Assembly (NCBI RefSeq): GCF_014195535.1
Contig: NZ_JACIBY010000003.1
Span: 562,440 to 626,439 of the forward strand
Length of the DNA: 64,000 bases
Direction of reading: 5' to 3'
Source of the DNA: Runella defluvii
GTDB lineage: Bacteria > Bacteroidota > Bacteroidia > Cytophagales > Spirosomataceae
Position 1 is the first letter of the stretch. Every line of letters starts with the position of its first letter. Positions 1 to 64,000 of this stretch are shown here, piece by piece. The notes below the pieces were generated by a model that was not told the DNA's origin, did not search any database, and worked only from the letters and a program-made list of their open reading frames with translations. The translations under genes and the position numbers were made by a program.

Positions 1-727
1 AGCCATCGCTCGCTCCCGCAATTACTTTGAGGGTATTGGGTAAGCGGAATAGCCGCAGGTATTCTTTTTTAAGTTTAAGTTCATCAAAATCAATGGCTAC
101 CGGTTCTGACAGCTGCTGAGTTTTTATTCCTAAATAATCAAGCGCCGATGTTTCCCAAGACAAATGATGAATATTAAATAAGCCTGTGGAAGACGCCAAG
201 CTATGATCAACAACCAGTTGCCCCGTCAGTTGATAAACAATGTACTCTTTGATAGAAATAAACTTAAAGACTTTTTCAAACCAAGCCGTTGGGGAGTTTG
301 TCCCAAACCATCGAATTTTGACCAAAGGCGACATGGGGTGAATCGGTGTGCCTGTTTGTTCGTATAATTTCGCCCCTAGCTCAGAATTTTTTAGGGTGGT
401 TGCTTCATCACGACCGCGGTTATCAGCCCAAATAACTGCATTACGAAGTGGTACGCCGTGTTTGTCGATGGGTAACACACTGTGCATCGAAGCACTAAAA
501 ACCAAGGCAACTGGACGATATTTTTTAGAAAGTTCGTCGTTAATTAGTCCTTTTAACGCGTACAAAACAGTCAAAAATATTTGTTCGGGATCTTGCTCGC
601 TATAATCAGGCTGCGGATGAAACGTTGGGTACGACCCTTGCCGCGCCCCAATCAAATTATTTGAAAAATCAAATGCCGATGCTTTGACTTTTGTAGTACC
701 AATATCAATGGTTATGACACACTCCAT
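1..727 (-). CDS. gntK: Gluconokinase-like FGGY carbohydrate kinase (N-terminal part, cut by window start)
   Basis: The reading frame opens at the ATG at 725-727 on the minus strand and runs off the left edge, giving about 242 codons. It begins MECVITIDIGTTKVKAS, the N-terminal nucleotide-binding strand-turn of FGGY kinases. It then carries FSASMHSVLPID, where gluconokinases have a MHS motif and xylulokinases usually have GQMHG, and WADNRG, the FGGY sugar-site motif. The family phosphorylates a sugar or sugar acid in the cytoplasm with ATP. I infer gluconate as substrate from the MHS motif and from the 6-phosphogluconate dehydrogenase 6 kb away. The C-terminal half with the FGGY signature lies outside the window, so substrate assignment is not certain. 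It follows the AraC gene on the same strand after 27 bases and may be co-transcribed with it. Confidence 0.8.
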   Translation of the reverse strand, partial: MECVITIDIGTTKVKASAFDFSNNLIGARQGSYPTFHPQPDYSEQDPEQIFLTVLYALKGLINDELSKKYRPVALVFSASMHSVLPIDKHGVPLRNAVIWADNRGRDEATTLKNSELGAKLYEQTGTPIHPMSPLVKIRWFGTNSPTAWFEKVFKFISIKEYIVYQLTGQLVVDHSLASSTGLFNIHHLSWETSALDYLGIKTQQLSEPVAIDFDELKLKKEYLRLFRLPNTLKVIAGASDG

Positions 728-754
728 ATAGATTTATGATATAAATAAATAAAA

Positions 755-1636
755 TTAGTTGTCCCCCGTTTGGCGCTTTCGATAATGCCCAGGGGTATAG
801 CCTGTTAGTTTCTTAAAAGTCGTAGAAAAGTGTTGGGATGAATAAAAGCCAGTATCAAGGGCAATATCGGTCAGGCTTTTATCGGTTTGGCGGAGTTGGC
901 GCATTGCCTCTGCAATACGAATATTTATCAAATAGTTGAGCGGAGAAAAGCCCGAATACGCCTTTACTTTTTCGGTAAAAGCCGTGCTTCCCAGCCCAAC
1001 CACTGTCGCCATTTCTTCCACCGTCCAAGGGTGATCCAAGCTTTGTCGAAGCATTTTTTCGAGCTGTTCAAATGCCTGCGAAAAATCGCGCCGTTGGTTT
1101 TGTTGTTGGCTTTGCTGCCGTACAATCGTTACTAATAGCTCATCCAGCAGTTGATTGACGCGGGTTTGGTAGGCAAACTCTAGCTGTTTTAGCTCCTGCT
1201 CAATTTTTGTAATCAGCTCATTGACCTGTTTTAGCTGGTTCAGCACCATCGGGGCGTGCGTACCCATGAGCCGCCCCATTAGCCTTTGTTCGTTCTCGTG
1301 AATCGCCGACCAACTGCCTAATTGTAGCTCTTTTGTAGGCTCAAAAATGGTTGGCTCTAGTTTTAGCCAAACAAAACTTCCAATTTCTAAGGTATTTGTG
1401 GGACTCCCAAGCTGCTGCCAAGGGCATAAAACGACCACGTCATTGGGGTATAAAACGTAACGCTGGTGTTCAATTATCCACTCATATTTTCCTTCTAAGA
1501 CACACAAAATATAGATTCCACCTCTTACTTGCACGGGCCAATCATTCAGCTTAACTGTCTGATTTTTAACACGAACCAATTCCCTGATGTGGGAAAACTC
1601 GGAAGAAGGAAGGTGGGTCAGTGTGGTTTTATTCAT
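755..1636 (-). CDS. AraC-family transcriptional regulator
   Basis: The protein has 293 residues. The N-terminal third has the features of a cupin-type sensor domain, with short beta strands and a YVLYPNDVVVLCPWQQ stretch. The middle is glutamine-rich and probably helical (QQSQQQNQRR). The C-terminal 100 residues form the AraC double helix-turn-helix: MATVVGLGSTAFTEKVK is the first HTH, and DIALDTGFYSSQHFSTTFKK with GYTPGHYRK is the second HTH and family signature. It lies between the gluconokinase gene and the divergent susC gene, so it is the natural candidate regulator of this locus, probably responding to a sugar or sugar acid bound by the cupin. The 170-base divergent region 1637-1806 would hold its operators. 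I see no clear operator repeat there. Confidence 0.9.
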   Translation of the reverse strand: MNKTTLTHLPSSEFSHIRELVRVKNQTVKLNDWPVQVRGGIYILCVLEGKYEWIIEHQRYVLYPNDVVVLCPWQQLGSPTNTLEIGSFVWLKLEPTIFEPTKELQLGSWSAIHENEQRLMGRLMGTHAPMVLNQLKQVNELITKIEQELKQLEFAYQTRVNQLLDELLVTIVRQQSQQQNQRRDFSQAFEQLEKMLRQSLDHPWTVEEMATVVGLGSTAFTEKVKAYSGFSPLNYLINIRIAEAMRQLRQTDKSLTDIALDTGFYSSQHFSTTFKKLTGYTPGHYRKRQTGDN

Positions 1637-1806
1637 TGACAGAAAACCTATTTATTAAATTTTTTAAATAAATCATCAAAATATTACAAAATCCTACATC
1701 GTCCATTCGTAGAAGTTTTTTGTACTACTCTGCTATTTTTTTGCACTCAGTTCTTTATCCTATCAGTACTGTTCAACATACCCTTTTAACTTACCAACAA
1801 TTTAAC

Positions 1807-4800
1807 ATGAAGATGAGAAAATTTCTACTCTTGCCCAAAGTCATTTTAGTAATGATGACTTTTCTGGCACTCACAACCACACTTTGGGCCCAAAATCGAA
1901 TTAGCGGAACGGTGACTAATTCCGCTGACAAATCTCCCCTCGCAGGAGTTTCAGTTGTAGTAAAAGGAAGTACCACAGGAACATCTACCGACGGCAGCGG
2001 AAATTACAACCTTTCTGTTCCCAATAATGTAACCCTTGTATTTAGCTTTATTGGTTATGGCTCAAAGGAAATTTCGGTAGGAAACCAAACTCGCATTGAC
2101 ATTTCGCTATCAGAAAGTGCCGAGGCCCTCAACGAAGTCGTAGTGACGGCCTTGGGTATCAAAAAAGAAGCAAAAAAACTTGGTTATGCAACAGCAACTA
2201 TCAACGCTGACGCGCTCACTGAAAACCGTACGCCCAATTTTATAAATTCTTTGCAAGGGAAAATTGCGGGGGTAAATATTTCGGGACTAGGTACAGGCCC
2301 CGCGGGAACTTCAAAGATTCGTATCCGTGGTCAATCTTCTATTTCTGGGCAAAACAACCCGCTCATTGTCGTCAATGGTATCCCAATCGATAACACCAAC
2401 TTTGGTACAAACCCAGGAAATGCTGCCGCCGACAACTCGATTGGCGTAAGAGGCGGGGGAAATACCTCAGATGGTGGCGATGGTTTATCATCCATTAACC
2501 CCGATGACATCGAAAGTATGACTGTCCTCAAAGGTGCTACTGCGGCTGCTTTGTACGGTTCACGGGCAAAAGACGGGGTACTTATGATTACAACCAAAAC
2601 AAAAGGAAATGGCAAAGGTATCGGCGTGAGTTTTAACAGTAACTATACCAACGAAACGCCGCTTGATTTTACAGATTATCAGTACGAATACGGCCAAGGT
2701 GAAAACGGCGTTCGCCCAACGACTCCCAACCCAACCTCGGGTCAGTGGTCGTTTGGGGAAAAATTTCAACCTGGTATGACACAGGTATTGTTTGACAACG
2801 TAACCGTTCCGTACGAGCCTGTTTATAACCGCATTCGTAAGTTTTTCCGCAACGGTTCAAACTTCACCAACACCGTCAGCCTTTCATCGGCCAGTGACAA
2901 AGGTGGTTTTAACCTTTCGTTTGCCAACATGGACAGCAAAGGAATTGTACCCAATAATAGTTTCAACCGCAAAACTATCAACCTCGGGTATTCTTACGAG
3001 TTATCGAAAAAATTGAGTTTTTCAGGAAACATCAACTATTCGCACGAGTACAACAAAAACCCACCGAACATTGCGAACCAAGATAACTCTATCCCAACTG
3101 CCATCTACAACTTAGCCAACTCCATGCCTTTGGATTTGTTGGAAGCGAAGAAATTCAACGCAGCAGGAAATGAATACATTTATTCACGTTTCCAAAACCG
3201 TACCAACCCTTACTTTACCCTTTCTGAACAATTTCAGAACATTGTCCGCGACCGTATTTTTGGCAACATTTCGGTAAAATACAACCTGCTTCCATGGTTG
3301 TTTGTCCAAGGTCGTGTAGGACAAGATTATTGGTCACGCGATCAGGATTACAACAACTTCCCAACAGGCCAAGCTTCTATTGCTGCCGCACCAGCTGGTT
3401 TTGTGAATGGTACATATACCCAAGAGTCAAGACGGTTTAGAGAAATTAATACCGACATCTTGATTTCTGGTACCCAAAAGTTTGGTGATTTTGGGTTTGA
3501 TTTCAACGTGGGTGGAAACAAGATGTACCGCCGTTCGGATTTAAACAGCGTACTTGTTCAGGACTTTGTTGTAAGAGGTTTATATACCGTGATGAACGGA
3601 CGGGTAAAAGACCCTATTTATGGGCTTTCGGAGCGGGCAGTTAACTCGGTGTATGGTTCAGCAGAATTTTCATACAAAAATGTTTTGTTTGTCAACGCTA
3701 CTGCGCGTAACGACTGGTTTTCAACCCTTTCTCCCGCCAACCGCAGCATTTTATACCCGTCAGTTTCAGGAAGTTTTGTATTTTCACAAGCATTCAACAG
3801 TGTTCCTACTTGGCTCACCTTTGGAAAACTCCGCGCTGCCTATGCTGAAGTGGGAAGCGATACCGACGTATCCCCTTACTCAAACAACTTGTTTTACGGT
3901 ATCAATGCCAACCTCTTCGGCGGGCAGCCTGTGGGCGGTTCTTCAGGAACAACGACCCTTCCCAACGCCAACCTCCGTCCTATGCGTACGGCAGAAACCG
4001 AACTTGGGTTAGAGCTCAAATTGTTTGATAGCCGCGTTACGTTAGATGCGGCGATCTATAACAAAATCACCAATGATCAAATTGTGTCGGCACAAATTTC
4101 GGATGCCTCGGGCTTTATTACGACCCTTATCAACAGCGGAAAAAGTCAAAACCGTGGTTTTGAAATGTTGTTGAATCTTGTTCCTGTCAAAACGCCTAAT
4201 TTCCAATGGGATTTGACCCTAAATGGTTCGTATAACAAAACCAAAGTATTAAGCCTTTTGACCGACACGCCAGGCGAACGTATCACCGTAGGTACCCACG
4301 TGTTCAACGGCGAGCTTCGTCAAGTGGTTGGTCAAGAAATGGGTCAGATTTATGGTTTCGGGTTTAAGCGCGATGCCAGCGGACAAATGATGTTTGGTGG
4401 CAACGGTATCCCGCTTCGCACCGACGACCTTATTTCGTACGGCTCTGCTTTACCAAAATGGAATGGGGGTATCAACAACTCCTTCAATTACAAGGGCATT
4501 AACCTATCATTCTTGGTTGATTTCAAACTTGGGAACATGATGCTTTCAGGTACCAACTTCAACGCAGTACGCCACGGATTGCACAAAATGACCCTTGTAG
4601 GCCGCGAAGGTGGTGTATTGGGAGTGGGTGTAAACGCCAAAGGGGAGACAAATACAGTAAAAGCCCCTGTTCAAGATTATTGGTCAGTCGTACGCTCGCT
4701 GGCACTTATCGAACCAGTTATCTACGATGGTGGCTTCTGGAAAGTTCGCCAAATCACTGCTGGTTACGACTTTACCCGCTTTTTGCCGAGAAACTTCCCA

Positions 4801-4974
4801 GTTAAAAACCTAAAGCTTAGTGCAGTTGCCAACAACGTATTCCTGATTAAAAAGTGGGTTGACAACATTGATCCAGACTCATTTGGTTATTCGTCAGACA
4901 ACCTCGTCGGAATGGAATCAACTGGTTTGCCAACAACGCGTAGTATTGGTTTTAACCTTAATGCGAAGTTTTAA
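1807..4974 (+). CDS. SusC/RagA-family TonB-linked outer-membrane transporter
   Basis: The start was placed at ATG 1807 because it gives a clean signal peptide (MKMRKFLLLPKVILV, cleavage near LWAQ). The longer frame from 1720 adds 29 residues without secretory character. The mature protein of about 1,030 residues begins with a carboxypeptidase-regulatory-like domain (RISGTVTN to VVKGSTTGTSTDGSGNY, residues 30-115). The TonB-box/plug region follows, with NEVVVTALGIKKE and PLIVVNGIPID, and then a long beta-barrel ending in aromatic FNLNAKF. SusC proteins form the TonB-driven channel capped by a SusD lipoprotein. The susD gene follows 64 bases downstream on the same strand. Between gluconokinase/AraC and 6-phosphogluconate dehydrogenase, it probably imports a gluconate-yielding or sugar-acid substrate. 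No glycosidase is in the cluster, so the ligand may be a simple sugar acid. Confidence 0.93.
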   Translation: MKMRKFLLLPKVILVMMTFLALTTTLWAQNRISGTVTNSADKSPLAGVSVVVKGSTTGTSTDGSGNYNLSVPNNVTLVFSFIGYGSKEISVGNQTRIDISLSESAEALNEVVVTALGIKKEAKKLGYATATINADALTENRTPNFINSLQGKIAGVNISGLGTGPAGTSKIRIRGQSSISGQNNPLIVVNGIPIDNTNFGTNPGNAAADNSIGVRGGGNTSDGGDGLSSINPDDIESMTVLKGATAAALYGSRAKDGVLMITTKTKGNGKGIGVSFNSNYTNETPLDFTDYQYEYGQGENGVRPTTPNPTSGQWSFGEKFQPGMTQVLFDNVTVPYEPVYNRIRKFFRNGSNFTNTVSLSSASDKGGFNLSFANMDSKGIVPNNSFNRKTINLGYSYELSKKLSFSGNINYSHEYNKNPPNIANQDNSIPTAIYNLANSMPLDLLEAKKFNAAGNEYIYSRFQNRTNPYFTLSEQFQNIVRDRIFGNISVKYNLLPWLFVQGRVGQDYWSRDQDYNNFPTGQASIAAAPAGFVNGTYTQESRRFREINTDILISGTQKFGDFGFDFNVGGNKMYRRSDLNSVLVQDFVVRGLYTVMNGRVKDPIYGLSERAVNSVYGSAEFSYKNVLFVNATARNDWFSTLSPANRSILYPSVSGSFVFSQAFNSVPTWLTFGKLRAAYAEVGSDTDVSPYSNNLFYGINANLFGGQPVGGSSGTTTLPNANLRPMRTAETELGLELKLFDSRVTLDAAIYNKITNDQIVSAQISDASGFITTLINSGKSQNRGFEMLLNLVPVKTPNFQWDLTLNGSYNKTKVLSLLTDTPGERITVGTHVFNGELRQVVGQEMGQIYGFGFKRDASGQMMFGGNGIPLRTDDLISYGSALPKWNGGINNSFNYKGINLSFLVDFKLGNMMLSGTNFNAVRHGLHKMTLVGREGGVLGVGVNAKGETNTVKAPVQDYWSVVRSLALIEPVIYDGGFWKVRQITAGYDFTRFLPRNFPVKNLKLSAVANNVFLIKKWVDNIDPDSFGYSSDNLVGMESTGLPTTRSIGFNLNAKF

Positions 4975-5038
4975 CCCCCAAACCCCCGAAGGGGGCTTAT
5001 CACCAAGCTTTCGGGGACACTCAAAAAAGAAACAAACA
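4975..5038 (+). repeat. susC-susD spacer with a C5/G5 hairpin
   Basis: The spacer contains CCCCCGAAGGGGG (4983-4995), a perfect five-base-pair G/C stem with a short GAA loop. It lies just after the susC stop and well before the susD start. Such a hairpin could set the susC:susD transcript ratio by partial termination or by protecting the 3' end. It is not followed by a U-run, so full termination is unlikely. The role is inferred. Confidence 0.5.
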
Positions 5039-6577
5039 ATGAAACGTATATTAAAAAAATCGGCCCTTTTACTCCCACTTTGGGCAGCAACTGTTGTCGG
5101 AATGGTAAGTTGCGACCAAGGTTTTGATGAACTGAATATCAACAAAACCGCCGCGCTTTCAGTCAACCCAGTGTTTATTTTGAACAATGCGACCGTCAAC
5201 TCAGCCTTTACGACGGGTTCAGTTATCTATGAAACGGGCATTGTCCAGCAAATGATTTCACCCAACTCAGGGGTATTAACGGGGGCTAACTTCAACCAAG
5301 ATAGCCGCGACAATACTGTTCAAAATTGGCAGAAATACTACCGCAACGTGATTCGTAACTCACAAGATGTTATCAATCAAACGCAAGCGGTGGCGTCACG
5401 CAGTAATTTGTACAACATGGCTCGCATCATCCAAGCCAATGCGTACATGATTTTAACCGATTCATACGGTGATATTCCTTACACCGATGCAGAGAAGGGT
5501 TATACAAATCAAATATTTTTACCAAAATATGACACTCAGCAAGCTGTTTATGCAGGTATTATCAAGGAATTGACAGAAGCTACCGCTGCCCTAGATGCTA
5601 CTAAGGCCATTGAAGCTGCGGATGTACTTTATGCGGGAAATATTGCCCTTTGGAAAAAGTATGGCAATTCCCTCCTACTTCGTGCAGGTATGCGTTTAAG
5701 TAAAGTGGACGCAGCCCAAGCCCAGCAAGTGGTTGCCAAAGCATTGCAAGGCGGGGTGATGGAATCAAACGCTGATAATGCGATCATTAAGCATGACGCT
5801 AACTACGTAAATGGGATTGGCAACATGTTGAATGCCACAGAAGCAGCCAACATTTACCTTGCGGCACCGTTTGTGGATTACCTCAAAAAAACCAACGACC
5901 CACGCCTCAAGTCCATTGCTGTACGCTATGTGGGGGCTAAATCTGGGCCAGAACAAGTAGCTTCGCGCGCTTCAACCGACCCAGCCGTCCAAATTGGAAT
6001 GCCATTAGGATTTGACAACAACACTATTTCGGCCGAAGTAACGAAAAACAAATTGGCTAGTTTCTACGATTTTACGCAAGTTGACCGTACCCGTATGGTC
6101 AAAATGACCGCACCATCGTTTTTGGTAACAGCAGCACAAACACAGCTTTTGTTGGCCGAAGCAGCGCAAAGAAACTGGGTAACGGGTACCAGCGCTGAAA
6201 CGTACTACAACCGTGGTGTGCGCCTACACATGGAACAAATGGCACTCTATGACGCAAACTCAGCGGTAGCAGCGGCAGATATTGACACCTATTTGAAAGC
6301 AACTCCGTATGTGGCAGCCACTGCTTTAGAACAAATCAATACTCAATATTGGGTAGCTTCGTTCTTGAACGGCCCAGAAGCATTTGCTAACTTCCGTCGG
6401 AGCGGTTTTCCTAAACTTGCCCCTAACCCATTTCCAGGAAAAAGCATTAAGGGAGAATTTATCAAACGCTTGACCTATCCTAACTCGGAGATTTCGGCCA
6501 ATACCGTTCACGTAAAAGAGGCCATTGCTCGCCAAGGAGCTGACGATTTGGACACAAAAGTTTGGTGGGATAAATAA
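5039..6577 (+). CDS. SusD/RagB-family nutrient-binding outer-membrane lipoprotein
   Basis: The start at ATG 5039 gives a 512-residue protein with a lipoprotein signal: a basic start (MKRILKKS), a hydrophobic stretch, and GMVSC with the lipidated cysteine at residue 25. The longer frame from 4859 overlaps the susC end and encodes no plausible sequence. The mature part is helix-rich with TPR-like segments typical of SusD (ARIIQANAYMILTDSYGDIPYTDA, then LLLAEAAQRNWV near residue 365). It resembles the SusD-like subgroup found with SusC partners for small ligands (inference from sequence style). It would cap the SusC barrel at the cell surface and bind the substrate. It is co-oriented with susC and followed after 89 bases by 6-phosphogluconate dehydrogenase. 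Confidence 0.92.
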   Translation: MKRILKKSALLLPLWAATVVGMVSCDQGFDELNINKTAALSVNPVFILNNATVNSAFTTGSVIYETGIVQQMISPNSGVLTGANFNQDSRDNTVQNWQKYYRNVIRNSQDVINQTQAVASRSNLYNMARIIQANAYMILTDSYGDIPYTDAEKGYTNQIFLPKYDTQQAVYAGIIKELTEATAALDATKAIEAADVLYAGNIALWKKYGNSLLLRAGMRLSKVDAAQAQQVVAKALQGGVMESNADNAIIKHDANYVNGIGNMLNATEAANIYLAAPFVDYLKKTNDPRLKSIAVRYVGAKSGPEQVASRASTDPAVQIGMPLGFDNNTISAEVTKNKLASFYDFTQVDRTRMVKMTAPSFLVTAAQTQLLLAEAAQRNWVTGTSAETYYNRGVRLHMEQMALYDANSAVAAADIDTYLKATPYVAATALEQINTQYWVASFLNGPEAFANFRRSGFPKLAPNPFPGKSIKGEFIKRLTYPNSEISANTVHVKEAIARQGADDLDTKVWWDK

Positions 6578-6588
6578 TTTTAACTACC

Positions 6589-6640
6589 GATGAGTGGGGA
6601 TTGAGTAACTATACTCCTATTTTTGCCTTTCCCACTCATC
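6589..6640 (+). promoter_or_regulatory. Inverted repeat between susD and gnd
   Basis: GATGAGTGGG (6589-6598) and CCCACTCATC (6631-6640) are perfect 10-base arms around a 32-base loop. The loop contains TATTTTTG (6618-6625), which fits the Bacteroidota -7 consensus TAnnTTTG, so a promoter for the next gene may sit inside the loop. No good -33 TTTG lies at the usual distance. It could be a terminator-like attenuation structure or an operator; the sequence does not decide. Confidence 0.4.
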
Positions 6641-6666
6641 TATCCACTTATAAAACGTCATCTTTA

Positions 6667-7566
6667 ATGCAAATTGGATTTGTTGGTCTTGGCAAAATGG
6701 GCTACAACTTGGCCCTTAACCTGCATCGTCACGGTTATGAAGTAGTTGCGTACGATGTAGCAACCGAAAACGTCAAAAATATTCTTCTTGAAGGCATAGC
6801 TCCCGCCTTTAGTCTGGAGGAACTTTGTCAACAGCTCAATGGCAGAAAGGTAATATGGCTGATGGTTCCTGCGGGAAAGCCCGTCGATGATTGCATTGAG
6901 ACGTTGATTCCATTTTTATCTGCCAGTGATATCATTATTGACGGCGGCAATTCCAACTTCAACGACTCAATACGTCGATATAAGTACCTTAAAGCCAAAG
7001 GAATTGATTATTTGGACTGCGGCACTAGCGGCGGTGTGGACGGTGCTTTGAATGGTGCTTGTACCATGATTGGCGGTGAAGATGAAGTTTTTAGCTATTG
7101 CGCTTCTGTTTTTAACGATATTTCACTTCCCAACGGTTGGCTTCATGCAGGTGGCCCAGGAAGTGGCCACTTTGTCAAAATGGTTCACAATGGCATCGAG
7201 TATGGCATGATGCAAGCCATTGCAGAAGGTTTTGAGGTGATGGAGCAATCAAAGTATAACCTTGACTTAGAGCAAGTTGCGCGCGTTTTCAACCACGGCT
7301 CCGTTGTTCGCAGTTGGTTGATGGAACTTACCGAAAAAGCTTTTTCTAAAGACCCGAAATTGGACGCCATCAAAGGGGTCATGCACTCTTCAGGCGAAGG
7401 AAAATGGACGCTGGAAACGGCCCTCGACATGGGTATTCCGACGCCCGTAATTGCACTTTCATTGTTGATGCGTTATCGCTCACAACAAGACGACACCTTT
7501 ACGGGCAAGGTCGTTGCGGCCCTTCGCAACGAATTCGGCGGCCACGCCGTGGAAAAAGCCCATTAA
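6667..7566 (+). CDS. gnd: 6-phosphogluconate dehydrogenase (short, about 300-residue class), decarboxylating
   Basis: The start at ATG 6667 places the dinucleotide-binding loop GFVGLGKMGYN at the extreme N-terminus, as in the family; the frame from TTG 6601 adds an unconvincing leader. Diagnostic motifs are DGGNSNF, GTSGGVDGALNGACTMIGG and PGSGHFVKMVHNGIEYGMM with the catalytic lysine and asparagine, then SGEGKWT. At 300 residues it belongs to the shorter class (GntZ/YqeC type, usually NAD-linked) and not the 470-residue class. It oxidises and decarboxylates 6-phosphogluconate to ribulose 5-phosphate in the cytoplasm. Following the SusCD pair and close to a gluconokinase-like gene, it completes a gluconate-to-pentose-phosphate route. 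Confidence 0.92.
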   Translation: MQIGFVGLGKMGYNLALNLHRHGYEVVAYDVATENVKNILLEGIAPAFSLEELCQQLNGRKVIWLMVPAGKPVDDCIETLIPFLSASDIIIDGGNSNFNDSIRRYKYLKAKGIDYLDCGTSGGVDGALNGACTMIGGEDEVFSYCASVFNDISLPNGWLHAGGPGSGHFVKMVHNGIEYGMMQAIAEGFEVMEQSKYNLDLEQVARVFNHGSVVRSWLMELTEKAFSKDPKLDAIKGVMHSSGEGKWTLETALDMGIPTPVIALSLLMRYRSQQDDTFTGKVVAALRNEFGGHAVEKAH

Positions 7567-7570
7567 CGAA

Positions 7571-7639
7571 TGTCGAGTGTAGAGTGCAGAATGTCGAATA
7601 AAAAGTAACAATTCGACACTCTGCATTCTGCACTCGACA
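7571..7639. terminator. Long inverted repeat between convergent gnd and ssb
   Basis: Arms of 29 bases at 7571-7599 and 7611-7639 match at 26 positions; two of the three differences are G-U wobbles in RNA. The loop is about 11 A-rich bases. It lies between convergent genes and could act as a bidirectional terminator. Within the arms, TGTCGA recurs as a direct repeat, so the element also has tandem character. Confidence 0.6.
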
Positions 7640-7654
7640 CTTTGTCATTCCCAT

Positions 7655-7969
7655 TTATTCTATTTCCTGCACTTTATAGACCTGAATTTCGGTCACATAG
7701 ACGGTTTTATCTTCTTTGTTTTTGTACGAACGGTAATTCAGTTTACCTTCTACTGACACTTTTTTCCCTTTCGTAATCAAGCGTTCGCATACCTCCGCCA
7801 CTTTACCAAACGCCACGAGGTTGTGCCACGTTTTGCTTTCCACTTCTTCGTTTTTACGATTCTTGTAGGTTTCCTTGGTCACCATCGTAAAAGACGCCAA
7901 CTTTCCGTTTTCAAATGTACGTACGTTCAAATCTTTACCTACGTTGCCTGTTAATGTTACCTTGTTCAT
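7655..7969 (-). CDS. ssb: Single-stranded DNA-binding protein, short form
   Basis: The start at ATG 7969 (MNKVTLTGNVGKDLNVR) is chosen over an upstream frame because it matches the family N-terminus and is preceded by AGGA at a normal ribosome-binding distance. The 104 residues form one OB fold: LTGNVGKD, then FTMVTKETYKNR, KTWHNLVAFGKVAE, KKVSVEGKLNYRSYKNKEDK and YVTEIQVYKVQ. The family coats single-stranded DNA in replication and repair. The protein stops at QEIE and lacks the flexible linker and acidic DxxPF-type tail with which standard SSBs recruit partner proteins. It may therefore be a secondary paralogue and not the replication SSB. Confidence 0.88.
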   Translation of the reverse strand: MNKVTLTGNVGKDLNVRTFENGKLASFTMVTKETYKNRKNEEVESKTWHNLVAFGKVAEVCERLITKGKKVSVEGKLNYRSYKNKEDKTVYVTEIQVYKVQEIE

Positions 7970-8094
7970 GTTCCTAAAAGTTTGTATTTGAGTGATTTGA
8001 TTTTGTTTTGTCAACTGTCTCTCAATCGACGATACAAAGGTGCAGCCTCGCCACTACTCGATTCGGTTCGTACGCGTTTCTAGTTGGATAAAAA

Positions 8095-8116
8095 CGTTTG
8101 TAACCGTTTACAAACG
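8095..8116. promoter_or_regulatory. Perfect 9-4-9 dyad in the ssb / zinc-ribbon divergent region
   Basis: CGTTTGTAA (8095-8103) and TTACAAACG (8108-8116) are exact complements around a 4-base centre. The site is 43 bases before the ATG of the zinc-ribbon gene and about 125 bases before ssb. The size and symmetry fit an operator for a dimeric regulator; no regulator is identified. Confidence 0.45.
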
Positions 8117-8158
8117 GATAAGTATGTGTATATTGCAAAAGAAACAACGACAAAAGCA

Positions 8159-8518
8159 ATGAAAGCCTGCCTAGAATGTGGAGAAAAAATAATGGGGCGT
8201 TCCGACAAAAAGTTTTGTTCGGATGCGTGCCGAAATGCCTATAACAACAAACTCAATTCGGACTCCAACAATTTTGTTCGGAACATAAATAACGCACTTC
8301 GTAAAAATCGCCGAATCTTGGAGGAAGCCTGCAAAGAAGATGACAAGGGAAAAATCTCTAAAAGTGCGCTGCTGAGAGAAGGTTTTGACTTTACGTATTT
8401 TACCAATACCCGCACCACCCAAAAAGGCGCTACATACGTTTTTGTGTATGAATATGGCTATTTACCCCTCGAAAATGAGCAATATTTAGTGGTAAAAGAC
8501 CGAAAAGTACCTTCCTAA
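8159..8518 (+). CDS. Small zinc-ribbon protein of unknown function (DUF2116-like N-terminus)
   Basis: The start at ATG 8159 (MKACLECGEK) was preferred to TTG 8084, since residues before it are not conserved-looking. The 119-residue protein has an N-terminal ribbon CLECGEKIMGRSDKKFCSDACRN, where CxxC and CxxxC make a four-cysteine zinc site. A basic helical stretch follows (NNALRKNRRILEEAC), then a C-terminal part of mixed strands. Many Bacteroidota carry such proteins, and the ribbon resembles DUF2116. It may bind nucleic acid or protein, but no function can be assigned. It is divergent from ssb with a dyad in between. Confidence 0.75.
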   Translation: MKACLECGEKIMGRSDKKFCSDACRNAYNNKLNSDSNNFVRNINNALRKNRRILEEACKEDDKGKISKSALLREGFDFTYFTNTRTTQKGATYVFVYEYGYLPLENEQYLVVKDRKVPS

Positions 8519-8519
8519 A

Positions 8520-9563
8520 TTACTGCTTTCCAAAGGCGTTTTGGAGTACCGTTTCGGCAGGTTTAAATTGGGGAGAAAACGTATCACGGTGAAACTGCCG
8601 CTTGGGTTGTTGTAAAAACCACTTCCAAGCAAAAGCTCCCGCGAGCCATTTTCTGGGCCACACTTCATTAAAAAAGGCTTGGTAAGCATCGGCTTGCAAT
8701 GCCAAGTTTTCGGGTTTTTCGTCGTGCGATTCCCAGGGTTTCTCGGTGGCGAAATCAACACTTCGGTAGCCTATTTCGGTAAATAAAATAGGTTTCTGGT
8801 GTTTTCCTGCAAAGCTTTCTAGTTCATTCAAATGTGACTTCCAACCTTTTTGCAAAGTTGCGATGCTCGGGTGTTTTTCAGCAGATAAAGGAAAATAAGC
8901 GTCTATTCCGATAAAATCCAGCTCATTCCAAAACGGGTTTTTGGGGTAATGGTTCCAATTGTCGGCGTACGTGAGTTGGCCACGGTACATGATGCGAACC
9001 TCCTTGATTAGATTTTTCCAAAAAGCAGGCCGTTTTTGGGTAAAATTATCCATTTCGGTACCGATGCAGAAGAGTTCCACTTTTAAAGAATCCGCAATTC
9101 GCGCGTTGGTCAAAATGTAATTACCAAAGTCTTTTTCAAAGATTTGCCAATCAGCCTCTGTTTTTAAATCAAAATCGCCCGTGTACATACCCCTACCCAC
9201 CCAAGCGTGGGGTTTGAGCATTACTTTTAGGCGATTTTTATGGGCTAACTCAATCGTTTTTACAATTCCTTCGACGGATTCTCCCCACCACATTTTGTTG
9301 GAATTAAAATAAAAATGTGGCTCATTCTCGCGACAGAAACCGTAGGGAACCACCGCCACCCATTCCGCTTTTAGTGTACTTAGAGGCACAAAAGCCGCCG
9401 AATCAATCGGTTCTGGCGGCGCAACCAGATTAACACCTTTCATTTTAACACCTGCATACACAGGAGGCGAGGGCCGCGTACATCCATATTGCATCCAAAC
9501 TGTTGCCCAAATCAATATTTGTAAGACATTCGTATTCAGACGAGTAGCGATAATCCAAGCCAT
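8520..9563 (-). CDS. GH113-like glycoside hydrolase, predicted lipoprotein
   Basis: The 347-residue protein begins with a hydrophobic segment ending MQYGC, a plausible lipobox with Cys28. The rest is one TIM barrel in the style of family GH113 (beta-mannanases and relatives). Expected catalytic glutamates are present: CIGTEMD (Glu170, acid/base, end of strand 4) and LFTEIGYRS (Glu263, nucleophile, end of strand 7). KGVNLVAPP, MLKPHAWV and GIDAYFPLS are other barrel-strand motifs seen in the family. It would act on mannan-like or other beta-glycans in the periplasm or at the outer membrane. Its stop is one base from the stop of the convergent zinc-ribbon gene. Substrate remains open. Confidence 0.8.
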   Translation of the reverse strand: MAWIIATRLNTNVLQILIWATVWMQYGCTRPSPPVYAGVKMKGVNLVAPPEPIDSAAFVPLSTLKAEWVAVVPYGFCRENEPHFYFNSNKMWWGESVEGIVKTIELAHKNRLKVMLKPHAWVGRGMYTGDFDLKTEADWQIFEKDFGNYILTNARIADSLKVELFCIGTEMDNFTQKRPAFWKNLIKEVRIMYRGQLTYADNWNHYPKNPFWNELDFIGIDAYFPLSAEKHPSIATLQKGWKSHLNELESFAGKHQKPILFTEIGYRSVDFATEKPWESHDEKPENLALQADAYQAFFNEVWPRKWLAGAFAWKWFLQQPKRQFHRDTFSPQFKPAETVLQNAFGKQ

Positions 9564-9584
9564 TTGTGTTGATTTTCCTTAAAA

Positions 9585-9618
9585 GTAAAAACTTCTACCT
9601 TTCTACAGATAGAAGTTT
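9585..9618 (-). terminator. Rho-independent terminator of the subtilase gene
   Basis: AAACTTCTA (9589-9597) and TAGAAGTTT (9610-9618) form the stem. On the minus strand the stem is followed by a T-rich run, about 25 bases after the stop at 9643. It separates this gene from the GH113-like gene. Confidence 0.65.
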
Positions 9619-9642
9619 CAGAAAATCTTTTAGATCGCTCAC

Positions 9643-11382
9643 TTAGCGCGCAGGCTGCGCGTAACGAGTGGCTTCGAACATATCCAGCATACCATAGCCG
9701 ATTTTTGGGTGTAACGCGCCATATCGGCTACTGTGGAACTTGACATGGTTCATAATTTCGGTACTATTTAAGGTTGGGTACTTCGACCAAACTGCCGTCA
9801 CCATCGCCGACATCGTAGCCGTAGCGGACGAAGAGCCACCAAAGTTGGAAGGAATATCGCTTGGGTCATTTTGAAGGGATAAAATCACTTTGGAAGCTCC
9901 CGTTCTTTTTTGCATAACTACGCCAAAATCAACATCATTGTGATAACAGCACGAAGTACAAGTCGTAATGTTGGTATATTGTTTGAGGCCAAAAGCAGCA
10001 TTATTGTTATTCACTTGCCGCTGCACTCCAGTCACGGCATATACTTCGTTGTTCATGGAAGCAGGGAAAATAATTCGGTGACGAATGTCAAGATTTTGCA
10101 AATAACTAGGTAATTGCTCCATCGCCAATCCCACAGCGGGAGGAATCGTCCCTGCGGCACAAAACATCAACTTATTGTTATACTTCGCCAGCATTACCCC
10201 ATCTCGAATGGAATTAATCGCCATACGATAAACTTGGTTATTGGCCAACGAATATCCAATTAACACTGTTCCCATCGACATACTAATCACATCTACGGTA
10301 GTGCGCGCCAATCCCGAAAAAGCATCCGCTACCCCTCGGTATTCTGACCATTCAGACAATAGCACGTCGTGAGCGGCCTTTACCGAAACCAAGTTTGCTT
10401 TGTGCGCAACGCCAATTACTTTATTGTCATACGAAGGCGAAGTACCAATCGAAGCCGAAGCAGTACCATGCCCGCATACATCTTCAGGGGAAATTACCCC
10501 TCCGCGTTCATTGGGTACTGTACTGAAACTTACCACAAATCGACCTTGTGAATCCCCATCATCAAAGTTCTGATTCATAATGGGTTGAATCGAAGAAAGT
10601 CCCGTGTCCACGTAAGCAATGGTAAAGCGCTTATTGGCCGTTGGAGAATGCCCATTTGCTCCCAAAAACCAAGCAAACTCGGTATTATGATCGCGTAGTT
10701 GCCACGAGACCTTGCGTGGTGTCCCTTGGACAGATAGAAAATAATCTTCATCTTTCTGAAGCCCATGAACTCCCGTATTCTCTCCACAACCAAATCCGCC
10801 TCCACTCTTGGCCTGTCCTTTTTCTGAACCGATATAATTATCAGGAACAAAAGTAGGTTCCATATAGCGGATAAGCCCCGTTTCGCGTAATTTTTGAATG
10901 GTGCTTAACTCCGTTATGCGCAAATCAAAATTCGGCATTTCTTTACTGGCAGCCACTAGAATTTCACTGGGGCTCTTCAACTTAGGATTGAATTTTTGTT
11001 CTTCTTCAAAAGCAATGTTGAGTAATTTTTCTCGAACCATCAACCAATCTTTGGTCGCACTTTGGTTCAAATCCCAGCCATAATCGCCTTTAATTGTGGG
11101 TAATTTGTAGCCAATCATCAAGATATTTCCATCTTTGGCGTGTTTAAGTCCAGAATAAATCATGGCATCATCTGCCAAACGCCAATCAAATTCGTCATTG
11201 TTTTTGAAGGCGATGGCCGCCATTCGTTCTTCCAACTGTTTTTTGGTAAGAATATCAGTGCGCGTACTTGCGTGCGCTTGGTCAGCGGTACTAGAAACAG
11301 GCTCAAGAATGGTCTTTTGTTCGCAAGAAGCAACGAACAGGGTCAGCAAAGAAGCAACTAAGAGAGTTGTAATTCGTTTCAT
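9643..11382 (-). CDS. Subtilisin-like (S8) serine protease, predicted lipoprotein
   Basis: The 579-residue protein starts with a lipoprotein signal (LLTLFVASC, Cys20). A propeptide-like region follows to about residue 250, then a peptidase S8 fold. The triad is visible: Asp259 in AYVDTG, His305 in CGHGTAS and Ser518 in GGSSSATA. Two positions are unusual. The common GTSxAxP around the serine reads GSSSATA, and the segment that normally gives the oxyanion-hole Asn (AAGN) reads CAAGT, with Thr412. A cysteine-rich stretch CTSCC lies near residue 475. It is predicted to be anchored at the periplasmic or outer membrane. Activity is likely but not certain given the changed oxyanion position. Confidence 0.85.
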   Translation of the reverse strand: MKRITTLLVASLLTLFVASCEQKTILEPVSSTADQAHASTRTDILTKKQLEERMAAIAFKNNDEFDWRLADDAMIYSGLKHAKDGNILMIGYKLPTIKGDYGWDLNQSATKDWLMVREKLLNIAFEEEQKFNPKLKSPSEILVAASKEMPNFDLRITELSTIQKLRETGLIRYMEPTFVPDNYIGSEKGQAKSGGGFGCGENTGVHGLQKDEDYFLSVQGTPRKVSWQLRDHNTEFAWFLGANGHSPTANKRFTIAYVDTGLSSIQPIMNQNFDDGDSQGRFVVSFSTVPNERGGVISPEDVCGHGTASASIGTSPSYDNKVIGVAHKANLVSVKAAHDVLLSEWSEYRGVADAFSGLARTTVDVISMSMGTVLIGYSLANNQVYRMAINSIRDGVMLAKYNNKLMFCAAGTIPPAVGLAMEQLPSYLQNLDIRHRIIFPASMNNEVYAVTGVQRQVNNNNAAFGLKQYTNITTCTSCCYHNDVDFGVVMQKRTGASKVILSLQNDPSDIPSNFGGSSSATATMSAMVTAVWSKYPTLNSTEIMNHVKFHSSRYGALHPKIGYGMLDMFEATRYAQPAR

Positions 11383-11406
11383 AAGGCGTTTAAATTAATT
11401 ACCTTA

Positions 11407-11435
11407 CAAAACTACTTTCTCCCCTATATTTCAAA
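11407..11435 (-). promoter_or_regulatory. Predicted Bacteroidota promoter of the subtilase gene
   Basis: On the minus strand TTTG (11432-11435) and TAGTTTTG (11407-11414) are separated by 17 bases and match the -33/-7 consensus TTTG / TAnnTTTG. The start would fall about 20 bases before the ATG. Confidence 0.45.
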
Positions 11436-11493
11436 ATGGGTAACCCACGAACTGCACTCCAAAGTACTCGAATGGTATGTTTAAGTTCATAAA

Positions 11494-11528
11494 GAAGCCT
11501 GACCTAGCAAAAAACAAAGTCAGGCTTC
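11494..11528 (-). terminator. Hairpin downstream of the META-like gene
   Basis: GAAGCCTGAC (11494-11503) pairs with GTCAGGCTTC (11519-11528) around a 15-base loop, 10 bases after the stop of the gene ending at 11538. The tail on the minus strand is TTTATG, so it is a modest terminator. Confidence 0.6.
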
Positions 11529-11537
11529 CTGGTTCAC

Positions 11538-12095
11538 CTATTTGGATTGTTTTTCAAAAATCAAAAAATTTCCTTTTCCTCCGATGGGTGCCACTGATTT
11601 CTGCGTACTCAAAACCCCCAACTCAAGTTGTTGTTTTCCATTGATGGTACTCAACTGATAATCAACGGCTTGACCTAACAACAAAAAATAGCGCGATTCG
11701 CATTGCATCAATTCTGGCGAACCACCCATTTTTGTACTTCCAATTGGAGACATTTTAAGTTTGCCAGTTTTGGTCGTTTCGTCGTACGATTCTAACGCAT
11801 AACTACCCGAATACTGGTTCACGGACGAGCGACCATTCAACAACAAAACCGCACCCGTTTCGTCTCTGGTAGTGGTCAATTCCAGCGTGATTGGTTCAAA
11901 CTTTCCTTCATTGGGGATGCCGCACGGCAAATCAATCATATCACCTAGTAGGATACTTTTCAATACCCAAGTCCCCGCAAGTTCATTGTTTTCTAACTTT
12001 TGGGCTTGTTGATCTACGTTTTGGCTTTCGCAAGCTCCCAGCACTGCGACCAAACAGCCAACCATTAATGCAATCATTGTCTTTTTCATAGCCAT
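11538..12095 (-). CDS. META/HslJ-like lipoprotein
   Basis: The 185-residue protein has a lipobox VAVLGAC with Cys22. The mature part begins LENNELAGTWVLKSILLGD, the typical opening of META (HslJ-like) domains, followed by beta strands with NGRSSVNQYSGSYAL and KLKMSPIGSTKMGG, matching the family's N-x-Y-G-x-Y and G-x-x-x-T-x-M-A pattern. Such lipoproteins occur in the envelope and are of poorly defined function. Two methionines (residues 1 and 3) could serve as start; I kept the outer one. It has its own downstream hairpin and follows a terminator after rpoD, so it is probably monocistronic. Confidence 0.78.
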   Translation of the reverse strand: MAMKKTMIALMVGCLVAVLGACESQNVDQQAQKLENNELAGTWVLKSILLGDMIDLPCGIPNEGKFEPITLELTTTRDETGAVLLLNGRSSVNQYSGSYALESYDETTKTGKLKMSPIGSTKMGGSPELMQCESRYFLLLGQAVDYQLSTINGKQQLELGVLSTQKSVAPIGGKGNFLIFEKQSK

Positions 12096-12144
12096 ATTTT
12101 TTTAGTATGACTTTTTTCTACCGTAAAAGGTTGGAACAAGGTAT

Positions 12145-12177
12145 AAAAAAAAAGCCACTGTACAGTGGCTTTTTTTG
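12145..12177 (-). terminator. Rho-independent terminator after rpoD
   Basis: AGCCACTG-TA-CAGTGGCT (12153-12170) is a perfect palindrome flanked by an A-run on the left and a T-run on the right. On the minus strand it ends rpoD transcripts (stop at 12195) with a stem followed by nine T residues. The symmetry makes it usable in both directions. Confidence 0.85.
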
Positions 12178-12194
12178 AAATGTATGTACGTCTT

Positions 12195-13058
12195 TTAACC
12201 GAGGTACGTCTTCAACGCTTTGCTGCGTGAAGTATGGCGTAGGCGGCGAATTGCTTTTTCTTTGATTTGGCGAACACGTTCGCGGGTCAAATTAAATTTC
12301 TCACCGATTTCTTCCAACGTCATAGGATGTTCTCCGTTCAATCCGAAGTAAAGCGCAATCACATCAGACTCACGTTGGGTGAGCGTTGATAGTGCGCGAG
12401 CAACTTCTTTACGGAGAGAATCATTGATAAGCCCTTGGTCAGGCTTCTCTTCCATGTCGTTTTCAAGAACGTCGAGGAGGCTATTTTCTTCCCCTTGCAC
12501 AAACGGCGCATCCATCGAAACGTGGCGGCCAGAAATTTTGAGTGTGTCCACAACCTCATTAGCTGAAATATCCAATACTTCGGCCAATTCTTCGGGTGAT
12601 GGTTCACGCTCAAATTTTTGTTCAAGATCTGAGAATGTCTTCGATATTTTATTTAATGACCCAACACGGTTGAGTGGAAGGCGAACGATACGAGATTGTT
12701 CGGCCAACGCTTGCAAAATGGACTGACGAATCCACCATACAGCATACGAGATGAATTTAAAACCACGGGTTTCGTCAAAGCGTTGAGCGGCTTTAATCAA
12801 ACCTAGGTTTCCTTCATTGATAAGGTCACCAAGCGAAAGACCTTGATTTTGGTATTGTTTTGCGACAGATACCACAAATCGAAGGTTAGCTTTGGTAAGT
12901 CGTTCCAAAGCTTGTTGGTCTCCCTCTCGAATTCGCTGCGCCAAAGTCACCTCCTCATCAGGAGTTAGCAAATCCACCTTACCAATCTCTTGTAAATACT
13001 TATCAAGCGACTGGCTTTCGCGGTTGGTTATCTGCTTACTAATTTTAAGCTGTCTCAT
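12195..13058 (-). CDS. rpoD: Primary sigma factor, Bacteroidota short RpoD/SigA type
   Basis: At 287 residues it is far shorter than the E. coli protein and lacks the large region 1.1, as usual for Bacteroidota primary sigma factors. Region 1.2 is at [16 protein letters not shown]. Region 2 includes [17 protein letters not shown] and [18 protein letters not shown], with the -7 recognising and melting helix [13 protein letters not shown]. Region 3 follows, and region 4.2 is [24 protein letters not shown]. It directs RNA polymerase to TAnnTTTG-type promoters, several of which occur in this window. It lies alone between terminators with pnp upstream on the same strand. Confidence 0.96.
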
Positions 13059-13160
13059 CTATCTTTACTTTGGTGCTTTGTACTATTACAAGAGTGTAAC
13101 GTAAAAAGCGAATCAAAAGTTGATTTTTTACTTTCTAATTTAAGTTAAAAAAACAAAAAT

Positions 13161-15383
13161 CTACTTATCGCGACGACGGTTGTCATCACGACGACGATCT
13201 CCGCCTCTATCGTTGCGATCACCACGGTCTTCGCGGGGTGGTCTTTCAACGAATCCTTCGGGTTTTGGTAGTAAAACCTTGCGTGATAAGCGGAATTTAC
13301 CCGTTTTCTTATCGTGCTCCACAAGTTTCACTTGTACCTCATCTCCTACCTGAAGAACGCCATCCATGGTTTCTAGGCGCTCCCACGTAATCTCGGAAAT
13401 GTGCAATAATCCATCCTTACCTGGCATAAATTCAACAAAGGCCCCGAAAGGTTGAAGCGTCTTCACTGTTCCTGTATAAACTTCCCCTACTTCTGGAATT
13501 GCTACAATGCCTTTGATGCGTTTTACGGCAATGTCCATGCTATCGGCATTGTTCGCAAAAATGCTTACGTAACCCATGCTGTCACGCTCTTCGATGGTAA
13601 CAGTTGCACCAGAGACACGTTGAATTTCTTGAACCACTTTACCACCTGGCCCAATGACGCCACCGATTTGGTCTTGTGCAATTTGGATAACAACCGCGCG
13701 AGGTGTTTGTGGTTTGAGTTCTGGACGAACTTCAGTAATCGCTTTCTTCATTTCGCCCAAGATGTGCAAACGTCCACGACGAGCTTGGTCAAGTGCCTCT
13801 ACCAACACTTCGTACGAAAGTCCGTTTACTTTCAAGTCCATCTGACAAGCAGTAATACCCTTTTCAGTACCCGTCACTTTGAAGTCCATGTCACCAAGGT
13901 GATCTTCATCGCCCAAAATGTCCGAGAGTACGGCGTATTTTCCTTGTTCGTCAGTAATCAAGCCCATGGCAATACCTGCAACTGGTGCTTTGATTTTTAT
14001 CCCAGCGTCCATCAAGGCAAGCGTACCTGCGCACACAGTAGCCATTGACGACGAGCCGTTTGATTCTAAGATATCCGAAACGATACGAATCGTATATGGA
14101 TTTTCTTCATCTGGAGGCAATACTTTTTTCAACGAACGGTGTGCCAAGTTTCCGTGGCCAACCTCGCGGCGACCAGGGCCACGGTTTGGTTTTACCTCAC
14201 CCGTTGAGAAGCCTGGGAAGTTATAGTGCAACAAGAAACGGCCATATCCATAAAACATCGCCGTGTCAATGATTTGTTCATCAAGTTTTGTACCCAATGT
14301 CACCGTAGTCAACGATTGTGTTTCGCCACGGGTGAACAAGGCTGAACCATGCGGCGTAGGCAAGAAATCAACTTCGCTCATAATTGGGCGGATTTGATCC
14401 AAGGCACGGCCGTCGAGACGAGTACGCTCATCCAACACCAAACGGCGTGACGCTTCCCACTCCAAATCGTGGTAATACCGTTTGATAAGACCTACTTTTT
14501 CGTCGTACGTTTCTGGATTCTCTTCTTTGAAGTTGGCCAAAAACTCAGTAATAACGGCTTTGAAACCATCTTTACGCACCTGCTTATTGGCGCTGCCTTG
14601 GCGGGCTACCGCATAAATTTTATCGTAGCAAGCCTCACGTACTTTGGCACGGAGCTCTTCGTCGTGTACTACGTACTCAAAAGAGCGTTTTTCTGTTTTC
14701 CCTGCCTCTGCTTCAAATTCTTTTTGAACTGCGCATTGGATTTTAATCACTGCGTGAGCCGCTTTCAAGGCTTCCACCACTTCCTCTTCTGAGGCTTCGT
14801 TCATTTCACCTTCCACCATACAGATGTCTTTCTCCGAAGCCGCTACGATTAGGTCTAAAGTAGCATTTTTCAGTTGTGACGTAGGCGGGTTAATGATGTA
14901 TTCACCATTGATTTTGGCTACACGTACCTCAGAAATTGGTCCATTAAAAGGTACGTCTGTAATCATCAATGCTGAAGAAGCAGCCAACGCAGCAAGGGCA
15001 TCAGGCAATACCTCTGAATCTGCTGAAATTAAGAAAACGTTGACTTGCGTATCTGCATAAAAGTCATCTGGAAACATAGGACGCAAAGCGCGATCCACCA
15101 AACGACTCACTAAAACTTCGTGATCTGACAAACGGCCTTCGCGCTTCTGGAAACTTCCAGGAATACGACCAGCCGAAGCAAATTTTTCTTGGTAATCAAC
15201 CGATAGTGGTAAAAAGTCTGTACCAGGTCTTACCTCGGGATTAGATACAACTGTAGCTAGGAGCATGGCATTCCCCATACGAACCACGACTGAACCGTGG
15301 GCCTGACGAGCAAGCTTCCCTGTCTCAATTGTAATGATACGACCATCGGGCAGGTTGATAGTCTTTGTGATGATGTTAAACAT
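13161..15383 (-). CDS. pnp: Polynucleotide phosphorylase (polyribonucleotide nucleotidyltransferase)
   Basis: The 740-residue protein has the full domain order. RNase PH domain 1 is at residues 10-230, with [24 protein letters not shown] helical linker follows, then RNase PH domain 2 (residues 320-550, [15 protein letters not shown] and [18 protein letters not shown]). KH ([13 protein letters not shown], about 555-615) and S1 ([29 protein letters not shown], 625-695) RNA-binding domains come next, then a short Arg/Asp-rich tail. It degrades RNA 3' to 5' by phosphorolysis. The order rpsO then pnp on one strand is the widely conserved arrangement. Its 160-base leader holds two hairpins, which suggests post-transcriptional control as known for E. 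coli pnp. Confidence 0.97.
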
Positions 15384-15411
15384 GAAAGAAGAATTAAAAA
15401 AACCGCTTGAA

Positions 15412-15440
15412 AACCTATCCTTCAGCGAACATGATAGGTT
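15412..15440 (-). promoter_or_regulatory. Hairpin in the pnp 5' leader
   Basis: AACCTATC (15412-15419) and GATAGGTT (15433-15440) pair around a 13-base loop, 29 bases before the pnp ATG. It could influence ribosome access or be a target of PNPase or RNase III. Function is inferred by analogy to pnp autoregulation in enterobacteria. Confidence 0.45.
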
Positions 15441-15496
15441 ATTATTTATAAAACCGCAAAAAGTTATTATTTACTTACTTAGGTGAAGATAAATAA

Positions 15497-15533
15497 CAAA
15501 CAGGGAAGCCAGTTGCCTGACATTCCCTGTTTG
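15497..15533 (-). terminator. Hairpin between rpsO and pnp
   Basis: CAAACAGGGAA (15497-15507) and TTCCCTGTTTG (15523-15533) form an 11-bp perfect stem just after the rpsO stop. On the minus strand it is followed by TTATTTAT and not a pure U-run. It may be a weak terminator or an RNase III-type processing site between the two genes. Confidence 0.6.
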
Positions 15534-15543
15534 AAGTATCGCA

Positions 15544-15813
15544 TTACTTTCTGATATTCAGTTCAGCGATGATAGCACGATAACGGCTGATGTCATTCTT
15601 GAGAAGATAGTTCAACAAGCGTCTGCGCTTACCTACCAACTTTAAAAGGCCAAGGCGAGTAGCATTGTCATGCTTGTGCTGCTTCAAGTGCTCCGTTAAA
15701 TAATTGATACGGTGAGTGAAAAGTGCGATTTGTGATTCTGATGAACCAGTGTCGCTTTCAGACTTGCCAAATTTTTTGAACAAGTCTTTTTTTACTTCCG
15801 ATGTTAAATACAT
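15544..15813 (-). CDS. rpsO: Ribosomal protein S15 (uS15)
   Basis: The start at ATG 15813 ([23 protein letters not shown]) gives the standard 89 residues; the longer frame to 15870 adds a non-conserved leader. Family motifs are [35 protein letters not shown] and [16 protein letters not shown], which bind 16S rRNA, and [14 protein letters not shown]. It is a primary-binding protein of the small subunit. It sits upstream of pnp and downstream of porW, with its own promoter in the 81-base gap. Confidence 0.97.
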
Positions 15814-15867
15814 GATTGTAACCTCAGATTGTTTAAACGTGAAAAATATAAAAAACAAAAACGCCTG

Positions 15868-15898
15868 CAAAGATAGACGATTTTGTTTTAAAAATCAA
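15868..15898 (-). promoter_or_regulatory. Predicted rpsO promoter
   Basis: On the minus strand TTG (15896-15898), 20 bases, then TATCTTTG (15868-15875) match the Bacteroidota -33/-7 consensus. The -33 element overlaps the last codons of porW. The start would lie about 50 bases before the rpsO ATG. Confidence 0.55.
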
Positions 15899-18123
15899 CC
15901 ATTTTTCTTACTTGATGTTGATTGCTGCGACTCAAGCACTTCCCGAACGCGTGGTAGGAGCGCGCTTGAAGGATAATCTTTCACAAAACTGTTAAGAGCC
16001 TTCAAATACGCCTCTTTTCCTTGTAATTTTCCTAGTAAATAAATCCGAAGCAACGCGTACTTGTCCTCAATTTTACTACCCGAATAGGTGACCATTGCCA
16101 TTTCGAGCTGGGCATAGGCTTCTGAGAAATTATTAGACTGATACAGGGTTAAGATTTTTTCGTAGTCCTTCATTGCTTCCAACTCAATATTTCCTGAAGC
16201 TGCGACAGCGCCGCCATTTTTGGTCAGCAGGCGAGTAAAGGAAGAATTTGGAAATTCTGCTAGCAACTTATCTTTCCATGATTGGCTATTTTTGGCCGAT
16301 GTGAGGAAAAGCAGGTAATAAATTTCGGGTTTATAATTTGTGTTTGGAAAACGGGACAAAGTAGTCTCAAATGTTTTAACTGCATTGTCTGGTTCTTCTA
16401 GGTTAAACTTATAAATCTTCCCTAATTTATAATGCGCATCTTCTAATCGCTGATTGGAGGCATCTAACTCCTGCTTTTTCAAGGGAATATTACGGTAGAG
16501 CGCATCTTTTTTAGCTTTCCATTCGGGCGAGTCTTTGGTCAATTTCACCAAATCATCTCCCGCAATCTGAATAGTAGCTCCTTGGCCTGGGGTTGTTGGT
16601 ATTGCCGTAATGTTGTTATCGGCAGGAGTCATTAGGGTAGCTATTTTGGCACTTCGGCGCCAATCATCTTCCAACGTTCGATTTCCCCAACGCTGCCTAA
16701 ACTCCACTTTTCCCGTATTGACCAACGTCAAATCATACAACGGAAAACGTTCGGCAGGATTTCCATCAAAATTGGACGCATTGGCACTCAAACTCTGCGC
16801 TTGCGAAACCAGCATTTCGGCCTCTTTCACTTTTCGTTTGTATTCCGCAATCTCGTCCTCAATTACCTTATCTAAGTATTTATCCAACGTTGCTGGGTTC
16901 ATTTGTGAGAGCCGTTGTAGGCTATCTTCGGTCCGAATCGTGGTAATTTGCTTTACAAACTCGTCCAAAACTTCCTTACGTTCGGCTACTTTTTGGCGCT
17001 GCGGCGACGCAACTGGCAACAAGACAAGCGCACTATCAAAATACGCTTTCGCTAACTCATAGTTTTGAAGCTTATCGTAATACACTTTTGCCATTTCCAA
17101 ATAGGTAAAAGGAACTTGCGTGGTATTGGTAGTGGTTTCACGAACCGACTTTCCAAAGAATTCAAGTCCTTTTTTATAATTTTTTTTGCGGGTCTCAATC
17201 ACCCCCATCGAGTAATACAGGCGGTCAATCAAGTCGTTGTTTTTGCGGTCGTTCAGGAGTTTCTTGAAGCCATCTTCGGTAGAAATCGAGGAGTTGGTCA
17301 GGGCTTCGTTCTGGAGAGAGTTCATTTTGGCAAAAAACTCCAAATCGTACGAAGGTCTGTTTTTGGAAACAGCTTTGTAATGAATATTGGCAGCCAAAGG
17401 CTTCTCAATAAGGTCGTACATTTGGGCCGCTGCATAATGAATACGGGCCGTTTCTTCGTTTTTAGAAAGCAACGGAAACGTTTCCTCCAAAATCCCAAGT
17501 GCCAACGGAATCTCCTGCTTTTGTTGGTGCAAATAAGCTTTTACTAAATAAAAATCACGGGTATTACTTTCGTTCAATGGCAAACTTCTGAGGTGTTCGG
17601 CTACGCTTAGGGCGCTGTTGTAGTCTTTGGTTTCGACGTACGCACGCATGAGCCAAATCAAGCCTTCATGTTTATCATCATCATCTTTCCCTTTGGCATT
17701 GACATAACGCAAGGTCTCAATCCCATCGGTAAATTGCCCTTTGTATAACCGCGCGCGGCCAATCAAAACAAGGGCATTGTCCACCCAACGGCTATTTTGG
17801 TGACGGTCGGGAATCAACGACCCCTTTTTAATGACATCTTGCAAAAGAGCATCCACACTTTTTGCCTCCATCGAGTCCAACGGGTACAAAATAGGAAGGA
17901 GCTGGTTATAATTTTCTTTTCTATTTTTTTTCAGGGCAATGTCCGCCTCTTTCATCTTATCACGGGCGATGACATAGGCATTGTATTTGGCCGTAAGGTT
18001 GTGATACCCTACACTCAAACCGCTTGTGCTGTACTGAGAACAGCCAAAAAATAGTGCAGAAACCCCAAAAATAACAAGGGGAAGGTAATACTGAGAAGGA
18101 AAGAGGCGATTTCTAATTTTCAT
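15895..18123 (-). CDS. porW: PorW/SprE-like TPR lipoprotein (type IX secretion and gliding)
   Basis: I chose ATG 18123 over the TTG-initiated frame at 18141; the TTG adds six residues. The 742-residue product has a lipobox VSALFFGC. Family hallmarks follow: YHNLTAKYNAYVIARDKMKEA near the N-terminus, a long run of TPR-like helical repeats (WVDNALVLIGRARLYKGQ, GLIWLMRAYVETKDYNSAL, YYSMGVIETRKKNYKKGLEFF) and GKVEFRQRWGNRTLEDDWRR in the C-terminal half. PorW/SprE is an outer-membrane lipoprotein needed for type IX secretion and gliding in Bacteroidota. It precedes rpsO-pnp on the same strand. Confidence 0.85.
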   Translation of the reverse strand: MKIRNRLFPSQYYLPLVIFGVSALFFGCSQYSTSGLSVGYHNLTAKYNAYVIARDKMKEADIALKKNRKENYNQLLPILYPLDSMEAKSVDALLQDVIKKGSLIPDRHQNSRWVDNALVLIGRARLYKGQFTDGIETLRYVNAKGKDDDDKHEGLIWLMRAYVETKDYNSALSVAEHLRSLPLNESNTRDFYLVKAYLHQQKQEIPLALGILEETFPLLSKNEETARIHYAAAQMYDLIEKPLAANIHYKAVSKNRPSYDLEFFAKMNSLQNEALTNSSISTEDGFKKLLNDRKNNDLIDRLYYSMGVIETRKKNYKKGLEFFGKSVRETTTNTTQVPFTYLEMAKVYYDKLQNYELAKAYFDSALVLLPVASPQRQKVAERKEVLDEFVKQITTIRTEDSLQRLSQMNPATLDKYLDKVIEDEIAEYKRKVKEAEMLVSQAQSLSANASNFDGNPAERFPLYDLTLVNTGKVEFRQRWGNRTLEDDWRRSAKIATLMTPADNNITAIPTTPGQGATIQIAGDDLVKLTKDSPEWKAKKDALYRNIPLKKQELDASNQRLEDAHYKLGKIYKFNLEEPDNAVKTFETTLSRFPNTNYKPEIYYLLFLTSAKNSQSWKDKLLAEFPNSSFTRLLTKNGGAVAASGNIELEAMKDYEKILTLYQSNNFSEAYAQLEMAMVTYSGSKIEDKYALLRIYLLGKLQGKEAYLKALNSFVKDYPSSALLPRVREVLESQQSTSSKKNG

Positions 18124-18455
18124 CAAATAACTCACTTTCAAGAGCTTGCTCTTAAACTGTTAGATTTTCAACCGTAAATGTAACGTTTTCTACGGACTAA
18201 AAGTATGCAATCGTGATGCCAATATGGTTTTAAATAACAGAAATTAGTCAAACAATGTACTCATCATTTATGTATTCACAAATAACACATTTTATCTTTA
18301 TGAAAAAGAATATATACATAAAATATCTTATATAGGTTTATTTATAAGACTTTTATTATTTATTTTTCGAACCAAAGGCCATTAATTCTCTAGCAATTTT
18401 AAACAATATGTAATTTTGTTACGTTAAAGAACAAGTCAATATAATTTCTTTTCCA
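18124..18455. other. AT-rich divergent intergenic region
   Basis: This 330-base gap between porW (minus) and the DUF2452 gene (plus) has very low G+C content and no credible gene. TAATTTTG at 18411-18418 fits the -7 consensus for the plus-strand gene, with no good TTTG at -33. Nothing else was recognised. Confidence 0.5.
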
Positions 18456-18893
18456 ATGGAGCAAAATCCAATAAATCCTGATAAAGTAGCCGAAAACCCC
18501 GGGCTCATGGCCTATGCTCACTCTGTTGGTGGAGCAGTCATTAAGCCTGTTGACATGGGCAAAGCAAAAGGGAAAGCCGTGTTGGCCATGCGTCAACAAA
18601 CCGAGCGTCAGCTTAACCAAATTTATCAACAAATGGCGACATTGGCACAACAAGCCAAAGAACTTCGTCAACGTGTTGATGTATCAGAAAGAATCTACGG
18701 TGCCCAAATGAATTTTGAACCCGTCTTGAACGAAACGTACTATGTGTATGAAAAGGAAGATGGAAAAGATGTTTTGTCGATGGTTGCACCACATGAATGG
18801 GGACGTGCCTACAAATTTAGCCGTTTTATTGCCAAAGTAACCATGCTCGCCGACCATACATGGCACGTAGAATACAACGAAAGCCAAGATTAA
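18456..18893 (+). CDS. DUF2452 family protein
   Basis: The 145-residue cytoplasmic protein starts MEQNPINPDKVAENPGLMAYAHSVGGAVIKP and contains GKAKGKAVLAMRQQTERQLNQIYQQM, a helical coiled-coil-like stretch. ERIYGAQMNFEPVLNETYYVYEK and MVAPHEWG complete a pattern I recognise as DUF2452. No biochemical function is established. It has no signal peptide. It stands alone, divergent from porW, and ends in a clear terminator. Confidence 0.8.
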   Translation: MEQNPINPDKVAENPGLMAYAHSVGGAVIKPVDMGKAKGKAVLAMRQQTERQLNQIYQQMATLAQQAKELRQRVDVSERIYGAQMNFEPVLNETYYVYEKEDGKDVLSMVAPHEWGRAYKFSRFIAKVTMLADHTWHVEYNESQD

Positions 18894-18921
18894 GCTTTCA
18901 TCTAACGTTACTTAGACTATG

Positions 18922-18959
18922 AAAATCCCTTCGCTTCTCAATACGGCGAAGGGATTTTT
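18922..18959 (+). terminator. Rho-independent terminator after the DUF2452 gene
   Basis: AAAATCCCTTCGC (18922-18934) pairs with GCGAAGGGATTTTT (18946-18959), a strong stem with an 11-base loop and a T-run built into the 3' arm. It lies 28 bases after the stop. Confidence 0.85.
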
Positions 18960-19108
18960 CGTTATTCAACTTTGAAAATTGCAACGCTTCCCCCTCAATT
19001 TGTCGTAAAAAGAGGTAGAGCTATCAAAAAATTGCCAATTCGTTAAAACTTTTTTATTTTTAACGAGTCCTTGTAAGAAAACCAGACCGTGAACAACCAT
19101 ACCCACCA

Positions 19109-21634
19109 GTGATCAAACATCTATTCATCAACAAAGCTATTCCCTTACTCATCTCCATTTTGTTATGTTGGAATGAAGCTTTTGGTCAAACCACCTACAC
19201 CATTTCGGGCAGAATCACCGACGCCCAAACGGGCGAAGCAGTGCCTTTTGCTGCGGTTGCTATCAAAGGAAAAACCGTAGGAGTGACGACCAATTTTGAG
19301 GGTTTTTATACCCTCAAAACAACCCAAATTGGTGATTCATTGGTAGTTTCGTCGATGTCGTATCGAAAACGGATGAAAGCTATTGTACCTAATCAACTCA
19401 CGCAAACCATTGATTTCCAACTTGAAGGCTCGGAATTTAAACTGCAAGAAGTAAAAGTTTACGCAGGCGAAAACCCTGCCTATAATATTCTAAGGAGAGT
19501 CGTAAAGCAAAAACCATTGCACAACCCCAATCGACTCCAAGCGTACGAATACGAAAGTTACAGTAAAATAGAAGTGGATGTTGACAATCTCTCAGAACGT
19601 TTTAAGAAACGGAGAGCGATGAAGCAAATCACAGGAGCTGTTGAGCAATTTGATAAAATCGCGGGTGAAGATGGGCGGCCTGTTATTCCTATCTATTTGT
19701 CAGAATCCATTTCCAACTATTATTTCCGCGAAGACCCTCGAAAAAAGAAAGAACATATTCTCAAAACCAAGATATCTGGCATTGCTGTGACAGACGGCAG
19801 CTTGATTTCGCAGATGATTGGTTCGTCTTTTCAACAGTATAATTTTTACCAAAATTGGCTCAGTGTTCTTGATAAAGATTTCCATTCTCCCATTGCCGAC
19901 GGCTGGAAAAACACCTACGACTATTACTTAATCGATACCACCTTTGTGGCGGGATATTGGTGTTATCACATTGATTATGAACCAAAAAGACCCCAAGACT
20001 TGGCTTTTAGTGGCTCATTTTGGGTGGATACCCTAAGCCACGCGTTGGTGCAAATAGATGCGTCGGTGGGAAAAAGCGCGAACATTAATTTTGTAGAAAA
20101 AATAAAACTACAACAAGAATACGAGCAAATTGGTGATAGTACGTGGATGCCCGTGAAATCGCGGGTACTTATTGATGTAGCCGAACTAACCGACTCCACC
20201 GCAGGCATGTTGGTTAAATTTTATACTTCAAATCGGAACATTATTCCCAATAAACCACACCCTCCCAAGTTTTATGATTATCCCATAGAATTATCAGAAA
20301 GCTACAAAGAATACCCCGCTGATTACTGGGACAAGGTACGCCACGAACCCCTAACAGCTGGCGAACAAACAGCGTATAGGCTCATTGACTCCGTGAAGCA
20401 AGTGCCAATTATGCGTACGTACATCGAAGTATTTAACATGTTTGTCAATGGCTATAAACGTATTCCGAAGGTAAACATAGACGTTGGACCGTTTCTGTAT
20501 CTATACTCAAACAATGTTGTTGAAGGACACCGTTTTCGCATTGGTGCTAAAACCAACCCCGATTTCAGTCGAAAATGGGTATTGAGCGGTTCGGCGGCCT
20601 ATGGTACCCTCGACAAAGAGTGGAAATATAATTTTAGTGTTGATTATATTTTCAGTCGCAAACCTTGGACCATTGGGGGGATCAGCCATAGTTATGACCT
20701 CGAACGCGTAGGTTTGTCCTCCGAAGCGATTGGCAATAACGTTTTGTTTGGGGCGCTAACCAAGTGGGGAAATGTGCGGCGGGGGTATTTTGAGGGAATC
20801 ACCTCTGCTTACCTCAAGCGAGAACTCATAAGAGGATTGACCCAAACGGTTGGACTACGTCACCGAACTTTTCAGCCCATTTACCCTTTTGCGTTCAAAA
20901 CAGCCCCATCCCTTGGCGATCGGTCACCTATTCAGAGTAATTACGAAACGGCTGAATTATTTTTTGAAACACGTTGGGGAAAAGATGAAATTTTCATTTA
21001 CAACGAAAATGAACGGTTAACTTTGGGTACACAAAAGTGGCCTTTGGTAGTTCTTCGTTATCAACTTGGCATGCGCAGGTTTCTCAACAGTGATTTTAGC
21101 TATCATCGCTTGTCGCTCAACGTTAAACAAAGCTTTAGGGTGGGTATTTGGGGACGTTCCAATTACAACATAACGATGGGATATATTCCATCCACCCTCC
21201 CCTATCCCTTACTCTATACCCCACTTGGAAACGAGTCAGTTTTCTACGTTGACAATGCCTTTAACCTGATGAATTACTTTGAATTTGTGAGCGACCGTTA
21301 CCTTCAGTTACGGTACGAGCACAATTTTGAAGGGCTGCTTTTTAACCGCTTACCCGCCATCAAAAGGCTTAAATGGCGATTCTTAGCCAATGCAAAAGTT
21401 TTGTATGGAAGTATTCACCCTTCCAACATGAATCTGCTTGCCCCCACCAACGCACAGGGTCAAACAGTCCTTGGATTTAACAGCTTAGGAAACACACCTT
21501 ATGTAGAGGTTGGATACGCCATTGACAACATTTTTAAGGTACTCAGAGTTGACGCGATTCATCGCCTCACCTATCGCCAAAACCCTAATGTCACGCCATT
21601 TGCGGTCAAATTTTCGTTTTGGTTTAATATTTAG
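19109..21634 (+). CDS. DUF5686 outer-membrane barrel protein with carboxypeptidase-regulatory-like domain
   Basis: The 841-residue frame starts with GTG at 19109 and opens with a signal peptide (KAIPLLISILLCWNEAFGQ). A carboxypeptidase-regulatory-like beta-sandwich follows (TYTISGRITDAQTGEAVPFAAV, residues 28-112), then the long DUF5686 region. Family features include GENPAYNILRRVVKQKPLHNP and, at the end, beta-hairpin repeats typical of a BamA/Omp85-like barrel (LQLRYEHNFEGLLFNRLPAIKRLKWR, ending FAVKFSFWFNI). The usual C-terminal aromatic is present. It is probably an integral outer-membrane protein of unknown function. An inverted repeat CGTTAAAA/TTTTAACG lies just upstream (19041-19065). 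Confidence 0.86.
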   Translation: MIKHLFINKAIPLLISILLCWNEAFGQTTYTISGRITDAQTGEAVPFAAVAIKGKTVGVTTNFEGFYTLKTTQIGDSLVVSSMSYRKRMKAIVPNQLTQTIDFQLEGSEFKLQEVKVYAGENPAYNILRRVVKQKPLHNPNRLQAYEYESYSKIEVDVDNLSERFKKRRAMKQITGAVEQFDKIAGEDGRPVIPIYLSESISNYYFREDPRKKKEHILKTKISGIAVTDGSLISQMIGSSFQQYNFYQNWLSVLDKDFHSPIADGWKNTYDYYLIDTTFVAGYWCYHIDYEPKRPQDLAFSGSFWVDTLSHALVQIDASVGKSANINFVEKIKLQQEYEQIGDSTWMPVKSRVLIDVAELTDSTAGMLVKFYTSNRNIIPNKPHPPKFYDYPIELSESYKEYPADYWDKVRHEPLTAGEQTAYRLIDSVKQVPIMRTYIEVFNMFVNGYKRIPKVNIDVGPFLYLYSNNVVEGHRFRIGAKTNPDFSRKWVLSGSAAYGTLDKEWKYNFSVDYIFSRKPWTIGGISHSYDLERVGLSSEAIGNNVLFGALTKWGNVRRGYFEGITSAYLKRELIRGLTQTVGLRHRTFQPIYPFAFKTAPSLGDRSPIQSNYETAELFFETRWGKDEIFIYNENERLTLGTQKWPLVVLRYQLGMRRFLNSDFSYHRLSLNVKQSFRVGIWGRSNYNITMGYIPSTLPYPLLYTPLGNESVFYVDNAFNLMNYFEFVSDRYLQLRYEHNFEGLLFNRLPAIKRLKWRFLANAKVLYGSIHPSNMNLLAPTNAQGQTVLGFNSLGNTPYVEVGYAIDNIFKVLRVDAIHRLTYRQNPNVTPFAVKFSFWFNI

Positions 21635-21736
21635 GGTTGTGTTTTAAAAGTTTTACGGATGAGGCTGTTTAAAGTTCCTGTTTTCGATTTATTTTTCATG
21701 AGAAATCGTGAAGTACTACAAAGAACACGGAGCTGC

Positions 21737-21811
21737 GAGGTTTCTCAAAACCTCAGAAAACAAATTCAACACCCAATATTTCACGACGGGGTGGTTTTGA
21801 GAAACCTCCCG
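21737..21811. repeat. Two TGAG-loop hairpins downstream of the DUF5686 gene
   Basis: GAGGTTT-CTCA-AAACCTC (21737-21754; loop reads TGAG on the other strand) and GGTTT-TGAG-AAACC (21793-21806), which extends with a T-T mismatch to 21789-21810. Both carry the GGTTTTGAGAAACC core found in other intergenic regions of this window, here in opposite orientations. Confidence 0.75.
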
Positions 21812-21824
21812 CACAGTTAAAGTA

Positions 21825-21849
21825 AAAAAGGCGTAAATTGCGCCTTTTT
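21825..21849 (+). terminator. Rho-independent terminator
   Basis: AAAAAGGCG (21825-21833) and CGCCTTTTT (21841-21849) form a stem with a 7-base loop and a terminal T-run. It ends the DUF5686 transcript and lies 40 bases before the next ATG. Confidence 0.75.
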
Positions 21850-21889
21850 GTATTTTATCCATTTCCAATACACTCAATTTACACCCACA

Positions 21890-24535
21890 ATGTCCAAGAT
21901 TTACTTCGCGACGTTATCCGTCTTTCTACTTTTTCTTTTCAACATCACCTCTTTTTGGAACACAAACTCCAACAGCTTAACAAACGTTACCGTCACCAAG
22001 GCCGATTCGCTTCCCAATGCCAGTAGTTGGCCTGCCGAACTGGCCATTAGTCACTTTGCAGGAGCCGACCTCACCCCTAGCCCAGCTTGTTTGGCAGTGG
22101 CACCTACGGGCGAAGTCTATGTTGGTGTCGATATGATTGGTTCATTAGGAAAAAAACCAGGCAACGGCCGCATCGTTCGATTGGTTGACTCCAACAACGA
22201 CGGCAAAGTGGATTCCCACACGGTTTATGCCGTTGTTGACAACCCCCGTGGTATTATTTCGATGGGCGATAAAGTTTATGTTTTACATACCGTTTTTTCC
22301 AAAGAAACAGGTATCGCCTCGGGCATGGACTTGGTGGTTTTTGAAGATAAAAACCACGATGGCGTGGCTGATGGCCCTTCCAGTCCGTTAATTCAACACA
22401 TTAGCTCGCCTAAATTTTTACAAAGTCGCGGTACTGACCACGCCACCAACGGGATTCGGATGGGGATTGATGGATGGATATACATTGCCGTGGGCGATTT
22501 TGGTTTCCACAACGCCACCGACCGAAGTGGCAAAAAAATGACCATGCTTGGTGGTGGCGTTGTGCGCGTTCGTCCTGACGGCACCGAAATGGAAGTTTAT
22601 ACCCACGGACTTCGTAACATTTACGACGTGGCGATTGACCCTTACATGAATATTTTTGCCCGTGGAAATACCAACGATGGCGGCGGATGGAACGTTCGGT
22701 TCAGCAACCAAATCCAATCTGGCGAATATGGCTACCCTGTGTTATTCAAACACTTTACCGACGAAATCATCCCTGCACTTATCGATGTTGGCGGAGGCTC
22801 TGGAACGGGTGCTTTGTTTATGGACGACGACACTTGGCCTGCTCAATACAACCAAGTACCTATGATGGCCGATTGGGGACGCAATCAATTGTACATTCAC
22901 CGCGTGACAGCCGATGGCCCAAGTTTTACCCAAAAAGAAGAAAGTTTTGTAAAATTAGCCCAAATCACCGACGTTGACGTGGACGCTTCGGGCCGTGCTT
23001 ACCTTTCAGCTTGGGACGGGGCAGGTTATTCAGGAAATCCCAAAAAAGGATTTGTCGTAAGAGCTACTCCTAAACAATGGACGTATAAATCGTTCAAAAA
23101 CCCTCAGGAACTTTCTATTTCAAAATTGGTTGACCTCCTAAAATCAGGAAGCGGCGTGGCTCGTCTAGCTGCCCAGCAAGAGCTTCTCACCCGCCCCTCC
23201 GACAAAACTGTAAAACCTGTTTGGGCGTTGGTAACCAATGCTAAACTTCCATTGGTCGTACGAATCGCAGCAATGTACACGTATGCTCAAACCGCTGGTG
23301 TGAATGCCAATGACAATTTAGCCAAATTGACTACAGATGCAGCCATGCGTGAGTATGCGCTTCGGGCTTTGGCCGACCGTAAAATTTACAATTCTAACGT
23401 TTCAAGTGGTACATTTATCCAAGCATTAAGTGATGGTTCTCCTCGCGTGCGTCTGGCAGCTACTGTCGGACTTGGTCGTCTTGGAAACGCTGATGCGGCA
23501 CAAGCACTTCTTAAAACACCTGTACCAGCGAGTTTTGCTCCACCAGCAATGGGAACCGAAGGGCCACATGCAACCCCTAATTCGGCGATTATTCTACCTC
23601 ACGTGGCAGTGCGTTCATTGATTGCTATCAACGCCGTCGATGCTTGTGTGAAGGCCATTGGCACTGAAAACTCCACCCTTGCGCTTTGGGCACTTCGCTA
23701 CATGCACGACCCGAAAGCAGTTGCGGGATTGATCAATGCCTACCAAAAATCAAACGACGCTACCCTTAAAAAGCAAATCATTGTTACGCTTTCCCGTTTG
23801 TACAAAAAAGAAGCCGATTACGACGGTTCGTGGTGGTGGAGTACTCGCCCCGACACGCACGGCCCTTATTATAAAGGCATTACGTGGGAAGCTTCGACGA
23901 ATATCAAAGATTTCTTGATTGAAGAATCGAAAAAATTAAACGACAAACCCTTCTTTGTGGATCTCAACAGCCGTCATCGCATGGAAATACCTGAGTTTGG
24001 GGTAGAAGAAGTCGCCGCAGTGAAGGAAGAGGTAAAGATTGATTTGGACAAAATCCGTAATAAAAAAGGACAAGTAGGTGAAGCTTCGATTGAAGATGTA
24101 ATGCTTGCCATGGCCAAAATCCAAGGTGATGCAGCTTTAGGTAAAACGCTATTTACGCAGCAAGGTTGTATCGCTTGCCACAGTTTATCAAAAAGCGAAC
24201 CCATGAAAGGGCCATTTATGGGACAAATTGGTTCGATTATGAACCGTGAGCAAATTGCAGAGTCAATCTTGAAGCCAAATGCGTCGATTTCACAGGGTTT
24301 TGCATCGGTGACTATCACAGCTAAACGCAACAAAATTTACTCAGGTTTTATCACCGAAGAATCGTCGGCTCGCGTTGTTTTGAGAGACATTGCTGGACAA
24401 GTTTATACCATTAAAACTGCCGACATCGTTAGTCGCAAAGAAATGGAAACATCAATGATGCCTTCGGGTTTGGTCAATGCCCTCTCTTACGAGGAATTTG
24501 CCTCATTGTTAACCTTTTTGTCGCAACAAAAGTAA
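21890..24535 (+). CDS. Membrane-bound sugar dehydrogenase-like beta-propeller with HEAT repeats and cytochrome c
   Basis: The start at ATG 21890 (MSKIYFATLSVFLLFLFNITSFW) gives a secretory signal; the longer frame does not. The 881-residue protein has three parts. The first is a glucose/sorbosone-dehydrogenase-like propeller with calcium-type loops (DSNNDGKVDSHTVYA, DKNHDGVADGPSS, GTDHATNGIRMGIDGW). The second is a HEAT-like helical section (residues 410-650). The third is a cytochrome c domain with GCIACH at about residues 760-765 and a C-terminal heme-binding module of the kind seen in planctomycete-type membrane dehydrogenases. It would oxidise a sugar in the periplasm and pass electrons to a c-type carrier. 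The DUF1080 gene follows 24 bases later. Confidence 0.88.
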   Translation: MSKIYFATLSVFLLFLFNITSFWNTNSNSLTNVTVTKADSLPNASSWPAELAISHFAGADLTPSPACLAVAPTGEVYVGVDMIGSLGKKPGNGRIVRLVDSNNDGKVDSHTVYAVVDNPRGIISMGDKVYVLHTVFSKETGIASGMDLVVFEDKNHDGVADGPSSPLIQHISSPKFLQSRGTDHATNGIRMGIDGWIYIAVGDFGFHNATDRSGKKMTMLGGGVVRVRPDGTEMEVYTHGLRNIYDVAIDPYMNIFARGNTNDGGGWNVRFSNQIQSGEYGYPVLFKHFTDEIIPALIDVGGGSGTGALFMDDDTWPAQYNQVPMMADWGRNQLYIHRVTADGPSFTQKEESFVKLAQITDVDVDASGRAYLSAWDGAGYSGNPKKGFVVRATPKQWTYKSFKNPQELSISKLVDLLKSGSGVARLAAQQELLTRPSDKTVKPVWALVTNAKLPLVVRIAAMYTYAQTAGVNANDNLAKLTTDAAMREYALRALADRKIYNSNVSSGTFIQALSDGSPRVRLAATVGLGRLGNADAAQALLKTPVPASFAPPAMGTEGPHATPNSAIILPHVAVRSLIAINAVDACVKAIGTENSTLALWALRYMHDPKAVAGLINAYQKSNDATLKKQIIVTLSRLYKKEADYDGSWWWSTRPDTHGPYYKGITWEASTNIKDFLIEESKKLNDKPFFVDLNSRHRMEIPEFGVEEVAAVKEEVKIDLDKIRNKKGQVGEASIEDVMLAMAKIQGDAALGKTLFTQQGCIACHSLSKSEPMKGPFMGQIGSIMNREQIAESILKPNASISQGFASVTITAKRNKIYSGFITEESSARVVLRDIAGQVYTIKTADIVSRKEMETSMMPSGLVNALSYEEFASLLTFLSQQK

Positions 24536-24559
24536 CCTACCTTTCAAACTATTTTTGAT

Positions 24560-25420
24560 ATGAAATACGCAGTAATTGTCTTTTTAAGCCTTTGTGTTAC
24601 GTCTGTTTTTGGACAAAAAAAGGCCGACAAACAAGAATGGCAGCAACTTTTCAACGGTAAAAACCTTGATGGTTGGGATATTAAAATCCGTGGGAACGAC
24701 CTCAACGACAACTTTGGCCAAACGTTTCGGGTTGAAGATGGGAAAATGGTCGTTCGCTATGACCAATACGATGATTTTAAACGCAAATACGGCCATATTT
24801 TCTACAAAGGCGACTTTTCTTACTACCGCATTGCGGTTGAGTATCGTTTTGTAGGTGAGCAAGCTCCCAAAGGCGAAGGCTGGGCGTGGCGCAATAGCGG
24901 CATCATGGTACACGGCCAAACGGCCGCTTCGATGGGTAAAGACCAAGATTTTCCTGCGTCTATCGAAGTTCAATTGCTTGGCGGTGACGGAAAAAAACGC
25001 ACTACTTGTAACTTGTGTACTCCTGGAACAAACGTTGTGATGGATGGCAAATTAATCACCCAACACTGCATCAATTCTACGTCACAAACCTACAACGGCG
25101 ACCAATGGGTGCGGGCAGAAGTGTTAGTTTTGGGCGACTCGCTCATTCAGCATTTTGCCAACGGTGAAAAAGTGTTGGAATACAACAAACCTCAGTGGGG
25201 AGGCGGCAACGTGAGCGGACATGACCCCAATCTGTTTGTTAACGGAAAACTTCTCGACCACGGCTCTATCTCGCTTCAAAGTGAAAGCCACCCCGTTGAA
25301 TTTAGAAAAGTAGAATTGTTGAACTTAAAAGGTTGCATGGACCCTAAAGCCCTTAATTTCAAGTCGTACTACGTCAAAGAAGACAATTCGACTTGCCAAT
25401 ATGGGAAGAAGAAAAAATAA
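24560..25420 (+). CDS. DUF1080 family protein, probable 3-keto-glycoside hydrolase
   Basis: The 286-residue protein has a signal peptide (IVFLSLCVTSVFGQ). The concanavalin-like domain opens QQLFNGKNLDGWDIKI and contains GWAWRNSGIMVHGQ, SIEVQLLGGDGKKRTTCNLC and SISLQSESHPVEFRKVEL, all standard DUF1080 landmarks. Members hydrolyse 3-keto-disaccharides or 3-keto-glycosides. The C-terminus carries GCMDPKALNFKSYYVKEDN with a final C-x-Y, a small calcium-loop-like repeat common in secreted Bacteroidota proteins. It is almost certainly co-transcribed with the dehydrogenase upstream, which would create the 3-keto group it then uses. Confidence 0.87.
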   Translation: MKYAVIVFLSLCVTSVFGQKKADKQEWQQLFNGKNLDGWDIKIRGNDLNDNFGQTFRVEDGKMVVRYDQYDDFKRKYGHIFYKGDFSYYRIAVEYRFVGEQAPKGEGWAWRNSGIMVHGQTAASMGKDQDFPASIEVQLLGGDGKKRTTCNLCTPGTNVVMDGKLITQHCINSTSQTYNGDQWVRAEVLVLGDSLIQHFANGEKVLEYNKPQWGGGNVSGHDPNLFVNGKLLDHGSISLQSESHPVEFRKVELLNLKGCMDPKALNFKSYYVKEDNSTCQYGKKKK

Positions 25421-25425
25421 CCTTC

Positions 25426-25517
25426 GTGGTAGGGGTTTCTCACAACCCCTACCACAAAAACTCGGGTTTTGAGAAACCCTCAGCACGAGTCAGAAACCCT
25501 CTGCACGGGTGGGTTTA
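25426..25517. repeat. TGAG-type hairpins between convergent DUF1080 and ketosynthase genes
   Basis: GTGGTAGGGGTT (25426-25437) pairs with AACCCCTACCAC (25444-25455) around TCTCAC, the complement of a TGAG-containing loop. Next, GGGTTT-TGAG-AAACCC (25464-25479) is the direct-orientation form, nested in an ACTCG/CGAGT outer pairing. A decayed AAACCC/GGGTTT pair follows. The array can serve as a bidirectional terminator for the flanking convergent genes. Confidence 0.7.
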
Positions 25518-26459
25518 TTTCCGCAGCAACATAGCTCCGTACGAATAACCACCTCCAAAAACAGTAATAACAATATGGTCTCCTGGTTGAAAACGGCTCC
25601 AATGTTCAGACAACCCAATGGCGCAACCCGCACAGCCCGTATTTCCGAGGTATTGAATGTTTGAGATTAGTTTTTCTTCGGGCAAGCCAAGCGTATTCAT
25701 TACATTCATACTAATGCGCAAATTAGCTTGGTGTGGCAAAACATAAGACACATCTTCCACCGTTAGGCCACATTTTTCAAGTACCGTTAAACTAGCCTTG
25801 GGCATGTAGGTACAAGCATTAATAAACACATCTCGTCCAAAGGGCATAATCACTCCACGCTCGTTAGGGCGCAATACCACGGCTTCCGTAGCTTTCCCGC
25901 TGGTAGCAGCACCACCTGTCACCAAGGATCTCATTTCCATATCCCCATCACTTACACGCTCTTTTGTAAAGAGTAAAGCCGCTGCCCCGTCGCCCCACAA
26001 ATGCCCTGATACGGTATCGGTTTCGTTGTAGTAGCCAGTGTTATGCTCTGAGGTAATCACCAACGCTTTTGACGCCTTGTTCATCGCAAAATATCCCTCC
26101 ACTACTTCTACGGCATTCAACAATGAAGAACAAGCCGAGGAAATCGTCACCACAGGAATATCCGCTACTTCGATAAAATGTTGCACCGCATGACCAAGCG
26201 TAACAATGGTATCATAAGCAGTATATGTAGCCCCTACGATTAAATCAATTTCTGATATATCAATTTGAATTTTATCCAATAATGACTTTACGGCTTCGAC
26301 CCCCATGCTGTGGGAGTTTTCGGCCGAGGCTGCCTTGCGTCGGAGCTGAATGCCCGTACGCTGCACTATCCACTCATCAGACAGCCCATTGAGTTTAGTA
26401 AAATGTTCGTTATCAACTACTTGTTCTGGCAAGTAGTGAGCCACTTGGTGAAGAAACAT
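25515..26459 (-). CDS. 3-oxoacyl-ACP synthase III-like ketosynthase
   Basis: The 314-residue protein is a thiolase-fold condensing enzyme. The catalytic triad fits KAS III: Cys110 in TISSACSSLLNAV, His243 in LPHQANLRI and Asn273 in YLGNTGCAG. The N-terminus VAHYLPEQVVDNEHF and WIVQRTGI are also family motifs. The true FabH primes fatty acid synthesis from acetyl-CoA and malonyl-ACP. This copy has no fatty-acid genes beside it and could instead serve a specialised lipid or polyketide, as stand-alone FabH paralogues do. It is convergent with DUF1080 and divergent from the glycan operon. Confidence 0.88.
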   Translation of the reverse strand: MFLHQVAHYLPEQVVDNEHFTKLNGLSDEWIVQRTGIQLRRKAASAENSHSMGVEAVKSLLDKIQIDISEIDLIVGATYTAYDTIVTLGHAVQHFIEVADIPVVTISSACSSLLNAVEVVEGYFAMNKASKALVITSEHNTGYYNETDTVSGHLWGDGAAALLFTKERVSDGDMEMRSLVTGGAATSGKATEAVVLRPNERGVIMPFGRDVFINACTYMPKASLTVLEKCGLTVEDVSYVLPHQANLRISMNVMNTLGLPEEKLISNIQYLGNTGCAGCAIGLSEHWSRFQPGDHIVITVFGGGYSYGAMLLRK

Positions 26460-26808
26460 ACAAGGGTTGGTTTATACCTAACTATTTATGGCCGAAAGTT
26501 AAACATTTCGTAGAAAACGTGGTACAAAATATTAAAATCTTACAAGAAAGTCGTCAATAAATCCTAACAATTTTCTTTTGGAGATTCAATACTTACTTAC
26601 TTTTAAATAAACTTAGACCAATACATTCAACCCAAAAACCACAGAAAAGTTCGATGGCTACGTAATAATTCCGCAAAACTGGGGTTCAACGTCTTCCTAT
26701 AACCAGCCATTCAACCCACCTTCCATCAACTTTTTTCCCCCGAAAAATAAAATCTCTGCCCTAAATGACGCTCGGTTATGGAAAGTGCCGTATTTTTGCC
26801 AAATTCCA
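26460..26808. other. Divergent intergenic region upstream of the glycan operon
   Basis: The gap of about 350 bases between the ketosynthase and the first GT2 has no credible gene on either strand. TATTTTTG at 26791-26798 fits the -7 consensus for the operon, 10 bases before the ATG, which would give a very short leader. No convincing -33 element or operator was seen. Confidence 0.45.
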
Positions 26809-27789
26809 ATGACTGTTGATTTATCGCAAATGCCTCAAACCAAATTATTACTCGTAGTACCCTGCTATAACGAAGAAGAAATTCTTACTAAAACACATCG
26901 TACGCTTCAGCAGTACCGTACTCGGTTGGTTCAAGAAGGTAAAATTGCCCCTGAAAGTAAGATTTGTTACGTCAACGATGGAAGTCGTGACCGTACTTGG
27001 CAACTTATCGACGACATTTGCAACACGGATACCCACGCCATTGGGATTAAACTTTCGCGAAATTTTGGCCATCAAAGTGCTATTTTAGCTGGTCTAATGC
27101 ACCATATTCAGGATTTCGATTGCTTTGTCACGATTGATGCTGACCTGCAAGACGACGTAGAGGCCATTGGTCAAATGCTCGACCAACACCACGACGGGGC
27201 TATGGTGGTTTATGGCGTGCGCGACGACCGCAGTTCTGATACATGGTTTAAGCGTACCACCGCCGAGGGGTTCTATAAAGTGATGCGTTGGATGGGCGTG
27301 CCTGTGGTATTCAACCACGCCGATTTTCGCCTCATGGATCGCCGTATTTTAGAAGAATTTTCCCATTTTAAGGAAGTTAATTTGTTTTTGAGGGGTATTA
27401 TTCCACTCATCGGCTTCCGTTCCGAGAAGGTTTTTTACAAACGTTTTGAGCGAGAAGCAGGTGAAACCAAGTACCCGCTCAAAAAAATGCTCCTTTTTGC
27501 GTGGAATGGTGTCACCTCTTTCAGCACTTTCCCAATGCGATTGGTACTCTATTTTGGCGTATTCAATTTCTTAATTGCCATGGGCATTGGGGTGTATATT
27601 GGCGTCTCGTACCTTTTTGGAAGTACGGTAGCGGGTTGGACATCGATTGTGCTTCCCATGACCTTTTTTAGCGGGGCTAATATGATTGCCCTCGGCTTAA
27701 TTGGGGAATACGTTGGAAAAATTTACGAAGAAGTAAAAGGCAGACCTAGATACATCATTGAGAAAGTAACAACTGACGCGGCTCAGTAA
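26809..27789 (+). CDS. GT2 glycosyltransferase, DPM1/ArnC-like with C-terminal membrane segments
   Basis: ATG 26809 (MTVDLSQMPQTKLLLVVPCYNEEE) was chosen over GTG 26785. Of 326 residues, the first 230 or so are a GT-A domain: VVPCYNEEE, VNDGSRDRTW, the SRNFGHQSAILAGL acceptor loop, DADLQDD with the metal-binding acidic cluster, and the FKERVFYKR-type late motif. Two membrane spans follow (LVLYFGVFNFLIAMGIGVYI and the segment with FFSGANMIALGLIGEYVGKIYEE). The family transfers a sugar from a nucleotide donor to a polyprenyl phosphate at the inner face of the membrane. It opens a five-gene plus-strand operon for surface glycan or glycolipid building. Confidence 0.9.
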   Translation: MTVDLSQMPQTKLLLVVPCYNEEEILTKTHRTLQQYRTRLVQEGKIAPESKICYVNDGSRDRTWQLIDDICNTDTHAIGIKLSRNFGHQSAILAGLMHHIQDFDCFVTIDADLQDDVEAIGQMLDQHHDGAMVVYGVRDDRSSDTWFKRTTAEGFYKVMRWMGVPVVFNHADFRLMDRRILEEFSHFKEVNLFLRGIIPLIGFRSEKVFYKRFEREAGETKYPLKKMLLFAWNGVTSFSTFPMRLVLYFGVFNFLIAMGIGVYIGVSYLFGSTVAGWTSIVLPMTFFSGANMIALGLIGEYVGKIYEEVKGRPRYIIEKVTTDAAQ

Positions 27790-27824
27790 AATCGTTCGAT
27801 ATCGTCATAAAACAGCAGCATTCA

Positions 27825-29246
27825 ATGCTAAAAAAACTACAACAACCTCTTTTTCAAGACCTCTTCAATGTTGGGCTACTTGCGGTGGCAATCGTCCCTT
27901 TATTGGCGTTGTCTTTTTATAATCACCCCTCTCCTGTCGATGATTATTGCTACATAGATACGGTCTTTAAGTATGGTTATTTTGAAGCCATGAACTTTTA
28001 TTACACAGGTTGGACGGGCAGATACTTTGGCATCCTTCTCAATCACTCTAACCCGTTGGTGGTCAAATGGGCGGGAGGTTTTAAGTTACTTTCTTTTTTG
28101 CTCGTTTTGGGACTTACGGGTAGTTTATACGCGCTATGTAAAGAGTTGTTCACGAAATGGAGCCGTTGGGCTATTTTGGGTGTTACGGGTGGGATTATGC
28201 TACTCTTTATCCTCAAAATCATGAGCATTGTGGAGGCTTTTTACTGGATGGCGGCTTTTGTCACTTATACCGTTCCTAACATCCTTACTTTGTATTGGCT
28301 TACGGTGATGATACGTATGTACCAACAGCCCAACGGAATGCGCCAAAAACTCACTGCCCTTTTTGCTGGATTCTTGGTGTTCGCAGTCATTGGTTGTAGC
28401 GAAACCAACCTTACGATTATGGTGCTGCTAGTGGCAGGTTGGTTTGGTTACCAGCTTGTTATTCGTCGTACGTGGGACAATTTGGCGTTTTTTATGGTCA
28501 TCGTCGCCGTGTTTTCATGCTACATTTTCTTTACCTCCCCTGGCAACGTCCTCCGCATGAATGGCAATCCTGAAGGACGAAATTTTACCCTTTCGACGCT
28601 ACAGTCACTCAAAAAACTGGCTCAACTTAGCATCGACTGGATTTTCAGAACTCCGCTTTTGGTATTTTCGATTCTTTGGATTGCCGTTTTACCTCGCCTT
28701 TTTGACAAATATACCACCGCTATTCCCTATTTCAGGGTGCCTATTTGGATTGTCATACTCACTTATTTCGGCATTTTGTTTGTGCAAATTTTTCCTTCTT
28801 ATTACGGTATTGGAATTGAACCTGCCCCACGCGTCATCAACTCTGTTTATTTTTACTTTTTGTTGGGCTGGTTTTACACGCTCTCCGTCGTCTTGTATTG
28901 GCTCTACAACAACCAAATTTTAGGCGCGCAACATTGGTATTTGCCGCCTTCCATCAAAGCCGTTTTGGCACTACTTATTTTAGTAAGCACCCTCTTTAGC
29001 AGCAACTTACGAATGGTATATGGCGACTGGCTACGGGGACGGGCTGCTGCTTACGACCAAGAATTAAAAGCACGCTACGCTTATATTGAAAGCACGCCAG
29101 GTGATACTGTTTATGTTTCCCCGCTGCAATCAAAACCCCAATCAATTTATTTGGACGACGCAAACCCCGACCCCAAACACTGGTGGAGCAAGTGCATGGG
29201 GGGATATTTCGGTAAAAAAGCAGTTGTACTTAAAGCCACTCCCTGA
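27825..29246 (+). CDS. Multi-spanning membrane protein, DUF6056-like (possible GT-C glycosyltransferase)
   Basis: The 473-residue protein has about ten hydrophobic spans. Its first periplasmic loop reads PSPVDDYCYIDTVFKYG, with an acidic pair, and YYTGWTGRYFG, the hallmark of DUF6056-like proteins. GT-C enzymes that use polyprenyl-phosphate sugars carry such an acidic motif in the same loop. Coming after a polyprenyl-phosphate GT2, it could transfer the sugar on the periplasmic side. The catalytic role is inferred. Its stop overlaps the next start by one base (TGATG), which indicates translational coupling. Confidence 0.7.
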   Translation: MLKKLQQPLFQDLFNVGLLAVAIVPLLALSFYNHPSPVDDYCYIDTVFKYGYFEAMNFYYTGWTGRYFGILLNHSNPLVVKWAGGFKLLSFLLVLGLTGSLYALCKELFTKWSRWAILGVTGGIMLLFILKIMSIVEAFYWMAAFVTYTVPNILTLYWLTVMIRMYQQPNGMRQKLTALFAGFLVFAVIGCSETNLTIMVLLVAGWFGYQLVIRRTWDNLAFFMVIVAVFSCYIFFTSPGNVLRMNGNPEGRNFTLSTLQSLKKLAQLSIDWIFRTPLLVFSILWIAVLPRLFDKYTTAIPYFRVPIWIVILTYFGILFVQIFPSYYGIGIEPAPRVINSVYFYFLLGWFYTLSVVLYWLYNNQILGAQHWYLPPSIKAVLALLILVSTLFSSNLRMVYGDWLRGRAAAYDQELKARYAYIESTPGDTVYVSPLQSKPQSIYLDDANPDPKHWWSKCMGGYFGKKAVVLKATP

Positions 29247-30889
29247 TGCGTAAAGTTCTTTTTGGTCTTCTTGCTGCTTTACCAGTTGGATTATTTGTGG
29301 TTACACTGGCCCAGTTTTCCGTCAATGTGCCTTGGTTCGACGACTTCGACCCATTTCCTGACTTTTTGCGTAAATGGGTAAATAGCAACGGCCTATCGAC
29401 TCAACTACAGCTCATTTTTCAACCCAACAATGAGCACCGAATGATTTTTGGTAAGCTGGGAGCTTTGGTTTATTATTGGCTTTTCGGTGAACTAAACTTT
29501 ACCTTTCTGCACTGGCTAGGGTTTGGTTTCACGCTAGGAACATTGGCTATTTTTATTGTCGTTTTTCGGCAACAAAAAATTGAGTGGGAATACCTTATTC
29601 CGTTACTTTTCTTTTTGTTTCAGTTGCAATACCACATGACTAGCCTGTGGGCTATCACGGCACTCCAACATTTGCCCGTCATTTTCTTTGTGAGTCTTAC
29701 CTGTTATCTTTTGAGTAAACAACAGTTTGGATGGGCAGTCTTGACTGGGTTTTGTGCCAATTTTGCCATGAGCAACGGCATTTTTGTGTGGCCAGCGGGT
29801 ATGGTTATTTTGTTTGTTCAGGGTCGCTATAAACTGCTCCTAACGTGGTTAGTAGCGGGCGTGGCTGCTGTTTTTTTGTATTTTAGAGGAATGCAAACCT
29901 TGAACAACGAGTCAAGTTTCGGCTATTTTCTACAGCACCCTCACCAGACATTTTTTGGCTTTTTTACGTTTATCGGGGGTTTATTCGATTTCTTCCCCGA
30001 CCGCAGTACACTCCAACGGTCTATCTTGCCAACGATAGGCGGGATGGGCATGATAGCAGTACTCGTAGTTGCCTTAGTAAAAGTGTGGAAATTGTTCCGA
30101 GAACGTACTTTAGCCCATCAAGAGGCGTTGCTGTTTTTATTGGGTGTCAGTACCTATTTGTTGGCCAATGCCAGTATTATTGCTTTTCTTCGGCCTCGAT
30201 TTGGGTATTTTGTCATGATTGTCAGCAATTACAAAATCTATCCTGCGTTGTTTTTAATGGTTATTTACGGATTTTACCTCGTGTTGAACCGTCAACAAAC
30301 CAAGAAAACCCACTTTAAGGTGGCTTTAGCGGTAGGAATTGGCATTTGGGGGTTGAGTTTGCTGCATTACTGGCCTACCATCAACGAACGCCGTAAAACG
30401 CTACTAGCTGGGGCATTTAACCAAGAACACAACGGTTTTGGCTTAGGATTCACGCCTAATACACCTGCTGCTCAGTACATTGATTCATTGATGAAATTCA
30501 ACGTTCAACAGGGAATTTACCACTACCCTACTACCCTTGCCCCTGTTATCCAATCACTCCAAACACCGACGAGTTTGCCGATTCAACCACAGCTTGAATA
30601 TCAAGCAGATGGCTTGTTGATTCGAGAAGAAACCCACTCCTTTACTACCGAAATGAATGGAGCGTTGTACGTTTCGTTGCAATCTAACCGTCGGCAGTAT
30701 TTATTTAAACTTGAACCTACACTTTATACAGGGCGTAATTGGCTCAAACGCTACGCAACAGGCACTACACTGCTCATTCCTTATGCGACTGTTGAACCTG
30801 GAACGTACCAAATGCAGTTTGTCCTTGTCAGAAACGGCAAGCCACAATCAACTCACAATCAACCCCTTGAATGGAAAAAAAAGGCATGA
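29246..30889 (+). CDS. Multi-spanning membrane protein, possible GT-C type, with C-terminal soluble domain
   Basis: The 547-residue protein has roughly ten membrane spans in its first 400 residues. The first loop carries NVPWFDDFDPFPDFL, an acidic pair in the position of a GT-C catalytic motif, and then NNEHRMIFGK. The last 150 residues look periplasmic, with beta-rich character (SLQSNRRQYLFKL, PYATVEPGTYQMQFVLV). I do not recognise a named family. Its position between a DUF6056-like protein and a second GT2, and the one-base overlap upstream plus a four-base ATGA overlap downstream, tie it to the same glycan-assembly task. Confidence 0.6.
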   Translation: MRKVLFGLLAALPVGLFVVTLAQFSVNVPWFDDFDPFPDFLRKWVNSNGLSTQLQLIFQPNNEHRMIFGKLGALVYYWLFGELNFTFLHWLGFGFTLGTLAIFIVVFRQQKIEWEYLIPLLFFLFQLQYHMTSLWAITALQHLPVIFFVSLTCYLLSKQQFGWAVLTGFCANFAMSNGIFVWPAGMVILFVQGRYKLLLTWLVAGVAAVFLYFRGMQTLNNESSFGYFLQHPHQTFFGFFTFIGGLFDFFPDRSTLQRSILPTIGGMGMIAVLVVALVKVWKLFRERTLAHQEALLFLLGVSTYLLANASIIAFLRPRFGYFVMIVSNYKIYPALFLMVIYGFYLVLNRQQTKKTHFKVALAVGIGIWGLSLLHYWPTINERRKTLLAGAFNQEHNGFGLGFTPNTPAAQYIDSLMKFNVQQGIYHYPTTLAPVIQSLQTPTSLPIQPQLEYQADGLLIREETHSFTTEMNGALYVSLQSNRRQYLFKLEPTLYTGRNWLKRYATGTTLLIPYATVEPGTYQMQFVLVRNGKPQSTHNQPLEWKKKA

Positions 30890-31863
30890 ATACACCCCAA
30901 ATATCCATCGTAGCTCCGCTCTACAACGAGTCGGAATCATTTCCTCACTTGGTAGAGCGCCTCACCAAACTCATGGACAGCCTCACGCTTCGGATTGAGG
31001 TGGTGTTGGTCGATGATGGCAGTCGCGACAATACGGCCCTTCAAATGCGCCAACTAGCGTTAACCGACGGTCGTTTTCATTGTGTATTTTTATCTCGCAA
31101 CCACGGCCACCAGCTTGCCCTTACAGCGGGTTTGGCAGCAGCAAGGGGGACAGAAGCGCTATTTATTATTGATGGTGACTTGCAAGACCCGCCTGAGCTT
31201 TTACCCGATTTTTACCAAAAAATGCAAGAAGGGTACGATGTGGTCTATGCTGTTCGTCGTAAGCGTAAAGAAAATATCATTAAGCGAACAGGTTATTTTC
31301 TGTTTTACCGTTTGTTGAAATCAATCTCGTACGTCGATATTCCCCTCGATAGTGGCGATTTTGCCATGATAAGTCGGCGCGTAGCAGATGTGTTAAACCA
31401 AATGCCAGAAGAAAGTCGTTTCTTACGCGGAATGCGGTCTTGGATTGGTTTTAAACAAACTGGATACGAATACGAGCGAAGCGAACGAGTAGCAGGCGAA
31501 TCGAAATATACCTTCAAACAACTTTTCCGTTTGGCGTATAATGGTATTTTCAACTTTAGCGAATTCCCTATTTCGTTTATGACACGGGCAGGGGGTGTTT
31601 CTATTGGTATAGCATTGGTCTATTTTATCGTTGTGCTTGCTAAAAAACTCTTCTTTGCTGATGTCATTGAAGGTTTCACTGCTCTTTTATTCGTCATCAT
31701 TTTGTTCAGTGGCGTTCAGCTTATGGCTTTGGGAATCATTGGCGAATACGTACTGCGTATTTTTTTCCAATCCAAAGGCCGCCCGCTGTTTATTGTGAAA
31801 GAAACGATTGTTGATGGAAAATTAAACGAACCGAACAACAAATCAACTGATGAGGCAAGGTAA
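30886..31863 (+). CDS. GT2 glycosyltransferase, second DPM1/ArnC-like copy
   Basis: I placed the start at ATG 30886 (MNTPQISIVAPLYNESE), which overlaps the upstream stop as ATGA; an ATG 15 bases earlier is also in frame. The 325 residues repeat the layout of the operon's first gene: APLYNESE, VDDGSRDNT, SRNHGHQLALTAGL, DGDLQDPPE, ERVAGESKYTFKQL, then two membrane segments. It is a polyprenyl-phosphate sugar transferase homologue but clearly diverged from the first copy. The two may load different sugars for the two GT-C-like partners. Confidence 0.9.
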   Translation: MNTPQISIVAPLYNESESFPHLVERLTKLMDSLTLRIEVVLVDDGSRDNTALQMRQLALTDGRFHCVFLSRNHGHQLALTAGLAAARGTEALFIIDGDLQDPPELLPDFYQKMQEGYDVVYAVRRKRKENIIKRTGYFLFYRLLKSISYVDIPLDSGDFAMISRRVADVLNQMPEESRFLRGMRSWIGFKQTGYEYERSERVAGESKYTFKQLFRLAYNGIFNFSEFPISFMTRAGGVSIGIALVYFIVVLAKKLFFADVIEGFTALLFVIILFSGVQLMALGIIGEYVLRIFFQSKGRPLFIVKETIVDGKLNEPNNKSTDEAR

Positions 31864-31932
31864 TGTTATACCCCACTTATCAGTTTAGCATTTTAACTAT
31901 TTCGGTCCAACATTTTCGGTTTTAATCAAGCC

Positions 31933-33384
31933 ATGCTTTTCAATTCGGTCCAATTTCTGCTTTTTTTTATTGTTGTTACGCTTGCCTATTACAGCCTGCG
32001 CGGCAACCTGCGTTGGTTGTTGTTGCTACTTGCAAGTTGTTATTTTTATTTGGTTTTCAAACCGATTTACATCTTAATTCTGTTTGCTACCATTGTTATC
32101 GACTACTTTGCAGGAATTTGGATTGCGTCTGCCGAAGGGACTAAACGAAAATGGCTTTTGGTCATTAGTATTTTTACCAACGTCGGAATTTTAGCCGTTT
32201 TTAAGTACTTCGATTTTTTTGCCGAAAGTTTCAACGCCGTCTCGTGGAAAGTGGGCTTAGAATGGAGTTTGCCTATCCTAAAACACCTAAATCCCGACCT
32301 CGTTTTACCCATTGGCTTGTCGTTTCATACGTTTCAGGCCATGAGCTATACCATCGAAGTATATCGTGGAAATCAGCAAGCAGAACGGCATTTTGGGATT
32401 TATGCGCTGTATGTGATGTTTTACCCGCAACTGGTTGCGGGTCCCATCGAGCGCCCGCAAAACGTGCTGCATCAATTTCACGAAAATCATGCGTACGATT
32501 GGGAAAACATCAAAGCAGGCCTGACGCGAATGGCTTTTGGTTTGTTCAAAAAGGCCGTTATTGCCGACCGCCTGGCCCTGATGGCTGGCCCAGCTTACCT
32601 AGACCCTCAGCATCACAATGGACTTACGTTGTTGGTTGCGACCTTCTTTTACACTTTCCGAATCTATTGCGATTTTTCGGGTTACTCTGACATTGCTTTG
32701 GGAGCGGCTCAAGTCATGGGATTCAACCTCATGGAAAACTTCCGCACTCCTTATTTCTCAAAGTCCATCGCTGAATTTTGGGGACGCTGGCATATTTCGC
32801 TATCGACTTGGTTTCGAGACTATTTATACATACCACTCGGCGGAAATCGCGTAGGAGAAGGAAGGGCTTACCTCAACCGATTCATTGTTTTTCTTGCAAG
32901 TGGACTCTGGCACGGAGCTAGTTGGAATTTTATCATTTGGGGAGGATTACACGGAAGCTATTTGGTAGCCGCCTCTATTCGCGACAAATACTTAAAACGG
33001 TGGAACATCACACTGCCCAAAGCTACTTGGTATCTTTACCTCCAAACCGCTATTACTTTTTTACTTGTGATGCTGACGTGGGTATTTTTTGCCGTCGGCG
33101 ATAATCCCAAACTTACCGTTGGAGAAGAAGTTCGCCATTCTTTTATTATTCTGAAAAAAATGACGCAGCTTTCCTTCCATGAACCCCTTCAAGCAGCGCT
33201 CAACAACGTTGAAATGTGGTTTTCGGTAGGGCTTATTCTTCTTTTGCTCATTAAAGAGCACTACATTTTACACATTCCGACCCGCAAAAATGTTGTTTTC
33301 TGGACGGTCTTTGTTACGGTATCCGTCTTAACCTACTTCTTTGGCGTTTTCGACTCCAATCAGTTTATCTATTTTCAGTTTTAG
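31933..33384 (+). CDS. MBOAT family O-acyltransferase (AlgI-like)
   Basis: The 483-residue protein has about ten membrane spans and the full MBOAT signature. FNSVQFLLFFIVV opens it, LPIGLSFHTFQAMSYTIEVYRG and FYPQLVAGPIERP follow, then CDFSGYSDIALGAAQVMGF, NFRTPYFSKSIAEFWGRWHISLS, and the catalytic histidine region SGLWHGASWNFIIWGGLHG (His327). Family members acetylate or acylate polysaccharides and lipids, with AlgI acetylating alginate. Ending the operon of GT2 and GT-C-like genes, it probably decorates the glycan. The 69-base gap upstream is still compatible with one transcript. Confidence 0.93.
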   Translation: MLFNSVQFLLFFIVVTLAYYSLRGNLRWLLLLLASCYFYLVFKPIYILILFATIVIDYFAGIWIASAEGTKRKWLLVISIFTNVGILAVFKYFDFFAESFNAVSWKVGLEWSLPILKHLNPDLVLPIGLSFHTFQAMSYTIEVYRGNQQAERHFGIYALYVMFYPQLVAGPIERPQNVLHQFHENHAYDWENIKAGLTRMAFGLFKKAVIADRLALMAGPAYLDPQHHNGLTLLVATFFYTFRIYCDFSGYSDIALGAAQVMGFNLMENFRTPYFSKSIAEFWGRWHISLSTWFRDYLYIPLGGNRVGEGRAYLNRFIVFLASGLWHGASWNFIIWGGLHGSYLVAASIRDKYLKRWNITLPKATWYLYLQTAITFLLVMLTWVFFAVGDNPKLTVGEEVRHSFIILKKMTQLSFHEPLQAALNNVEMWFSVGLILLLLIKEHYILHIPTRKNVVFWTVFVTVSVLTYFFGVFDSNQFIYFQF

Positions 33385-33397
33385 GAAACTACCGTGA

Positions 33398-33565
33398 GTC
33401 AGGTTGCTCACAACCTGACCATAGCATGTAAATCAGGCTATGAACAACCTGAACTACAAAACTTCGGTTTTGAGAAACCGAAGGCACAGTTACAACCTAA
33501 CTTGCTCGCTATCCTCAGGTTTTGAGAAACCTGACTCACAAAACTTCGGTTTTGAGAAACCGAAG
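33398..33565. repeat. Cluster of five TGAG-loop hairpins after the MBOAT gene
   Basis: The copies are: GTCAGGTTG-CTCA-CAACCTGAC (33398-33419); a decayed TCAGG/CCTGA copy with loop TGAA (33433-33452); CTTCGGTTT-TGAG-AAACCGAAG (33462-33483); TCAGGTTT-TGAG-AAACCTGA (33515-33534); and CTTCGGTTT-TGAG-AAACCGAAG (33544-33565). Stems differ in sequence but are each perfectly paired, apart from the decayed one. They lie between convergent genes. Confidence 0.8.
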
Positions 33566-33590
33566 GCACACCGCTGGCACAGTTGGCACA

Positions 33591-33618
33591 AAAAAACCTG
33601 TGGGTCGAAACCCACAGG
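33591..33618 (-). terminator. Rho-independent terminator of the RmlD-like gene
   Basis: CCTGTGGGT (33597-33605) pairs with ACCCACAGG (33610-33618). On the minus strand the loop is TTCG and the stem is followed by seven T residues. It lies about 50 bases after the stop at 33669. Confidence 0.8.
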
Positions 33619-33668
33619 CTGGATATATAAACTCCAAGAAACAAAGAAACTACGTTAGCGAAGGCAAT

Positions 33669-34565
33669 TTACAACTGAGATGCTAAAATTGCAATACCCT
33701 CTTTAAAAGTATGTGGATTATATCCCAAAATTTCATTTGATTTATCCAAAACAAAGCCCGTACGCGCTGGTCGCTTCGCTGGTTGGGTAAAATTAGAAGA
33801 ATCGGCTTCGGCAATCAAGCCTTTGTCTAACCCAAAATAATCGGCCGTCATCATCGCCATTTCGTAGGGAGTTAGCAAATCCTTCCCTGAAATATTAAAC
33901 ACACCTTCGGCTTCTTTATCGGCAATTAAAAAACAACCCATCGCCAAATCTTCGGCCAAGGTAGGCGTACGCCATTGGTCGGTTACTACTTTGATGTTTT
34001 TACCTTCTTCCAACGATTTTTTGACCCAAAGAATGATATTGGAACGAGACATATCAAACGCAATACCATAGACCAATACCGTCCGAGCTATTGCCCACCG
34101 AATGCCCGAATGTTGAACTACCTTTTCAGCAGCGTATTTGCTCCATCCGTAAAAACTCAACGGATTGGCGTCTCCTTCTTCGGTATATGGACCTGCGGCA
34201 CCGTCAAAAATGAAGTCTGTCGATACATGGCAAAGAAATATATCGTGCTTACGGCACGCTTCCACCATGTATTCAACGGCTTTTACGTTTTGCGCCCAAC
34301 ACGTTTCTTTTTCAAATTCACACTGATCCACGTTGGTCATCGCCGCTCCGTGGATAATTACATCCGGCATCGTTTTTTGGATGACAGATGCGACTTCTTC
34401 AGGCTTCGTAATGTCCATTGAAAAATAGTCATACCCTTCTTTAAAAGGAAGACGGTTTTCGCCGCGTGCTGTAGCAATAACCTTTTTATCAGACTGTTGA
34501 GTAAGAAGTTCTACTAATTTTTGTCCCAACAAACCGTTAGAACCTGTCACAAGAATTGTTTTCAT
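33669..34565 (-). CDS. RmlD-like NAD(P)-dependent sugar-nucleotide reductase (SDR superfamily)
   Basis: The 298-residue cytoplasmic protein is an extended SDR. The cofactor loop is VTGSNGLLGQKL, followed by MPDVIIHGAAMTNVDQCE, HVSTDFIFDG (catalytic Thr/Ser strand) and YGWSKYAAEKVV with the Tyr-x-x-x-Lys pair. RTVLVYG and VTDQWRTPTLAEDLA are typical of dTDP-4-dehydrorhamnose reductase relatives. It lies opposite the glycan operon and may supply a deoxysugar nucleotide, but the other rml genes are not present, so the exact substrate is uncertain. The gene has its own promoter and probably little or no leader. Confidence 0.85.
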   Translation of the reverse strand: MKTILVTGSNGLLGQKLVELLTQQSDKKVIATARGENRLPFKEGYDYFSMDITKPEEVASVIQKTMPDVIIHGAAMTNVDQCEFEKETCWAQNVKAVEYMVEACRKHDIFLCHVSTDFIFDGAAGPYTEEGDANPLSFYGWSKYAAEKVVQHSGIRWAIARTVLVYGIAFDMSRSNIILWVKKSLEEGKNIKVVTDQWRTPTLAEDLAMGCFLIADKEAEGVFNISGKDLLTPYEMAMMTADYFGLDKGLIAEADSSNFTQPAKRPARTGFVLDKSNEILGYNPHTFKEGIAILASQL

Positions 34566-34570
34566 ACGCG

Positions 34571-34600
34571 CAAAGATAGTACCTCATGCCAAACCACAAA
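34571..34600 (-). promoter_or_regulatory. Predicted promoter of the RmlD-like gene, near-leaderless
   Basis: On the minus strand TTTG (34597-34600), 18 bases, TATCTTTG (34571-34578) is a textbook match to the Bacteroidota promoter. Only five bases separate the -7 element from the ATG at 34565, so transcription should start at or within a base or two of the start codon. Confidence 0.6.
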
Positions 34601-34622
34601 CATTAAGTTTGTGGTTTGGCAT
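34586..34622. terminator. 16-bp perfect hairpin between the RmlD-like and TonB-type genes
   Basis: ATGCCAAACCACAAAC (34586-34601) and GTTTGTGGTTTGGCAT (34607-34622) pair without mismatch around ATTAA. It lies 28 bases after the stop of the minus-strand gene ending at 34651 and overlaps the -33 element of the next one. It lacks a strong U-run, so it may protect or attenuate as well as terminate. Confidence 0.6.
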
Positions 34623-34650
34623 TAAAATAAGGTTAAAAAACAAAGGTTAA

Positions 34651-37482
34651 TTACCTGAAATTTCTCAAGGTGTAGGTGAATGTCATCATGTAATAACGCT
34701 GCAAAACCCGCGTCCTAACATCCTCAATATAAGTAGAGGTAATGTTACGGCTCACACTATTGTTTTGGCGTAAAACGTCAAACGAACTTACTTTCAACTC
34801 TCCTGCCTTGTTCTTCAAGAATTTGTAACCCACTGCGGCGTTCCAAAGAGTGAAGTTCAGGTTAAAATCCTGCCCAAGTCCCGTATAAAAAGTATTGTTG
34901 ATATTCGTATTGACGAAGAAACCGCTTTTAGTCGCCCAGTTGATTTTGAAATTACTATTTTGATAATAATACGTTCCGTCAAGCGCAGGCTGGAGCGAGT
35001 TTTTCACGGTATTATAGTTACCGTTCACCGAAAATGTAAAATCAAGCTGCTCGCTGATATTACTACTCAAGACCAACCCACCCGTGATCGATTGGGTATT
35101 TGCAATATTTTCTACCAAGTTAATCAAGCCTATGGTACGGGTATAACCTGTTCCAATGTTGAAATTCAAATTACTTTTCAGCGACGTAAGCGGCATTCCG
35201 TATGTAATAAATGAGCGAACATTCCAGTTTCCGTTGACGTTGACGGGCTGGGTAAATTGGGAGCCAGTCCGCAAAGTAAAGCCTGCAACCACGGTATCTC
35301 TGGTAGCAATAAAGGTAGTATTGCTAATATTGTTTTGGGTAAACGACCCATTAAAATTGATAAAGAAACTACGAGCGGTTTTTGCCTTTGTGATTCCGTA
35401 CCGAAGCGACATATTATGGTTATACTCTTGCTTCAAATCAGGATTACCCGTTCTGAGCAACAATGGGTTAGAGTTGTCCACCACATTTTGCAATTGGCTA
35501 ATAGAAGGTGCATTGGTGGAAGTGCGGTAATTGATTCGCAAACTTTGGCCATCGCTTCCACGGTACATCAACATCGCCGATGGCAAGAAGTTATTGAACG
35601 AACGGTTTACTTCAAATTCTGTTGGATACGTCTGTTTTCCAACGAGTTGGGCATTTTGGTAGTTCAATTCGGCCGTCACCATCGTTTTTTTGATGCGCAA
35701 ACGATAACTTCCACCGAAGCGGTTGGTCATGTAGGTATTATCAAACTCATTGGAAAGGCGCAAATCAGGCGAGCTGTATTCGCTCGTTGCTTGGTTATAG
35801 TTGTAGGTATTTCTTTCCGAGTAATTTTTGGTGTACGATGGCACGTAATTGAGTTGTAATTGTCCACCCCGACCTACATTTTCGGTCAAAGAAATAGTAC
35901 TCGAAACCGTGTAGCCATTTCCTCTGCTTTCGGTCTGTTGATCGGTAATTTGCAAAGAGTCGGCCGTCATACGTCCAAAATATTGGTTGGTTGATTTCAA
36001 GGAAGACTCTCCCACACGGGCATTCGATGAAGTGGTCAATCCTACTGAAATTGTGCGGCCAATTTTTCCAAAACGGTGACGCCACAGAATCGTATTTCCC
36101 CAGTTATTCCCATCATTTTGATTTTGGCGATTGGTCTGCGTTTGGTTTAGCGCTCTTCCACTCAAACTATTCGCTCCTAATAAACTACTGAACGAGGTAT
36201 TATCTTGCAGGCTAAATCTAGGCGTAATGATGACCGAGTTTTTGGTATTGATGGTATATTCCAAACGGGCATTTACGCGGTGGTTAAAGTTATTGTTTGA
36301 CGAATAATAATTTTCATCATACAGTTGCCCAGCACCTTGGGTTGTAAAAAACGTACGTGCCAAATCCGTTGTGTTGGTATTTTTAGCATTATTAAAAAAG
36401 TAACTACCCGTCACTTTCCACTTTTTCCCCCAGTTGTCAGAGTAGTTCAACCCAATTGCGTTGGTCGTTGTAATACCACTTTGCTGTCCTGCCAAAAAAT
36501 TATCAGAGGCATTTCCACCGCCAAAATTTCCACCACCGCCGCCGCCGCGATTTCCACCACCGCCGCCACCGCCACGGTTTCCGCCGCCGCCTTGGCCTCC
36601 CCCTCCTGAGCCACCTAATACCCCAAGCAAGTCTTCGGTGCCAAAGTTTTGTTGGTTGATATTATTAGACATCCCGATGAGCGAAATGCGGGTATCTTTC
36701 TTAAAATAATTGGTACTTCCCCCTATCATGTAGCGGTTGTCGGTGCCATAGCCTGCATAAGCTTTCCCAAACTGACCATTATTGCGGTCTGAACGCGTAA
36801 CAATATTGATGGTTTTGGTGGTTTGGCCATCGTCAAACCCCGTAAACTGTGCTTGGTCACTGAGGCGGTCAAACACTTGAATTTTGTCAATTACTTCGGC
36901 TGGAAGGTTTTTTAAGGCCAATGTTGCATCATCTCCGAAAAACTCACGGCCATCGACAGTTACCTTTTGTACGTTTTCTCCTTGGGCTTTTACCTGACCG
37001 TTTTCAATGGTGATGTTGGGCATTTTTTCCAACAAATCTTGCGCATTAGCGTCTTTGTTGACTTTAAAAGCACTGGCATTATAAACAGTGGTATCGCCTT
37101 TTTGCTCAACACGCTCCGCTACCCCTTTTACAATGACGTCTTTCAACAACTGCGCATCAGGTTTAAGGGCAATTTCGCCCAAATCGGGACTAGTCCGACG
37201 AAAATTAAGGCGTTGGTCGTACGAGATATAACCAATATATGAAGCCACCATCCGATAGCTTGCCGAGGGAATGTTTTTGAATAAGAACCGCCCAGACGTA
37301 TCGGCAACGACTCCAAACCGTGAGGTTGAATCGGCCGTATTGATCAAGAGTACATTGGCGCCAATCAGCGCAGATTTGTCGTTGGCATCAATCAGGCGGC
37401 CTTTTACTTCAATCGTTTGGGCTACCGCCAAACCAGCTGAACATAGAAAAAGAAGGGCAAAAATGTAACGTATTTTTGTCAT
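34651..37482 (-). CDS. TonB-receptor-like outer-membrane beta-barrel protein with glycine-rich insert
   Basis: The start at ATG 37482 (MTKIRYIFALLFLCSAGLAVAQ) gives a signal peptide. The 943-residue protein has an N-terminal carboxypeptidase-regulatory-like domain (TIEVKGRLIDANDKSALIGANV, residues 22-110). A plug-like domain follows (NAQDLLEKMPNITIENGQV, VTVDGREFFGDDATLALKNLP), then a long barrel of the outer-membrane beta-barrel family seen in Bacteroidota. Between them, at nucleotides 36507-36610, is a run of mainly glycine with a few Asn, Arg and Gln. The protein has no SusD partner nearby and is probably a stand-alone outer-membrane protein. Ligand unknown. Confidence 0.85.
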   Translation of the reverse strand: MTKIRYIFALLFLCSAGLAVAQTIEVKGRLIDANDKSALIGANVLLINTADSTSRFGVVADTSGRFLFKNIPSASYRMVASYIGYISYDQRLNFRRTSPDLGEIALKPDAQLLKDVIVKGVAERVEQKGDTTVYNASAFKVNKDANAQDLLEKMPNITIENGQVKAQGENVQKVTVDGREFFGDDATLALKNLPAEVIDKIQVFDRLSDQAQFTGFDDGQTTKTINIVTRSDRNNGQFGKAYAGYGTDNRYMIGGSTNYFKKDTRISLIGMSNNINQQNFGTEDLLGVLGGSGGGGQGGGGNRGGGGGGGNRGGGGGGNFGGGNASDNFLAGQQSGITTTNAIGLNYSDNWGKKWKVTGSYFFNNAKNTNTTDLARTFFTTQGAGQLYDENYYSSNNNFNHRVNARLEYTINTKNSVIITPRFSLQDNTSFSSLLGANSLSGRALNQTQTNRQNQNDGNNWGNTILWRHRFGKIGRTISVGLTTSSNARVGESSLKSTNQYFGRMTADSLQITDQQTESRGNGYTVSSTISLTENVGRGGQLQLNYVPSYTKNYSERNTYNYNQATSEYSSPDLRLSNEFDNTYMTNRFGGSYRLRIKKTMVTAELNYQNAQLVGKQTYPTEFEVNRSFNNFLPSAMLMYRGSDGQSLRINYRTSTNAPSISQLQNVVDNSNPLLLRTGNPDLKQEYNHNMSLRYGITKAKTARSFFINFNGSFTQNNISNTTFIATRDTVVAGFTLRTGSQFTQPVNVNGNWNVRSFITYGMPLTSLKSNLNFNIGTGYTRTIGLINLVENIANTQSITGGLVLSSNISEQLDFTFSVNGNYNTVKNSLQPALDGTYYYQNSNFKINWATKSGFFVNTNINNTFYTGLGQDFNLNFTLWNAAVGYKFLKNKAGELKVSSFDVLRQNNSVSRNITSTYIEDVRTRVLQRYYMMTFTYTLRNFR

Positions 37483-37673
37483 GGTGTATGTTATTTCACA
37501 ATTGGATAGTTGAAATAGCAGAAAGTTTAGTCGCAGAAGCGGTAAAAGCGATGAAACGCCCAAGAACACCGACGATAAGGGGGGGATTTACCGATAAAGA
37601 TTTTGACGTTTTTGGGCTTTAAGAAATATTGGCTTTACTTGTAACCTAAATCTTAAAACAACCTTTTCCCCTC

Positions 37674-38591
37674 ATGAATCGTCGCGACTTTTTCCAACAA
37701 ACAGCCTTGGGCGGCGCTGCCTTGTCGCTCCCCACACCTACGCCAGCCCCAGCGGCCGTTGCCCCTTACAAACTAGGGCTTGCCTCTTATTCTTACTGGC
37801 ACTTCAAAACGCCCAAAGTACCCATCGAAACGGTGATTGACGAAGCCGCTCGCCTCGAAATCGAAGGAGTGGATATTTTGCATCGCCAAATGGACAGCGA
37901 GGACAACGCTTACCTCCAAAAACTCAAACGCCATGCTTTCGTCAACGGCGTGGACCTGATTTGTTTGTCGATTCACCAAAGTTTTGTTTCGCCCGACGCC
38001 GCCGAGCGCCAAAAAAACATCGACCATACTTTGCATTGCATTGAGCTTGCGTACAAAATGGGCATTCCGTCGATTCGTCTTAATTCGGGGCGTTGGAATA
38101 CCATCAAATCGTTTGATGAACTCATGGCCAAGCGGGGCGTAGAACCCATCTTGCCAGGCTACACCGAAGACGACGGATTCAAATGGTGCATTGATAGCAT
38201 CGAAAAATGTCTCGCCAAAGCCGCCGAATGTGGGGTGATGTTGGCACTCGAAAACCACTGGGGACTTACCTCTACGCCAGAGGGATTGTTGCGCATTCGG
38301 AAAGCGATTGACTCGCCTTGGTTGGGAGTGTTGATGGACACAGGTAATTTTTTGGAAGACCCTTATACCAAACTAGAGAAAGTAGCCCCCGTAGCCAATT
38401 TTGTACAAGCCAAAACCTACTACGGAGGCGGCGAGTGGTACTCGCTCGACTTAGATTATAAACGTATTTTTAATATCCTCCGCCAAGCCAACTACAAAGG
38501 CTACGTAGCCCTTGAGTTTGAAGGCAAAGAACCCGCCGAATCGGGGGTACGCAAGAGCATTGCGATGTTGCGCGAGGCCATGAAAGGTTAG
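37674..38591 (+). CDS. TIM-barrel sugar isomerase/epimerase-like protein with twin-arginine-type leader
   Basis: The 305-residue protein starts MNRRDFFQQTALGGAALSL, a twin-arginine export signal. The rest is an AP endonuclease 2/xylose isomerase-like barrel: KLGLASYSYWHF, LEIEGVDILHRQMD, GIPSIRLNSGRWN, MLALENHWGLTS, GVLMDTGNFLEDP, and VALEFEGKEPAESGV near the end. Acidic and histidine residues in these strands make the usual divalent metal site (ENH, DTGN, EFEG). Such periplasmic enzymes often accompany Gfo/Idh/MocA and DUF1080 proteins in 3-keto-sugar metabolism. It overlaps the convergent GNAT gene by four bases. Confidence 0.85.
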   Translation: MNRRDFFQQTALGGAALSLPTPTPAPAAVAPYKLGLASYSYWHFKTPKVPIETVIDEAARLEIEGVDILHRQMDSEDNAYLQKLKRHAFVNGVDLICLSIHQSFVSPDAAERQKNIDHTLHCIELAYKMGIPSIRLNSGRWNTIKSFDELMAKRGVEPILPGYTEDDGFKWCIDSIEKCLAKAAECGVMLALENHWGLTSTPEGLLRIRKAIDSPWLGVLMDTGNFLEDPYTKLEKVAPVANFVQAKTYYGGGEWYSLDLDYKRIFNILRQANYKGYVALEFEGKEPAESGVRKSIAMLREAMKG

Positions 38592-39142
38592 CGCCAATCC
38601 CACGCCACAATGTTCCACAAGTCGATGTGGTCTTCGTGGGTGTGTATCGTCCGAAAACCTACGCGCTCGTGCGCCCGCATGGAGCGCGTATTTCGTACGG
38701 CGATTTCGGTCACACACAAGTCAAATTCGCCCGACAACTGGCGTTTATGTTCGGCATATAGCCCATCAAAAATCCCTTGTCCACGGTGCGACTGCGCCAC
38801 GCAGATTTGCCCCATGACGTAATAACGCTGCTCGCTCAACGGTTTGTCCTCATACTCCAAGCCTGAAATAATGTCGAACATGGGCACTAATTCGGGAATG
38901 AGTTGCCCGAAAGTACGTGGCATCACCAAGGCATAGCCCACCAACAAGTCGCCGTCTTTGGCGATGATTTGGGGCAGGGCATCGTTCATTTTTTTGATGG
39001 ACTCAAACGAATGTTCGACCGTCGTAAAACCTTGGTCTTGTTGGTACTCCGACGGGGTATTTTTGTATAAATTTTGGCGTTGAAGCTCCAACACCTTACG
39101 TAAATCTTCGTCGTTTTGGGCAGAAGTAAAAATCACCGACAT
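38588..39142 (-). CDS. GNAT family N-acetyltransferase
   Basis: The 184-residue protein matches the GNAT fold. LVGYALVMPRTFG and YVMGQICVAQSHRGQGIFDGLYAEHKRQL hold the central strand and the acetyl-CoA pyrophosphate loop (Q-x-x-G-x-G/A type, HRGQGIF). VTEIAVRNTRSMRAHERVGFRTIHTH is the terminal Asn-x-x-x-x-x-x-x-x-x-x-x-GF motif. It would transfer an acetyl group to an amine; the acceptor is not predictable. It is convergent with the TIM-barrel gene and divergent from the M24 peptidase gene. Confidence 0.85.
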   Translation of the reverse strand: MSVIFTSAQNDEDLRKVLELQRQNLYKNTPSEYQQDQGFTTVEHSFESIKKMNDALPQIIAKDGDLLVGYALVMPRTFGQLIPELVPMFDIISGLEYEDKPLSEQRYYVMGQICVAQSHRGQGIFDGLYAEHKRQLSGEFDLCVTEIAVRNTRSMRAHERVGFRTIHTHEDHIDLWNIVAWDWR

Positions 39143-39189
39143 GTCGCTAACGGGTTAAAAAGTAGAATGGCTGTAAAAGTAACAACAGG

Positions 39190-39222
39190 CTTTCAGCAAC
39201 CCAAACATTCGCCGTATCTTTG
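39190..39222 (+). promoter_or_regulatory. Predicted promoter of the M24 peptidase gene
   Basis: TATCTTTG (39215-39222) matches the -7 consensus; TTTC about 20 bases before it is one base from TTTG. The start codon lies 31 bases after the -7 element. Confidence 0.45.
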
Positions 39223-39253
39223 TCACAAACACATTCATCCAACCTAAACACGT

Positions 39254-40612
39254 ATGCTAAAACAACCTTTACTTCGGCACTTTTTGTCCATTGCTTTCTG
39301 CTTAGTTACTTTTTTATCTTTTTCCCAAACCCCCATTCTGCCCGAGCGCGAACGAGCCCGCGTTGTGGATGAAATTTTAGAAGACCGCTTCAACAACCTA
39401 TTGCCACAGTTGATGCGGCGAGAGGGAATTGACATGTGGATTATTATTTCGCGCGAGTACAACGAAGACCCCGTCATGAAAACGATGTTACCCAGTACGT
39501 GGCTTTCGGCGCGGCGTCGTACCATCATGGTTTTTTATGATGCGGGTGGTGACAAGCCCCTCGAAAAATTAGCCATTGCCCGCTACGACGTCGGGAATTT
39601 GCTCAAAGGCGAGTGGGACATCAATGTACAACCAAACCAATGGCTGGCCCTGTCGAAGGTGATTGACGACCGAAATCCGAAGAAAATTGCCTTAAATTTC
39701 TCCAAAGAGTATGGCCATTCTGATGGACTGACTTTTACCGAACACAAAGAGTTTATGACGGCTTTGTCGGAAAAACAAAAAGCAAAAATTGTCTCAGCCG
39801 ACCGCCTTGCCGTGGCTTGGCTCGAAACGCGTAGCGAAAAAGAAGCGGCCATTTATCCAATTATTTGCCGTATTTCTCACCAGATTATTGAAGAAGCTTT
39901 TTCGGAAAAAGTTATTCATCCAGGCATCACCACCACCGACGATGTAGTTTGGTGGATGCGCCAAAAAGTGACGGATTTGGGATTAGAAACGTGGTTTCAT
40001 CCGACGGTGGACATTCAACGCCTCGACCCCGAAAGTTTTGACCATTTACGTACGTTTTCAAAGCGCCCCTCCAAGCAAGTCATCATGCCAGGCGACCTGC
40101 TACACTGCGATTTTGGGATTACGTATTTACGCCTAAATACCGACCAGCAACAACACGCTTATGTCCTTCGGTCAGGCGAAACCGACATTCCTGAGTACTT
40201 GAAAAAGGCATTTATGCAGGGAAATCGCTTGCAAGATATTCTTACAAGCCGCTTTAAAGTGGGAACTACGGGCAACAAGATGTTATTGGAATCGCTCGAA
40301 CAAGCCAAGAAAGAGGGTATTACGGGAAGTATTTATTCTCACCCAATTGGCGTACACGGCCACGCTGCGGGGCCTACGATTGGGATGTGGGATCAGCAAC
40401 AGGGAGTACCTGGCACGGGCGATTATCCATTGTTCCAAAACACCGCCTATTCCATTGAGCTAAATGCGGCCGTTGAAATTCCTGAATGGAAGAAAACGAT
40501 TCGGATTATGTTGGAAGAAGACGGCTACTACGACGCCAACGGCTTCCGTTATTTGGACGGTCGGCAAAAGGAAATGTTTACCATTCCACGAAAAGTGGCC
40601 AATGTCAAATAA
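39254..40612 (+). CDS. M24 family metallopeptidase (Xaa-Pro aminopeptidase-like), secreted
   Basis: The 452-residue protein has a signal peptide (HFLSIAFCLVTFLSFSQ). The N-terminal half is a creatinase-like domain. The C-terminal half is the pita-bread peptidase domain with expected metal ligands: LLHCDFGITYLRLNTDQQQH (two aspartates), HPIGVHGHAAGPTIGMW (histidine loop), and ELNAAVEIPEW with MLEEDGYYD (two glutamates). Such enzymes remove N-terminal residues before proline or, in related members, hydrolyse other small peptides. The signal peptide puts it in the periplasm, which is unusual for classic aminopeptidase P. It stands alone with its own promoter and terminator. Confidence 0.85.
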   Translation: MLKQPLLRHFLSIAFCLVTFLSFSQTPILPERERARVVDEILEDRFNNLLPQLMRREGIDMWIIISREYNEDPVMKTMLPSTWLSARRRTIMVFYDAGGDKPLEKLAIARYDVGNLLKGEWDINVQPNQWLALSKVIDDRNPKKIALNFSKEYGHSDGLTFTEHKEFMTALSEKQKAKIVSADRLAVAWLETRSEKEAAIYPIICRISHQIIEEAFSEKVIHPGITTTDDVVWWMRQKVTDLGLETWFHPTVDIQRLDPESFDHLRTFSKRPSKQVIMPGDLLHCDFGITYLRLNTDQQQHAYVLRSGETDIPEYLKKAFMQGNRLQDILTSRFKVGTTGNKMLLESLEQAKKEGITGSIYSHPIGVHGHAAGPTIGMWDQQQGVPGTGDYPLFQNTAYSIELNAAVEIPEWKKTIRIMLEEDGYYDANGFRYLDGRQKEMFTIPRKVANVK

Positions 40613-40655
40613 AATCAAAGAGGCTGCCAACAATGGCAGCCTCTTTGATTTTTGG
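40612..40655. terminator. Strong bidirectional terminator between M24 peptidase and MMPL genes
   Basis: CAAAGAGGCTGCCA (40616-40629) pairs with TGGCAGCCTCTTTG (40634-40647) around ACAA. It is flanked by AAAAT on the left and ATTTTT on the right, so it can end both convergent transcripts. Confidence 0.9.
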
Positions 40656-40658
40656 CAA

Positions 40659-42989
40659 TTAGGAGGGTTTTTCCCCTTTCTTCATCCGATTAGTAATCGA
40701 CAACAACAAAGCAGGCAACAGAATCAAGTTGGTACACATCGCTACCAAAAGCGTGATAGAAACCATGACCCCCATCGCCGCCGTTCCGCCAAAACTTGAC
40801 GCGGCAAAAATGGCAAATCCACAGAACAAAATCGCCGCCGTGTAAATCATGCTCAAGCCCGTTCCAAAAATCGCTTTGCTAATCGCGACCGTTGGGGGAT
40901 GGCCATTTTTGTAAATTTCCTGACGATAACGCGTCAAGAAATACACCGTACCGTCGGAAGCAATCCCAAACGTGATGCTAAAAATCAGAATCGTGGTAGG
41001 CTTAAAGTAAATATCAAAAAAGCCCATTATACCCGCCGTCAGCGCCAGAGGAATCAAACAGGGAAGTTTTGACAACAAAATAATGGGCACCGAACGGAAG
41101 AGAATCATCCCGACCAAAGCAATCAGGACAATGGCAATAAGCAAGCTTTCGTATAAGTTGCCCAACAAGTAATCGTTGCTTTTCAGAAACACCAAACTAT
41201 GTCCCGTTAGGCTTACATTGTAGTCTTTGGGACTAAAAATAGAATCAACTTTCGGACGAATTTCTTTCAACAACTCTTTAATGCGTTCTGAACCCACATC
41301 GGCCATTTGAAAACTCACCCGCGTAATGCTGCGGTCTTTGTTCAAAAACGTATTCAACTGCTTCGCTCCTGCTCCATTTTGGCCTTGCCCTTGCACAAAA
41401 TCTGACAATTTCGACAACTCCATTGCCCCAGGAAGTACGTAATACTTGGCATCGCCCCCGCGATAGGCTTGGTATAAAAAGCGCGATGCTTCCACCGCCG
41501 AAACAGGTTTTGAAAACTCTGGGTAATCGGCAAGTGCATTTTGGAGTGCTTTAATTTTGTACAATGTTCGAGCTTGATTTCCAAATACACCGTTGGGTTG
41601 TTTGGTATCAATCATTACTTCAAACGGTAGAACTCCATTGAAGTTTTTCTCAAAAAAGCGCAAATCCACGTAGATTTTATCATTTTTGGGCAAGTCATCC
41701 ACCACATACCCAATGGCCTTGATTTTGGTTATTCCATACGCAGAAATCAAAATCATAGCCACCATCACCAGGTAAATAGCGCGGCGTTTGTTGTGTACCA
41801 AATAATCTACTTTTGTCAGGATTCCCACCGCCCATTTTCCGTCCAAATGACGTAAATGACGCGCTTTTGGAATATCCATGTAGTGTAACGTGATGGGCAA
41901 CAACACCAAACAAAGCACATACGTGACCATCACACAGATAGCCGCAACCACGCCAAACTCCACCAACAAAGCACTATTGGTAAAATAAAACACCCCAAAA
42001 CCAATGGCCGTGGTGACATTGGCCAGCAAAATCGACAGCCCGATTTGTTTCACCATTTCGGCAATGGCCTCGTCTTTATTGCCGTGCGTTTTGAGTTCTT
42101 GTTGGTATTTATTGATTAAGAAAATACAGTTCGGCACACCAATCACAATCAACAACGGCGGAATCAACCCCGTGAGGGCCGTAATTTTATACTCAAAGAG
42201 CTGCAAAGTACCAATCGAAAACACAACCCCAATGAGCACGACGACGATAGAAAGAAGGGTAAGGCGGAAAGAGCGAAAGAAAACCCACAAAATAAAGGCC
42301 GTCACGACCACTGCCAAAATCATAAACAACGTCATTTCGCTCGAAATCTTCTTCATCATCGTTGTTCGGATGAAGGGCATACCCGAAAAATGAAGCTCAG
42401 TATTGTGCTTAACGGCAAATTCGTTTGAAAACTTCGCAACATCCTCTACAATCGACAATCGGCGCTTTGAGTTTAGCGAAGCTTCGTTGAAGGTTACTAA
42501 GATAAGGGTCGAATTGGTTTTTGAATTCCACACCAACCCATCATAAAACGGCAAATTTTGAATTTGTTTTTTCAGAGTATCCGCCTCCGCTTGGGTCGTT
42601 GGAAGCTGTTTCATGGCGGGAAGAATATCGAAGCGGCTGGCACTGTCGTTTCGTACCACCTTATAAACACTTCCCAGCGAAAGCACATTTTTTATCCCCT
42701 CAGTCGATTTGATTTTTTGAGCAAGGGCCTCCCAATCGCGAAATTTATTGACTTCAAATAAGTTTTCATCCTGCCAACCAATGACCATTATCGCGCCATC
42801 TTCCCCAAAAAGTTGTCGAAAATATTGGTATTCTTTTTCGGTAGGGTCGTCAGACGGCAGGATACGTGCAAACTTGTACGAAAGCTCAATTTTACTTCCT
42901 TCGTACCCCATAAAAACCGTTGAAACCAGTATGACTGCCAGCCAAATAAACCGATATTTGATGATATTTTGAGCAATATTATTCCACAT
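40659..42989 (-). CDS. MMPL/RND-family transporter
   Basis: The start is ATG 42989; the frame can be extended two codons to a TTG. The 776-residue protein shows two repeats, each with one span, a large periplasmic domain and five spans. FRSFRLTLLSIVVVLIGVVFSIGTLQ, PPLLIVIGVPNCIFLINKYQQEL and VTTAIGFGVFYFTNSALLVEFGVV belong to the first; RSVPIILLSKLPCLIPLALT, TFGIASDGTVYFLTRYRQE and FGGTAAMGVMVSITLLVAM to the second. These are typical of MMPL proteins that export lipids or hydrophobic compounds using the proton gradient. There is no membrane-fusion or outer-membrane component next to it. Cargo cannot be assigned. A TATCTTTG -7 element lies at 43020-43027. Confidence 0.88.
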   Translation of the reverse strand: MWNNIAQNIIKYRFIWLAVILVSTVFMGYEGSKIELSYKFARILPSDDPTEKEYQYFRQLFGEDGAIMVIGWQDENLFEVNKFRDWEALAQKIKSTEGIKNVLSLGSVYKVVRNDSASRFDILPAMKQLPTTQAEADTLKKQIQNLPFYDGLVWNSKTNSTLILVTFNEASLNSKRRLSIVEDVAKFSNEFAVKHNTELHFSGMPFIRTTMMKKISSEMTLFMILAVVVTAFILWVFFRSFRLTLLSIVVVLIGVVFSIGTLQLFEYKITALTGLIPPLLIVIGVPNCIFLINKYQQELKTHGNKDEAIAEMVKQIGLSILLANVTTAIGFGVFYFTNSALLVEFGVVAAICVMVTYVLCLVLLPITLHYMDIPKARHLRHLDGKWAVGILTKVDYLVHNKRRAIYLVMVAMILISAYGITKIKAIGYVVDDLPKNDKIYVDLRFFEKNFNGVLPFEVMIDTKQPNGVFGNQARTLYKIKALQNALADYPEFSKPVSAVEASRFLYQAYRGGDAKYYVLPGAMELSKLSDFVQGQGQNGAGAKQLNTFLNKDRSITRVSFQMADVGSERIKELLKEIRPKVDSIFSPKDYNVSLTGHSLVFLKSNDYLLGNLYESLLIAIVLIALVGMILFRSVPIILLSKLPCLIPLALTAGIMGFFDIYFKPTTILIFSITFGIASDGTVYFLTRYRQEIYKNGHPPTVAISKAIFGTGLSMIYTAAILFCGFAIFAASSFGGTAAMGVMVSITLLVAMCTNLILLPALLLSITNRMKKGEKPS

Positions 42990-43097
42990 ACGCAATGGTG
43001 CTTTGTTTTACGAAAGTCGCAAAGATACTCAGCCTTCCCGTGATTCAGCCTAAAAAAGTAAAGTTTATTGTCCATCATGAAGGTCAATAGAAAATAA

Positions 43098-43125
43098 AAA
43101 TGCCCCGATTTTCATCGAGGCATTT
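43098..43125 (-). terminator. Rho-independent terminator of the M28 peptidase gene
   Basis: AAATGCCCCGAT (43098-43109) pairs with ATCGAGGCATTT (43114-43125), with one C-A mismatch and a TTTC loop. On the minus strand a T-rich tail follows. It lies about 20 bases after the stop at 43146. Confidence 0.75.
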
Positions 43126-43145
43126 CGCATTTACAAGCTCGTTTA

Positions 43146-44357
43146 TTATTTAAAAGTAACAGGCAACGTCAATTTATCAGCCCCTCGCTGCACTTCTGCT
43201 TCTACGGTTTGGCCTTTTTCAAATTTTCCCAACGCACCCATATAATCGTAAATGGTATTGAGGGTATATTTATCCAAACGTAAAATCAAATCACCACCTT
43301 TGATACCCGCCGCTTCGCCAGGACGATTTTTAGAGACCCCATCCACCTTGATACCTGGCCCATTGAAAGAATAATCGAGCAAAAGCCCCATCGTCACTTT
43401 GAAACTCATATTGCGGGCCATTGGCATGGCAGTTTCGCGGTATTCTAAACGATTAGGAAGTTTATCAACGGCGTTCACAATCCCAACCACTGAATTGAGA
43501 ATTTTAGCTTCTCCTTCAAAGTTAATTAGTTCAATGTCGTCGCTTGGCTTGTGGTAATCGCCGTGAACCCCCGTAAAGAAGAACAAAACAGGGATTTTCT
43601 TTACATAAAACGACGTGTGGTCGGAAGCGCCTGCGCCTGCGGAGTCAATTTTAAATGCCATTTTATCGCGTTCCAACACGGGAGGAATCACTTGCCCCCA
43701 GCTAGGACTTGTTCCCCACCCACCTACAGTAATTGCTTTATTAGGGTCAAAACGGCCAATCATGTCAAAATTGAGCATTAAATTCACCGTTGATAAGTCG
43801 ATCGTAGGGTTGTTGGCGTAGTATTTTGAGCCTAACAATCCAAGTTCCTCAGCCGAAAAGCAAATGAAGAGGAAGTTATGTTTTTCTTTGACTTTGTTTT
43901 TGGCAAAATGCCGCGCTAATTCCAACACACCTGCCACACCCGACGCGTTGTCGTCGGCACCATTATGAATTTTACCTTTACTGTCAGGAATCAACGAGCC
44001 ACGCTGATACCCTTCGCCGAGGTGGTCATAGTGCGCTCCGATGACAATGGTACGGTCGGCCCCGTTATCCAAAAAACCAACCACATTGCGGGCGTCCAAC
44101 ACGTGTACGGTATCAAGATTCGCCTTAAAAGGCTGTTCGTAGCCATTGGTGCCTTTGGGTTGAAGCCCAATTTCTTTGAAATACTTCGCAATATAATCCG
44201 CCGACATTTTTTCTTCCTTCGTCCCCGTCCCACGGCCTTTCAGTTCGTCGGATGCCAAGTAAGAAATATGTTTTTGGACGTTTTTGGCAGAAATGTCTGA
44301 TTTCTGGGCGTACAATGAACCCGCTGCCAAGCAAGCTACTAATAGTATTTTTTTCAT
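43146..44357 (-). CDS. M28 family metallopeptidase with C-terminal PDZ domain, secreted
   Basis: I take ATG 44357 as the start because MKKILLVACLAAGSLYAQ is a clear signal peptide. The open frame runs 110 codons further upstream without a stop and is described separately. The 403-residue protein has the zinc aminopeptidase ligands in order: GAHYDHLGEG (His), GADDNASGVAGVLELA (bridging Asp), FSAEELGLLGS (Glu pair), MLNFDMIGR (Asp) and GASDHTSFY (His). A PDZ domain follows from about residue 310 (VSKNRPGEAAGIKGGDLILRLD). It would cleave peptides in the periplasm. It is transcribed in the same direction as def, which lies upstream, with the antitoxin remnant in between. Confidence 0.9.
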   Translation of the reverse strand: MKKILLVACLAAGSLYAQKSDISAKNVQKHISYLASDELKGRGTGTKEEKMSADYIAKYFKEIGLQPKGTNGYEQPFKANLDTVHVLDARNVVGFLDNGADRTIVIGAHYDHLGEGYQRGSLIPDSKGKIHNGADDNASGVAGVLELARHFAKNKVKEKHNFLFICFSAEELGLLGSKYYANNPTIDLSTVNLMLNFDMIGRFDPNKAITVGGWGTSPSWGQVIPPVLERDKMAFKIDSAGAGASDHTSFYVKKIPVLFFFTGVHGDYHKPSDDIELINFEGEAKILNSVVGIVNAVDKLPNRLEYRETAMPMARNMSFKVTMGLLLDYSFNGPGIKVDGVSKNRPGEAAGIKGGDLILRLDKYTLNTIYDYMGALGKFEKGQTVEAEVQRGADKLTLPVTFK

Positions 44358-44687
44358 TAGAGGAATGTGATGAGTGAATAGTTTAGAGTTTGCATCTTCA
44401 ACAAGTTTAGTCAAGGCCAATATACCGTGTGCAATACGGGTTAGTTCGTCATGAATCCACTCAAAACCATAAGGCGTTTCAAGCAATTCTATGTTTTTTT
44501 TACCACTTAAAATATGGTTTGGGTGATTCATCCACCCAATAAACTGCGGCAATTCTCCAAAAACATCCTCCCCACATTTACATAACACCGCAAGTTGAAG
44601 AGAATATTCCTCGACATCTTTTCCTATTGGCACAGAAATGATTTCAAGTTCGCCCCAATTATTTACCTCAAACATCGTACATGGCAT
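44358..44687 (-). pseudogene. DUF2384 (MbcA/ParS/Xre-type) antitoxin C-terminal domain remnant, in frame with the M28 gene
   Basis: These 110 codons form a continuous frame with the M28 signal peptide. The segment from about residue 38 reads KCGEDVFGELPQFIGWM, followed by NHPNHILSGKKNIELLETP and YGFEWIHDELTRIAHGILA. This follows the toxin-binding domain of MbcA/ParS/Xre antitoxins (VFG-x-x-x-x-x-x-W-x-x-x-PN-x-x-L-x-G-x-x-P-x-x-L-L-x-T-x-x-G to L-x-R-I-x-x-G). The usual N-terminal helix-turn-helix is missing: an in-frame TAG lies just before ATG 44687 and the def stop is 88 bases away. No RES-type toxin is adjacent. It is probably a truncated orphan. Whether it is translated, alone or as a fusion, is not known. 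Confidence 0.6.
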
Positions 44688-44775
44688 TTGGCGTAAAAAT
44701 AATGACTATTTTACATAACAACCCTGTGAAAAATGTTTTAATTATAAGTTCTTACCTACGAATTTACGAAGCCTA

Positions 44776-45273
44776 CTACTTCGAGGGCGTAGGTCTCCAA
44801 CGAAACGACTGTGTATCAATCGCGCGCATGGTACACAGAATGCCATCAAGATGGTCGTATTCATGTTGCAAAAGTTCTGACAACGCATCTTCCATCGGCC
44901 ATTCTTGCGGCTGCCAGTGTTCATCGAAATATTTTATGGTCAACGACTTATGGCGCTTTACTTTAACCAACAAATTGGGAAAGCTCATGCAGTCGTCCCA
45001 CAGCTCAAACGTTTCTTCGCTCAAATTCACCAGTTCTGGATTAATAAAAACTACGGGGCGGTCTATGTTCATGTAAATCAACCGTTTCATAATTCCTAGC
45101 TGCGGTGCAGCAATGGCTCGTCCAAAGCCATATTTTGTGCGTACTTCTTGCATTACATTGTGGAGGTCGGCCACCCAGCCCAACAACTCGTCGTACTCTT
45201 CGGGTAAAACAGGGGCACATACCTCGTACAATCGCGGGTCGCCCAGTAAAAGTAAATCGGCTAATGTTTTCAT
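44776..45273 (-). CDS. def: Peptide deformylase
   Basis: The 165-residue protein has the three deformylase motifs. Motif 1 is GFGRAIAAPQLG (residues 49-60). Motif 2 is WDDCMSFP with the metal-binding Cys95, where most family members have EGCLS. Motif 3 is LQHEYDHLDG with His137, Glu138 and His141. The enzyme removes the formyl group from nascent proteins. Position 2 of the set (DDCMS in place of EGCLS) marks a divergent subtype, and there is no fmt gene beside it, so it may be a secondary deformylase. It is divergent from the sugar-dehydrogenase gene across the repeat array. Confidence 0.88.
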   Translation of the reverse strand: MKTLADLLLLGDPRLYEVCAPVLPEEYDELLGWVADLHNVMQEVRTKYGFGRAIAAPQLGIMKRLIYMNIDRPVVFINPELVNLSEETFELWDDCMSFPNLLVKVKRHKSLTIKYFDEHWQPQEWPMEDALSELLQHEYDHLDGILCTMRAIDTQSFRWRPTPSK

Positions 45274-45320
45274 CTTTTTCTTCGTGTCTAAGCACCGTTG
45301 TAAATCAAAATCTTATGTGT

Positions 45321-45699
45321 GGTTGGTTTCTCAAAACCAACCAACTCAGCTTTCTCAAAACCCTTACAAACGAGGTTTTGAGAAACCTCTAGTGTCAGAT
45401 TTGAGAATCTGACGTCACTCGTGAGGTGCGGTTGGTTTCTCGTGATGTGCCGTTGGTTTCTCAAAACCAACCAACTCGGGTCTCTTAAAACCCTTGAAAA
45501 CGAGGTTTTGAGAAACCTCCAACGTCAGATTTGAGAATCTGACGCCACTCGTGAGGTGCCGTTGGTTTCTCGTGATGTGCCGTTGGTTTCTCAAAACCAA
45601 CCAACTCAGGTCTCTCAAAACCAACCGACTCAGCTTTCTCAAAACCCTTACAAACGAGGTTTTGAGAAACCTCTTGCGTCAGATTTGAGAATCTGACGC
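45321..45699. repeat. Three-unit tandem array of TGAG-loop hairpins
   Basis: The array sits in the 522-base divergent gap between def and the next gene. Each unit has three hairpins in fixed order. The first is GTTGGTTT-CTCA-AAACCAAC (45321-45342, 45452-45471, 45582-45601). The second is GAGGTTT-TGAG-AAACCTC (45372-45389, 45502-45519, 45656-45673). The third is GTCAGATT-TGAG-AATCTGAC (45394-45413, 45523-45544, 45676-45699). Units are about 130 and 154 bases apart; the last carries an extra partial copy. ACTCGTGAGGTG linker sequence is also repeated. The region explains several spurious short reading frames. Confidence 0.85.
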
Positions 45700-45795
45700 C
45701 ACTCACAAACTCTTTATAATAAGTAGCGAGTATCTTAGACCTTTTTGAGACTTTATTTCATAAGCATTCATTCGCCCCTAAAACCCCAACCAGCA

Positions 45796-48708
45796 ATGCA
45801 AAATACAGCAATAAAACTCATACTATTACTGGGTTTTGTTTCGGTTTTTTCTTTCACAGGAACGGATACCCTCCAAAACGAATACCGAGCGGAAGGTGCT
45901 GCCGATTCCAACCGTGTCTATGTTCCCGACGACCTTGAAGCTACCCTCTGGGCCGAAGCACCGTTGTTTTACAATCCTACCAACATGGACATTGACGCCA
46001 AAGGGAGGGTTTGGATTACGGAGGCCGTCAACTACCGCAATTTTAACAATAAACCTGACCAAAAGCTCACCTTCAACGAAGGCGACCGAGTCATGATTCT
46101 GGAAGATACCGACGGTGATGGGAAGGCTGACAAATCGAAGGTGTTTGTCCAAGACAAAGACTTGGTAGCACCGCTGGGCATTGGGGTCATTGGCAATAAA
46201 GTGGTGGTAAGCTGCGCTCCCAATATTATCATTTATACCGACGAAAACGGCGACGACATTCCCGACAAAAAAGAGATTTTTTTAACGGGTTTTGGCGGCC
46301 TCGACCACGACCATTCGCTGCATTCGCTCACGGCTGGCCCCGACGGAAGGTGGCATTTTAACACAGGAAATGCGGGACCGCACAATGTCAACGATAAAAG
46401 TGGTTGGACACTGCGCTCGGGGAGTATTTATACAGGAGGAACACCCTACAACAAAGAAAACCAAGGCAATCAAAAAAGCGACGATGGCCGAATTTGGGTA
46501 GGTGGCCTGTCGTTGCGGATGAATGCCGACGGAACGGGTCTCAAAGTAATGGCGCACAATTTTAGGAATAGTTACGAAATAGCCATCGACAGCTACGGCG
46601 ATTATTGGCAAAATGATAACGACGACCAAGTAGTCACGTGCCGCACGAGTTGGGTCATGGAAGGCTCTAACGCAGGCTATTTTAGTGCCGACGGTACGCG
46701 TACTTGGCAGGCCGACCGACGACCTAGCCAAGACATGTTTACGACCCACTGGCACCAAGAAGACCCTGGCGTTTTGCTCGCGGGTGACAACACGGGCGCA
46801 GGCTCTCCCACGGGTATGCTCGTGTATGAAGGCGACGCCTTGGGTGAAAAATACCGAGGTACCGTTCTCAGCTGCGAAGCAGGTCGAAATGTGGTATGGG
46901 CGTATTGGCCTAAAGCCAAAGGGGCTGGTTTTGACTTTTCTCAACGGGTCGATTTTATCAGTAGCTTTCCCAAAGTCGAAGAACACTACATTTGGCACGA
47001 AACGGGCAAAGACAAACGTAAGTGGTTCCGCCCCAGCGATGCCGCTACGGGCCCAGACGGCGCTATTTACGTCGCCGATTGGTACGACCCCGTGGTAGGT
47101 GGCCACCAAATGCACGATAAAAAAGGCTACGGACGGATTTACCGAATCACGCCCAAAGGCAAAAAGTTAAGTACACCCACCTTAGATCTCGGCTCGGTCA
47201 AGGGACAAATCGAAGCCCTTAAAAACCCCGCCATCAACGTCAGAAACCTAGGTTTTGTGGCGTTACAAGCCCAAGGCGAAAAAGTAATTCCCGCCGTCAA
47301 AGCCTTGCTGGGAGACGCCAATCCGTTTGTGCAAGCGCGCGCGGTGTGGTTGTTGGCTCAATTGGGGGCAGCTGGAAAAACCGAAGTAGAACAACTTCTG
47401 CTTCAAAGTACTGACGCTCGGCTCCAAACTGCGGCATTTCGGGCGTTGAAGCACGACATTACGCCTTCAAGTTCGCCCCAAGAAATAGCCCAACAAGTGG
47501 ATTTGTGCCAAAAAGCGCTCAAAGTGGCTTCCCTCCCACTTTACCGCGAAATTGCCATTTCGTTGCGGGATGTTCCTTACGCTGCTATGGCAAGTCTGAT
47601 TTCGCCGCTCGAAGCTGCTTTTGATGGAAAAGACCGTTATTATTTAGAAGCCTTAGGAACGGCTTTGGACGGAAAAGAAGAAAGTTATTTCCAGAAAGTT
47701 CGTCCTCAATGGCCTCAAAATGCCGCCAAATGGACGCCCCAACAAGCGTGGATGGCGTGGCGACTTCATCCAAAAGCAGCCTTGGTCGATTTAAAAACGC
47801 GAGCGTCCTCTCCAACTCTCTCTTCTGAAGAGCGCAAACGAGCCATCACCGCCATTGCGTTTATAAAAGACAAATCGGCCGCGCTTGCCATGCTTGATTT
47901 AACCAAAAGTACCTTGAAAGACGTAGCCGAACAGGCGTTTTATTGGGTCAATTTCCGCAAAACCAACGATTGGCAGTCGTTGCTTGATTGGCAGGAAGCG
48001 GCGGCCACGCAACTCAGTCCCGCTCAAAAACAGATGTTGACTTGGAAAGACATCATGACCGATGCCAATGCCCCCATCGCAAAACGCGAAGAGGCGGCAA
48101 AAACGCTTGCTGGGGATGTATTTGGGGGACAATTGCTACTCGCTGCCGCCAGTGAGAACAAAATTCCGAAAGAGCTACGGCCGCTCATTGCTCAAACCAT
48201 TTTTAACAATCCCGATCGCAGTATTCGGATGATGGCGGGCGATTATTTTCCACGTCCAAGCGGAAAAGGACTGTCGGTAAGCTTAGCCGCAAGCTTTCCC
48301 GCCGACCTTGGTAAAGGCAAACAGATTTTTCAAACACACTGCACGTCGTGTCACCGCTTTCAGCAAGACGGGAAAGAAATTGGCCCTGATTTGACTTTGA
48401 TTGGGAAAAAGTTTGATAAAGAGGGATTGTTAGACGCCATCATCAATCCAAGCGCCAGTTTGGCCTTTGGCTACGAACCGTGGATTATTCAAACCAAAGA
48501 CAAAAATACGTACTACGGTTTTGTGGTGGGCGACGGGGCGAATGTGCTCCTCAGGGATGTTGCGGGCAAAACATCGGCCATTAAAGCGTCACAAATTGCT
48601 TCTCGTCAACAACTTAAAAATAGCTTGATGCCTGAACCGTCATCGTTGGGGCTAAAAGAAAAAGATTTGTCGGATTTGGCAGGGTATCTGCTCGGGTTAC
48701 CTAAGTAA
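45796..48708 (+). CDS. Membrane-bound sugar dehydrogenase-like beta-propeller with HEAT repeats and cytochrome c (second copy)
   Basis: The start at ATG 45796 (MQNTAIKLILLLGFVSVFSFTG) gives a signal peptide. The 970-residue protein has the same three-part layout as the gene at 21890. An N-terminal propeller carries DTDGDGKADKSKVF, DENGDDIPDKKEIF and GLDHDHSLHSLTAGPDG calcium-like loops. HEAT repeats span about residues 470-790. The cytochrome c domain has CTSCH at about residues 848-852, followed by FQQDGKEIGPDLTLIGKKFD and ending MPEPSSLGLKEKDLSDLAGYLLGLPK. This matches the planctomycete-type membrane dehydrogenase architecture. It is more acidic and longer than the first copy, so the two probably handle different substrates. 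The VNTR and a terminator follow. Confidence 0.9.
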   Translation: MQNTAIKLILLLGFVSVFSFTGTDTLQNEYRAEGAADSNRVYVPDDLEATLWAEAPLFYNPTNMDIDAKGRVWITEAVNYRNFNNKPDQKLTFNEGDRVMILEDTDGDGKADKSKVFVQDKDLVAPLGIGVIGNKVVVSCAPNIIIYTDENGDDIPDKKEIFLTGFGGLDHDHSLHSLTAGPDGRWHFNTGNAGPHNVNDKSGWTLRSGSIYTGGTPYNKENQGNQKSDDGRIWVGGLSLRMNADGTGLKVMAHNFRNSYEIAIDSYGDYWQNDNDDQVVTCRTSWVMEGSNAGYFSADGTRTWQADRRPSQDMFTTHWHQEDPGVLLAGDNTGAGSPTGMLVYEGDALGEKYRGTVLSCEAGRNVVWAYWPKAKGAGFDFSQRVDFISSFPKVEEHYIWHETGKDKRKWFRPSDAATGPDGAIYVADWYDPVVGGHQMHDKKGYGRIYRITPKGKKLSTPTLDLGSVKGQIEALKNPAINVRNLGFVALQAQGEKVIPAVKALLGDANPFVQARAVWLLAQLGAAGKTEVEQLLLQSTDARLQTAAFRALKHDITPSSSPQEIAQQVDLCQKALKVASLPLYREIAISLRDVPYAAMASLISPLEAAFDGKDRYYLEALGTALDGKEESYFQKVRPQWPQNAAKWTPQQAWMAWRLHPKAALVDLKTRASSPTLSSEERKRAITAIAFIKDKSAALAMLDLTKSTLKDVAEQAFYWVNFRKTNDWQSLLDWQEAAATQLSPAQKQMLTWKDIMTDANAPIAKREEAAKTLAGDVFGGQLLLAAASENKIPKELRPLIAQTIFNNPDRSIRMMAGDYFPRPSGKGLSVSLAASFPADLGKGKQIFQTHCTSCHRFQQDGKEIGPDLTLIGKKFDKEGLLDAIINPSASLAFGYEPWIIQTKDKNTYYGFVVGDGANVLLRDVAGKTSAIKASQIASRQQLKNSLMPEPSSLGLKEKDLSDLAGYLLGLPK

Positions 48709-48741
48709 GCAAGAGGCAAGAGTCGGACCGTCGCACGGCAA

Positions 48742-48804
48742 GGGGCAAGGGGCAAGGGGCAAGGGGCAAGGGGCAAGGGGCAAGGGGCAAGGGGCAAGGG
48801 GCAA
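48742..48804 (+). repeat. Nine perfect tandem copies of GGGGCAA
   Basis: Counting base by base gives nine exact 7-base units over 63 bases. It lies between two convergent genes (stops at 48708 and 48863), directly before a terminator hairpin. On the plus strand, runs of four G every seven bases make a strong G-quadruplex candidate. Copy number is likely to vary between isolates. Confidence 0.95.
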
Positions 48805-48810
48805 GAAAAA

Positions 48811-48853
48811 CTAAAGTAAAGGGCGAATGAGTTCCTTCTGCCCTTTACTTTAG
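48811..48853. terminator. 14-bp terminator hairpin between convergent genes
   Basis: CTAAAGTAAAGGGC (48811-48824) and GCCCTTTACTTTAG (48840-48853) are perfect complements around a 15-base loop. It follows the GGGGCAA array and lies 10 bases from the stop of the minus-strand gene. Confidence 0.75.
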
Positions 48854-48862
48854 CCAATAATA

Positions 48863-49945
48863 TTATAAACGAACGACTTCGCCCGTACGCACTGATTCGT
48901 CGCACGCAAACGCGATTTGAAGGCTGTTTACGGCGTCCGCCATGTGGTCGGTTAGGTCAACATCTTCTACGATTGCCTTTAAGAAATAAGCTTGTTCGCG
49001 GTTACAAAGCTCTTGGTGGTCTGGCTCGTCGGTCAGGTTAATCCACTCATCAGGTTTTGTAAATGCGTTGTTTTCGTCAATATCAGCATGGTGATAGCGC
49101 AACGACTCCGTTTTGGTGTGTGCGTCCACGTTGTCCGATTTACCCGCCCCACCTGCATCTTTTGCTACAATCGACACGCAGCCTTTAGGGCCTACCACGT
49201 CTTTCACAAAAAATGCCGTTTCGCTCATCATCGGGCCCCAGCCTGCTTCGTACCAACCTACGGAACCATCCTCAAAACGAATTTGGAGTTGTCCGTAATT
49301 GTAATTTCCCGCAGGAATATCGTCGGTCAAGCGAGCGCCAATGGCCGATACCCACACTGGTTTTGAACGGGTCATTTGGCACATAACGTCGATGTAATGC
49401 ACGCCGCAGTCCACGATTGGGCTAAGGCTTTTCATCAAATTGCGGTGTACGTCCCACATATAGCCGTGGCTTTGCTGGTTGAGATTCATCCTCATTACCA
49501 ACGGCTTACCAAGCGTTTGTGCCAATTCCACAAACTTTTCCCACGACGGATGATGGCGCAAAATATACCCTACCACCAATTTTTTATTGGCTTTCACGGC
49601 TGCTTCTACCACGCGCTTCGCTCCTTCGACGGTATCAGCAACGGGCTTTTCGATAAATACGTGACAGCCGTGCTCAAAGGCCATGACGGCAAACGCTTCG
49701 TGCGTGTCGGGGTAGGTGGAGATACAAACCGCGTCGGGTTGAGTCGCTTGAAGGGCTTCTGCATAATCGGAATACAATGCGTAACCGCCCCCTAATTTTT
49801 CGTTTAGAACTTCTTTACTTTTTCCCGTTGAGACAATACCACAAATTTCGAAACCTTCAAAATTATGATAGGCTGTGGCGTGAGAGGCGCCCATGTTACC
49901 GCATCCAACGACAAGGACGCGCACTGGTTTGGGGGATGTTGACAT
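48863..49945 (-). CDS. Gfo/Idh/MocA family oxidoreductase
   Basis: The 360-residue protein starts with a nucleotide-binding fold (VRVLVVGCGNMGASHATAYH) followed by the family's EKP motif in HVFIEKPVADTVEGAK, where the lysine is catalytic. GYILRHHPSWEK and the substrate-site YIDVMCQMT stretch (DCGVHYIDVM, with the Asp and His typical of the family) complete it. Such enzymes oxidise or reduce sugar ring hydroxyls with NAD(P). There is no signal peptide, so it acts in the cytoplasm. It lies beside the second sugar-dehydrogenase gene and would fit the reduction or oxidation step of 3-keto-sugar metabolism; the substrate is inferred. Confidence 0.88.
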   Translation of the reverse strand: MSTSPKPVRVLVVGCGNMGASHATAYHNFEGFEICGIVSTGKSKEVLNEKLGGGYALYSDYAEALQATQPDAVCISTYPDTHEAFAVMAFEHGCHVFIEKPVADTVEGAKRVVEAAVKANKKLVVGYILRHHPSWEKFVELAQTLGKPLVMRMNLNQQSHGYMWDVHRNLMKSLSPIVDCGVHYIDVMCQMTRSKPVWVSAIGARLTDDIPAGNYNYGQLQIRFEDGSVGWYEAGWGPMMSETAFFVKDVVGPKGCVSIVAKDAGGAGKSDNVDAHTKTESLRYHHADIDENNAFTKPDEWINLTDEPDHQELCNREQAYFLKAIVEDVDLTDHMADAVNSLQIAFACDESVRTGEVVRL

Positions 49946-50197
49946 AGGTAGTAATGAAAGGAAATGGTTTTAACTGTAAAAGTACATCATTCATTCTTAC
50001 ATACCATCATTTCTTCAAAATGGGCTGTTGTGGCACAGTAATTTTTGGGTAATAAATTGGAGAATTGTTTTAAGATTATTTATCTATTATTTTTTATTTA
50101 TACAATTATATAATCTTTTATATTTAATATATTTGATTATTTTTTGTTAATTTCTATTCAAGAATAAACTTTATATGTTTCCATTTTATTCTCTCTC
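49946..50197. other. Very AT-rich divergent intergenic region
   Basis: This stretch between the oxidoreductase and the metE leader is dominated by A and T, especially 50070-50190, with no reading frame and no convincing repeat. It probably contains upstream promoter elements of both genes. Confidence 0.5.
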
Positions 50198-50205
50198 TAC
50201 CTTTG
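50198..50205 (+). promoter_or_regulatory. Predicted -7 element of the metE transcript
   Basis: TACCTTTG fits TAnnTTTG exactly. Transcription from here would begin about 10 bases before the riboswitch P1 helix, which supports the placement. No clear TTTG lies at -33. Confidence 0.5.
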
Positions 50206-50221
50206 CAGAAGTTCTTTCAAT

Positions 50222-50353
50222 CAATTGCCGTTTTTGGTTTCAGCGGAATTTGTTTTTGCTGAATTAAAAAGGAATCGTGTGTAACTCACGAACTGACGTG
50301 CAACCGTAAATCGCCCAAAGCGATAAGTCGAGACACTTGCCAAAAACGAATTG
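50222..50353 (+). ncRNA. Cobalamin riboswitch in the metE leader
   Basis: The P1 helix is formed by CAATT and CGTTTTTGG on the left (50222-50237) with CCAAAAACG and AATTG on the right (50340-50353). Between them are the conserved parts of the B12 aptamer: AAAAAGGAAT, then the CGTG-CACG hairpin, then CTGACGTGCAACCGTAA (the GCAACYGTAA-type core), then AAGTCGAGACACTTGCC, matching the 3' B12-box (AGYCMGgAgaCCkGCC). It lies upstream of B12-independent methionine synthase, the usual target, which is shut off when cobalamin is present. Confidence 0.88.
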
Positions 50354-50384
50354 ACGGAGGCTTTCACGAGTCGAAGCCGACGTC
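50352..50384 (+). promoter_or_regulatory. Candidate expression-platform hairpin downstream of the riboswitch
   Basis: TGACG (50352-50356) pairs with CGTCA (50380-50384), and GGCTT (50359-50363) with AAGCC (50374-50378) inside it. It begins within the last bases of P1, so the two helices overlap and could be mutually exclusive. It lies about 70 bases before the ATG. No U-run follows, so control may be of translation. Confidence 0.45.
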
Positions 50385-50453
50385 AGGCAGTGGGTAAGGA
50401 AAGAGCAAATAAGTTTTTCAACTTTTTTGTTTCATTCAACTCCTTTTACTCTT

Positions 50454-52763
50454 ATGCTCAAAAACAACCTTGGGTATCCTCGCATTGGCAGCCGCCGCGA
50501 GCTCAAAAAAGCCTGTGAAGCCTACTGGGCGGGCAAAATCTCACAAACCGAACTGTTAGAAACAGGCCGCCAAATCCGCCTTCACAACTGGCAGCTGCAA
50601 CAACAAGCAGGCATTGACCTCATTCCGTCCAACGATTTTTCTTTGTACGACCATGTGCTCGACCTCAGCCTAACCGTGGGTGCTATTCCTGCTCGCTACC
50701 AAGAAATCTTAAATGCCAATCCTCAAAACAATTCCCTCGATGTCTATTTTGCTATGGCTCGGGGCTACCAAAAAGAGGGGCTTGACATCAAAGCGTTAGA
50801 AATGACCAAATGGTATGATACCAATTACCATTACTTAGTGCCTGAGTTCACCAAAAATCAGACGTTTAGCCTTTCTTCAGACAAAATTTTCAATGAGTTT
50901 GATGAAGCCAAATCGGCAGGAATTTTGACGAAACCCGTGCTTTTAGGGCCTGTTTCGTACTTGCTTTTGGGCAAAGAAAAAGAAGCCGATTTTCACCGCT
51001 TAGAATTATTACCTCGCTTGCTTTCCGTCTATTACGACATCATTGAGCGACTGACCCAACAAGGAGCCGTGTGGATTCAATTCGATGAACCCTGCCTTGC
51101 ACTTGATTTAAGCTACAAAGAAAAAGACGCCCTCCGAACGGCCTACGGCACGATTCGTACCCGTTTCCCCCAACTGAAAATTATGCTGGCTACTTACTTT
51201 GATGGCTTACGCGACAACCTGCTGGTAGCTTCTCTTTTGCCAGTTTGTACGCTACATGTCGATTTGGTACGTTTCCCCAGTCAATTTGAGAACCTATTAA
51301 CAGCCATTCACGAACCTATGTCGTTGTCGCTTGGTGTAGTTGACGGACGCAACATTTGGAAAAACGACTACACCCGTTCTCTCACTTTCATCCAAAAAGC
51401 CATTGATAAGTTAGGAGAAGCAAGGGTAATGATTGCGCCCTCTTGCTCCTTGCTGCATACGCCCTGCGATTTGGAATTGGAGAAAGACGAAACCAGACTT
51501 CCCTCTGAGATAAAGCAATGGATGGCTTTTGCCAAACAAAAGCTTCAAGAAATCAACGATTTATACCTCATCGCTACCCAAGGAAACGACGCTAAATGGG
51601 CACAAAATAAAGCAGACATCGAAAGTCGGCGTAGGTCGCCATTGATTCACAAGCCGCACGTAAAACAACGCATTGATGCGCTCAGCGAGGCCGATACCCA
51701 GCGTAAAAGTCCGTTCTCAACCCGTCAACATCTTCAAAAAGCGTTCTTGCAGTTGCCCACGTTCCCCACAACGACCATTGGGTCATTCCCCCAAACAGAC
51801 GCCATTCGTCAGCTTCGCGCTCGCTACAAAAGCGGCGAGATTTCCCCCCAACACTACGAGGAAATCATCGAAAACCACACAAAAGAAGCGATAAAATGGC
51901 AGGAAGAAATAGGTTTGGATGTGTTGGTACACGGCGAATTTGAGCGTAATGACATGGTGGAGTATTTCGGCGAACTGTTGGAAGGGTATGCTTTTACGCA
52001 AAATGGTTGGGTACAAAGCTATGGTTCACGTTGTGTGAAACCACCAATTATCTATGGCGATATTGAACGCCCACACCCCATGACCGTACGATGGGCTACT
52101 TACGCCCAATCGCTGACCTCAAAACCAGTGAAAGGCATGTTGACGGGGCCAATTACGATTTTGCAATGGTCGTTTGTTCGGGACGACCAAGCTCGAAGTG
52201 AAACAATGTTTCAGCTTGCCTTGGCGATTCGTGATGAAGTATTGGATTTGGAAAAAGCAGGTATTCGAATCATCCAAATCGACGAAGCTGCGCTGCGTGA
52301 AGGACTTCCGCTACGCAAAAGCGACCGACAAGCCTATCTGGATCATTCCGTCAAAGCCTTTCGGGTGGCATCTTCCGCAGTGGCTGACCAGACCCAAATC
52401 CATACCCACATGTGTTATTCGGAGTTTAATGACATCATAGAATCCATTGCGGAGATGGATGCGGACGTTATAACGATTGAAACGTCCCGCTCACAAATGG
52501 AGCTATTGGAGGCTTTTTATACCTTCAACTATCCCAACGAAATTGGCCCAGGCGTGTATGACATCCACAGCCCCCGCGTGCCCAGCGTCGAGGAAATGGT
52601 GCAATTGTTAGAAAAAGCATTGGCCGTACTCCCCGCTGATCATCTTTGGGTCAATCCCGACTGTGGTTTAAAAACGCGCCGTTGGCCAGAAACTGAGAGG
52701 GCGCTCAAAAACATGGTACAAGCAGCACAACACGTGAGAGAAACCATCAACGAAGAAGTTTAA
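50454..52763 (+). CDS. metE: 5-methyltetrahydropteroyltriglutamate-homocysteine methyltransferase (B12-independent methionine synthase)
   Basis: The start at ATG 50454 (MLKNNLGYPRIGSRRELKKACEAYW) matches the conserved N-terminus of the family; nine codons of the longer frame are not needed. The 769 residues contain both MetE barrels. The C-terminal barrel opens with PTTTIGSFPQTDAIRQLR and holds the zinc ligands in IHTHMCYSEF and VNPDCGLKTRRW plus the intervening glutamate (IQIDEAALREGLP). The enzyme transfers the methyl group of methyltetrahydrofolate to homocysteine without cobalamin. The leader carries a cobalamin riboswitch, and a strong terminator follows. Confidence 0.97.
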   Translation: MLKNNLGYPRIGSRRELKKACEAYWAGKISQTELLETGRQIRLHNWQLQQQAGIDLIPSNDFSLYDHVLDLSLTVGAIPARYQEILNANPQNNSLDVYFAMARGYQKEGLDIKALEMTKWYDTNYHYLVPEFTKNQTFSLSSDKIFNEFDEAKSAGILTKPVLLGPVSYLLLGKEKEADFHRLELLPRLLSVYYDIIERLTQQGAVWIQFDEPCLALDLSYKEKDALRTAYGTIRTRFPQLKIMLATYFDGLRDNLLVASLLPVCTLHVDLVRFPSQFENLLTAIHEPMSLSLGVVDGRNIWKNDYTRSLTFIQKAIDKLGEARVMIAPSCSLLHTPCDLELEKDETRLPSEIKQWMAFAKQKLQEINDLYLIATQGNDAKWAQNKADIESRRRSPLIHKPHVKQRIDALSEADTQRKSPFSTRQHLQKAFLQLPTFPTTTIGSFPQTDAIRQLRARYKSGEISPQHYEEIIENHTKEAIKWQEEIGLDVLVHGEFERNDMVEYFGELLEGYAFTQNGWVQSYGSRCVKPPIIYGDIERPHPMTVRWATYAQSLTSKPVKGMLTGPITILQWSFVRDDQARSETMFQLALAIRDEVLDLEKAGIRIIQIDEAALREGLPLRKSDRQAYLDHSVKAFRVASSAVADQTQIHTHMCYSEFNDIIESIAEMDADVITIETSRSQMELLEAFYTFNYPNEIGPGVYDIHSPRVPSVEEMVQLLEKALAVLPADHLWVNPDCGLKTRRWPETERALKNMVQAAQHVRETINEEV

Positions 52764-52766
52764 ACA

Positions 52767-52814
52767 AATTACCCTACGTTTGGTTTAAACATTTTACCTG
52801 AACGTAGGGTAATT
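52767..52814 (+). terminator. Terminator-like hairpin after metE
   Basis: AATTACCCTACGTT (52767-52780) and AACGTAGGGTAATT (52801-52814) pair perfectly over 14 bases around a 20-base loop, four bases after the metE stop. Confidence 0.75.
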
Positions 52815-52833
52815 CCAAAAAACGACAAAAGTT

Positions 52834-53337
52834 ATGTTTCACTTTCCATCTTCCAAACCTTTTCATAAAAATTCTTCAATCGCTCCTTTATTAAGCTGGG
52901 ATTTTGCCCATCCGTTGTTACAAAAGCAAATAGAAGTAGGGGAAGATTATAAATCCATCTCGACCCTTTCTGAAAGATTTCAATGGGATTTAGAATTAGA
53001 AACAAAACAACTCTTACGAAACAATTATATCCTAGTAATCACCGACTTATCCCAAGAAATAGTATGGGTAAGTAAGCAATTTGAAACAATGACCCATTAT
53101 CCCAAAAACGAGGTCATCGGACGGAAACCTACGTTCTTGCAGGGTGAAAAAACAAGCACAAAATCGCTGCACTTGATACGCGAAAAGTTGTCGAATGTCG
53201 AGCAAGTAGCGACCAAACTTCTCAACTACCGTAAAAATGGGGAAGCCTATTGGTGCCAAGTAACCATTCTCCCCATCCACAACACTGACGGTCTTTTGAC
53301 GCATTTTATGGCGATTGAGAAAGAAGTTGATTGTTAG
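52834..53337 (+). CDS. PAS-domain protein, LOV-like without the flavin cysteine
   Basis: The 167-residue protein has an N-terminal helical lead and one PAS domain from about residue 60. Motifs are YILVITDLSQEIVWVSKQFETMTHYPKNEVIGRKPTFLQGEKTS and LLNYRKNGEAYWCQVTILPIHN with a PAC-like end HFMAIEKEVD. The GRKPTFLQG loop aligns with the GRNCRFLQG loop of LOV photosensors, but the photoactive cysteine is replaced. The domain may still bind a flavin or another ligand. There is no output domain, so it probably works through partner proteins. It follows metE after a terminator and has no obvious partner next door. Confidence 0.8.
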   Translation: MFHFPSSKPFHKNSSIAPLLSWDFAHPLLQKQIEVGEDYKSISTLSERFQWDLELETKQLLRNNYILVITDLSQEIVWVSKQFETMTHYPKNEVIGRKPTFLQGEKTSTKSLHLIREKLSNVEQVATKLLNYRKNGEAYWCQVTILPIHNTDGLLTHFMAIEKEVDC

Positions 53338-53492
53338 TTAAGTACTCAAGCACAACGGGGGCAATGCAGCTGCCTTCTTTGTTCACTATGTGTTTATTCT
53401 AATGTGCTCTATGTGTTTTAGAAGGTCTTGCATTCACACACCCCCATTGGCTTTGTCTTTTAGGTAAAGAGGAAGTATTCCAAAAAGTTGGC

Positions 53493-54191
53493 TCAATTCA
53501 ATTGCTGCTCCAGTTCAAGCGCCATTGGTACCAAAACGTGGTCTTCGATGATGGCGTGTTTACGAAGTTCCAATTCAAACAGCTCCACTTGGTTCAAGAA
53601 AATTTTATACGGCAAAGGCACGGATTCTTCGCCAGAATAACGCCGAATCATCTGACTTACTTCTTGCAGCTCGTCTTCGATGGGCGAGTGGGAATCAATA
53701 AATTGTTGGATACTAAAGTTCGATTTTTCGGCTGAAGTCCGAAGTTCGGCGGGCTGTTTTGAAACCTCAATGAGTTTCTGAATATAAGGAAACAGCTCTT
53801 TCTCTTCCATCCGAATGTGCTCAATCAAATGGGTCTTGTAGTCATTGAAGAAATAGGCCAAACTCGCCAATAGCTGATGGCTTTGTCCATATTTGCTAAA
53901 AATATGCACCAACGACTGCTCAATTTCGGGAAGTTTTTTGGTAAGATAATAACGGTGAGTCGCTTGTAAATAGGCCAGAATTTCTCCAATCGAGAACTTC
54001 TGCATTTTTTCAAAAGGAAAGTCTTCTTCGTTATTGTATAAATCTAAAATGAGCTCGATTAGCTCAGGATTCATGTCGATTACTTTGCTTCCTGCTTTTT
54101 GCTCTTTGTCTTGCAGGGAAGAATCACCGAACCTTTCAACAACCAATTGGTAGGTTTTGTCGGTATCAATAAAATCATGTAGTGCAGCCAT
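53493..54191 (-). CDS. Hemerythrin-domain protein (RIC/YtfE-like)
   Basis: The 232-residue all-helical protein carries the residues of a non-haem di-iron hemerythrin fold: ATHRYYLTKKLPEIEQ, HLIEHIRMEEKELFPYI, FIDSHSPIEDELQEV and LRKHAIIEDHVLVPMALE. The pattern and the placement of HxxxE motifs resemble RIC/ScdA/YtfE proteins that repair iron-sulphur clusters after nitrosative or oxidative stress. The N-terminal DUF542-like cysteine motif of ScdA is absent. It stands alone. On the minus strand a TTTG N16 TAGATTTG promoter lies at 54214-54241. Confidence 0.82.
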   Translation of the reverse strand: MAALHDFIDTDKTYQLVVERFGDSSLQDKEQKAGSKVIDMNPELIELILDLYNNEEDFPFEKMQKFSIGEILAYLQATHRYYLTKKLPEIEQSLVHIFSKYGQSHQLLASLAYFFNDYKTHLIEHIRMEEKELFPYIQKLIEVSKQPAELRTSAEKSNFSIQQFIDSHSPIEDELQEVSQMIRRYSGEESVPLPYKIFLNQVELFELELRKHAIIEDHVLVPMALELEQQLN

Positions 54192-54213
54192 ACTAGTTCA
54201 TTTGGGTTGAAGC

Positions 54214-54241
54214 CAAATCTACCCACTGCTGCGTATTCAAA
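54214..54241 (-). promoter_or_regulatory. Predicted promoter of the hemerythrin-domain gene
   Basis: TTTG at 54238-54241 and TAGATTTG at 54214-54221 on the minus strand match -33/-7 elements with a 16-base spacer, slightly short. The ATG is 22 bases from the -7 element. Confidence 0.4.
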
Positions 54242-54263
54242 CTATGATAAAAATCAGGAAAAG

Positions 54264-54376
54264 GTTTGGGGTTTACAGTTTTGGGTTTCGTGTTTGGGAT
54301 TTAAGGTTTTGAGAAACCTTGGCGGCGGTTATTAGTAACCGCCGCCACTTTGGGTCCAAACAGGAAACCCCAAACT
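54264..54376. repeat. Nested inverted repeats with TGAG- and TTAG-loop hairpins
   Basis: AAGGTTT-TGAG-AAACCTT (54303-54320) is directly followed by GGCGGCGGTTA-TTAG-TAACCGCCGCC (54321-54346), an 11-bp perfect GC-rich stem. Outside these, GTTTGGGGTTT near 54265 is complemented by AAACCCCAAAC near 54366, so the whole block can fold as nested helices. It lies between the hemerythrin gene start and the malic enzyme end. Confidence 0.75.
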
Positions 54377-54397
54377 TCAAACAGGAAACCTATAAAC

Positions 54398-56668
54398 CTA
54401 TTGCTTCATCTGCGCCTCCACTACTGCGATGGCCACCATGTTGACAATCTCACGAACCGAGCTACCCAGCTGCAAGACATAAACGGGTTTGCCCATGCCC
54501 AACAACAACGGCCCAATCGCCTCGTATTCACCTACTTCCTTGAGGAGGTTATAGGCAATGTTACTCGCCGAAAGATTAGGGAAGATAAGTGTATTTGCTC
54601 CGTCGTCCACCAATTTTGAGAAAGGGTGGTTGGCGCGTAACAGTTCTGTATCAAAGGGCAAGTGCGCTTGCATTTCACCGTCCACAATCATGTCTGGATG
54701 CTTCGCGTGGAGTTTTGCCACGGCTGCGCTCATTTTTTCAGCATCTTCTCCTTTGGCGCTTCCAAAGTTAGAATATGTGAGCAATGCAATGCGTGGTTTG
54801 ATATTAAAACGCTCTACTGCCCGTGCCGTGAGTTCCGTAATTTCGACGACATCATCTACCGTCGGATTGAAATTCACCGTCGTATCAGCCAAAAACAACG
54901 GCCCACGACGCGTCAGAAGGATGTACATCCCTGCTACTTTTGTCACGCCAGGTTCTTTTCCAATGATTTGGAGCGAAGGGCGAATTGTGTCGGGATAGTT
55001 GCGGGTCAAACCAGAAATGAGTGCATCGGCTTCGCCCATTTCCACCATCATTGCCCCAAACGAACTACGATAGTACATCATTTTACGCGCTTCAATGAGA
55101 TTGACCCCTTTGCGTTGGCGTTTTTTGAAATACGCTTCGGCATAGCGGTCAATGTTTTCTGCTTGTTCGGAGCTGTATGGATCAATCACAGGCACATCGG
55201 CCATGTCAAGCTTATTGGCTTCAATGATGGCACGAATACGCTCCTCTTTCCCAAGCAATATAGGGAATGCAATTCCTTCATCGCGCACTTGTTGGGCTGC
55301 TTTGAGTACTTGTACATTTTCAGCATCCGCAAATACAACGCGTTTTGGCGCTTTACGGGCTTTACTGATAATCACCCTTGAAATCTGATTGTCTTGGCCT
55401 AGACGCTTTTCCAACTGCTGAATGTACGCATCCCAGTCGGCAATTGGGCTTTTGGCAACCCCGCTGTCCATCGCTGCTTTGGCAACGGCAGGTGCTACGG
55501 TCGTAAGCAAGCGCGGGTCAACGGGTTTAGGGATGATGTACTCCCGCCCAAACGTCAAGTTGGTCGTATTATAAGCTAAGTTGACAATATCTGGGACGGG
55601 CTTTTTGGTCAATTCGGCCAATGCGCGCACGGCTGCCAACTTCATTTCTTCATTAATTTCACTGGCACGTACGTCCAATGCGCCACGGAAAATGTACGGA
55701 AATCCGAGTACGTTATTTACTTGGTTGGGATAATCCGAGCGACCTGTAGCCATAATCACGTCCTCGCGGGCTTCTACCGCATCAGGATACGGAATTTCAG
55801 GATCAGGGTTGGCCATCGCAAATACCATTGGATCTTTGGCCATCGAACGTACCATGTCTTGCGATACTACATTGGCCTTTGACAAACCTAAAAACAAATC
55901 GGCTCCTACCATTGCCTCTGCAAGGGAAGCAAAACGGCGCTCTGAAGCAAATTCTTTTTTAAGGTCATCCAGATCCGTACGGGCGGTATTGATATGCCCT
56001 TTGCTATCAAACATATCGACATTCTCGCGGCGAACGCCCAATGCCATATACAGCTTGGTACACGAACTAGCCGAGGCACCCGCACCTGAAACAACGATGC
56101 GAATATCTTCGACTTTTTTGCCCACGATTTCGAGGCCATTCAACAAGGCAGCCGCACTAATGATGGCCGTACCGTGTTGGTCGTCGTGCATAACAGGAAT
56201 ATTCAGTTCGGCTTTGAGACGACGTTCAATCTCAAAACACTCTGGTGCCTTAATGTCCTCAAGGTTTACGCCCCCGAAGGTTGGCTCCATAATTTTGACA
56301 GTCCGCACAAACTCGTCCACGTTTTCGGTGTTAAGCTCGATGTCAAACACGTCGATGTCGGCATATATTTTAAACAGAAGGCCCTTCCCTTCCATCACGG
56401 GTTTGCCTGCTTCTGGGCCAATATTACCCAAGCCTAAAACGGCGGTTCCGTTACTAATAACTGCTACCAAGTTACCTTTGGCGGTGTACTTATAGACATC
56501 CTCTACGTTGCGGTGAATCTCCATACAGGGTTCGGCAACGCCAGGAGAATATGCCAAAGACAAGTCGAGTTGGTTGTTGGTCTCTTTGGTTGGCACAACT
56601 TGAATTTTGCCAGGGCGGCCCTTCGAGTGGTAGTAAAGCGCGTCCTCTTTGCGAATTTTTGGAGGCAT
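54398..56668 (-). CDS. maeB: NADP-dependent malic enzyme with C-terminal phosphotransacetylase-like domain
   Basis: The 756-residue protein has the MaeB layout. The malic enzyme part (to about residue 430) carries LDLSLAYSPGVAEPC, GNGTAVLGLGN-type NAVISNGTAVLGLG, PVMHDDQHGTA with catalytic acidic residues, and IRIVVSGAGASASSC for the dinucleotide. The C-terminal part is phosphotransacetylase-like: RVVFADAENVQVLKAAQ, EARKMMYYRSSFGAMMVEMGEADALISGLTRNYPDTIRPSLQIIG. It converts malate to pyruvate, producing NADPH; the second domain is thought to act in allosteric control by acetyl-CoA. It is the only gene on its transcript, upstream of the MoxR terminator. Confidence 0.96.
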   Translation of the reverse strand: MPPKIRKEDALYYHSKGRPGKIQVVPTKETNNQLDLSLAYSPGVAEPCMEIHRNVEDVYKYTAKGNLVAVISNGTAVLGLGNIGPEAGKPVMEGKGLLFKIYADIDVFDIELNTENVDEFVRTVKIMEPTFGGVNLEDIKAPECFEIERRLKAELNIPVMHDDQHGTAIISAAALLNGLEIVGKKVEDIRIVVSGAGASASSCTKLYMALGVRRENVDMFDSKGHINTARTDLDDLKKEFASERRFASLAEAMVGADLFLGLSKANVVSQDMVRSMAKDPMVFAMANPDPEIPYPDAVEAREDVIMATGRSDYPNQVNNVLGFPYIFRGALDVRASEINEEMKLAAVRALAELTKKPVPDIVNLAYNTTNLTFGREYIIPKPVDPRLLTTVAPAVAKAAMDSGVAKSPIADWDAYIQQLEKRLGQDNQISRVIISKARKAPKRVVFADAENVQVLKAAQQVRDEGIAFPILLGKEERIRAIIEANKLDMADVPVIDPYSSEQAENIDRYAEAYFKKRQRKGVNLIEARKMMYYRSSFGAMMVEMGEADALISGLTRNYPDTIRPSLQIIGKEPGVTKVAGMYILLTRRGPLFLADTTVNFNPTVDDVVEITELTARAVERFNIKPRIALLTYSNFGSAKGEDAEKMSAAVAKLHAKHPDMIVDGEMQAHLPFDTELLRANHPFSKLVDDGANTLIFPNLSASNIAYNLLKEVGEYEAIGPLLLGMGKPVYVLQLGSSVREIVNMVAIAVVEAQMKQ

Positions 56669-56800
56669 AACGGTTAATTGGAGGTTGATTTTGGGGCTGC
56701 AAGGTACGAACGAAAATCATTTGTCGTACTAATTAATTGAGTTTTTGTCATAAACCTACCCGATAAGTTTCTAAACGGTACAAAGTCATACAAACAAAAA

Positions 56801-56835
56801 GCCGTCTATTCTCCTCTAAATGGGGAATAGACGGC
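56801..56835 (-). terminator. Rho-independent terminator after moxR
   Basis: GCCGTCTATTCTCC (56801-56814) pairs with GGGGAATAGACGGC (56822-56835), 14 bp with one G-U pair. On the minus strand it is followed by TTTTTG. It ends the isomerase-isomerase-moxR transcript. Confidence 0.85.
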
Positions 56836-56863
56836 CAAAATGACGACTATTTATGAACAAAAT

Positions 56864-57826
56864 TTAGACCAATCGTTTGATGATTTCATTGGATGAAATG
56901 CCTTCGGCTTCGGCTCTAAAGTTACGCACGATACGGTGGCGCAAAATAGGTGCCGCCACTGCTTTCACATCTTCAATGTCAGGTGAATATTTGCCATTGA
57001 TAAGGGCATTACATTTGGCCGCCAAAATGAGGTTTTGCGACGCACGTGGGCCCGCTCCCCATTCCAAATAACTCTTGGTATCTGCACTTGCAAACTCCCC
57101 GTTAGGGCGGGTTTTGTGAACCAATTTTACGGCATATTCCACCACATTATCTGCCACAGGTACGCGTCGCACTAAGTGTTGGAATGCTTCAATCTCAGCC
57201 CCCGAAATTACTTTGTTTACCGTGGGTCTGCTGTCGGCAGTTGTTGCTTTTACGATGTTTAATTCTTCTTGGAACGAAGGATAATCCAAGGTGACCATAA
57301 ACATAAAACGGTCCAATTGCGCTTCAGGAAGTGGATACGTTCCTTCTTGCTCGATGGGGTTTTGCGTAGCTAACACAAAAAACGGACGGCTCAACGCATG
57401 CTTTTGACCTGCCACGGTCACGGCATATTCTTGCATCGCTTCCAAAAGCGCCGATTGCGTTTTGGGCGGTGTACGGTTAATTTCGTCCGCCAAAATGATA
57501 TTGGCAAACACAGGCCCGCGCACAAAACGAAAATTACGCTCGTTGTCTAACGTTTCCGACCCCAAAATATCCGAAGGCATCAAGTCGGGCGTAAACTGAA
57601 TACGGTTAAAACTTAAATCAAGTGCGTTCGAGATTGTCTGAATCAACAGGGTTTTTGCTAACCCTGGTACCCCCACAAGCAGACAATGTCCTTGGCAAAA
57701 AATGGCCGTCAAAAGTAAACGTACTGTTTCATCTTGACCTACAATCACTTTTCCAATCTCGGTGCGGAGTTTTTCATAGGATTCTTTCAAAGCTTCGGCA
57801 GCTGCAACGTCAGAACTAAACTTCAT
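56864..57826 (-). CDS. MoxR-family AAA+ ATPase
   Basis: The 320-residue protein has Walker A LLVGVPGLAKTLLIQ, Walker B ANIILADEINRTPPKTQSALLEAM, and FVLATQNPIEQEGTYPLPEAQLDRFM with sensor and arginine features. A lid domain follows. MoxR ATPases usually act as chaperones with a von Willebrand A/DUF58 partner gene downstream. Here a terminator and malic enzyme come instead, so the partner is elsewhere or missing. It is 47 bases downstream of the second prolyl isomerase gene on the same strand. Confidence 0.92.
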   Translation of the reverse strand: MKFSSDVAAAEALKESYEKLRTEIGKVIVGQDETVRLLLTAIFCQGHCLLVGVPGLAKTLLIQTISNALDLSFNRIQFTPDLMPSDILGSETLDNERNFRFVRGPVFANIILADEINRTPPKTQSALLEAMQEYAVTVAGQKHALSRPFFVLATQNPIEQEGTYPLPEAQLDRFMFMVTLDYPSFQEELNIVKATTADSRPTVNKVISGAEIEAFQHLVRRVPVADNVVEYAVKLVHKTRPNGEFASADTKSYLEWGAGPRASQNLILAAKCNALINGKYSPDIEDVKAVAAPILRHRIVRNFRAEAEGISSNEIIKRLV

Positions 57827-57872
57827 TTCATCTAAAGGGTTTATGAGTTAATAGATGGGGGATTTAATTTTT

Positions 57873-59240
57873 TCAATTGTCATCGGGGGAAATGCCGAAT
57901 ATTCGACATCCTTGGTATTCAGGTTCAACTTTGATAAATACGTCAGCTACTGCTTTTTTAAACCACTCATCCACCGCCTTTGTTTTTTTGTTTGCCAAAA
58001 CAATGTTGTTAAGTTTTTCAAAGTCTAACTTCAAACTCGCCGTGTGCGGGTCTGACTTACTCTTATAATAGACGATGCGCATGGCCGTTTTACCATCGTC
58101 CGTACGGTAATTCAATGGCGCACTTATCGTGCCAACTTTCATGGTATCCAACATCATATACAAGTTATAATCCATAGAAGCATCCAATGGCAAGCGCGAC
58201 GCGCCCGATTGTGCATCTTTGATGAGCCCTCCCGCGTCGGCAGTATTTTTGTCTTCCGACCAATCTTTGGCCAATCTTTCAAATTTAGCCGTTGTGTCTG
58301 TTTTAATCACTCGGTTTAAGCTATCCAAAATACGCTGTGGTTCACTCAAATCCATGCGGTTGTAATCAGGGCGCAACAAAATGTGACGCGCGTGGTATTC
58401 TGCCCCACGGATTTCGAGCAATTGAATCAAGTGCAAGCCAAATTCTGACTCTATCGGTTCTGAGATTTCGTTCGGTTTGAGTTTCAACGCTGCTCCTTCA
58501 AACTCTGGCACCATCATCCCGCGCTTGGCAAACCCTAAATCTCCGCCTTGTTGTGCCGAACCAATGTCTTCTGAATAAGCCGACGCCAAGCCAGAAAAAT
58601 CTTCTCCTTTTTCAACGCGTTGCTTAAAATCCAACAACTTGTTACGAAGTTCATCTTTTTGCGCCTTGGTCACTTTTGCAAAACGCACAATTTGTCCAAT
58701 TTCTACCTCCGCAGGAATAAACGGCAAACTGTCTTTTGGAATCGCATTAAAAAACTTGCGAATCTCACTCGGCGTTACTTTGATTGCTTCCGTAATTTTG
58801 TTTTGCATTTTGTCCGAAAGCATTTCTTCCTTGATTTCACTGCGAAGCTCTGCTTTTAGCGTCTCAATGCTTTTGCCATAAGCCTCCACAATGTTCTTTT
58901 CTGAACCAAAGCGTTTGGCCATGTATTCCATACGAGCCGAAATTTGATTATCAATTTGTTTGTCTTCCACCTCCACCGAGTCAATTTCAGCTTTGGCAAG
59001 GAGCATTTTACGGATAATCAAACTTTCCAATGCTTGGCATTGGTTGGGCGCAGGTTGGTTTTGTTGTTGGTATTGTAAAATAAGGTTTTCAAGGTCAGAG
59101 CGAAGGATGTAGTAGTTATCTACTTTTCCGATTACTTTGTTGACACTGACACTTTTGCCTTGTGACCAGCCCGAAAGGCAACTAATAAACACCAATACGA
59201 GGGTAAGGCTACTGAATCGTTGAATGAGGGTATTTTTCAT
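57873..59240 (-). CDS. SurA-like periplasmic peptidylprolyl isomerase
   Basis: The 455-residue protein has a signal peptide (FSSLTLVLVFISCLSGWSQG). The N-terminal chaperone module is SurA-like (NKVIGKVDNYYILRSDLENLILQYQQQ). Two parvulin-type domains follow: the first with PAEVEIGQIVRFAKVTKAQKDELRNKLLDF and GGDLGFAKRGMMVPEFEGAALKL, the second with AEYHARHILLRPDYN and SEDKNTADAGGLI. It would help outer-membrane protein folding. It overlaps functionally with the larger isomerase gene upstream, 19 bases away on the same strand. Confidence 0.9.
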   Translation of the reverse strand: MKNTLIQRFSSLTLVLVFISCLSGWSQGKSVSVNKVIGKVDNYYILRSDLENLILQYQQQNQPAPNQCQALESLIIRKMLLAKAEIDSVEVEDKQIDNQISARMEYMAKRFGSEKNIVEAYGKSIETLKAELRSEIKEEMLSDKMQNKITEAIKVTPSEIRKFFNAIPKDSLPFIPAEVEIGQIVRFAKVTKAQKDELRNKLLDFKQRVEKGEDFSGLASAYSEDIGSAQQGGDLGFAKRGMMVPEFEGAALKLKPNEISEPIESEFGLHLIQLLEIRGAEYHARHILLRPDYNRMDLSEPQRILDSLNRVIKTDTTAKFERLAKDWSEDKNTADAGGLIKDAQSGASRLPLDASMDYNLYMMLDTMKVGTISAPLNYRTDDGKTAMRIVYYKSKSDPHTASLKLDFEKLNNIVLANKKTKAVDEWFKKAVADVFIKVEPEYQGCRIFGISPDDN

Positions 59241-59259
59241 ATAATACTAAATGGACTGC

Positions 59260-61557
59260 TTATTTTGACAGTTTACGCAATTCTTCTTCGTTTACTTGTA
59301 CGCCAAATTTTTGGCGCAATTGATTAAGCCAATTTGTTTCGAGTTGTTTTTGGAAATCATTTATCACTGCTCCCCGCGCTTCATTAAAAGTTTTGATACG
59401 AGCAGGTTCAATTTTCTCAATGTTAATAACGGCTTTTTTCCCATTTACGTTTACTTGTTGCATTCCAGCTTCCCAACGGCCCGCATTTAAGTACGCATTT
59501 GTTCCTTTCGCAAAAGCACCATCGGTGATGCTAATTACTCCTGTCTTCTGGGCATTCAGCGCTTTTTCAAGGTCTTTTTTTGAACTGCTAAAATACTGAA
59601 AACTAATTCGGCGGTTGCGCGTATCGGTTGCTACGGGTTTGTATTTCCCATTGTCTTTCTCAATAATTCGCGTCAACGATACGCCATCTCCTGACAAAGC
59701 CTTGATGGCATTTTTCAAGCGAGCCGCCGACACAGAGTCAGCTTCTTCTGCTCCTGCAAACGACGATACCTCTACCACATAATTTTCGTTGTTCATCAAT
59801 GTCATTGCCACATCCACCAACGCTTCGCGGTGTTTTTCGGTCAATATCGTCGATTTTGAATCAAAAATGAGGTCTGTCCCCTTGCGACGAAGTTGATAAG
59901 GCGCAGACTTCAGCGATTCTTGCGCACGTTTCAGGAGTGAATCGCTATCCGACACCAAAATTGTCGCCAATGCGCGCTCTGGGTACTGGTATTTCTGTTT
60001 GTTTTGTTCCCAAAGTTTCCGCTGCCCGAGGGTATCCGACAACGACGGCTGCCAAACGTTGGCTTCCATGGTTTGAGAAAACAACAAACCATCGTTCATT
60101 TCCGTCACAAGTGCTTTAAATTCAGGGTATTTTTTGTCTAAATTTTTCTCTTCGACTTCAATCAGCTTTTTCTCCAAATACGTACGATAGTAACGTTGCC
60201 CAACAACCAACGGCGACGAGTTTGGCGCAGCAGGTCGCTGAAAATCGCGTACGTATTCTAAAAACTGATTTACCAAAAACGACTCATTATCAATACGAAA
60301 CAGCTCTTTTTTGTCAAGCGTTGCGCTGAGAGGTTCGATAAACTTCCACTGACCGTTTAAGATAGACGAATCAAATTTGGCAAGAGCTGCTTCACGAATA
60401 GGTTCTGCTTCCACTATTTTATATGAAGCTCTTAGCTTTTTGATAAGTGCTTGTTGGATTACTTCACTTCTTGAATCGGTGGTTACTTTTTGGCGAATTT
60501 GAGGAGCCGCCTCGGCAAATGATTCAATGGGCTTTTTGGAAAGCAATTTGACAATATGCCAACCATAATTTGATTGAAACGGCGCCGAAATATCACCCAC
60601 ATTTTTCAAAGAAAATGCCGTATTCTCAAACTCAGGCACCATTTCGCTTGGCCCAAATTCCCGCAGAACGCCCCCTTCGTTTTTGGTGGTGGCATCGTCC
60701 GAATAATCACGACACACAATTTCCCACGCTTCTTGTTGAAGTAAGGCCGCCGCTTTTTCTGCCTTGGCTTTCGCTGCGATTTTCCCCGCTTCCGTTGCGC
60801 TCGAACTAACGCTCACCAAAATATGCGCCACCTGTACTTTTCCACGCGCAGGACGGCGTTCAAGTACTTTAATCAGGTGATACCCCGCCCGCGAACGCAC
60901 AGGATTAGATATTTGCCCTATAGGCAACGTAAAAGCAGCTGTCTCAAACGGGTAAATTGTTTTAAAAACAGGAAAATAACTTTCCAAATCTCCCCCCTTT
61001 GGACTTGAAATAGGGTCTTTGGAATATTGTTTAGCGGCACTTTCAAAATCAATTTCTTTCTGAATGATGCGCCCACGAAGTTCGCTGATGGCACGAAACA
61101 CAGACAGCGTGTCCGCAGGTAAAGCATCAGGCGAAACAGGGAGCATAATGTGCGCGATACGAACTTCTTGCTTCATTCGTTCATACGCCTCCGCCACCAA
61201 ATTATCCACCAACGCCTTGTCCATCAAGTACGGCTGCGCAAGTTGCTGGCGATAAGACGCCATTTCTTCACGAAAACTAGCCGCGGTATCAAGCCCTGCG
61301 CTTTGAGCGCCCAATACTTTTAATTTAAGGTTTGTATAAAGTTGTAGGTATTCGCTAATGCCCGTGGGCTTGGTGGTATCGTCCGAAAACTGGTTTTTGG
61401 TAAATGACTGAAAAAACTCATCGGTTGTGATTTTTTTCCCGCCAATGGTCAGAATCGTAGGTTCGGACGGTGGTGGCGGTGGAGGGGTAGGTTTCGATGT
61501 AGTACAGGCTGTAATACCAAGAATCAACGCAGCGACGACGAAATAGCTATACTTCAT
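59260..61557 (-). CDS. Large PpiC/parvulin-type peptidylprolyl isomerase lipoprotein
   Basis: The 765-residue protein has a lipobox (ALILGITAC, Cys18) and then a proline run (TPPPPPPSEP). It has two parvulin domains: EVRIAHIMLPVS with SKDPISSPKGGDLESYFP, and KVQVAHILVSVSSSATEAGK with DATTKNEGGVLREFGPSEMVPEFE. A further C-terminal domain contains YPERALATILVSDSD, LTEKHREALVDVAMTLMNNENYVVEVSSFAG (OmpA-like periplasmic binding flavour) and ends EEELRKLSK. It is probably an outer-membrane or inner-membrane-anchored folding catalyst. It starts the three-gene transcript. A TAACTTTG -7 element lies 61 bases upstream of its ATG. Confidence 0.88.
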   Translation of the reverse strand: MKYSYFVVAALILGITACTTSKPTPPPPPPSEPTILTIGGKKITTDEFFQSFTKNQFSDDTTKPTGISEYLQLYTNLKLKVLGAQSAGLDTAASFREEMASYRQQLAQPYLMDKALVDNLVAEAYERMKQEVRIAHIMLPVSPDALPADTLSVFRAISELRGRIIQKEIDFESAAKQYSKDPISSPKGGDLESYFPVFKTIYPFETAAFTLPIGQISNPVRSRAGYHLIKVLERRPARGKVQVAHILVSVSSSATEAGKIAAKAKAEKAAALLQQEAWEIVCRDYSDDATTKNEGGVLREFGPSEMVPEFENTAFSLKNVGDISAPFQSNYGWHIVKLLSKKPIESFAEAAPQIRQKVTTDSRSEVIQQALIKKLRASYKIVEAEPIREAALAKFDSSILNGQWKFIEPLSATLDKKELFRIDNESFLVNQFLEYVRDFQRPAAPNSSPLVVGQRYYRTYLEKKLIEVEEKNLDKKYPEFKALVTEMNDGLLFSQTMEANVWQPSLSDTLGQRKLWEQNKQKYQYPERALATILVSDSDSLLKRAQESLKSAPYQLRRKGTDLIFDSKSTILTEKHREALVDVAMTLMNNENYVVEVSSFAGAEEADSVSAARLKNAIKALSGDGVSLTRIIEKDNGKYKPVATDTRNRRISFQYFSSSKKDLEKALNAQKTGVISITDGAFAKGTNAYLNAGRWEAGMQQVNVNGKKAVINIEKIEPARIKTFNEARGAVINDFQKQLETNWLNQLRQKFGVQVNEEELRKLSK

Positions 61558-61617
61558 TTGAACTTCTTTTGGTTCATTAATTAAACACTAATCAAGCTTC
61601 ATTTATTGTGAAGTTTG

Positions 61618-61652
61618 CAAAGTTACGCCAACTTTCCGAAAGTTTAAACAAA
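61618..61652 (-). promoter_or_regulatory. Predicted promoter of the isomerase operon
   Basis: On the minus strand TTTG (61649-61652), 23 bases, TAACTTTG (61618-61625) fit the Bacteroidota consensus. It is back-to-back with the truA promoter. Confidence 0.45.
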
Positions 61653-61695
61653 CATTCGTTTTGTCAATAGCTCCTTTCTATAACCGAAATCGCTT

Positions 61696-61703
61696 TATCT
61701 TTG
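61696..61703 (+). promoter_or_regulatory. Predicted -7 element of truA, near-leaderless
   Basis: TATCTTTG matches the -7 consensus and ends only four bases before the truA ATG at 61708. If used, the mRNA would start at or beside the start codon. No TTTG is at the normal -33 distance. Confidence 0.4.
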
Positions 61704-61707
61704 CGCC

Positions 61708-62457
61708 ATGCGTTATTTTTTGGAACTTAATTACCGAGGGACGGACTTTCACGGGTGGCAAAAGCAACCCAATGCTCCCACCATTCAGGAAGAACTCGAA
61801 CGGGCGTTTGGGGTTATTTTGCGGCAGCCACTCGAAATTATTGGCAGCAGCCGCACCGATGCGGGCGTTCATGCCGAACAACAATTTGCCCACTTTGACG
61901 TGCCCGAGCCCCTCCCCGCCCCCGATCGACTTATCCACGGCATCAACAGTGTCTTGCCCAACTCCATTGCGGTTAAAAACCTGACCTTGGTCAAAGACGA
62001 TGTTCATTCGAGGTTTGCGGCGACGCACCGTTGTTATCAGTACCGAATCGTGTATCAGCGTAATCCATTTTTGGTGGATTTGGCACACACGTATCGGCCC
62101 ATTTTGGATGTACAAAAAATGAACGAAGCGGCAAAGCTTCTTCTACAATACGAAGATTTTGAGTGCTTTAGTAAAATCCACACCGACGTAAAGACATTCA
62201 TTTGCCAGATTGCCTTTGCCTACTGGGAACCGACCGCCTTGGGCATCACTTTTCACATCAAAGCCAATCGCTTTTTGCGTGGCATGGTGCGTGCCATCGT
62301 AGGAACGCTGCTTGAAGTAGGGCGTGGCCGAATGAGTATTGAGCAATTTGAACAAATTATTATTTCCAAAAACCGTAAAAATGCCGCTGCTCAGGCACCT
62401 GCTTGCGGGCTTTTTTTGACCGAAGTGGGCTACGAATGGAACGAACTTTTGAACTAA
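61708..62457 (+). CDS. truA: tRNA pseudouridine synthase A
   Basis: The 249-residue protein contains the TruA catalytic motif IIGSSRTDAGVHAEQQFAHFD with Asp51. FLELNYRGTDFHGWQKQPNAPTIQEELE and RFAATHRCYQYRIVYQRNPFL are conserved RNA-binding and fold motifs, and FHIKANRFLRGMVRAIVGTLLEVGRG closes the second half. It makes pseudouridine at tRNA anticodon-arm positions 38-40. It is divergent from the isomerase operon and is followed after 12 bases by a nucleotidyltransferase gene. Confidence 0.97.
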   Translation: MRYFLELNYRGTDFHGWQKQPNAPTIQEELERAFGVILRQPLEIIGSSRTDAGVHAEQQFAHFDVPEPLPAPDRLIHGINSVLPNSIAVKNLTLVKDDVHSRFAATHRCYQYRIVYQRNPFLVDLAHTYRPILDVQKMNEAAKLLLQYEDFECFSKIHTDVKTFICQIAFAYWEPTALGITFHIKANRFLRGMVRAIVGTLLEVGRGRMSIEQFEQIIISKNRKNAAAQAPACGLFLTEVGYEWNELLN

Positions 62458-62469
62458 CTTATACTTCCC

Positions 62470-63066
62470 TTGAATAAAATAGGTATTATTATCCTCGCCG
62501 CGGGAGAATCAAAACGAATGGGTTCTCCAAAACAATTGCTCCAAATTGAGGGCAAGAGTCTAATCCATCGCACCGCTGAAATCGCCCTCGCTACCGACTG
62601 TTACCCCGTGGTGATGGTCATTGGTGCCAATAAACCGCAAATTGCCCCCGAAATTGTTGATTTACCCCTCACCATCATCGACAACCCCATGTGGCACGAA
62701 GGCATGTCGTCGTCGGTAAAAATGGGACTTGCGGGCGTCTATATGACTTACAAAGAAATTGAAGCCGTTATCATTCTTGTCTGCGACCAGCCTTACCTTT
62801 CGGTTTCGTTGTTAGAACGGATGATTGAAATTTATACCACCAAAAAACCACGGCTCATTGCTTGTAAATATGGCGAGCAACTGGGCGTGCCTGCTTTATT
62901 TGATCGGACGCTTTTTGAAGAACTTTTAAATCTCAAAGGCGACAAAGGTGCCAAGCCTGTGCTTATGAACCACCTTGACGAAGCGCATATCCTTCAGTTT
63001 GAAGCTGGCAGCATCGACCTCGATACGCCCGACGAATACCAAGCCTTTCTGGATGGCCTTCGTTAA
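62470..63066 (+). CDS. MocA/MobA-like nucleotidyltransferase, TTG start
   Basis: The start must be TTG 62470, because the nucleotide-binding loop IGIIILAAGESKRMGSPKQLL is at the N-terminus and the next Met (residue 17) lies inside it. Of 198 residues, PVVMVIGANKPQI, DNPMWHEGMSSSVKMGL, EAVIILVCDQPYLS with the metal-binding aspartate, GVPALF and IDLDTPDEY match the family of MocA (molybdenum cofactor cytidylyltransferase) and relatives. The enzyme would use CTP or GTP to modify molybdopterin or a sugar. No other molybdenum genes are in the window, so substrate is uncertain. It is probably in one transcript with truA. Confidence 0.88.
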   Translation: MNKIGIIILAAGESKRMGSPKQLLQIEGKSLIHRTAEIALATDCYPVVMVIGANKPQIAPEIVDLPLTIIDNPMWHEGMSSSVKMGLAGVYMTYKEIEAVIILVCDQPYLSVSLLERMIEIYTTKKPRLIACKYGEQLGVPALFDRTLFEELLNLKGDKGAKPVLMNHLDEAHILQFEAGSIDLDTPDEYQAFLDGLR

Positions 63067-63113
63067 TTTTCAAACATACTGACAAAAATCAGTAGTCAAT
63101 TCTTTAACTTTAA

Positions 63114-63146
63114 TTTGGATTTATTCTAAACAAATACGTATGTTTG
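63114..63146 (+). promoter_or_regulatory. Predicted promoter of the Fur/PerR-family gene
   Basis: TTTG (63114-63117), 21 bases, TATGTTTG (63139-63146) is an excellent match to the Bacteroidota -33/-7 consensus. The start would be near 63152, 61 bases before the ATG, between the two Fur-like boxes. Confidence 0.6.
63115..63129. promoter_or_regulatory. Fur/PerR-like 7-1-7 box 1 (imperfect)
   Basis: TTGGATT-T-ATTCTAA, with five of seven complementary positions, overlaps the -33 element (TTTG, 63114-63117) of the promoter below. Confidence 0.5.
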
Positions 63147-63153
63147 CAAAAAA

Positions 63154-63168
63154 TTAGAATTATTCTAA
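63154..63168. promoter_or_regulatory. Fur/PerR-like 7-1-7 box 2 (perfect)
   Basis: TTAGAAT-T-ATTCTAA is a perfect 7-1-7 inverted repeat, the geometry of PerR (TTATAATNATTATAA) and Fur boxes. It lies at the predicted transcription start of the regulator gene. Confidence 0.65.
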
Positions 63169-63212
63169 ATAAAATTACTGTTGTAGTAAGCTCAAAGCAA
63201 GCCTTGCACAAG

Positions 63213-63695
63213 ATGAATAAGAATCCTCACATTGAAGCCGTTACGCTCCGTCTTAATCAATTTTTAGAAGTAAAAGGGTATCGCCGTACCCAAGAGCGTT
63301 ACACCATTTTAGAGGAAATCTATGCAAAAAACGACCACCATCACTTCGATGCCAGTGAGTTACGCGAAACCCTCATTCAAAAGGGTTTTCATCTGAGCAT
63401 GGCAACCGTTTATAATACCTTAGAATTATTTGTGGAAGCTGGGCTCATCAAAAAACATCAGTTTGGCGGACAAGCGGCTTCTCACTATGAACGAACCGTT
63501 GGGAGCGGCCAGCACGACCATATTCTTTGTTTGGATTGTGGGTTTGTCAAAGAATTTTGCGACCCACGAATCCATACCATCGAAAAAACCGTCAGCGATT
63601 GGTTTTCTACCGACATTGCTTATCACTCTTTGGTGCTTTACGGCCACTGTACGGAGGAGCTTTGCAAAAACCGAATTACCAAGAATGTGAATTAA
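63213..63695 (+). CDS. Fur/PerR-family metal-dependent transcriptional regulator
   Basis: The start at ATG 63213 (MNKNPHIEAVTLRLNQFL) gives 160 residues; the longer frame reads through the operator and is not credible. The winged-helix part includes GYRRTQERYTILEEIY and FHLSMATVYNTLELFVEAGLIKKH. The metal sites are visible: NDHHHFDASEL (histidines), GSGQHDHILCLDCGFVKEFCD (H-x-H and the first cysteine pair CLDC) and LYGHCTEELC (second cysteine pair of the structural zinc). It binds DNA with iron or manganese and probably senses iron or peroxide. Two operator-like boxes around its promoter indicate autoregulation. The following CbiX-like gene may be in the same regulon. Confidence 0.92.
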   Translation: MNKNPHIEAVTLRLNQFLEVKGYRRTQERYTILEEIYAKNDHHHFDASELRETLIQKGFHLSMATVYNTLELFVEAGLIKKHQFGGQAASHYERTVGSGQHDHILCLDCGFVKEFCDPRIHTIEKTVSDWFSTDIAYHSLVLYGHCTEELCKNRITKNVN

Positions 63696-63733
63696 TTTTT
63701 TTGCACCACTATTTATAATTAGTTTAAATTAAA

Positions 63734-64000
63734 ATGAAATCATTTCCTCTTACATGGACATTGGGTGTCATTGCGGCACTGGTACTTTTTCTTCAAGCCT
63801 GTTCAAGCAGCGAGAAGGCATCAAACGAAACCACTACTTCTGAAAAGAAAATCGGGGTATTGTTGGTCAATCACGGCTCTCGTTCGGAGACTTGGCGCAA
63901 TGAATTGGTGCGTTTAGAAAAAAATGTAACTGATTCTGTATTGGCATCTGGCGATGTGAAAGGCATTAAAACGGCCTTCATGGAATACACCGAGCCGTCG
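63734..64000 (+). CDS. CbiX-like cobaltochelatase-type lipoprotein (N-terminal part, cut by window end)
   Basis: The 89 visible codons begin with a lipoprotein signal (MKSFPLTWTLGVIAALVLFLQAC, lipidated cysteine then SSSEKAS). After a short linker comes KKIGVLLVNHGSRSETWRNELVRLE, which has the VNHGSR motif with the metal-binding histidine of CbiX/CbiK-type chelatases. CbiX inserts cobalt into sirohydrochlorin in the cytoplasm, whereas a lipoprotein would act outside the inner membrane. It may handle metal uptake or storage instead. It starts 38 bases after the Fur/PerR gene and is probably co-transcribed. The rest of the gene lies outside the window. Confidence 0.7.
   Translation, partial: MKSFPLTWTLGVIAALVLFLQACSSSEKASNETTTSEKKIGVLLVNHGSRSETWRNELVRLEKNVTDSVLASGDVKGIKTAFMEYTEPS

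Follow-up and report, generated by a model that had tools for sequence, protein, structure and literature searches.

Intergenic hairpin repeats with a free basal stem in Runella defluvii, probably copied by the domesticated transposase around which they cluster

Why does a hairpin with one constant loop and many different stems recur between the genes of Runella defluvii? We examined a window of 64,000 nucleotides, which is the whole stretch of DNA that was analysed, together with the rest of the genome. The core GGTTTTGAGAAACC, with at most two mismatches, was found at 19 places in the window, compared with an expectation of 1.02 (largest value 4 in 100 shuffles), and all 19 lie in the five gaps where a sequence-only reading had noticed a hairpin family. 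The genome-wide search bore this out, with 251 exact copies in both orientations, as had been claimed (138 + 113), while the reversed pattern had 0 occurrences in the whole genome.

In the window, the strand given for a feature is the one on which the loop reads TGAG, and a GTG tag, described below, is always on the opposite strand. The first gap holds a hairpin with stem GAGGTTT and loop TGAG (21737..21754, minus) and a core with an imperfect outer stem (21793..21806, plus). In the second, a 12-bp stem that extends through the tag place and has one mismatch beside the loop (25426..25455, minus) is followed by a GGGTTT hairpin (25464..25479, plus). The third gap contains the G-core variant GTCAGGTTG (33398..33419, minus), TCAGGTTT (33515..33534, plus) and two copies of CTTCGGTTT (33462..33483 and 33544..33565, both plus), each followed by GCAC, which is the tag on the other strand. 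The fourth is an array of three units. Unit 1 consists of TGGTTGGTTT (45320..45343, minus), a degenerate core (45349..45362, minus), a GAGGTTT hairpin (45372..45389, plus) and the REP-like hairpin GTCAGATT (45394..45413, plus); unit 2 of GTTGGTTT (45452..45471, minus), with GTGCC before it on the plus strand, a degenerate core with two mismatches (45479..45492, minus), GAGGTTT (45502..45519, plus) and the REP-like CGTCAGATT (45523..45544, plus); and unit 3 of GTTGGTTT (45582..45601, minus), two degenerate cores (45609..45622 and 45633..45646, both minus), GAGGTTT (45656..45673, plus) and the REP-like GCGTCAGATT (45676..45699, plus). The fifth gap has a single AAGGTTT hairpin (54303..54320, plus), and the same place is occupied in the sister genome G165 and in Runella limosa (G162).

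Two of the five gaps are tandem, two convergent and one divergent, in agreement with the sequence-only reading. Its statement that no copy lies in a gene held in the window, where 0 of 15 cores were inside open reading frames (ORFs) of at least 100 aa, but not elsewhere, where 20 of 94 overlap a mechanically called ORF. Over all cores, this is 20 of 109 against a coding fraction of 0.90-0.92, and ten of the 20 fall in one 192-aa ORF within the array at C4:123,455-124,197, which we infer is not a gene. The repeat thus has the high copy number and mainly intergenic location of a REP.

Perfect hairpins (stem at least 7, loop 4) were collected from 680 kb (C1:1-400 kb and C4:1-280 kb). TGAG/CTCA was the loop of 51 of the 114 hairpins; as a control, three Markov sequences with 55-60 hairpins had 0, 0 and 2 such loops. 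Read on the CTCA strand, the layout is 5'-GTGN, four free bases, GGTTT, CTCA, AAACC and the complement of the four, that is, a palindrome with a 9-bp stem immediately 3' of a 4-base tag. The tag, pairing and T-run figures exclude copies that contain N or lie close to an end, and identical contexts were counted once. GTG occupied positions -13 to -11 in 81 of 132 unique copies and the mirrored position in 2 of 132. The tetranucleotide was GTGC in 27, GTGT in 14 and GTGA in 6 of the 90 T-core copies, and GTGA in 11, GTGC in 10, GTGT in 5 and GTGG in 2 of the 42 G-core copies. The canonical REP tetranucleotide GT[AG]G therefore does not describe it, since GTG is fixed and G is rare as the fourth base. 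This tag had been missed in the sequence-only reading.

The four free bases often pair with their partners. Among the 90 copies, picked by core alone, the four outer pairs were Watson-Crick in 81, 73, 57 and 50, compared with shuffled means of 24.3-26.5. Pairing stops at the tag: the next pair formed in 17 of 90 copies (18.9 shuffled). Four outer pairs were formed in 37, three in 39, two in 37 and one in 25 of 138 unique copies, and swapped arms gave all four in 0.9%. The earlier claim that stems vary is thus supported by the covarying outer pairs, but they are not always complementary. The fully paired stems comprise 20 distinct sequences across 21 sites, 16 of them confined to one site. The unusual feature of the family is this free basal stem, which varies between sites yet often pairs with itself. 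These data also bear on whether the family might be chance hairpins or the decay of one duplicated array. Stems are indeed shared within arrays; however, the reversed-pattern and Markov counts, the spread of the sampled copies over 42 separate clusters and the 20 distinct stems refute that explanation, and its probability is close to nil.

The sequence-only reading had also offered an RNA hairpin recognised by its loop. Such a hairpin, acting as a regulator, mRNA-end stabiliser or terminator and selected site by site, would fit the constant loop, the covarying stem and the position mostly between genes, and REPs elsewhere are described as influencing mRNA stability and termination. However, at orthologous copies the stems look unconstrained. 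We tried 168 comparisons with G165 and R. limosa (copies from C1, C4 and the window, those from C4 and the window against both genomes); 59 were used, and 109 had no match in the sequence covered, were unspanned or were gapped. Of 149 outer positions that were paired, 123 were the same, 25 were broken by a single change and one had a compensatory double change, so that compensatory evolution of the stems in place is unsupported. The tip and loop are also subject to change: differences were seen in 20 of 292 apical pairs and in 10 of 59 loops. Intrinsic terminators, which the sequence-only reading had doubted, were rejected: a T-run of at least four followed the stem in 17 and 16 of 132 copies on the two sides. 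Rfam matched nothing at the repeat sites, its sole match being a cobalamin riboswitch elsewhere. Since an RNA role also leaves the one-sided GTG tag and the transposase array described next unexplained, we regard it as improbable.

A search for a REP-associated transposase, which had been suggested, led to a REP-associated tyrosine transposase (RAYT) gene on another contig, inside an array of these repeats. The gene is flanked by the same repeat, as is characteristic of a RAYT-associated repeat (REPtron). The protein passes NCBIfam NF047646 (101.6 bits, cut-off 80). Since its sequence matched the PDB weakly (4er8, E 0.074), an AlphaFold2 model was made (pLDDT 83.5); the best Foldseek match in the PDB for this predicted structure was again 4er8, TnpA-REP with a REP hairpin (E 3.9e-9). 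In eight members of the clade, the HuH motif is NHIH, or NYIH in one, the SS motif is present and no Q follows the W (IWD/IWT/IWE). The HuH-Tyr spacing of the clade is 74 residues by manual count, and the Runella Y motif is YMHNNP; the Spirosoma member L086 lacks the first HuH histidine.

The association extends beyond this genome. The RAYT gene lies within a repeat array in three Runella species, and up to 1.5 kb on each side of the gene, 10 of 13 clade loci have a perfect TGAG/CTCA hairpin (stem at least 6) and three do not. In the RAYT scan, a perfect hairpin (stem at least 8) occurs no more than 300 bp from the gene at each of the 18 named loci; the density is 5.11 hairpins per kb in that range and 0.27 per kb at 0.9-3 kb. 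For distant RAYTs, hairpins are near the gene in 10 of 15 loci (2.22 versus 0.19 per kb; two shorter loci of 17 were excluded). Among 222 genomes, at least five repeat copies were found in 12 of 13 with the RAYT clade compared with 10 of 209 others (Fisher 3.6e-13; 7e-6 within the two genera), the p values being only a guide for related genomes. In G111, the RAYT is interrupted by a stop and there are no repeat copies.

The 10 genomes with the repeat and without the clade might indicate that non-autonomous repeats are moved by another enzyme, the RAYT lying in the array by chance or as a passenger, and the R. defluvii genome does hold six further Y1 transposase matches, one of them another NF047646 protein. 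However, the core is absent from all six of these loci (1.8-3.3 kb each). Moreover, an exact core is present at the locus of all six Spirosoma orthologues of the RAYT (52-59% identity), in genomes of 5-10 Mb with only 24-112 copies each. The tip also follows RAYT relatedness: RAYTs with a common tip are 62% identical, compared with 38% otherwise (0 of 2000 permutations; 34 of 43 loci kept, the remainder having no core or a short match). A different enzyme is thus quite unlikely.

The repeats are further organised like REPINs, that is, inverted REPs with a preferred spacing, in Spirosoma G203. Among the matches listed (96 of 100 places), CTCA precedes TGAG in 34 of 37 close pairs, and 23 of these 34 are spaced 29-33 bp. 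The doublets are less regular in R. defluvii, where close pairs occur in all four orientations (22, 23, 30 and 17). In G203, covariation of the outer pairs is also weaker than in R. defluvii, and the tag position is occupied by ACA in 13 and by GTG in 3 of 31. Between sister species, most mapped sites are common to both and the differences are mainly in copy number; none of these sites gave a clean empty counterpart from which an insertion product could be defined. The closest candidate was C4:8492, where R. defluvii has 8 copies in 587 bp and G165 has 0 copies in 27 bp, but it was rejected because G165 retains a remnant hairpin; at two C1 sites with a score of 1 to 0, the core is mutated rather than missing. 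Taken together, the RAYT inside the array, the co-occurrence, the inverted doublets of G203 and the copy-number differences support the mobile REP-like element that had been proposed. We put a probability of about 0.9 on the reading that these are REP-type repeats, often in inverted, REPIN-like doublets and tandem arrays, of the Runella/Spirosoma RAYT, acting by the mechanism proposed below.

REP/REPIN and RAYT (TnpA-REP) systems are known in Pseudomonas, Stenotrophomonas and E. coli (PMC3116915, PMC3686654, PMC3733652, PMC8266576). Like them, the present repeats are short intergenic hairpins in many copies, which carry a 5' tag on only one side of the stem base, form inverted doublets and cluster in tandem; the RAYT gene is flanked by repeats, and copy number is patchy among relatives. 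The present repeats differ in the tag, which is GTGN here, while REPs are defined by a conserved 5' tetranucleotide GT[AG]G with the palindromic region downstream (PMC3686654), and in combining a constant tip with a free basal stem in one genome, where the palindromes of REPs are specific to their class, with alternative complementary bases in some stems (PMC3733652). The nearest published subclass is TnpA-REP subclass 2.6 (RAYT group 5) of Bacteroidetes, for which 'atypical secondary structures', the motifs NH[LIV]H, W-Q, YIH[QN]NP and SS and a median HuH-Tyr spacing of 82 are described (PMC6006769). By motif comparison, the Runella/Spirosoma clade resembles it in part: it shares its phylum, NH[LIV]H, a YIH[QN]NP-like motif, SS, the lack of GT[AG]G and copies elsewhere in the genome, but differs in lacking WQ, in YMHNNP (Runella) and in the spacing of 74. 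The sequence-only reading knew of no named family with such a rule; the family does belong with REP/RAYT repeats, while the literature available to us contains no description of a free basal stem. Our results offer a sequence-level description for repeats like the atypical structures of subclass 2.6. The IS200/IS605 elements IS608 and ISDra2 have the HuH fold that is predicted here, and their ends, read by TnpA, also consist of a hairpin and a 5' guide tetranucleotide (PMC6006769); unlike them, the present system has one transposase gene of the clade and hundreds of stand-alone hairpin repeats.

In the proposed mechanism, the RAYT would be a HuH tyrosine transposase, kin to TnpA-REP and the IS200/IS605 transposases. 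When the DNA is single-stranded, for example at a replication fork, the repeat would fold into its 9-bp stem and 4-base loop, and the RAYT most likely reads the 5' GTG tag, the five apical pairs and the CTCA loop; the loop is likely to be recognised in single-stranded DNA, by a putative RAYT contact. The four basal pairs would have to pair with their sequence free, so that this sequence could drift. The RAYT presumably binds the repeats and cuts and copies them whatever their basal sequence. The genome can be seen as a natural mutagenesis experiment, in which hundreds of copies suggest that tag, tip and loop are needed and that the basal stem is free to vary.

It is possible, though doubtful, that the basal stem is rewritten at each site: if tag, tip and loop suffice for the RAYT, fold-back (template-switch) synthesis could copy one arm into the other, so that a site could gain its own perfect stem. 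A few observations favour this, namely the variety of stems, the hairpins beside two Spirosoma RAYTs, which pair perfectly over 26 and 25 bp and past the tag place, and two differences from G165: an outer pair of the hairpin at 25426..25455 that is T-A in the window and A-T in G165, and loops inverted within an unchanged stem, as in two of the five G165 hairpins that match 45523..45544. Against it, only 1 of the 26 altered outer pairs at orthologous copies was compensatory. The repeats offer a place for testing stem renewal by fold-back synthesis.

Other RAYT lineages adjoin hairpins with other tips, such as TTGGAG-TTAT in G121. Because RAYT lineages of one family differ in the tips that they accompany, swapping tips would allow a test of partner-specific recognition. 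Within the genus, a test for one core per RAYT had a mixed outcome. GCGTTTGTAACGC, found beside a RAYT of G169, is commoner in G168 (15 copies) than in G169 (5), and GGATTTGCAATCC, found beside a RAYT of G168, has 5 copies there, 4 in G169 and 17 in G164, where three of the 17 adjoin a RAYT.

The sequence-only reading had described intergenic TGAG-loop hairpins with varying, self-complementary stems in five gaps of the window, and a core search together with inspection of the sequences confirmed all five. In the window (contig C3:562440-626439), 19 places match GGTTTTGAGAAACC with two mismatches at most, versus 1.02 expected. The whole 8.0-Mb genome holds 251 exact copies and no match to the same pattern read backward. 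Among the 114 perfect hairpins (stem of at least 7, loop of 4) in C1:1-400 kb and C4:1-280 kb, 51 have a CTCA/TGAG loop, and the next most frequent loop occurs six times. As a control, three first-order Markov sequences gave 55-60 hairpins each, with the CTCA/TGAG loop in 0-2.

To describe their anatomy, copies were picked by the core alone (GGTTTCTCAAAACC or GGTTGCTCACAACC) in 864 kb of this genome, a sample that includes three 20-kb pieces selected for holding matches and 60 kb around the REP-associated tyrosine transposase (RAYT) gene. With each context counted once, this gave 90 copies of one core class and 42 of the other (G-core). On the CTCA strand, GTG lies at a constant distance from the loop; in a further sample (C1:1-600 kb, C4:1-280 and 540-600 kb, and the window) it was present in 81/132 copies, compared with 2/132 at the mirrored position. 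The four pairs outside the core were Watson-Crick in 81, 73, 57 and 50 of the 90 copies (shuffled means 24.3, 26.5, 24.3 and 25.0), and the fifth pair outward was at chance level (17/90 versus 18.9), which shows that the stem is 9 bp long with the GTGN tag at its foot. Pairing in the G-core class was clear at the first outer position (37/42 versus 13.7 shuffled) and weaker at the next three (19, 15 and 16 of 42 versus 8.9, 8.4 and 10.9). All four outer pairs were present in 37/138 copies, compared with 0.9% when arms were swapped between sites. Across 21 sites, these 37 copies have 20 different basal stems, of which 16 occur at a single site each and TTTC at four. Full outer pairing was more common in GTG-tagged copies (32/81) than in untagged copies (5/57), as were three or more outer pairs (51/81 versus 25/57, Fisher p 0.04).

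The main alignment blocks of the window reach 92-96% to the Runella genome G165 and 87-95% to Runella limosa. The alignment to G165 begins at 21,737, is interrupted at the repeat sites at 33.4, 45.3 and 54.3 kb and is unbroken at 25.4 kb; it is also interrupted at two repeat-free places, near 50.1 and 53.4 kb. Of the 23 clusters mapped to G165, 14 have unequal copy numbers, two of these being mutated cores and not absences; the largest difference is 8 versus 0 at C4:8492, where G165 keeps a remnant hairpin. In orthologous copies, 123 outer pairs were the same, 25 were broken by one change, and one change was compensatory (window 25,434, T-A to A-T), while 272 apical pairs were the same and 20 were broken; loops were unlike at 10/59 copies. 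In the fourth gap, three window hairpins read GTCAGATT-TGAG-AATCTGAC, and in G165 the same stem carries an inverted loop in two of five hairpins. The changes in orthologous copies and these inverted loops indicate that single sites drift, and stem diversity seems to arise during copying or hairpin repair. Immediately after the repeat at 54.3 kb lies a further hairpin, GGCGGCGGTTATTAGTAACCGCCGCC (54321-54346), found at the same position in G165 and R. limosa, in which its counterpart is GACGGCGG...CCGCCGTC, a paired change.

Seven Y1_Tnp matches were found in the genome, and the only one amid repeats on both sides is at C4:567 kb. Its 180-aa protein scores 101.6 bits against NCBIfam NF047646 (REP-associated tyrosine transposase; cut-off 80). 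A second NF047646 protein is encoded at 1429-1953 of locus L037 (G000:C2:562207, 100 bits), and no CTCA/TGAG repeats were found in the 3.2 kb examined around it. The RAYT fold predicted from 14 sequences (pLDDT 83.5, pTM 0.80) has as its best structural match 4er8 (E 3.9e-9, TM 0.64/0.69), the TnpA-REP with its REP hairpin, whose E. coli source is given in PMC6006769; the ISDra2 and IS608 transposases follow. The HuH motif (N60-H61-I62-H63) and Y137 are kept across the RAYT clade, except at the Spirosoma locus L086, where H61 is replaced by Y.

At least five exact copies of the repeat occur in 22 of 222 family genomes, namely 9/13 Runella and 13/36 Spirosoma (genus g33), and every other genome has three copies at most. 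Among the relatives are R. limosa DSM 17973 (G162), Spirosoma validum (G216) and S. arboris (G183). The RAYT clade, set at a score of at least 100 bits, below which scores drop to 81, is found in 13 genomes, 12 of which have at least five copies of the repeat; in four of the 13 the RAYT is broken or fragmentary. Ten genomes (G161, G163, G166, G181, G185, G187, G188, G190, G202 and G208) have 10-104 exact copies and no RAYT of this clade, which is consistent with RAYT loss leaving relic copies; the copies may be such relics or be served by another RAYT. The RAYT gene lies inside a repeat array in the Runella genomes G000 (this genome), G165 and G162; the array period is ~133 bp in the latter two. 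In Spirosoma G203, the repeats are chiefly inverted doublets, covariation of the outer pairs is weaker than in the window's genome, and the place of the tag holds ACA in 13/31 copies and GTG in 3/31. Beside two Spirosoma RAYT genes, perfect stems of 26 bp (loop TGAG, L086 ~1358) and 25 bp (loop CTTA, L081 ~1461) surround the tip, the usual stem being 9 bp.

Flanks of some more distant RAYTs also carry hairpins with a common tip and differing bases. In the G168 flank, GGATT tips have the outer arms AGTCG and GC (loop TGC) and TTA (loop GGA). Around the G084 core TTGGTG(TTRT)CACCAA, three outer pairs vary and every one of them is Watson-Crick in 12/12 (shuffled 5.1-6.2), and in G121 two varying outer pairs are Watson-Crick in 24/25 and 23/25 (shuffled 16.5 and 14.4). 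A perfect hairpin (stem of at least 8) lies within 300 bp of the gene at 18/18 named RAYT loci of the genome scan and at 10/15 distant loci, with densities of 5.11 per kb within 300 bp versus 0.27 per kb at 0.9-3 kb for the former and 2.22 versus 0.19 for the latter. GTC[AG]G was found in a hairpin arm at 10/18 named and 0/15 distant loci. Mean RAYT identity was 62% for tip-sharing pairs and 38% for other pairs (55 pairs, 34 loci; 0/2000 permutations), a correlation that could be explained by shared ancestry alone.

The Runella/Spirosoma hairpins are REP-type elements belonging to an atypical lineage of RAYTs. They would behave like REP; since they lack the canonical GT[AG]G, they are not classed as canonical REP. 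PMC6006769 describes Bacteroidetes subclass 2.6 RAYTs without GT[AG]G REPs and with atypical structures at their flanks. According to PMC8266576, loop bases are important for both group 3 RAYTs tested, and the E. coli RAYT requires a bulge and the tag. REP families with alternative complementary stem bases appear in PMC3733652. In the passages of the RAYT/REP literature covered, nothing was found that describes a hairpin with a fixed tip and a freely varying stem.

Two other features lie in the window. A cobalamin riboswitch (Rfam RF00174, 59.2 bits) at 50218-50358 (+) is upstream of an ORF at 50427-52763. The interval 53330-53467 is 137 bp here versus ~8.3 kb in G165 and ~2 kb in R. limosa, with flanks that are otherwise syntenic.
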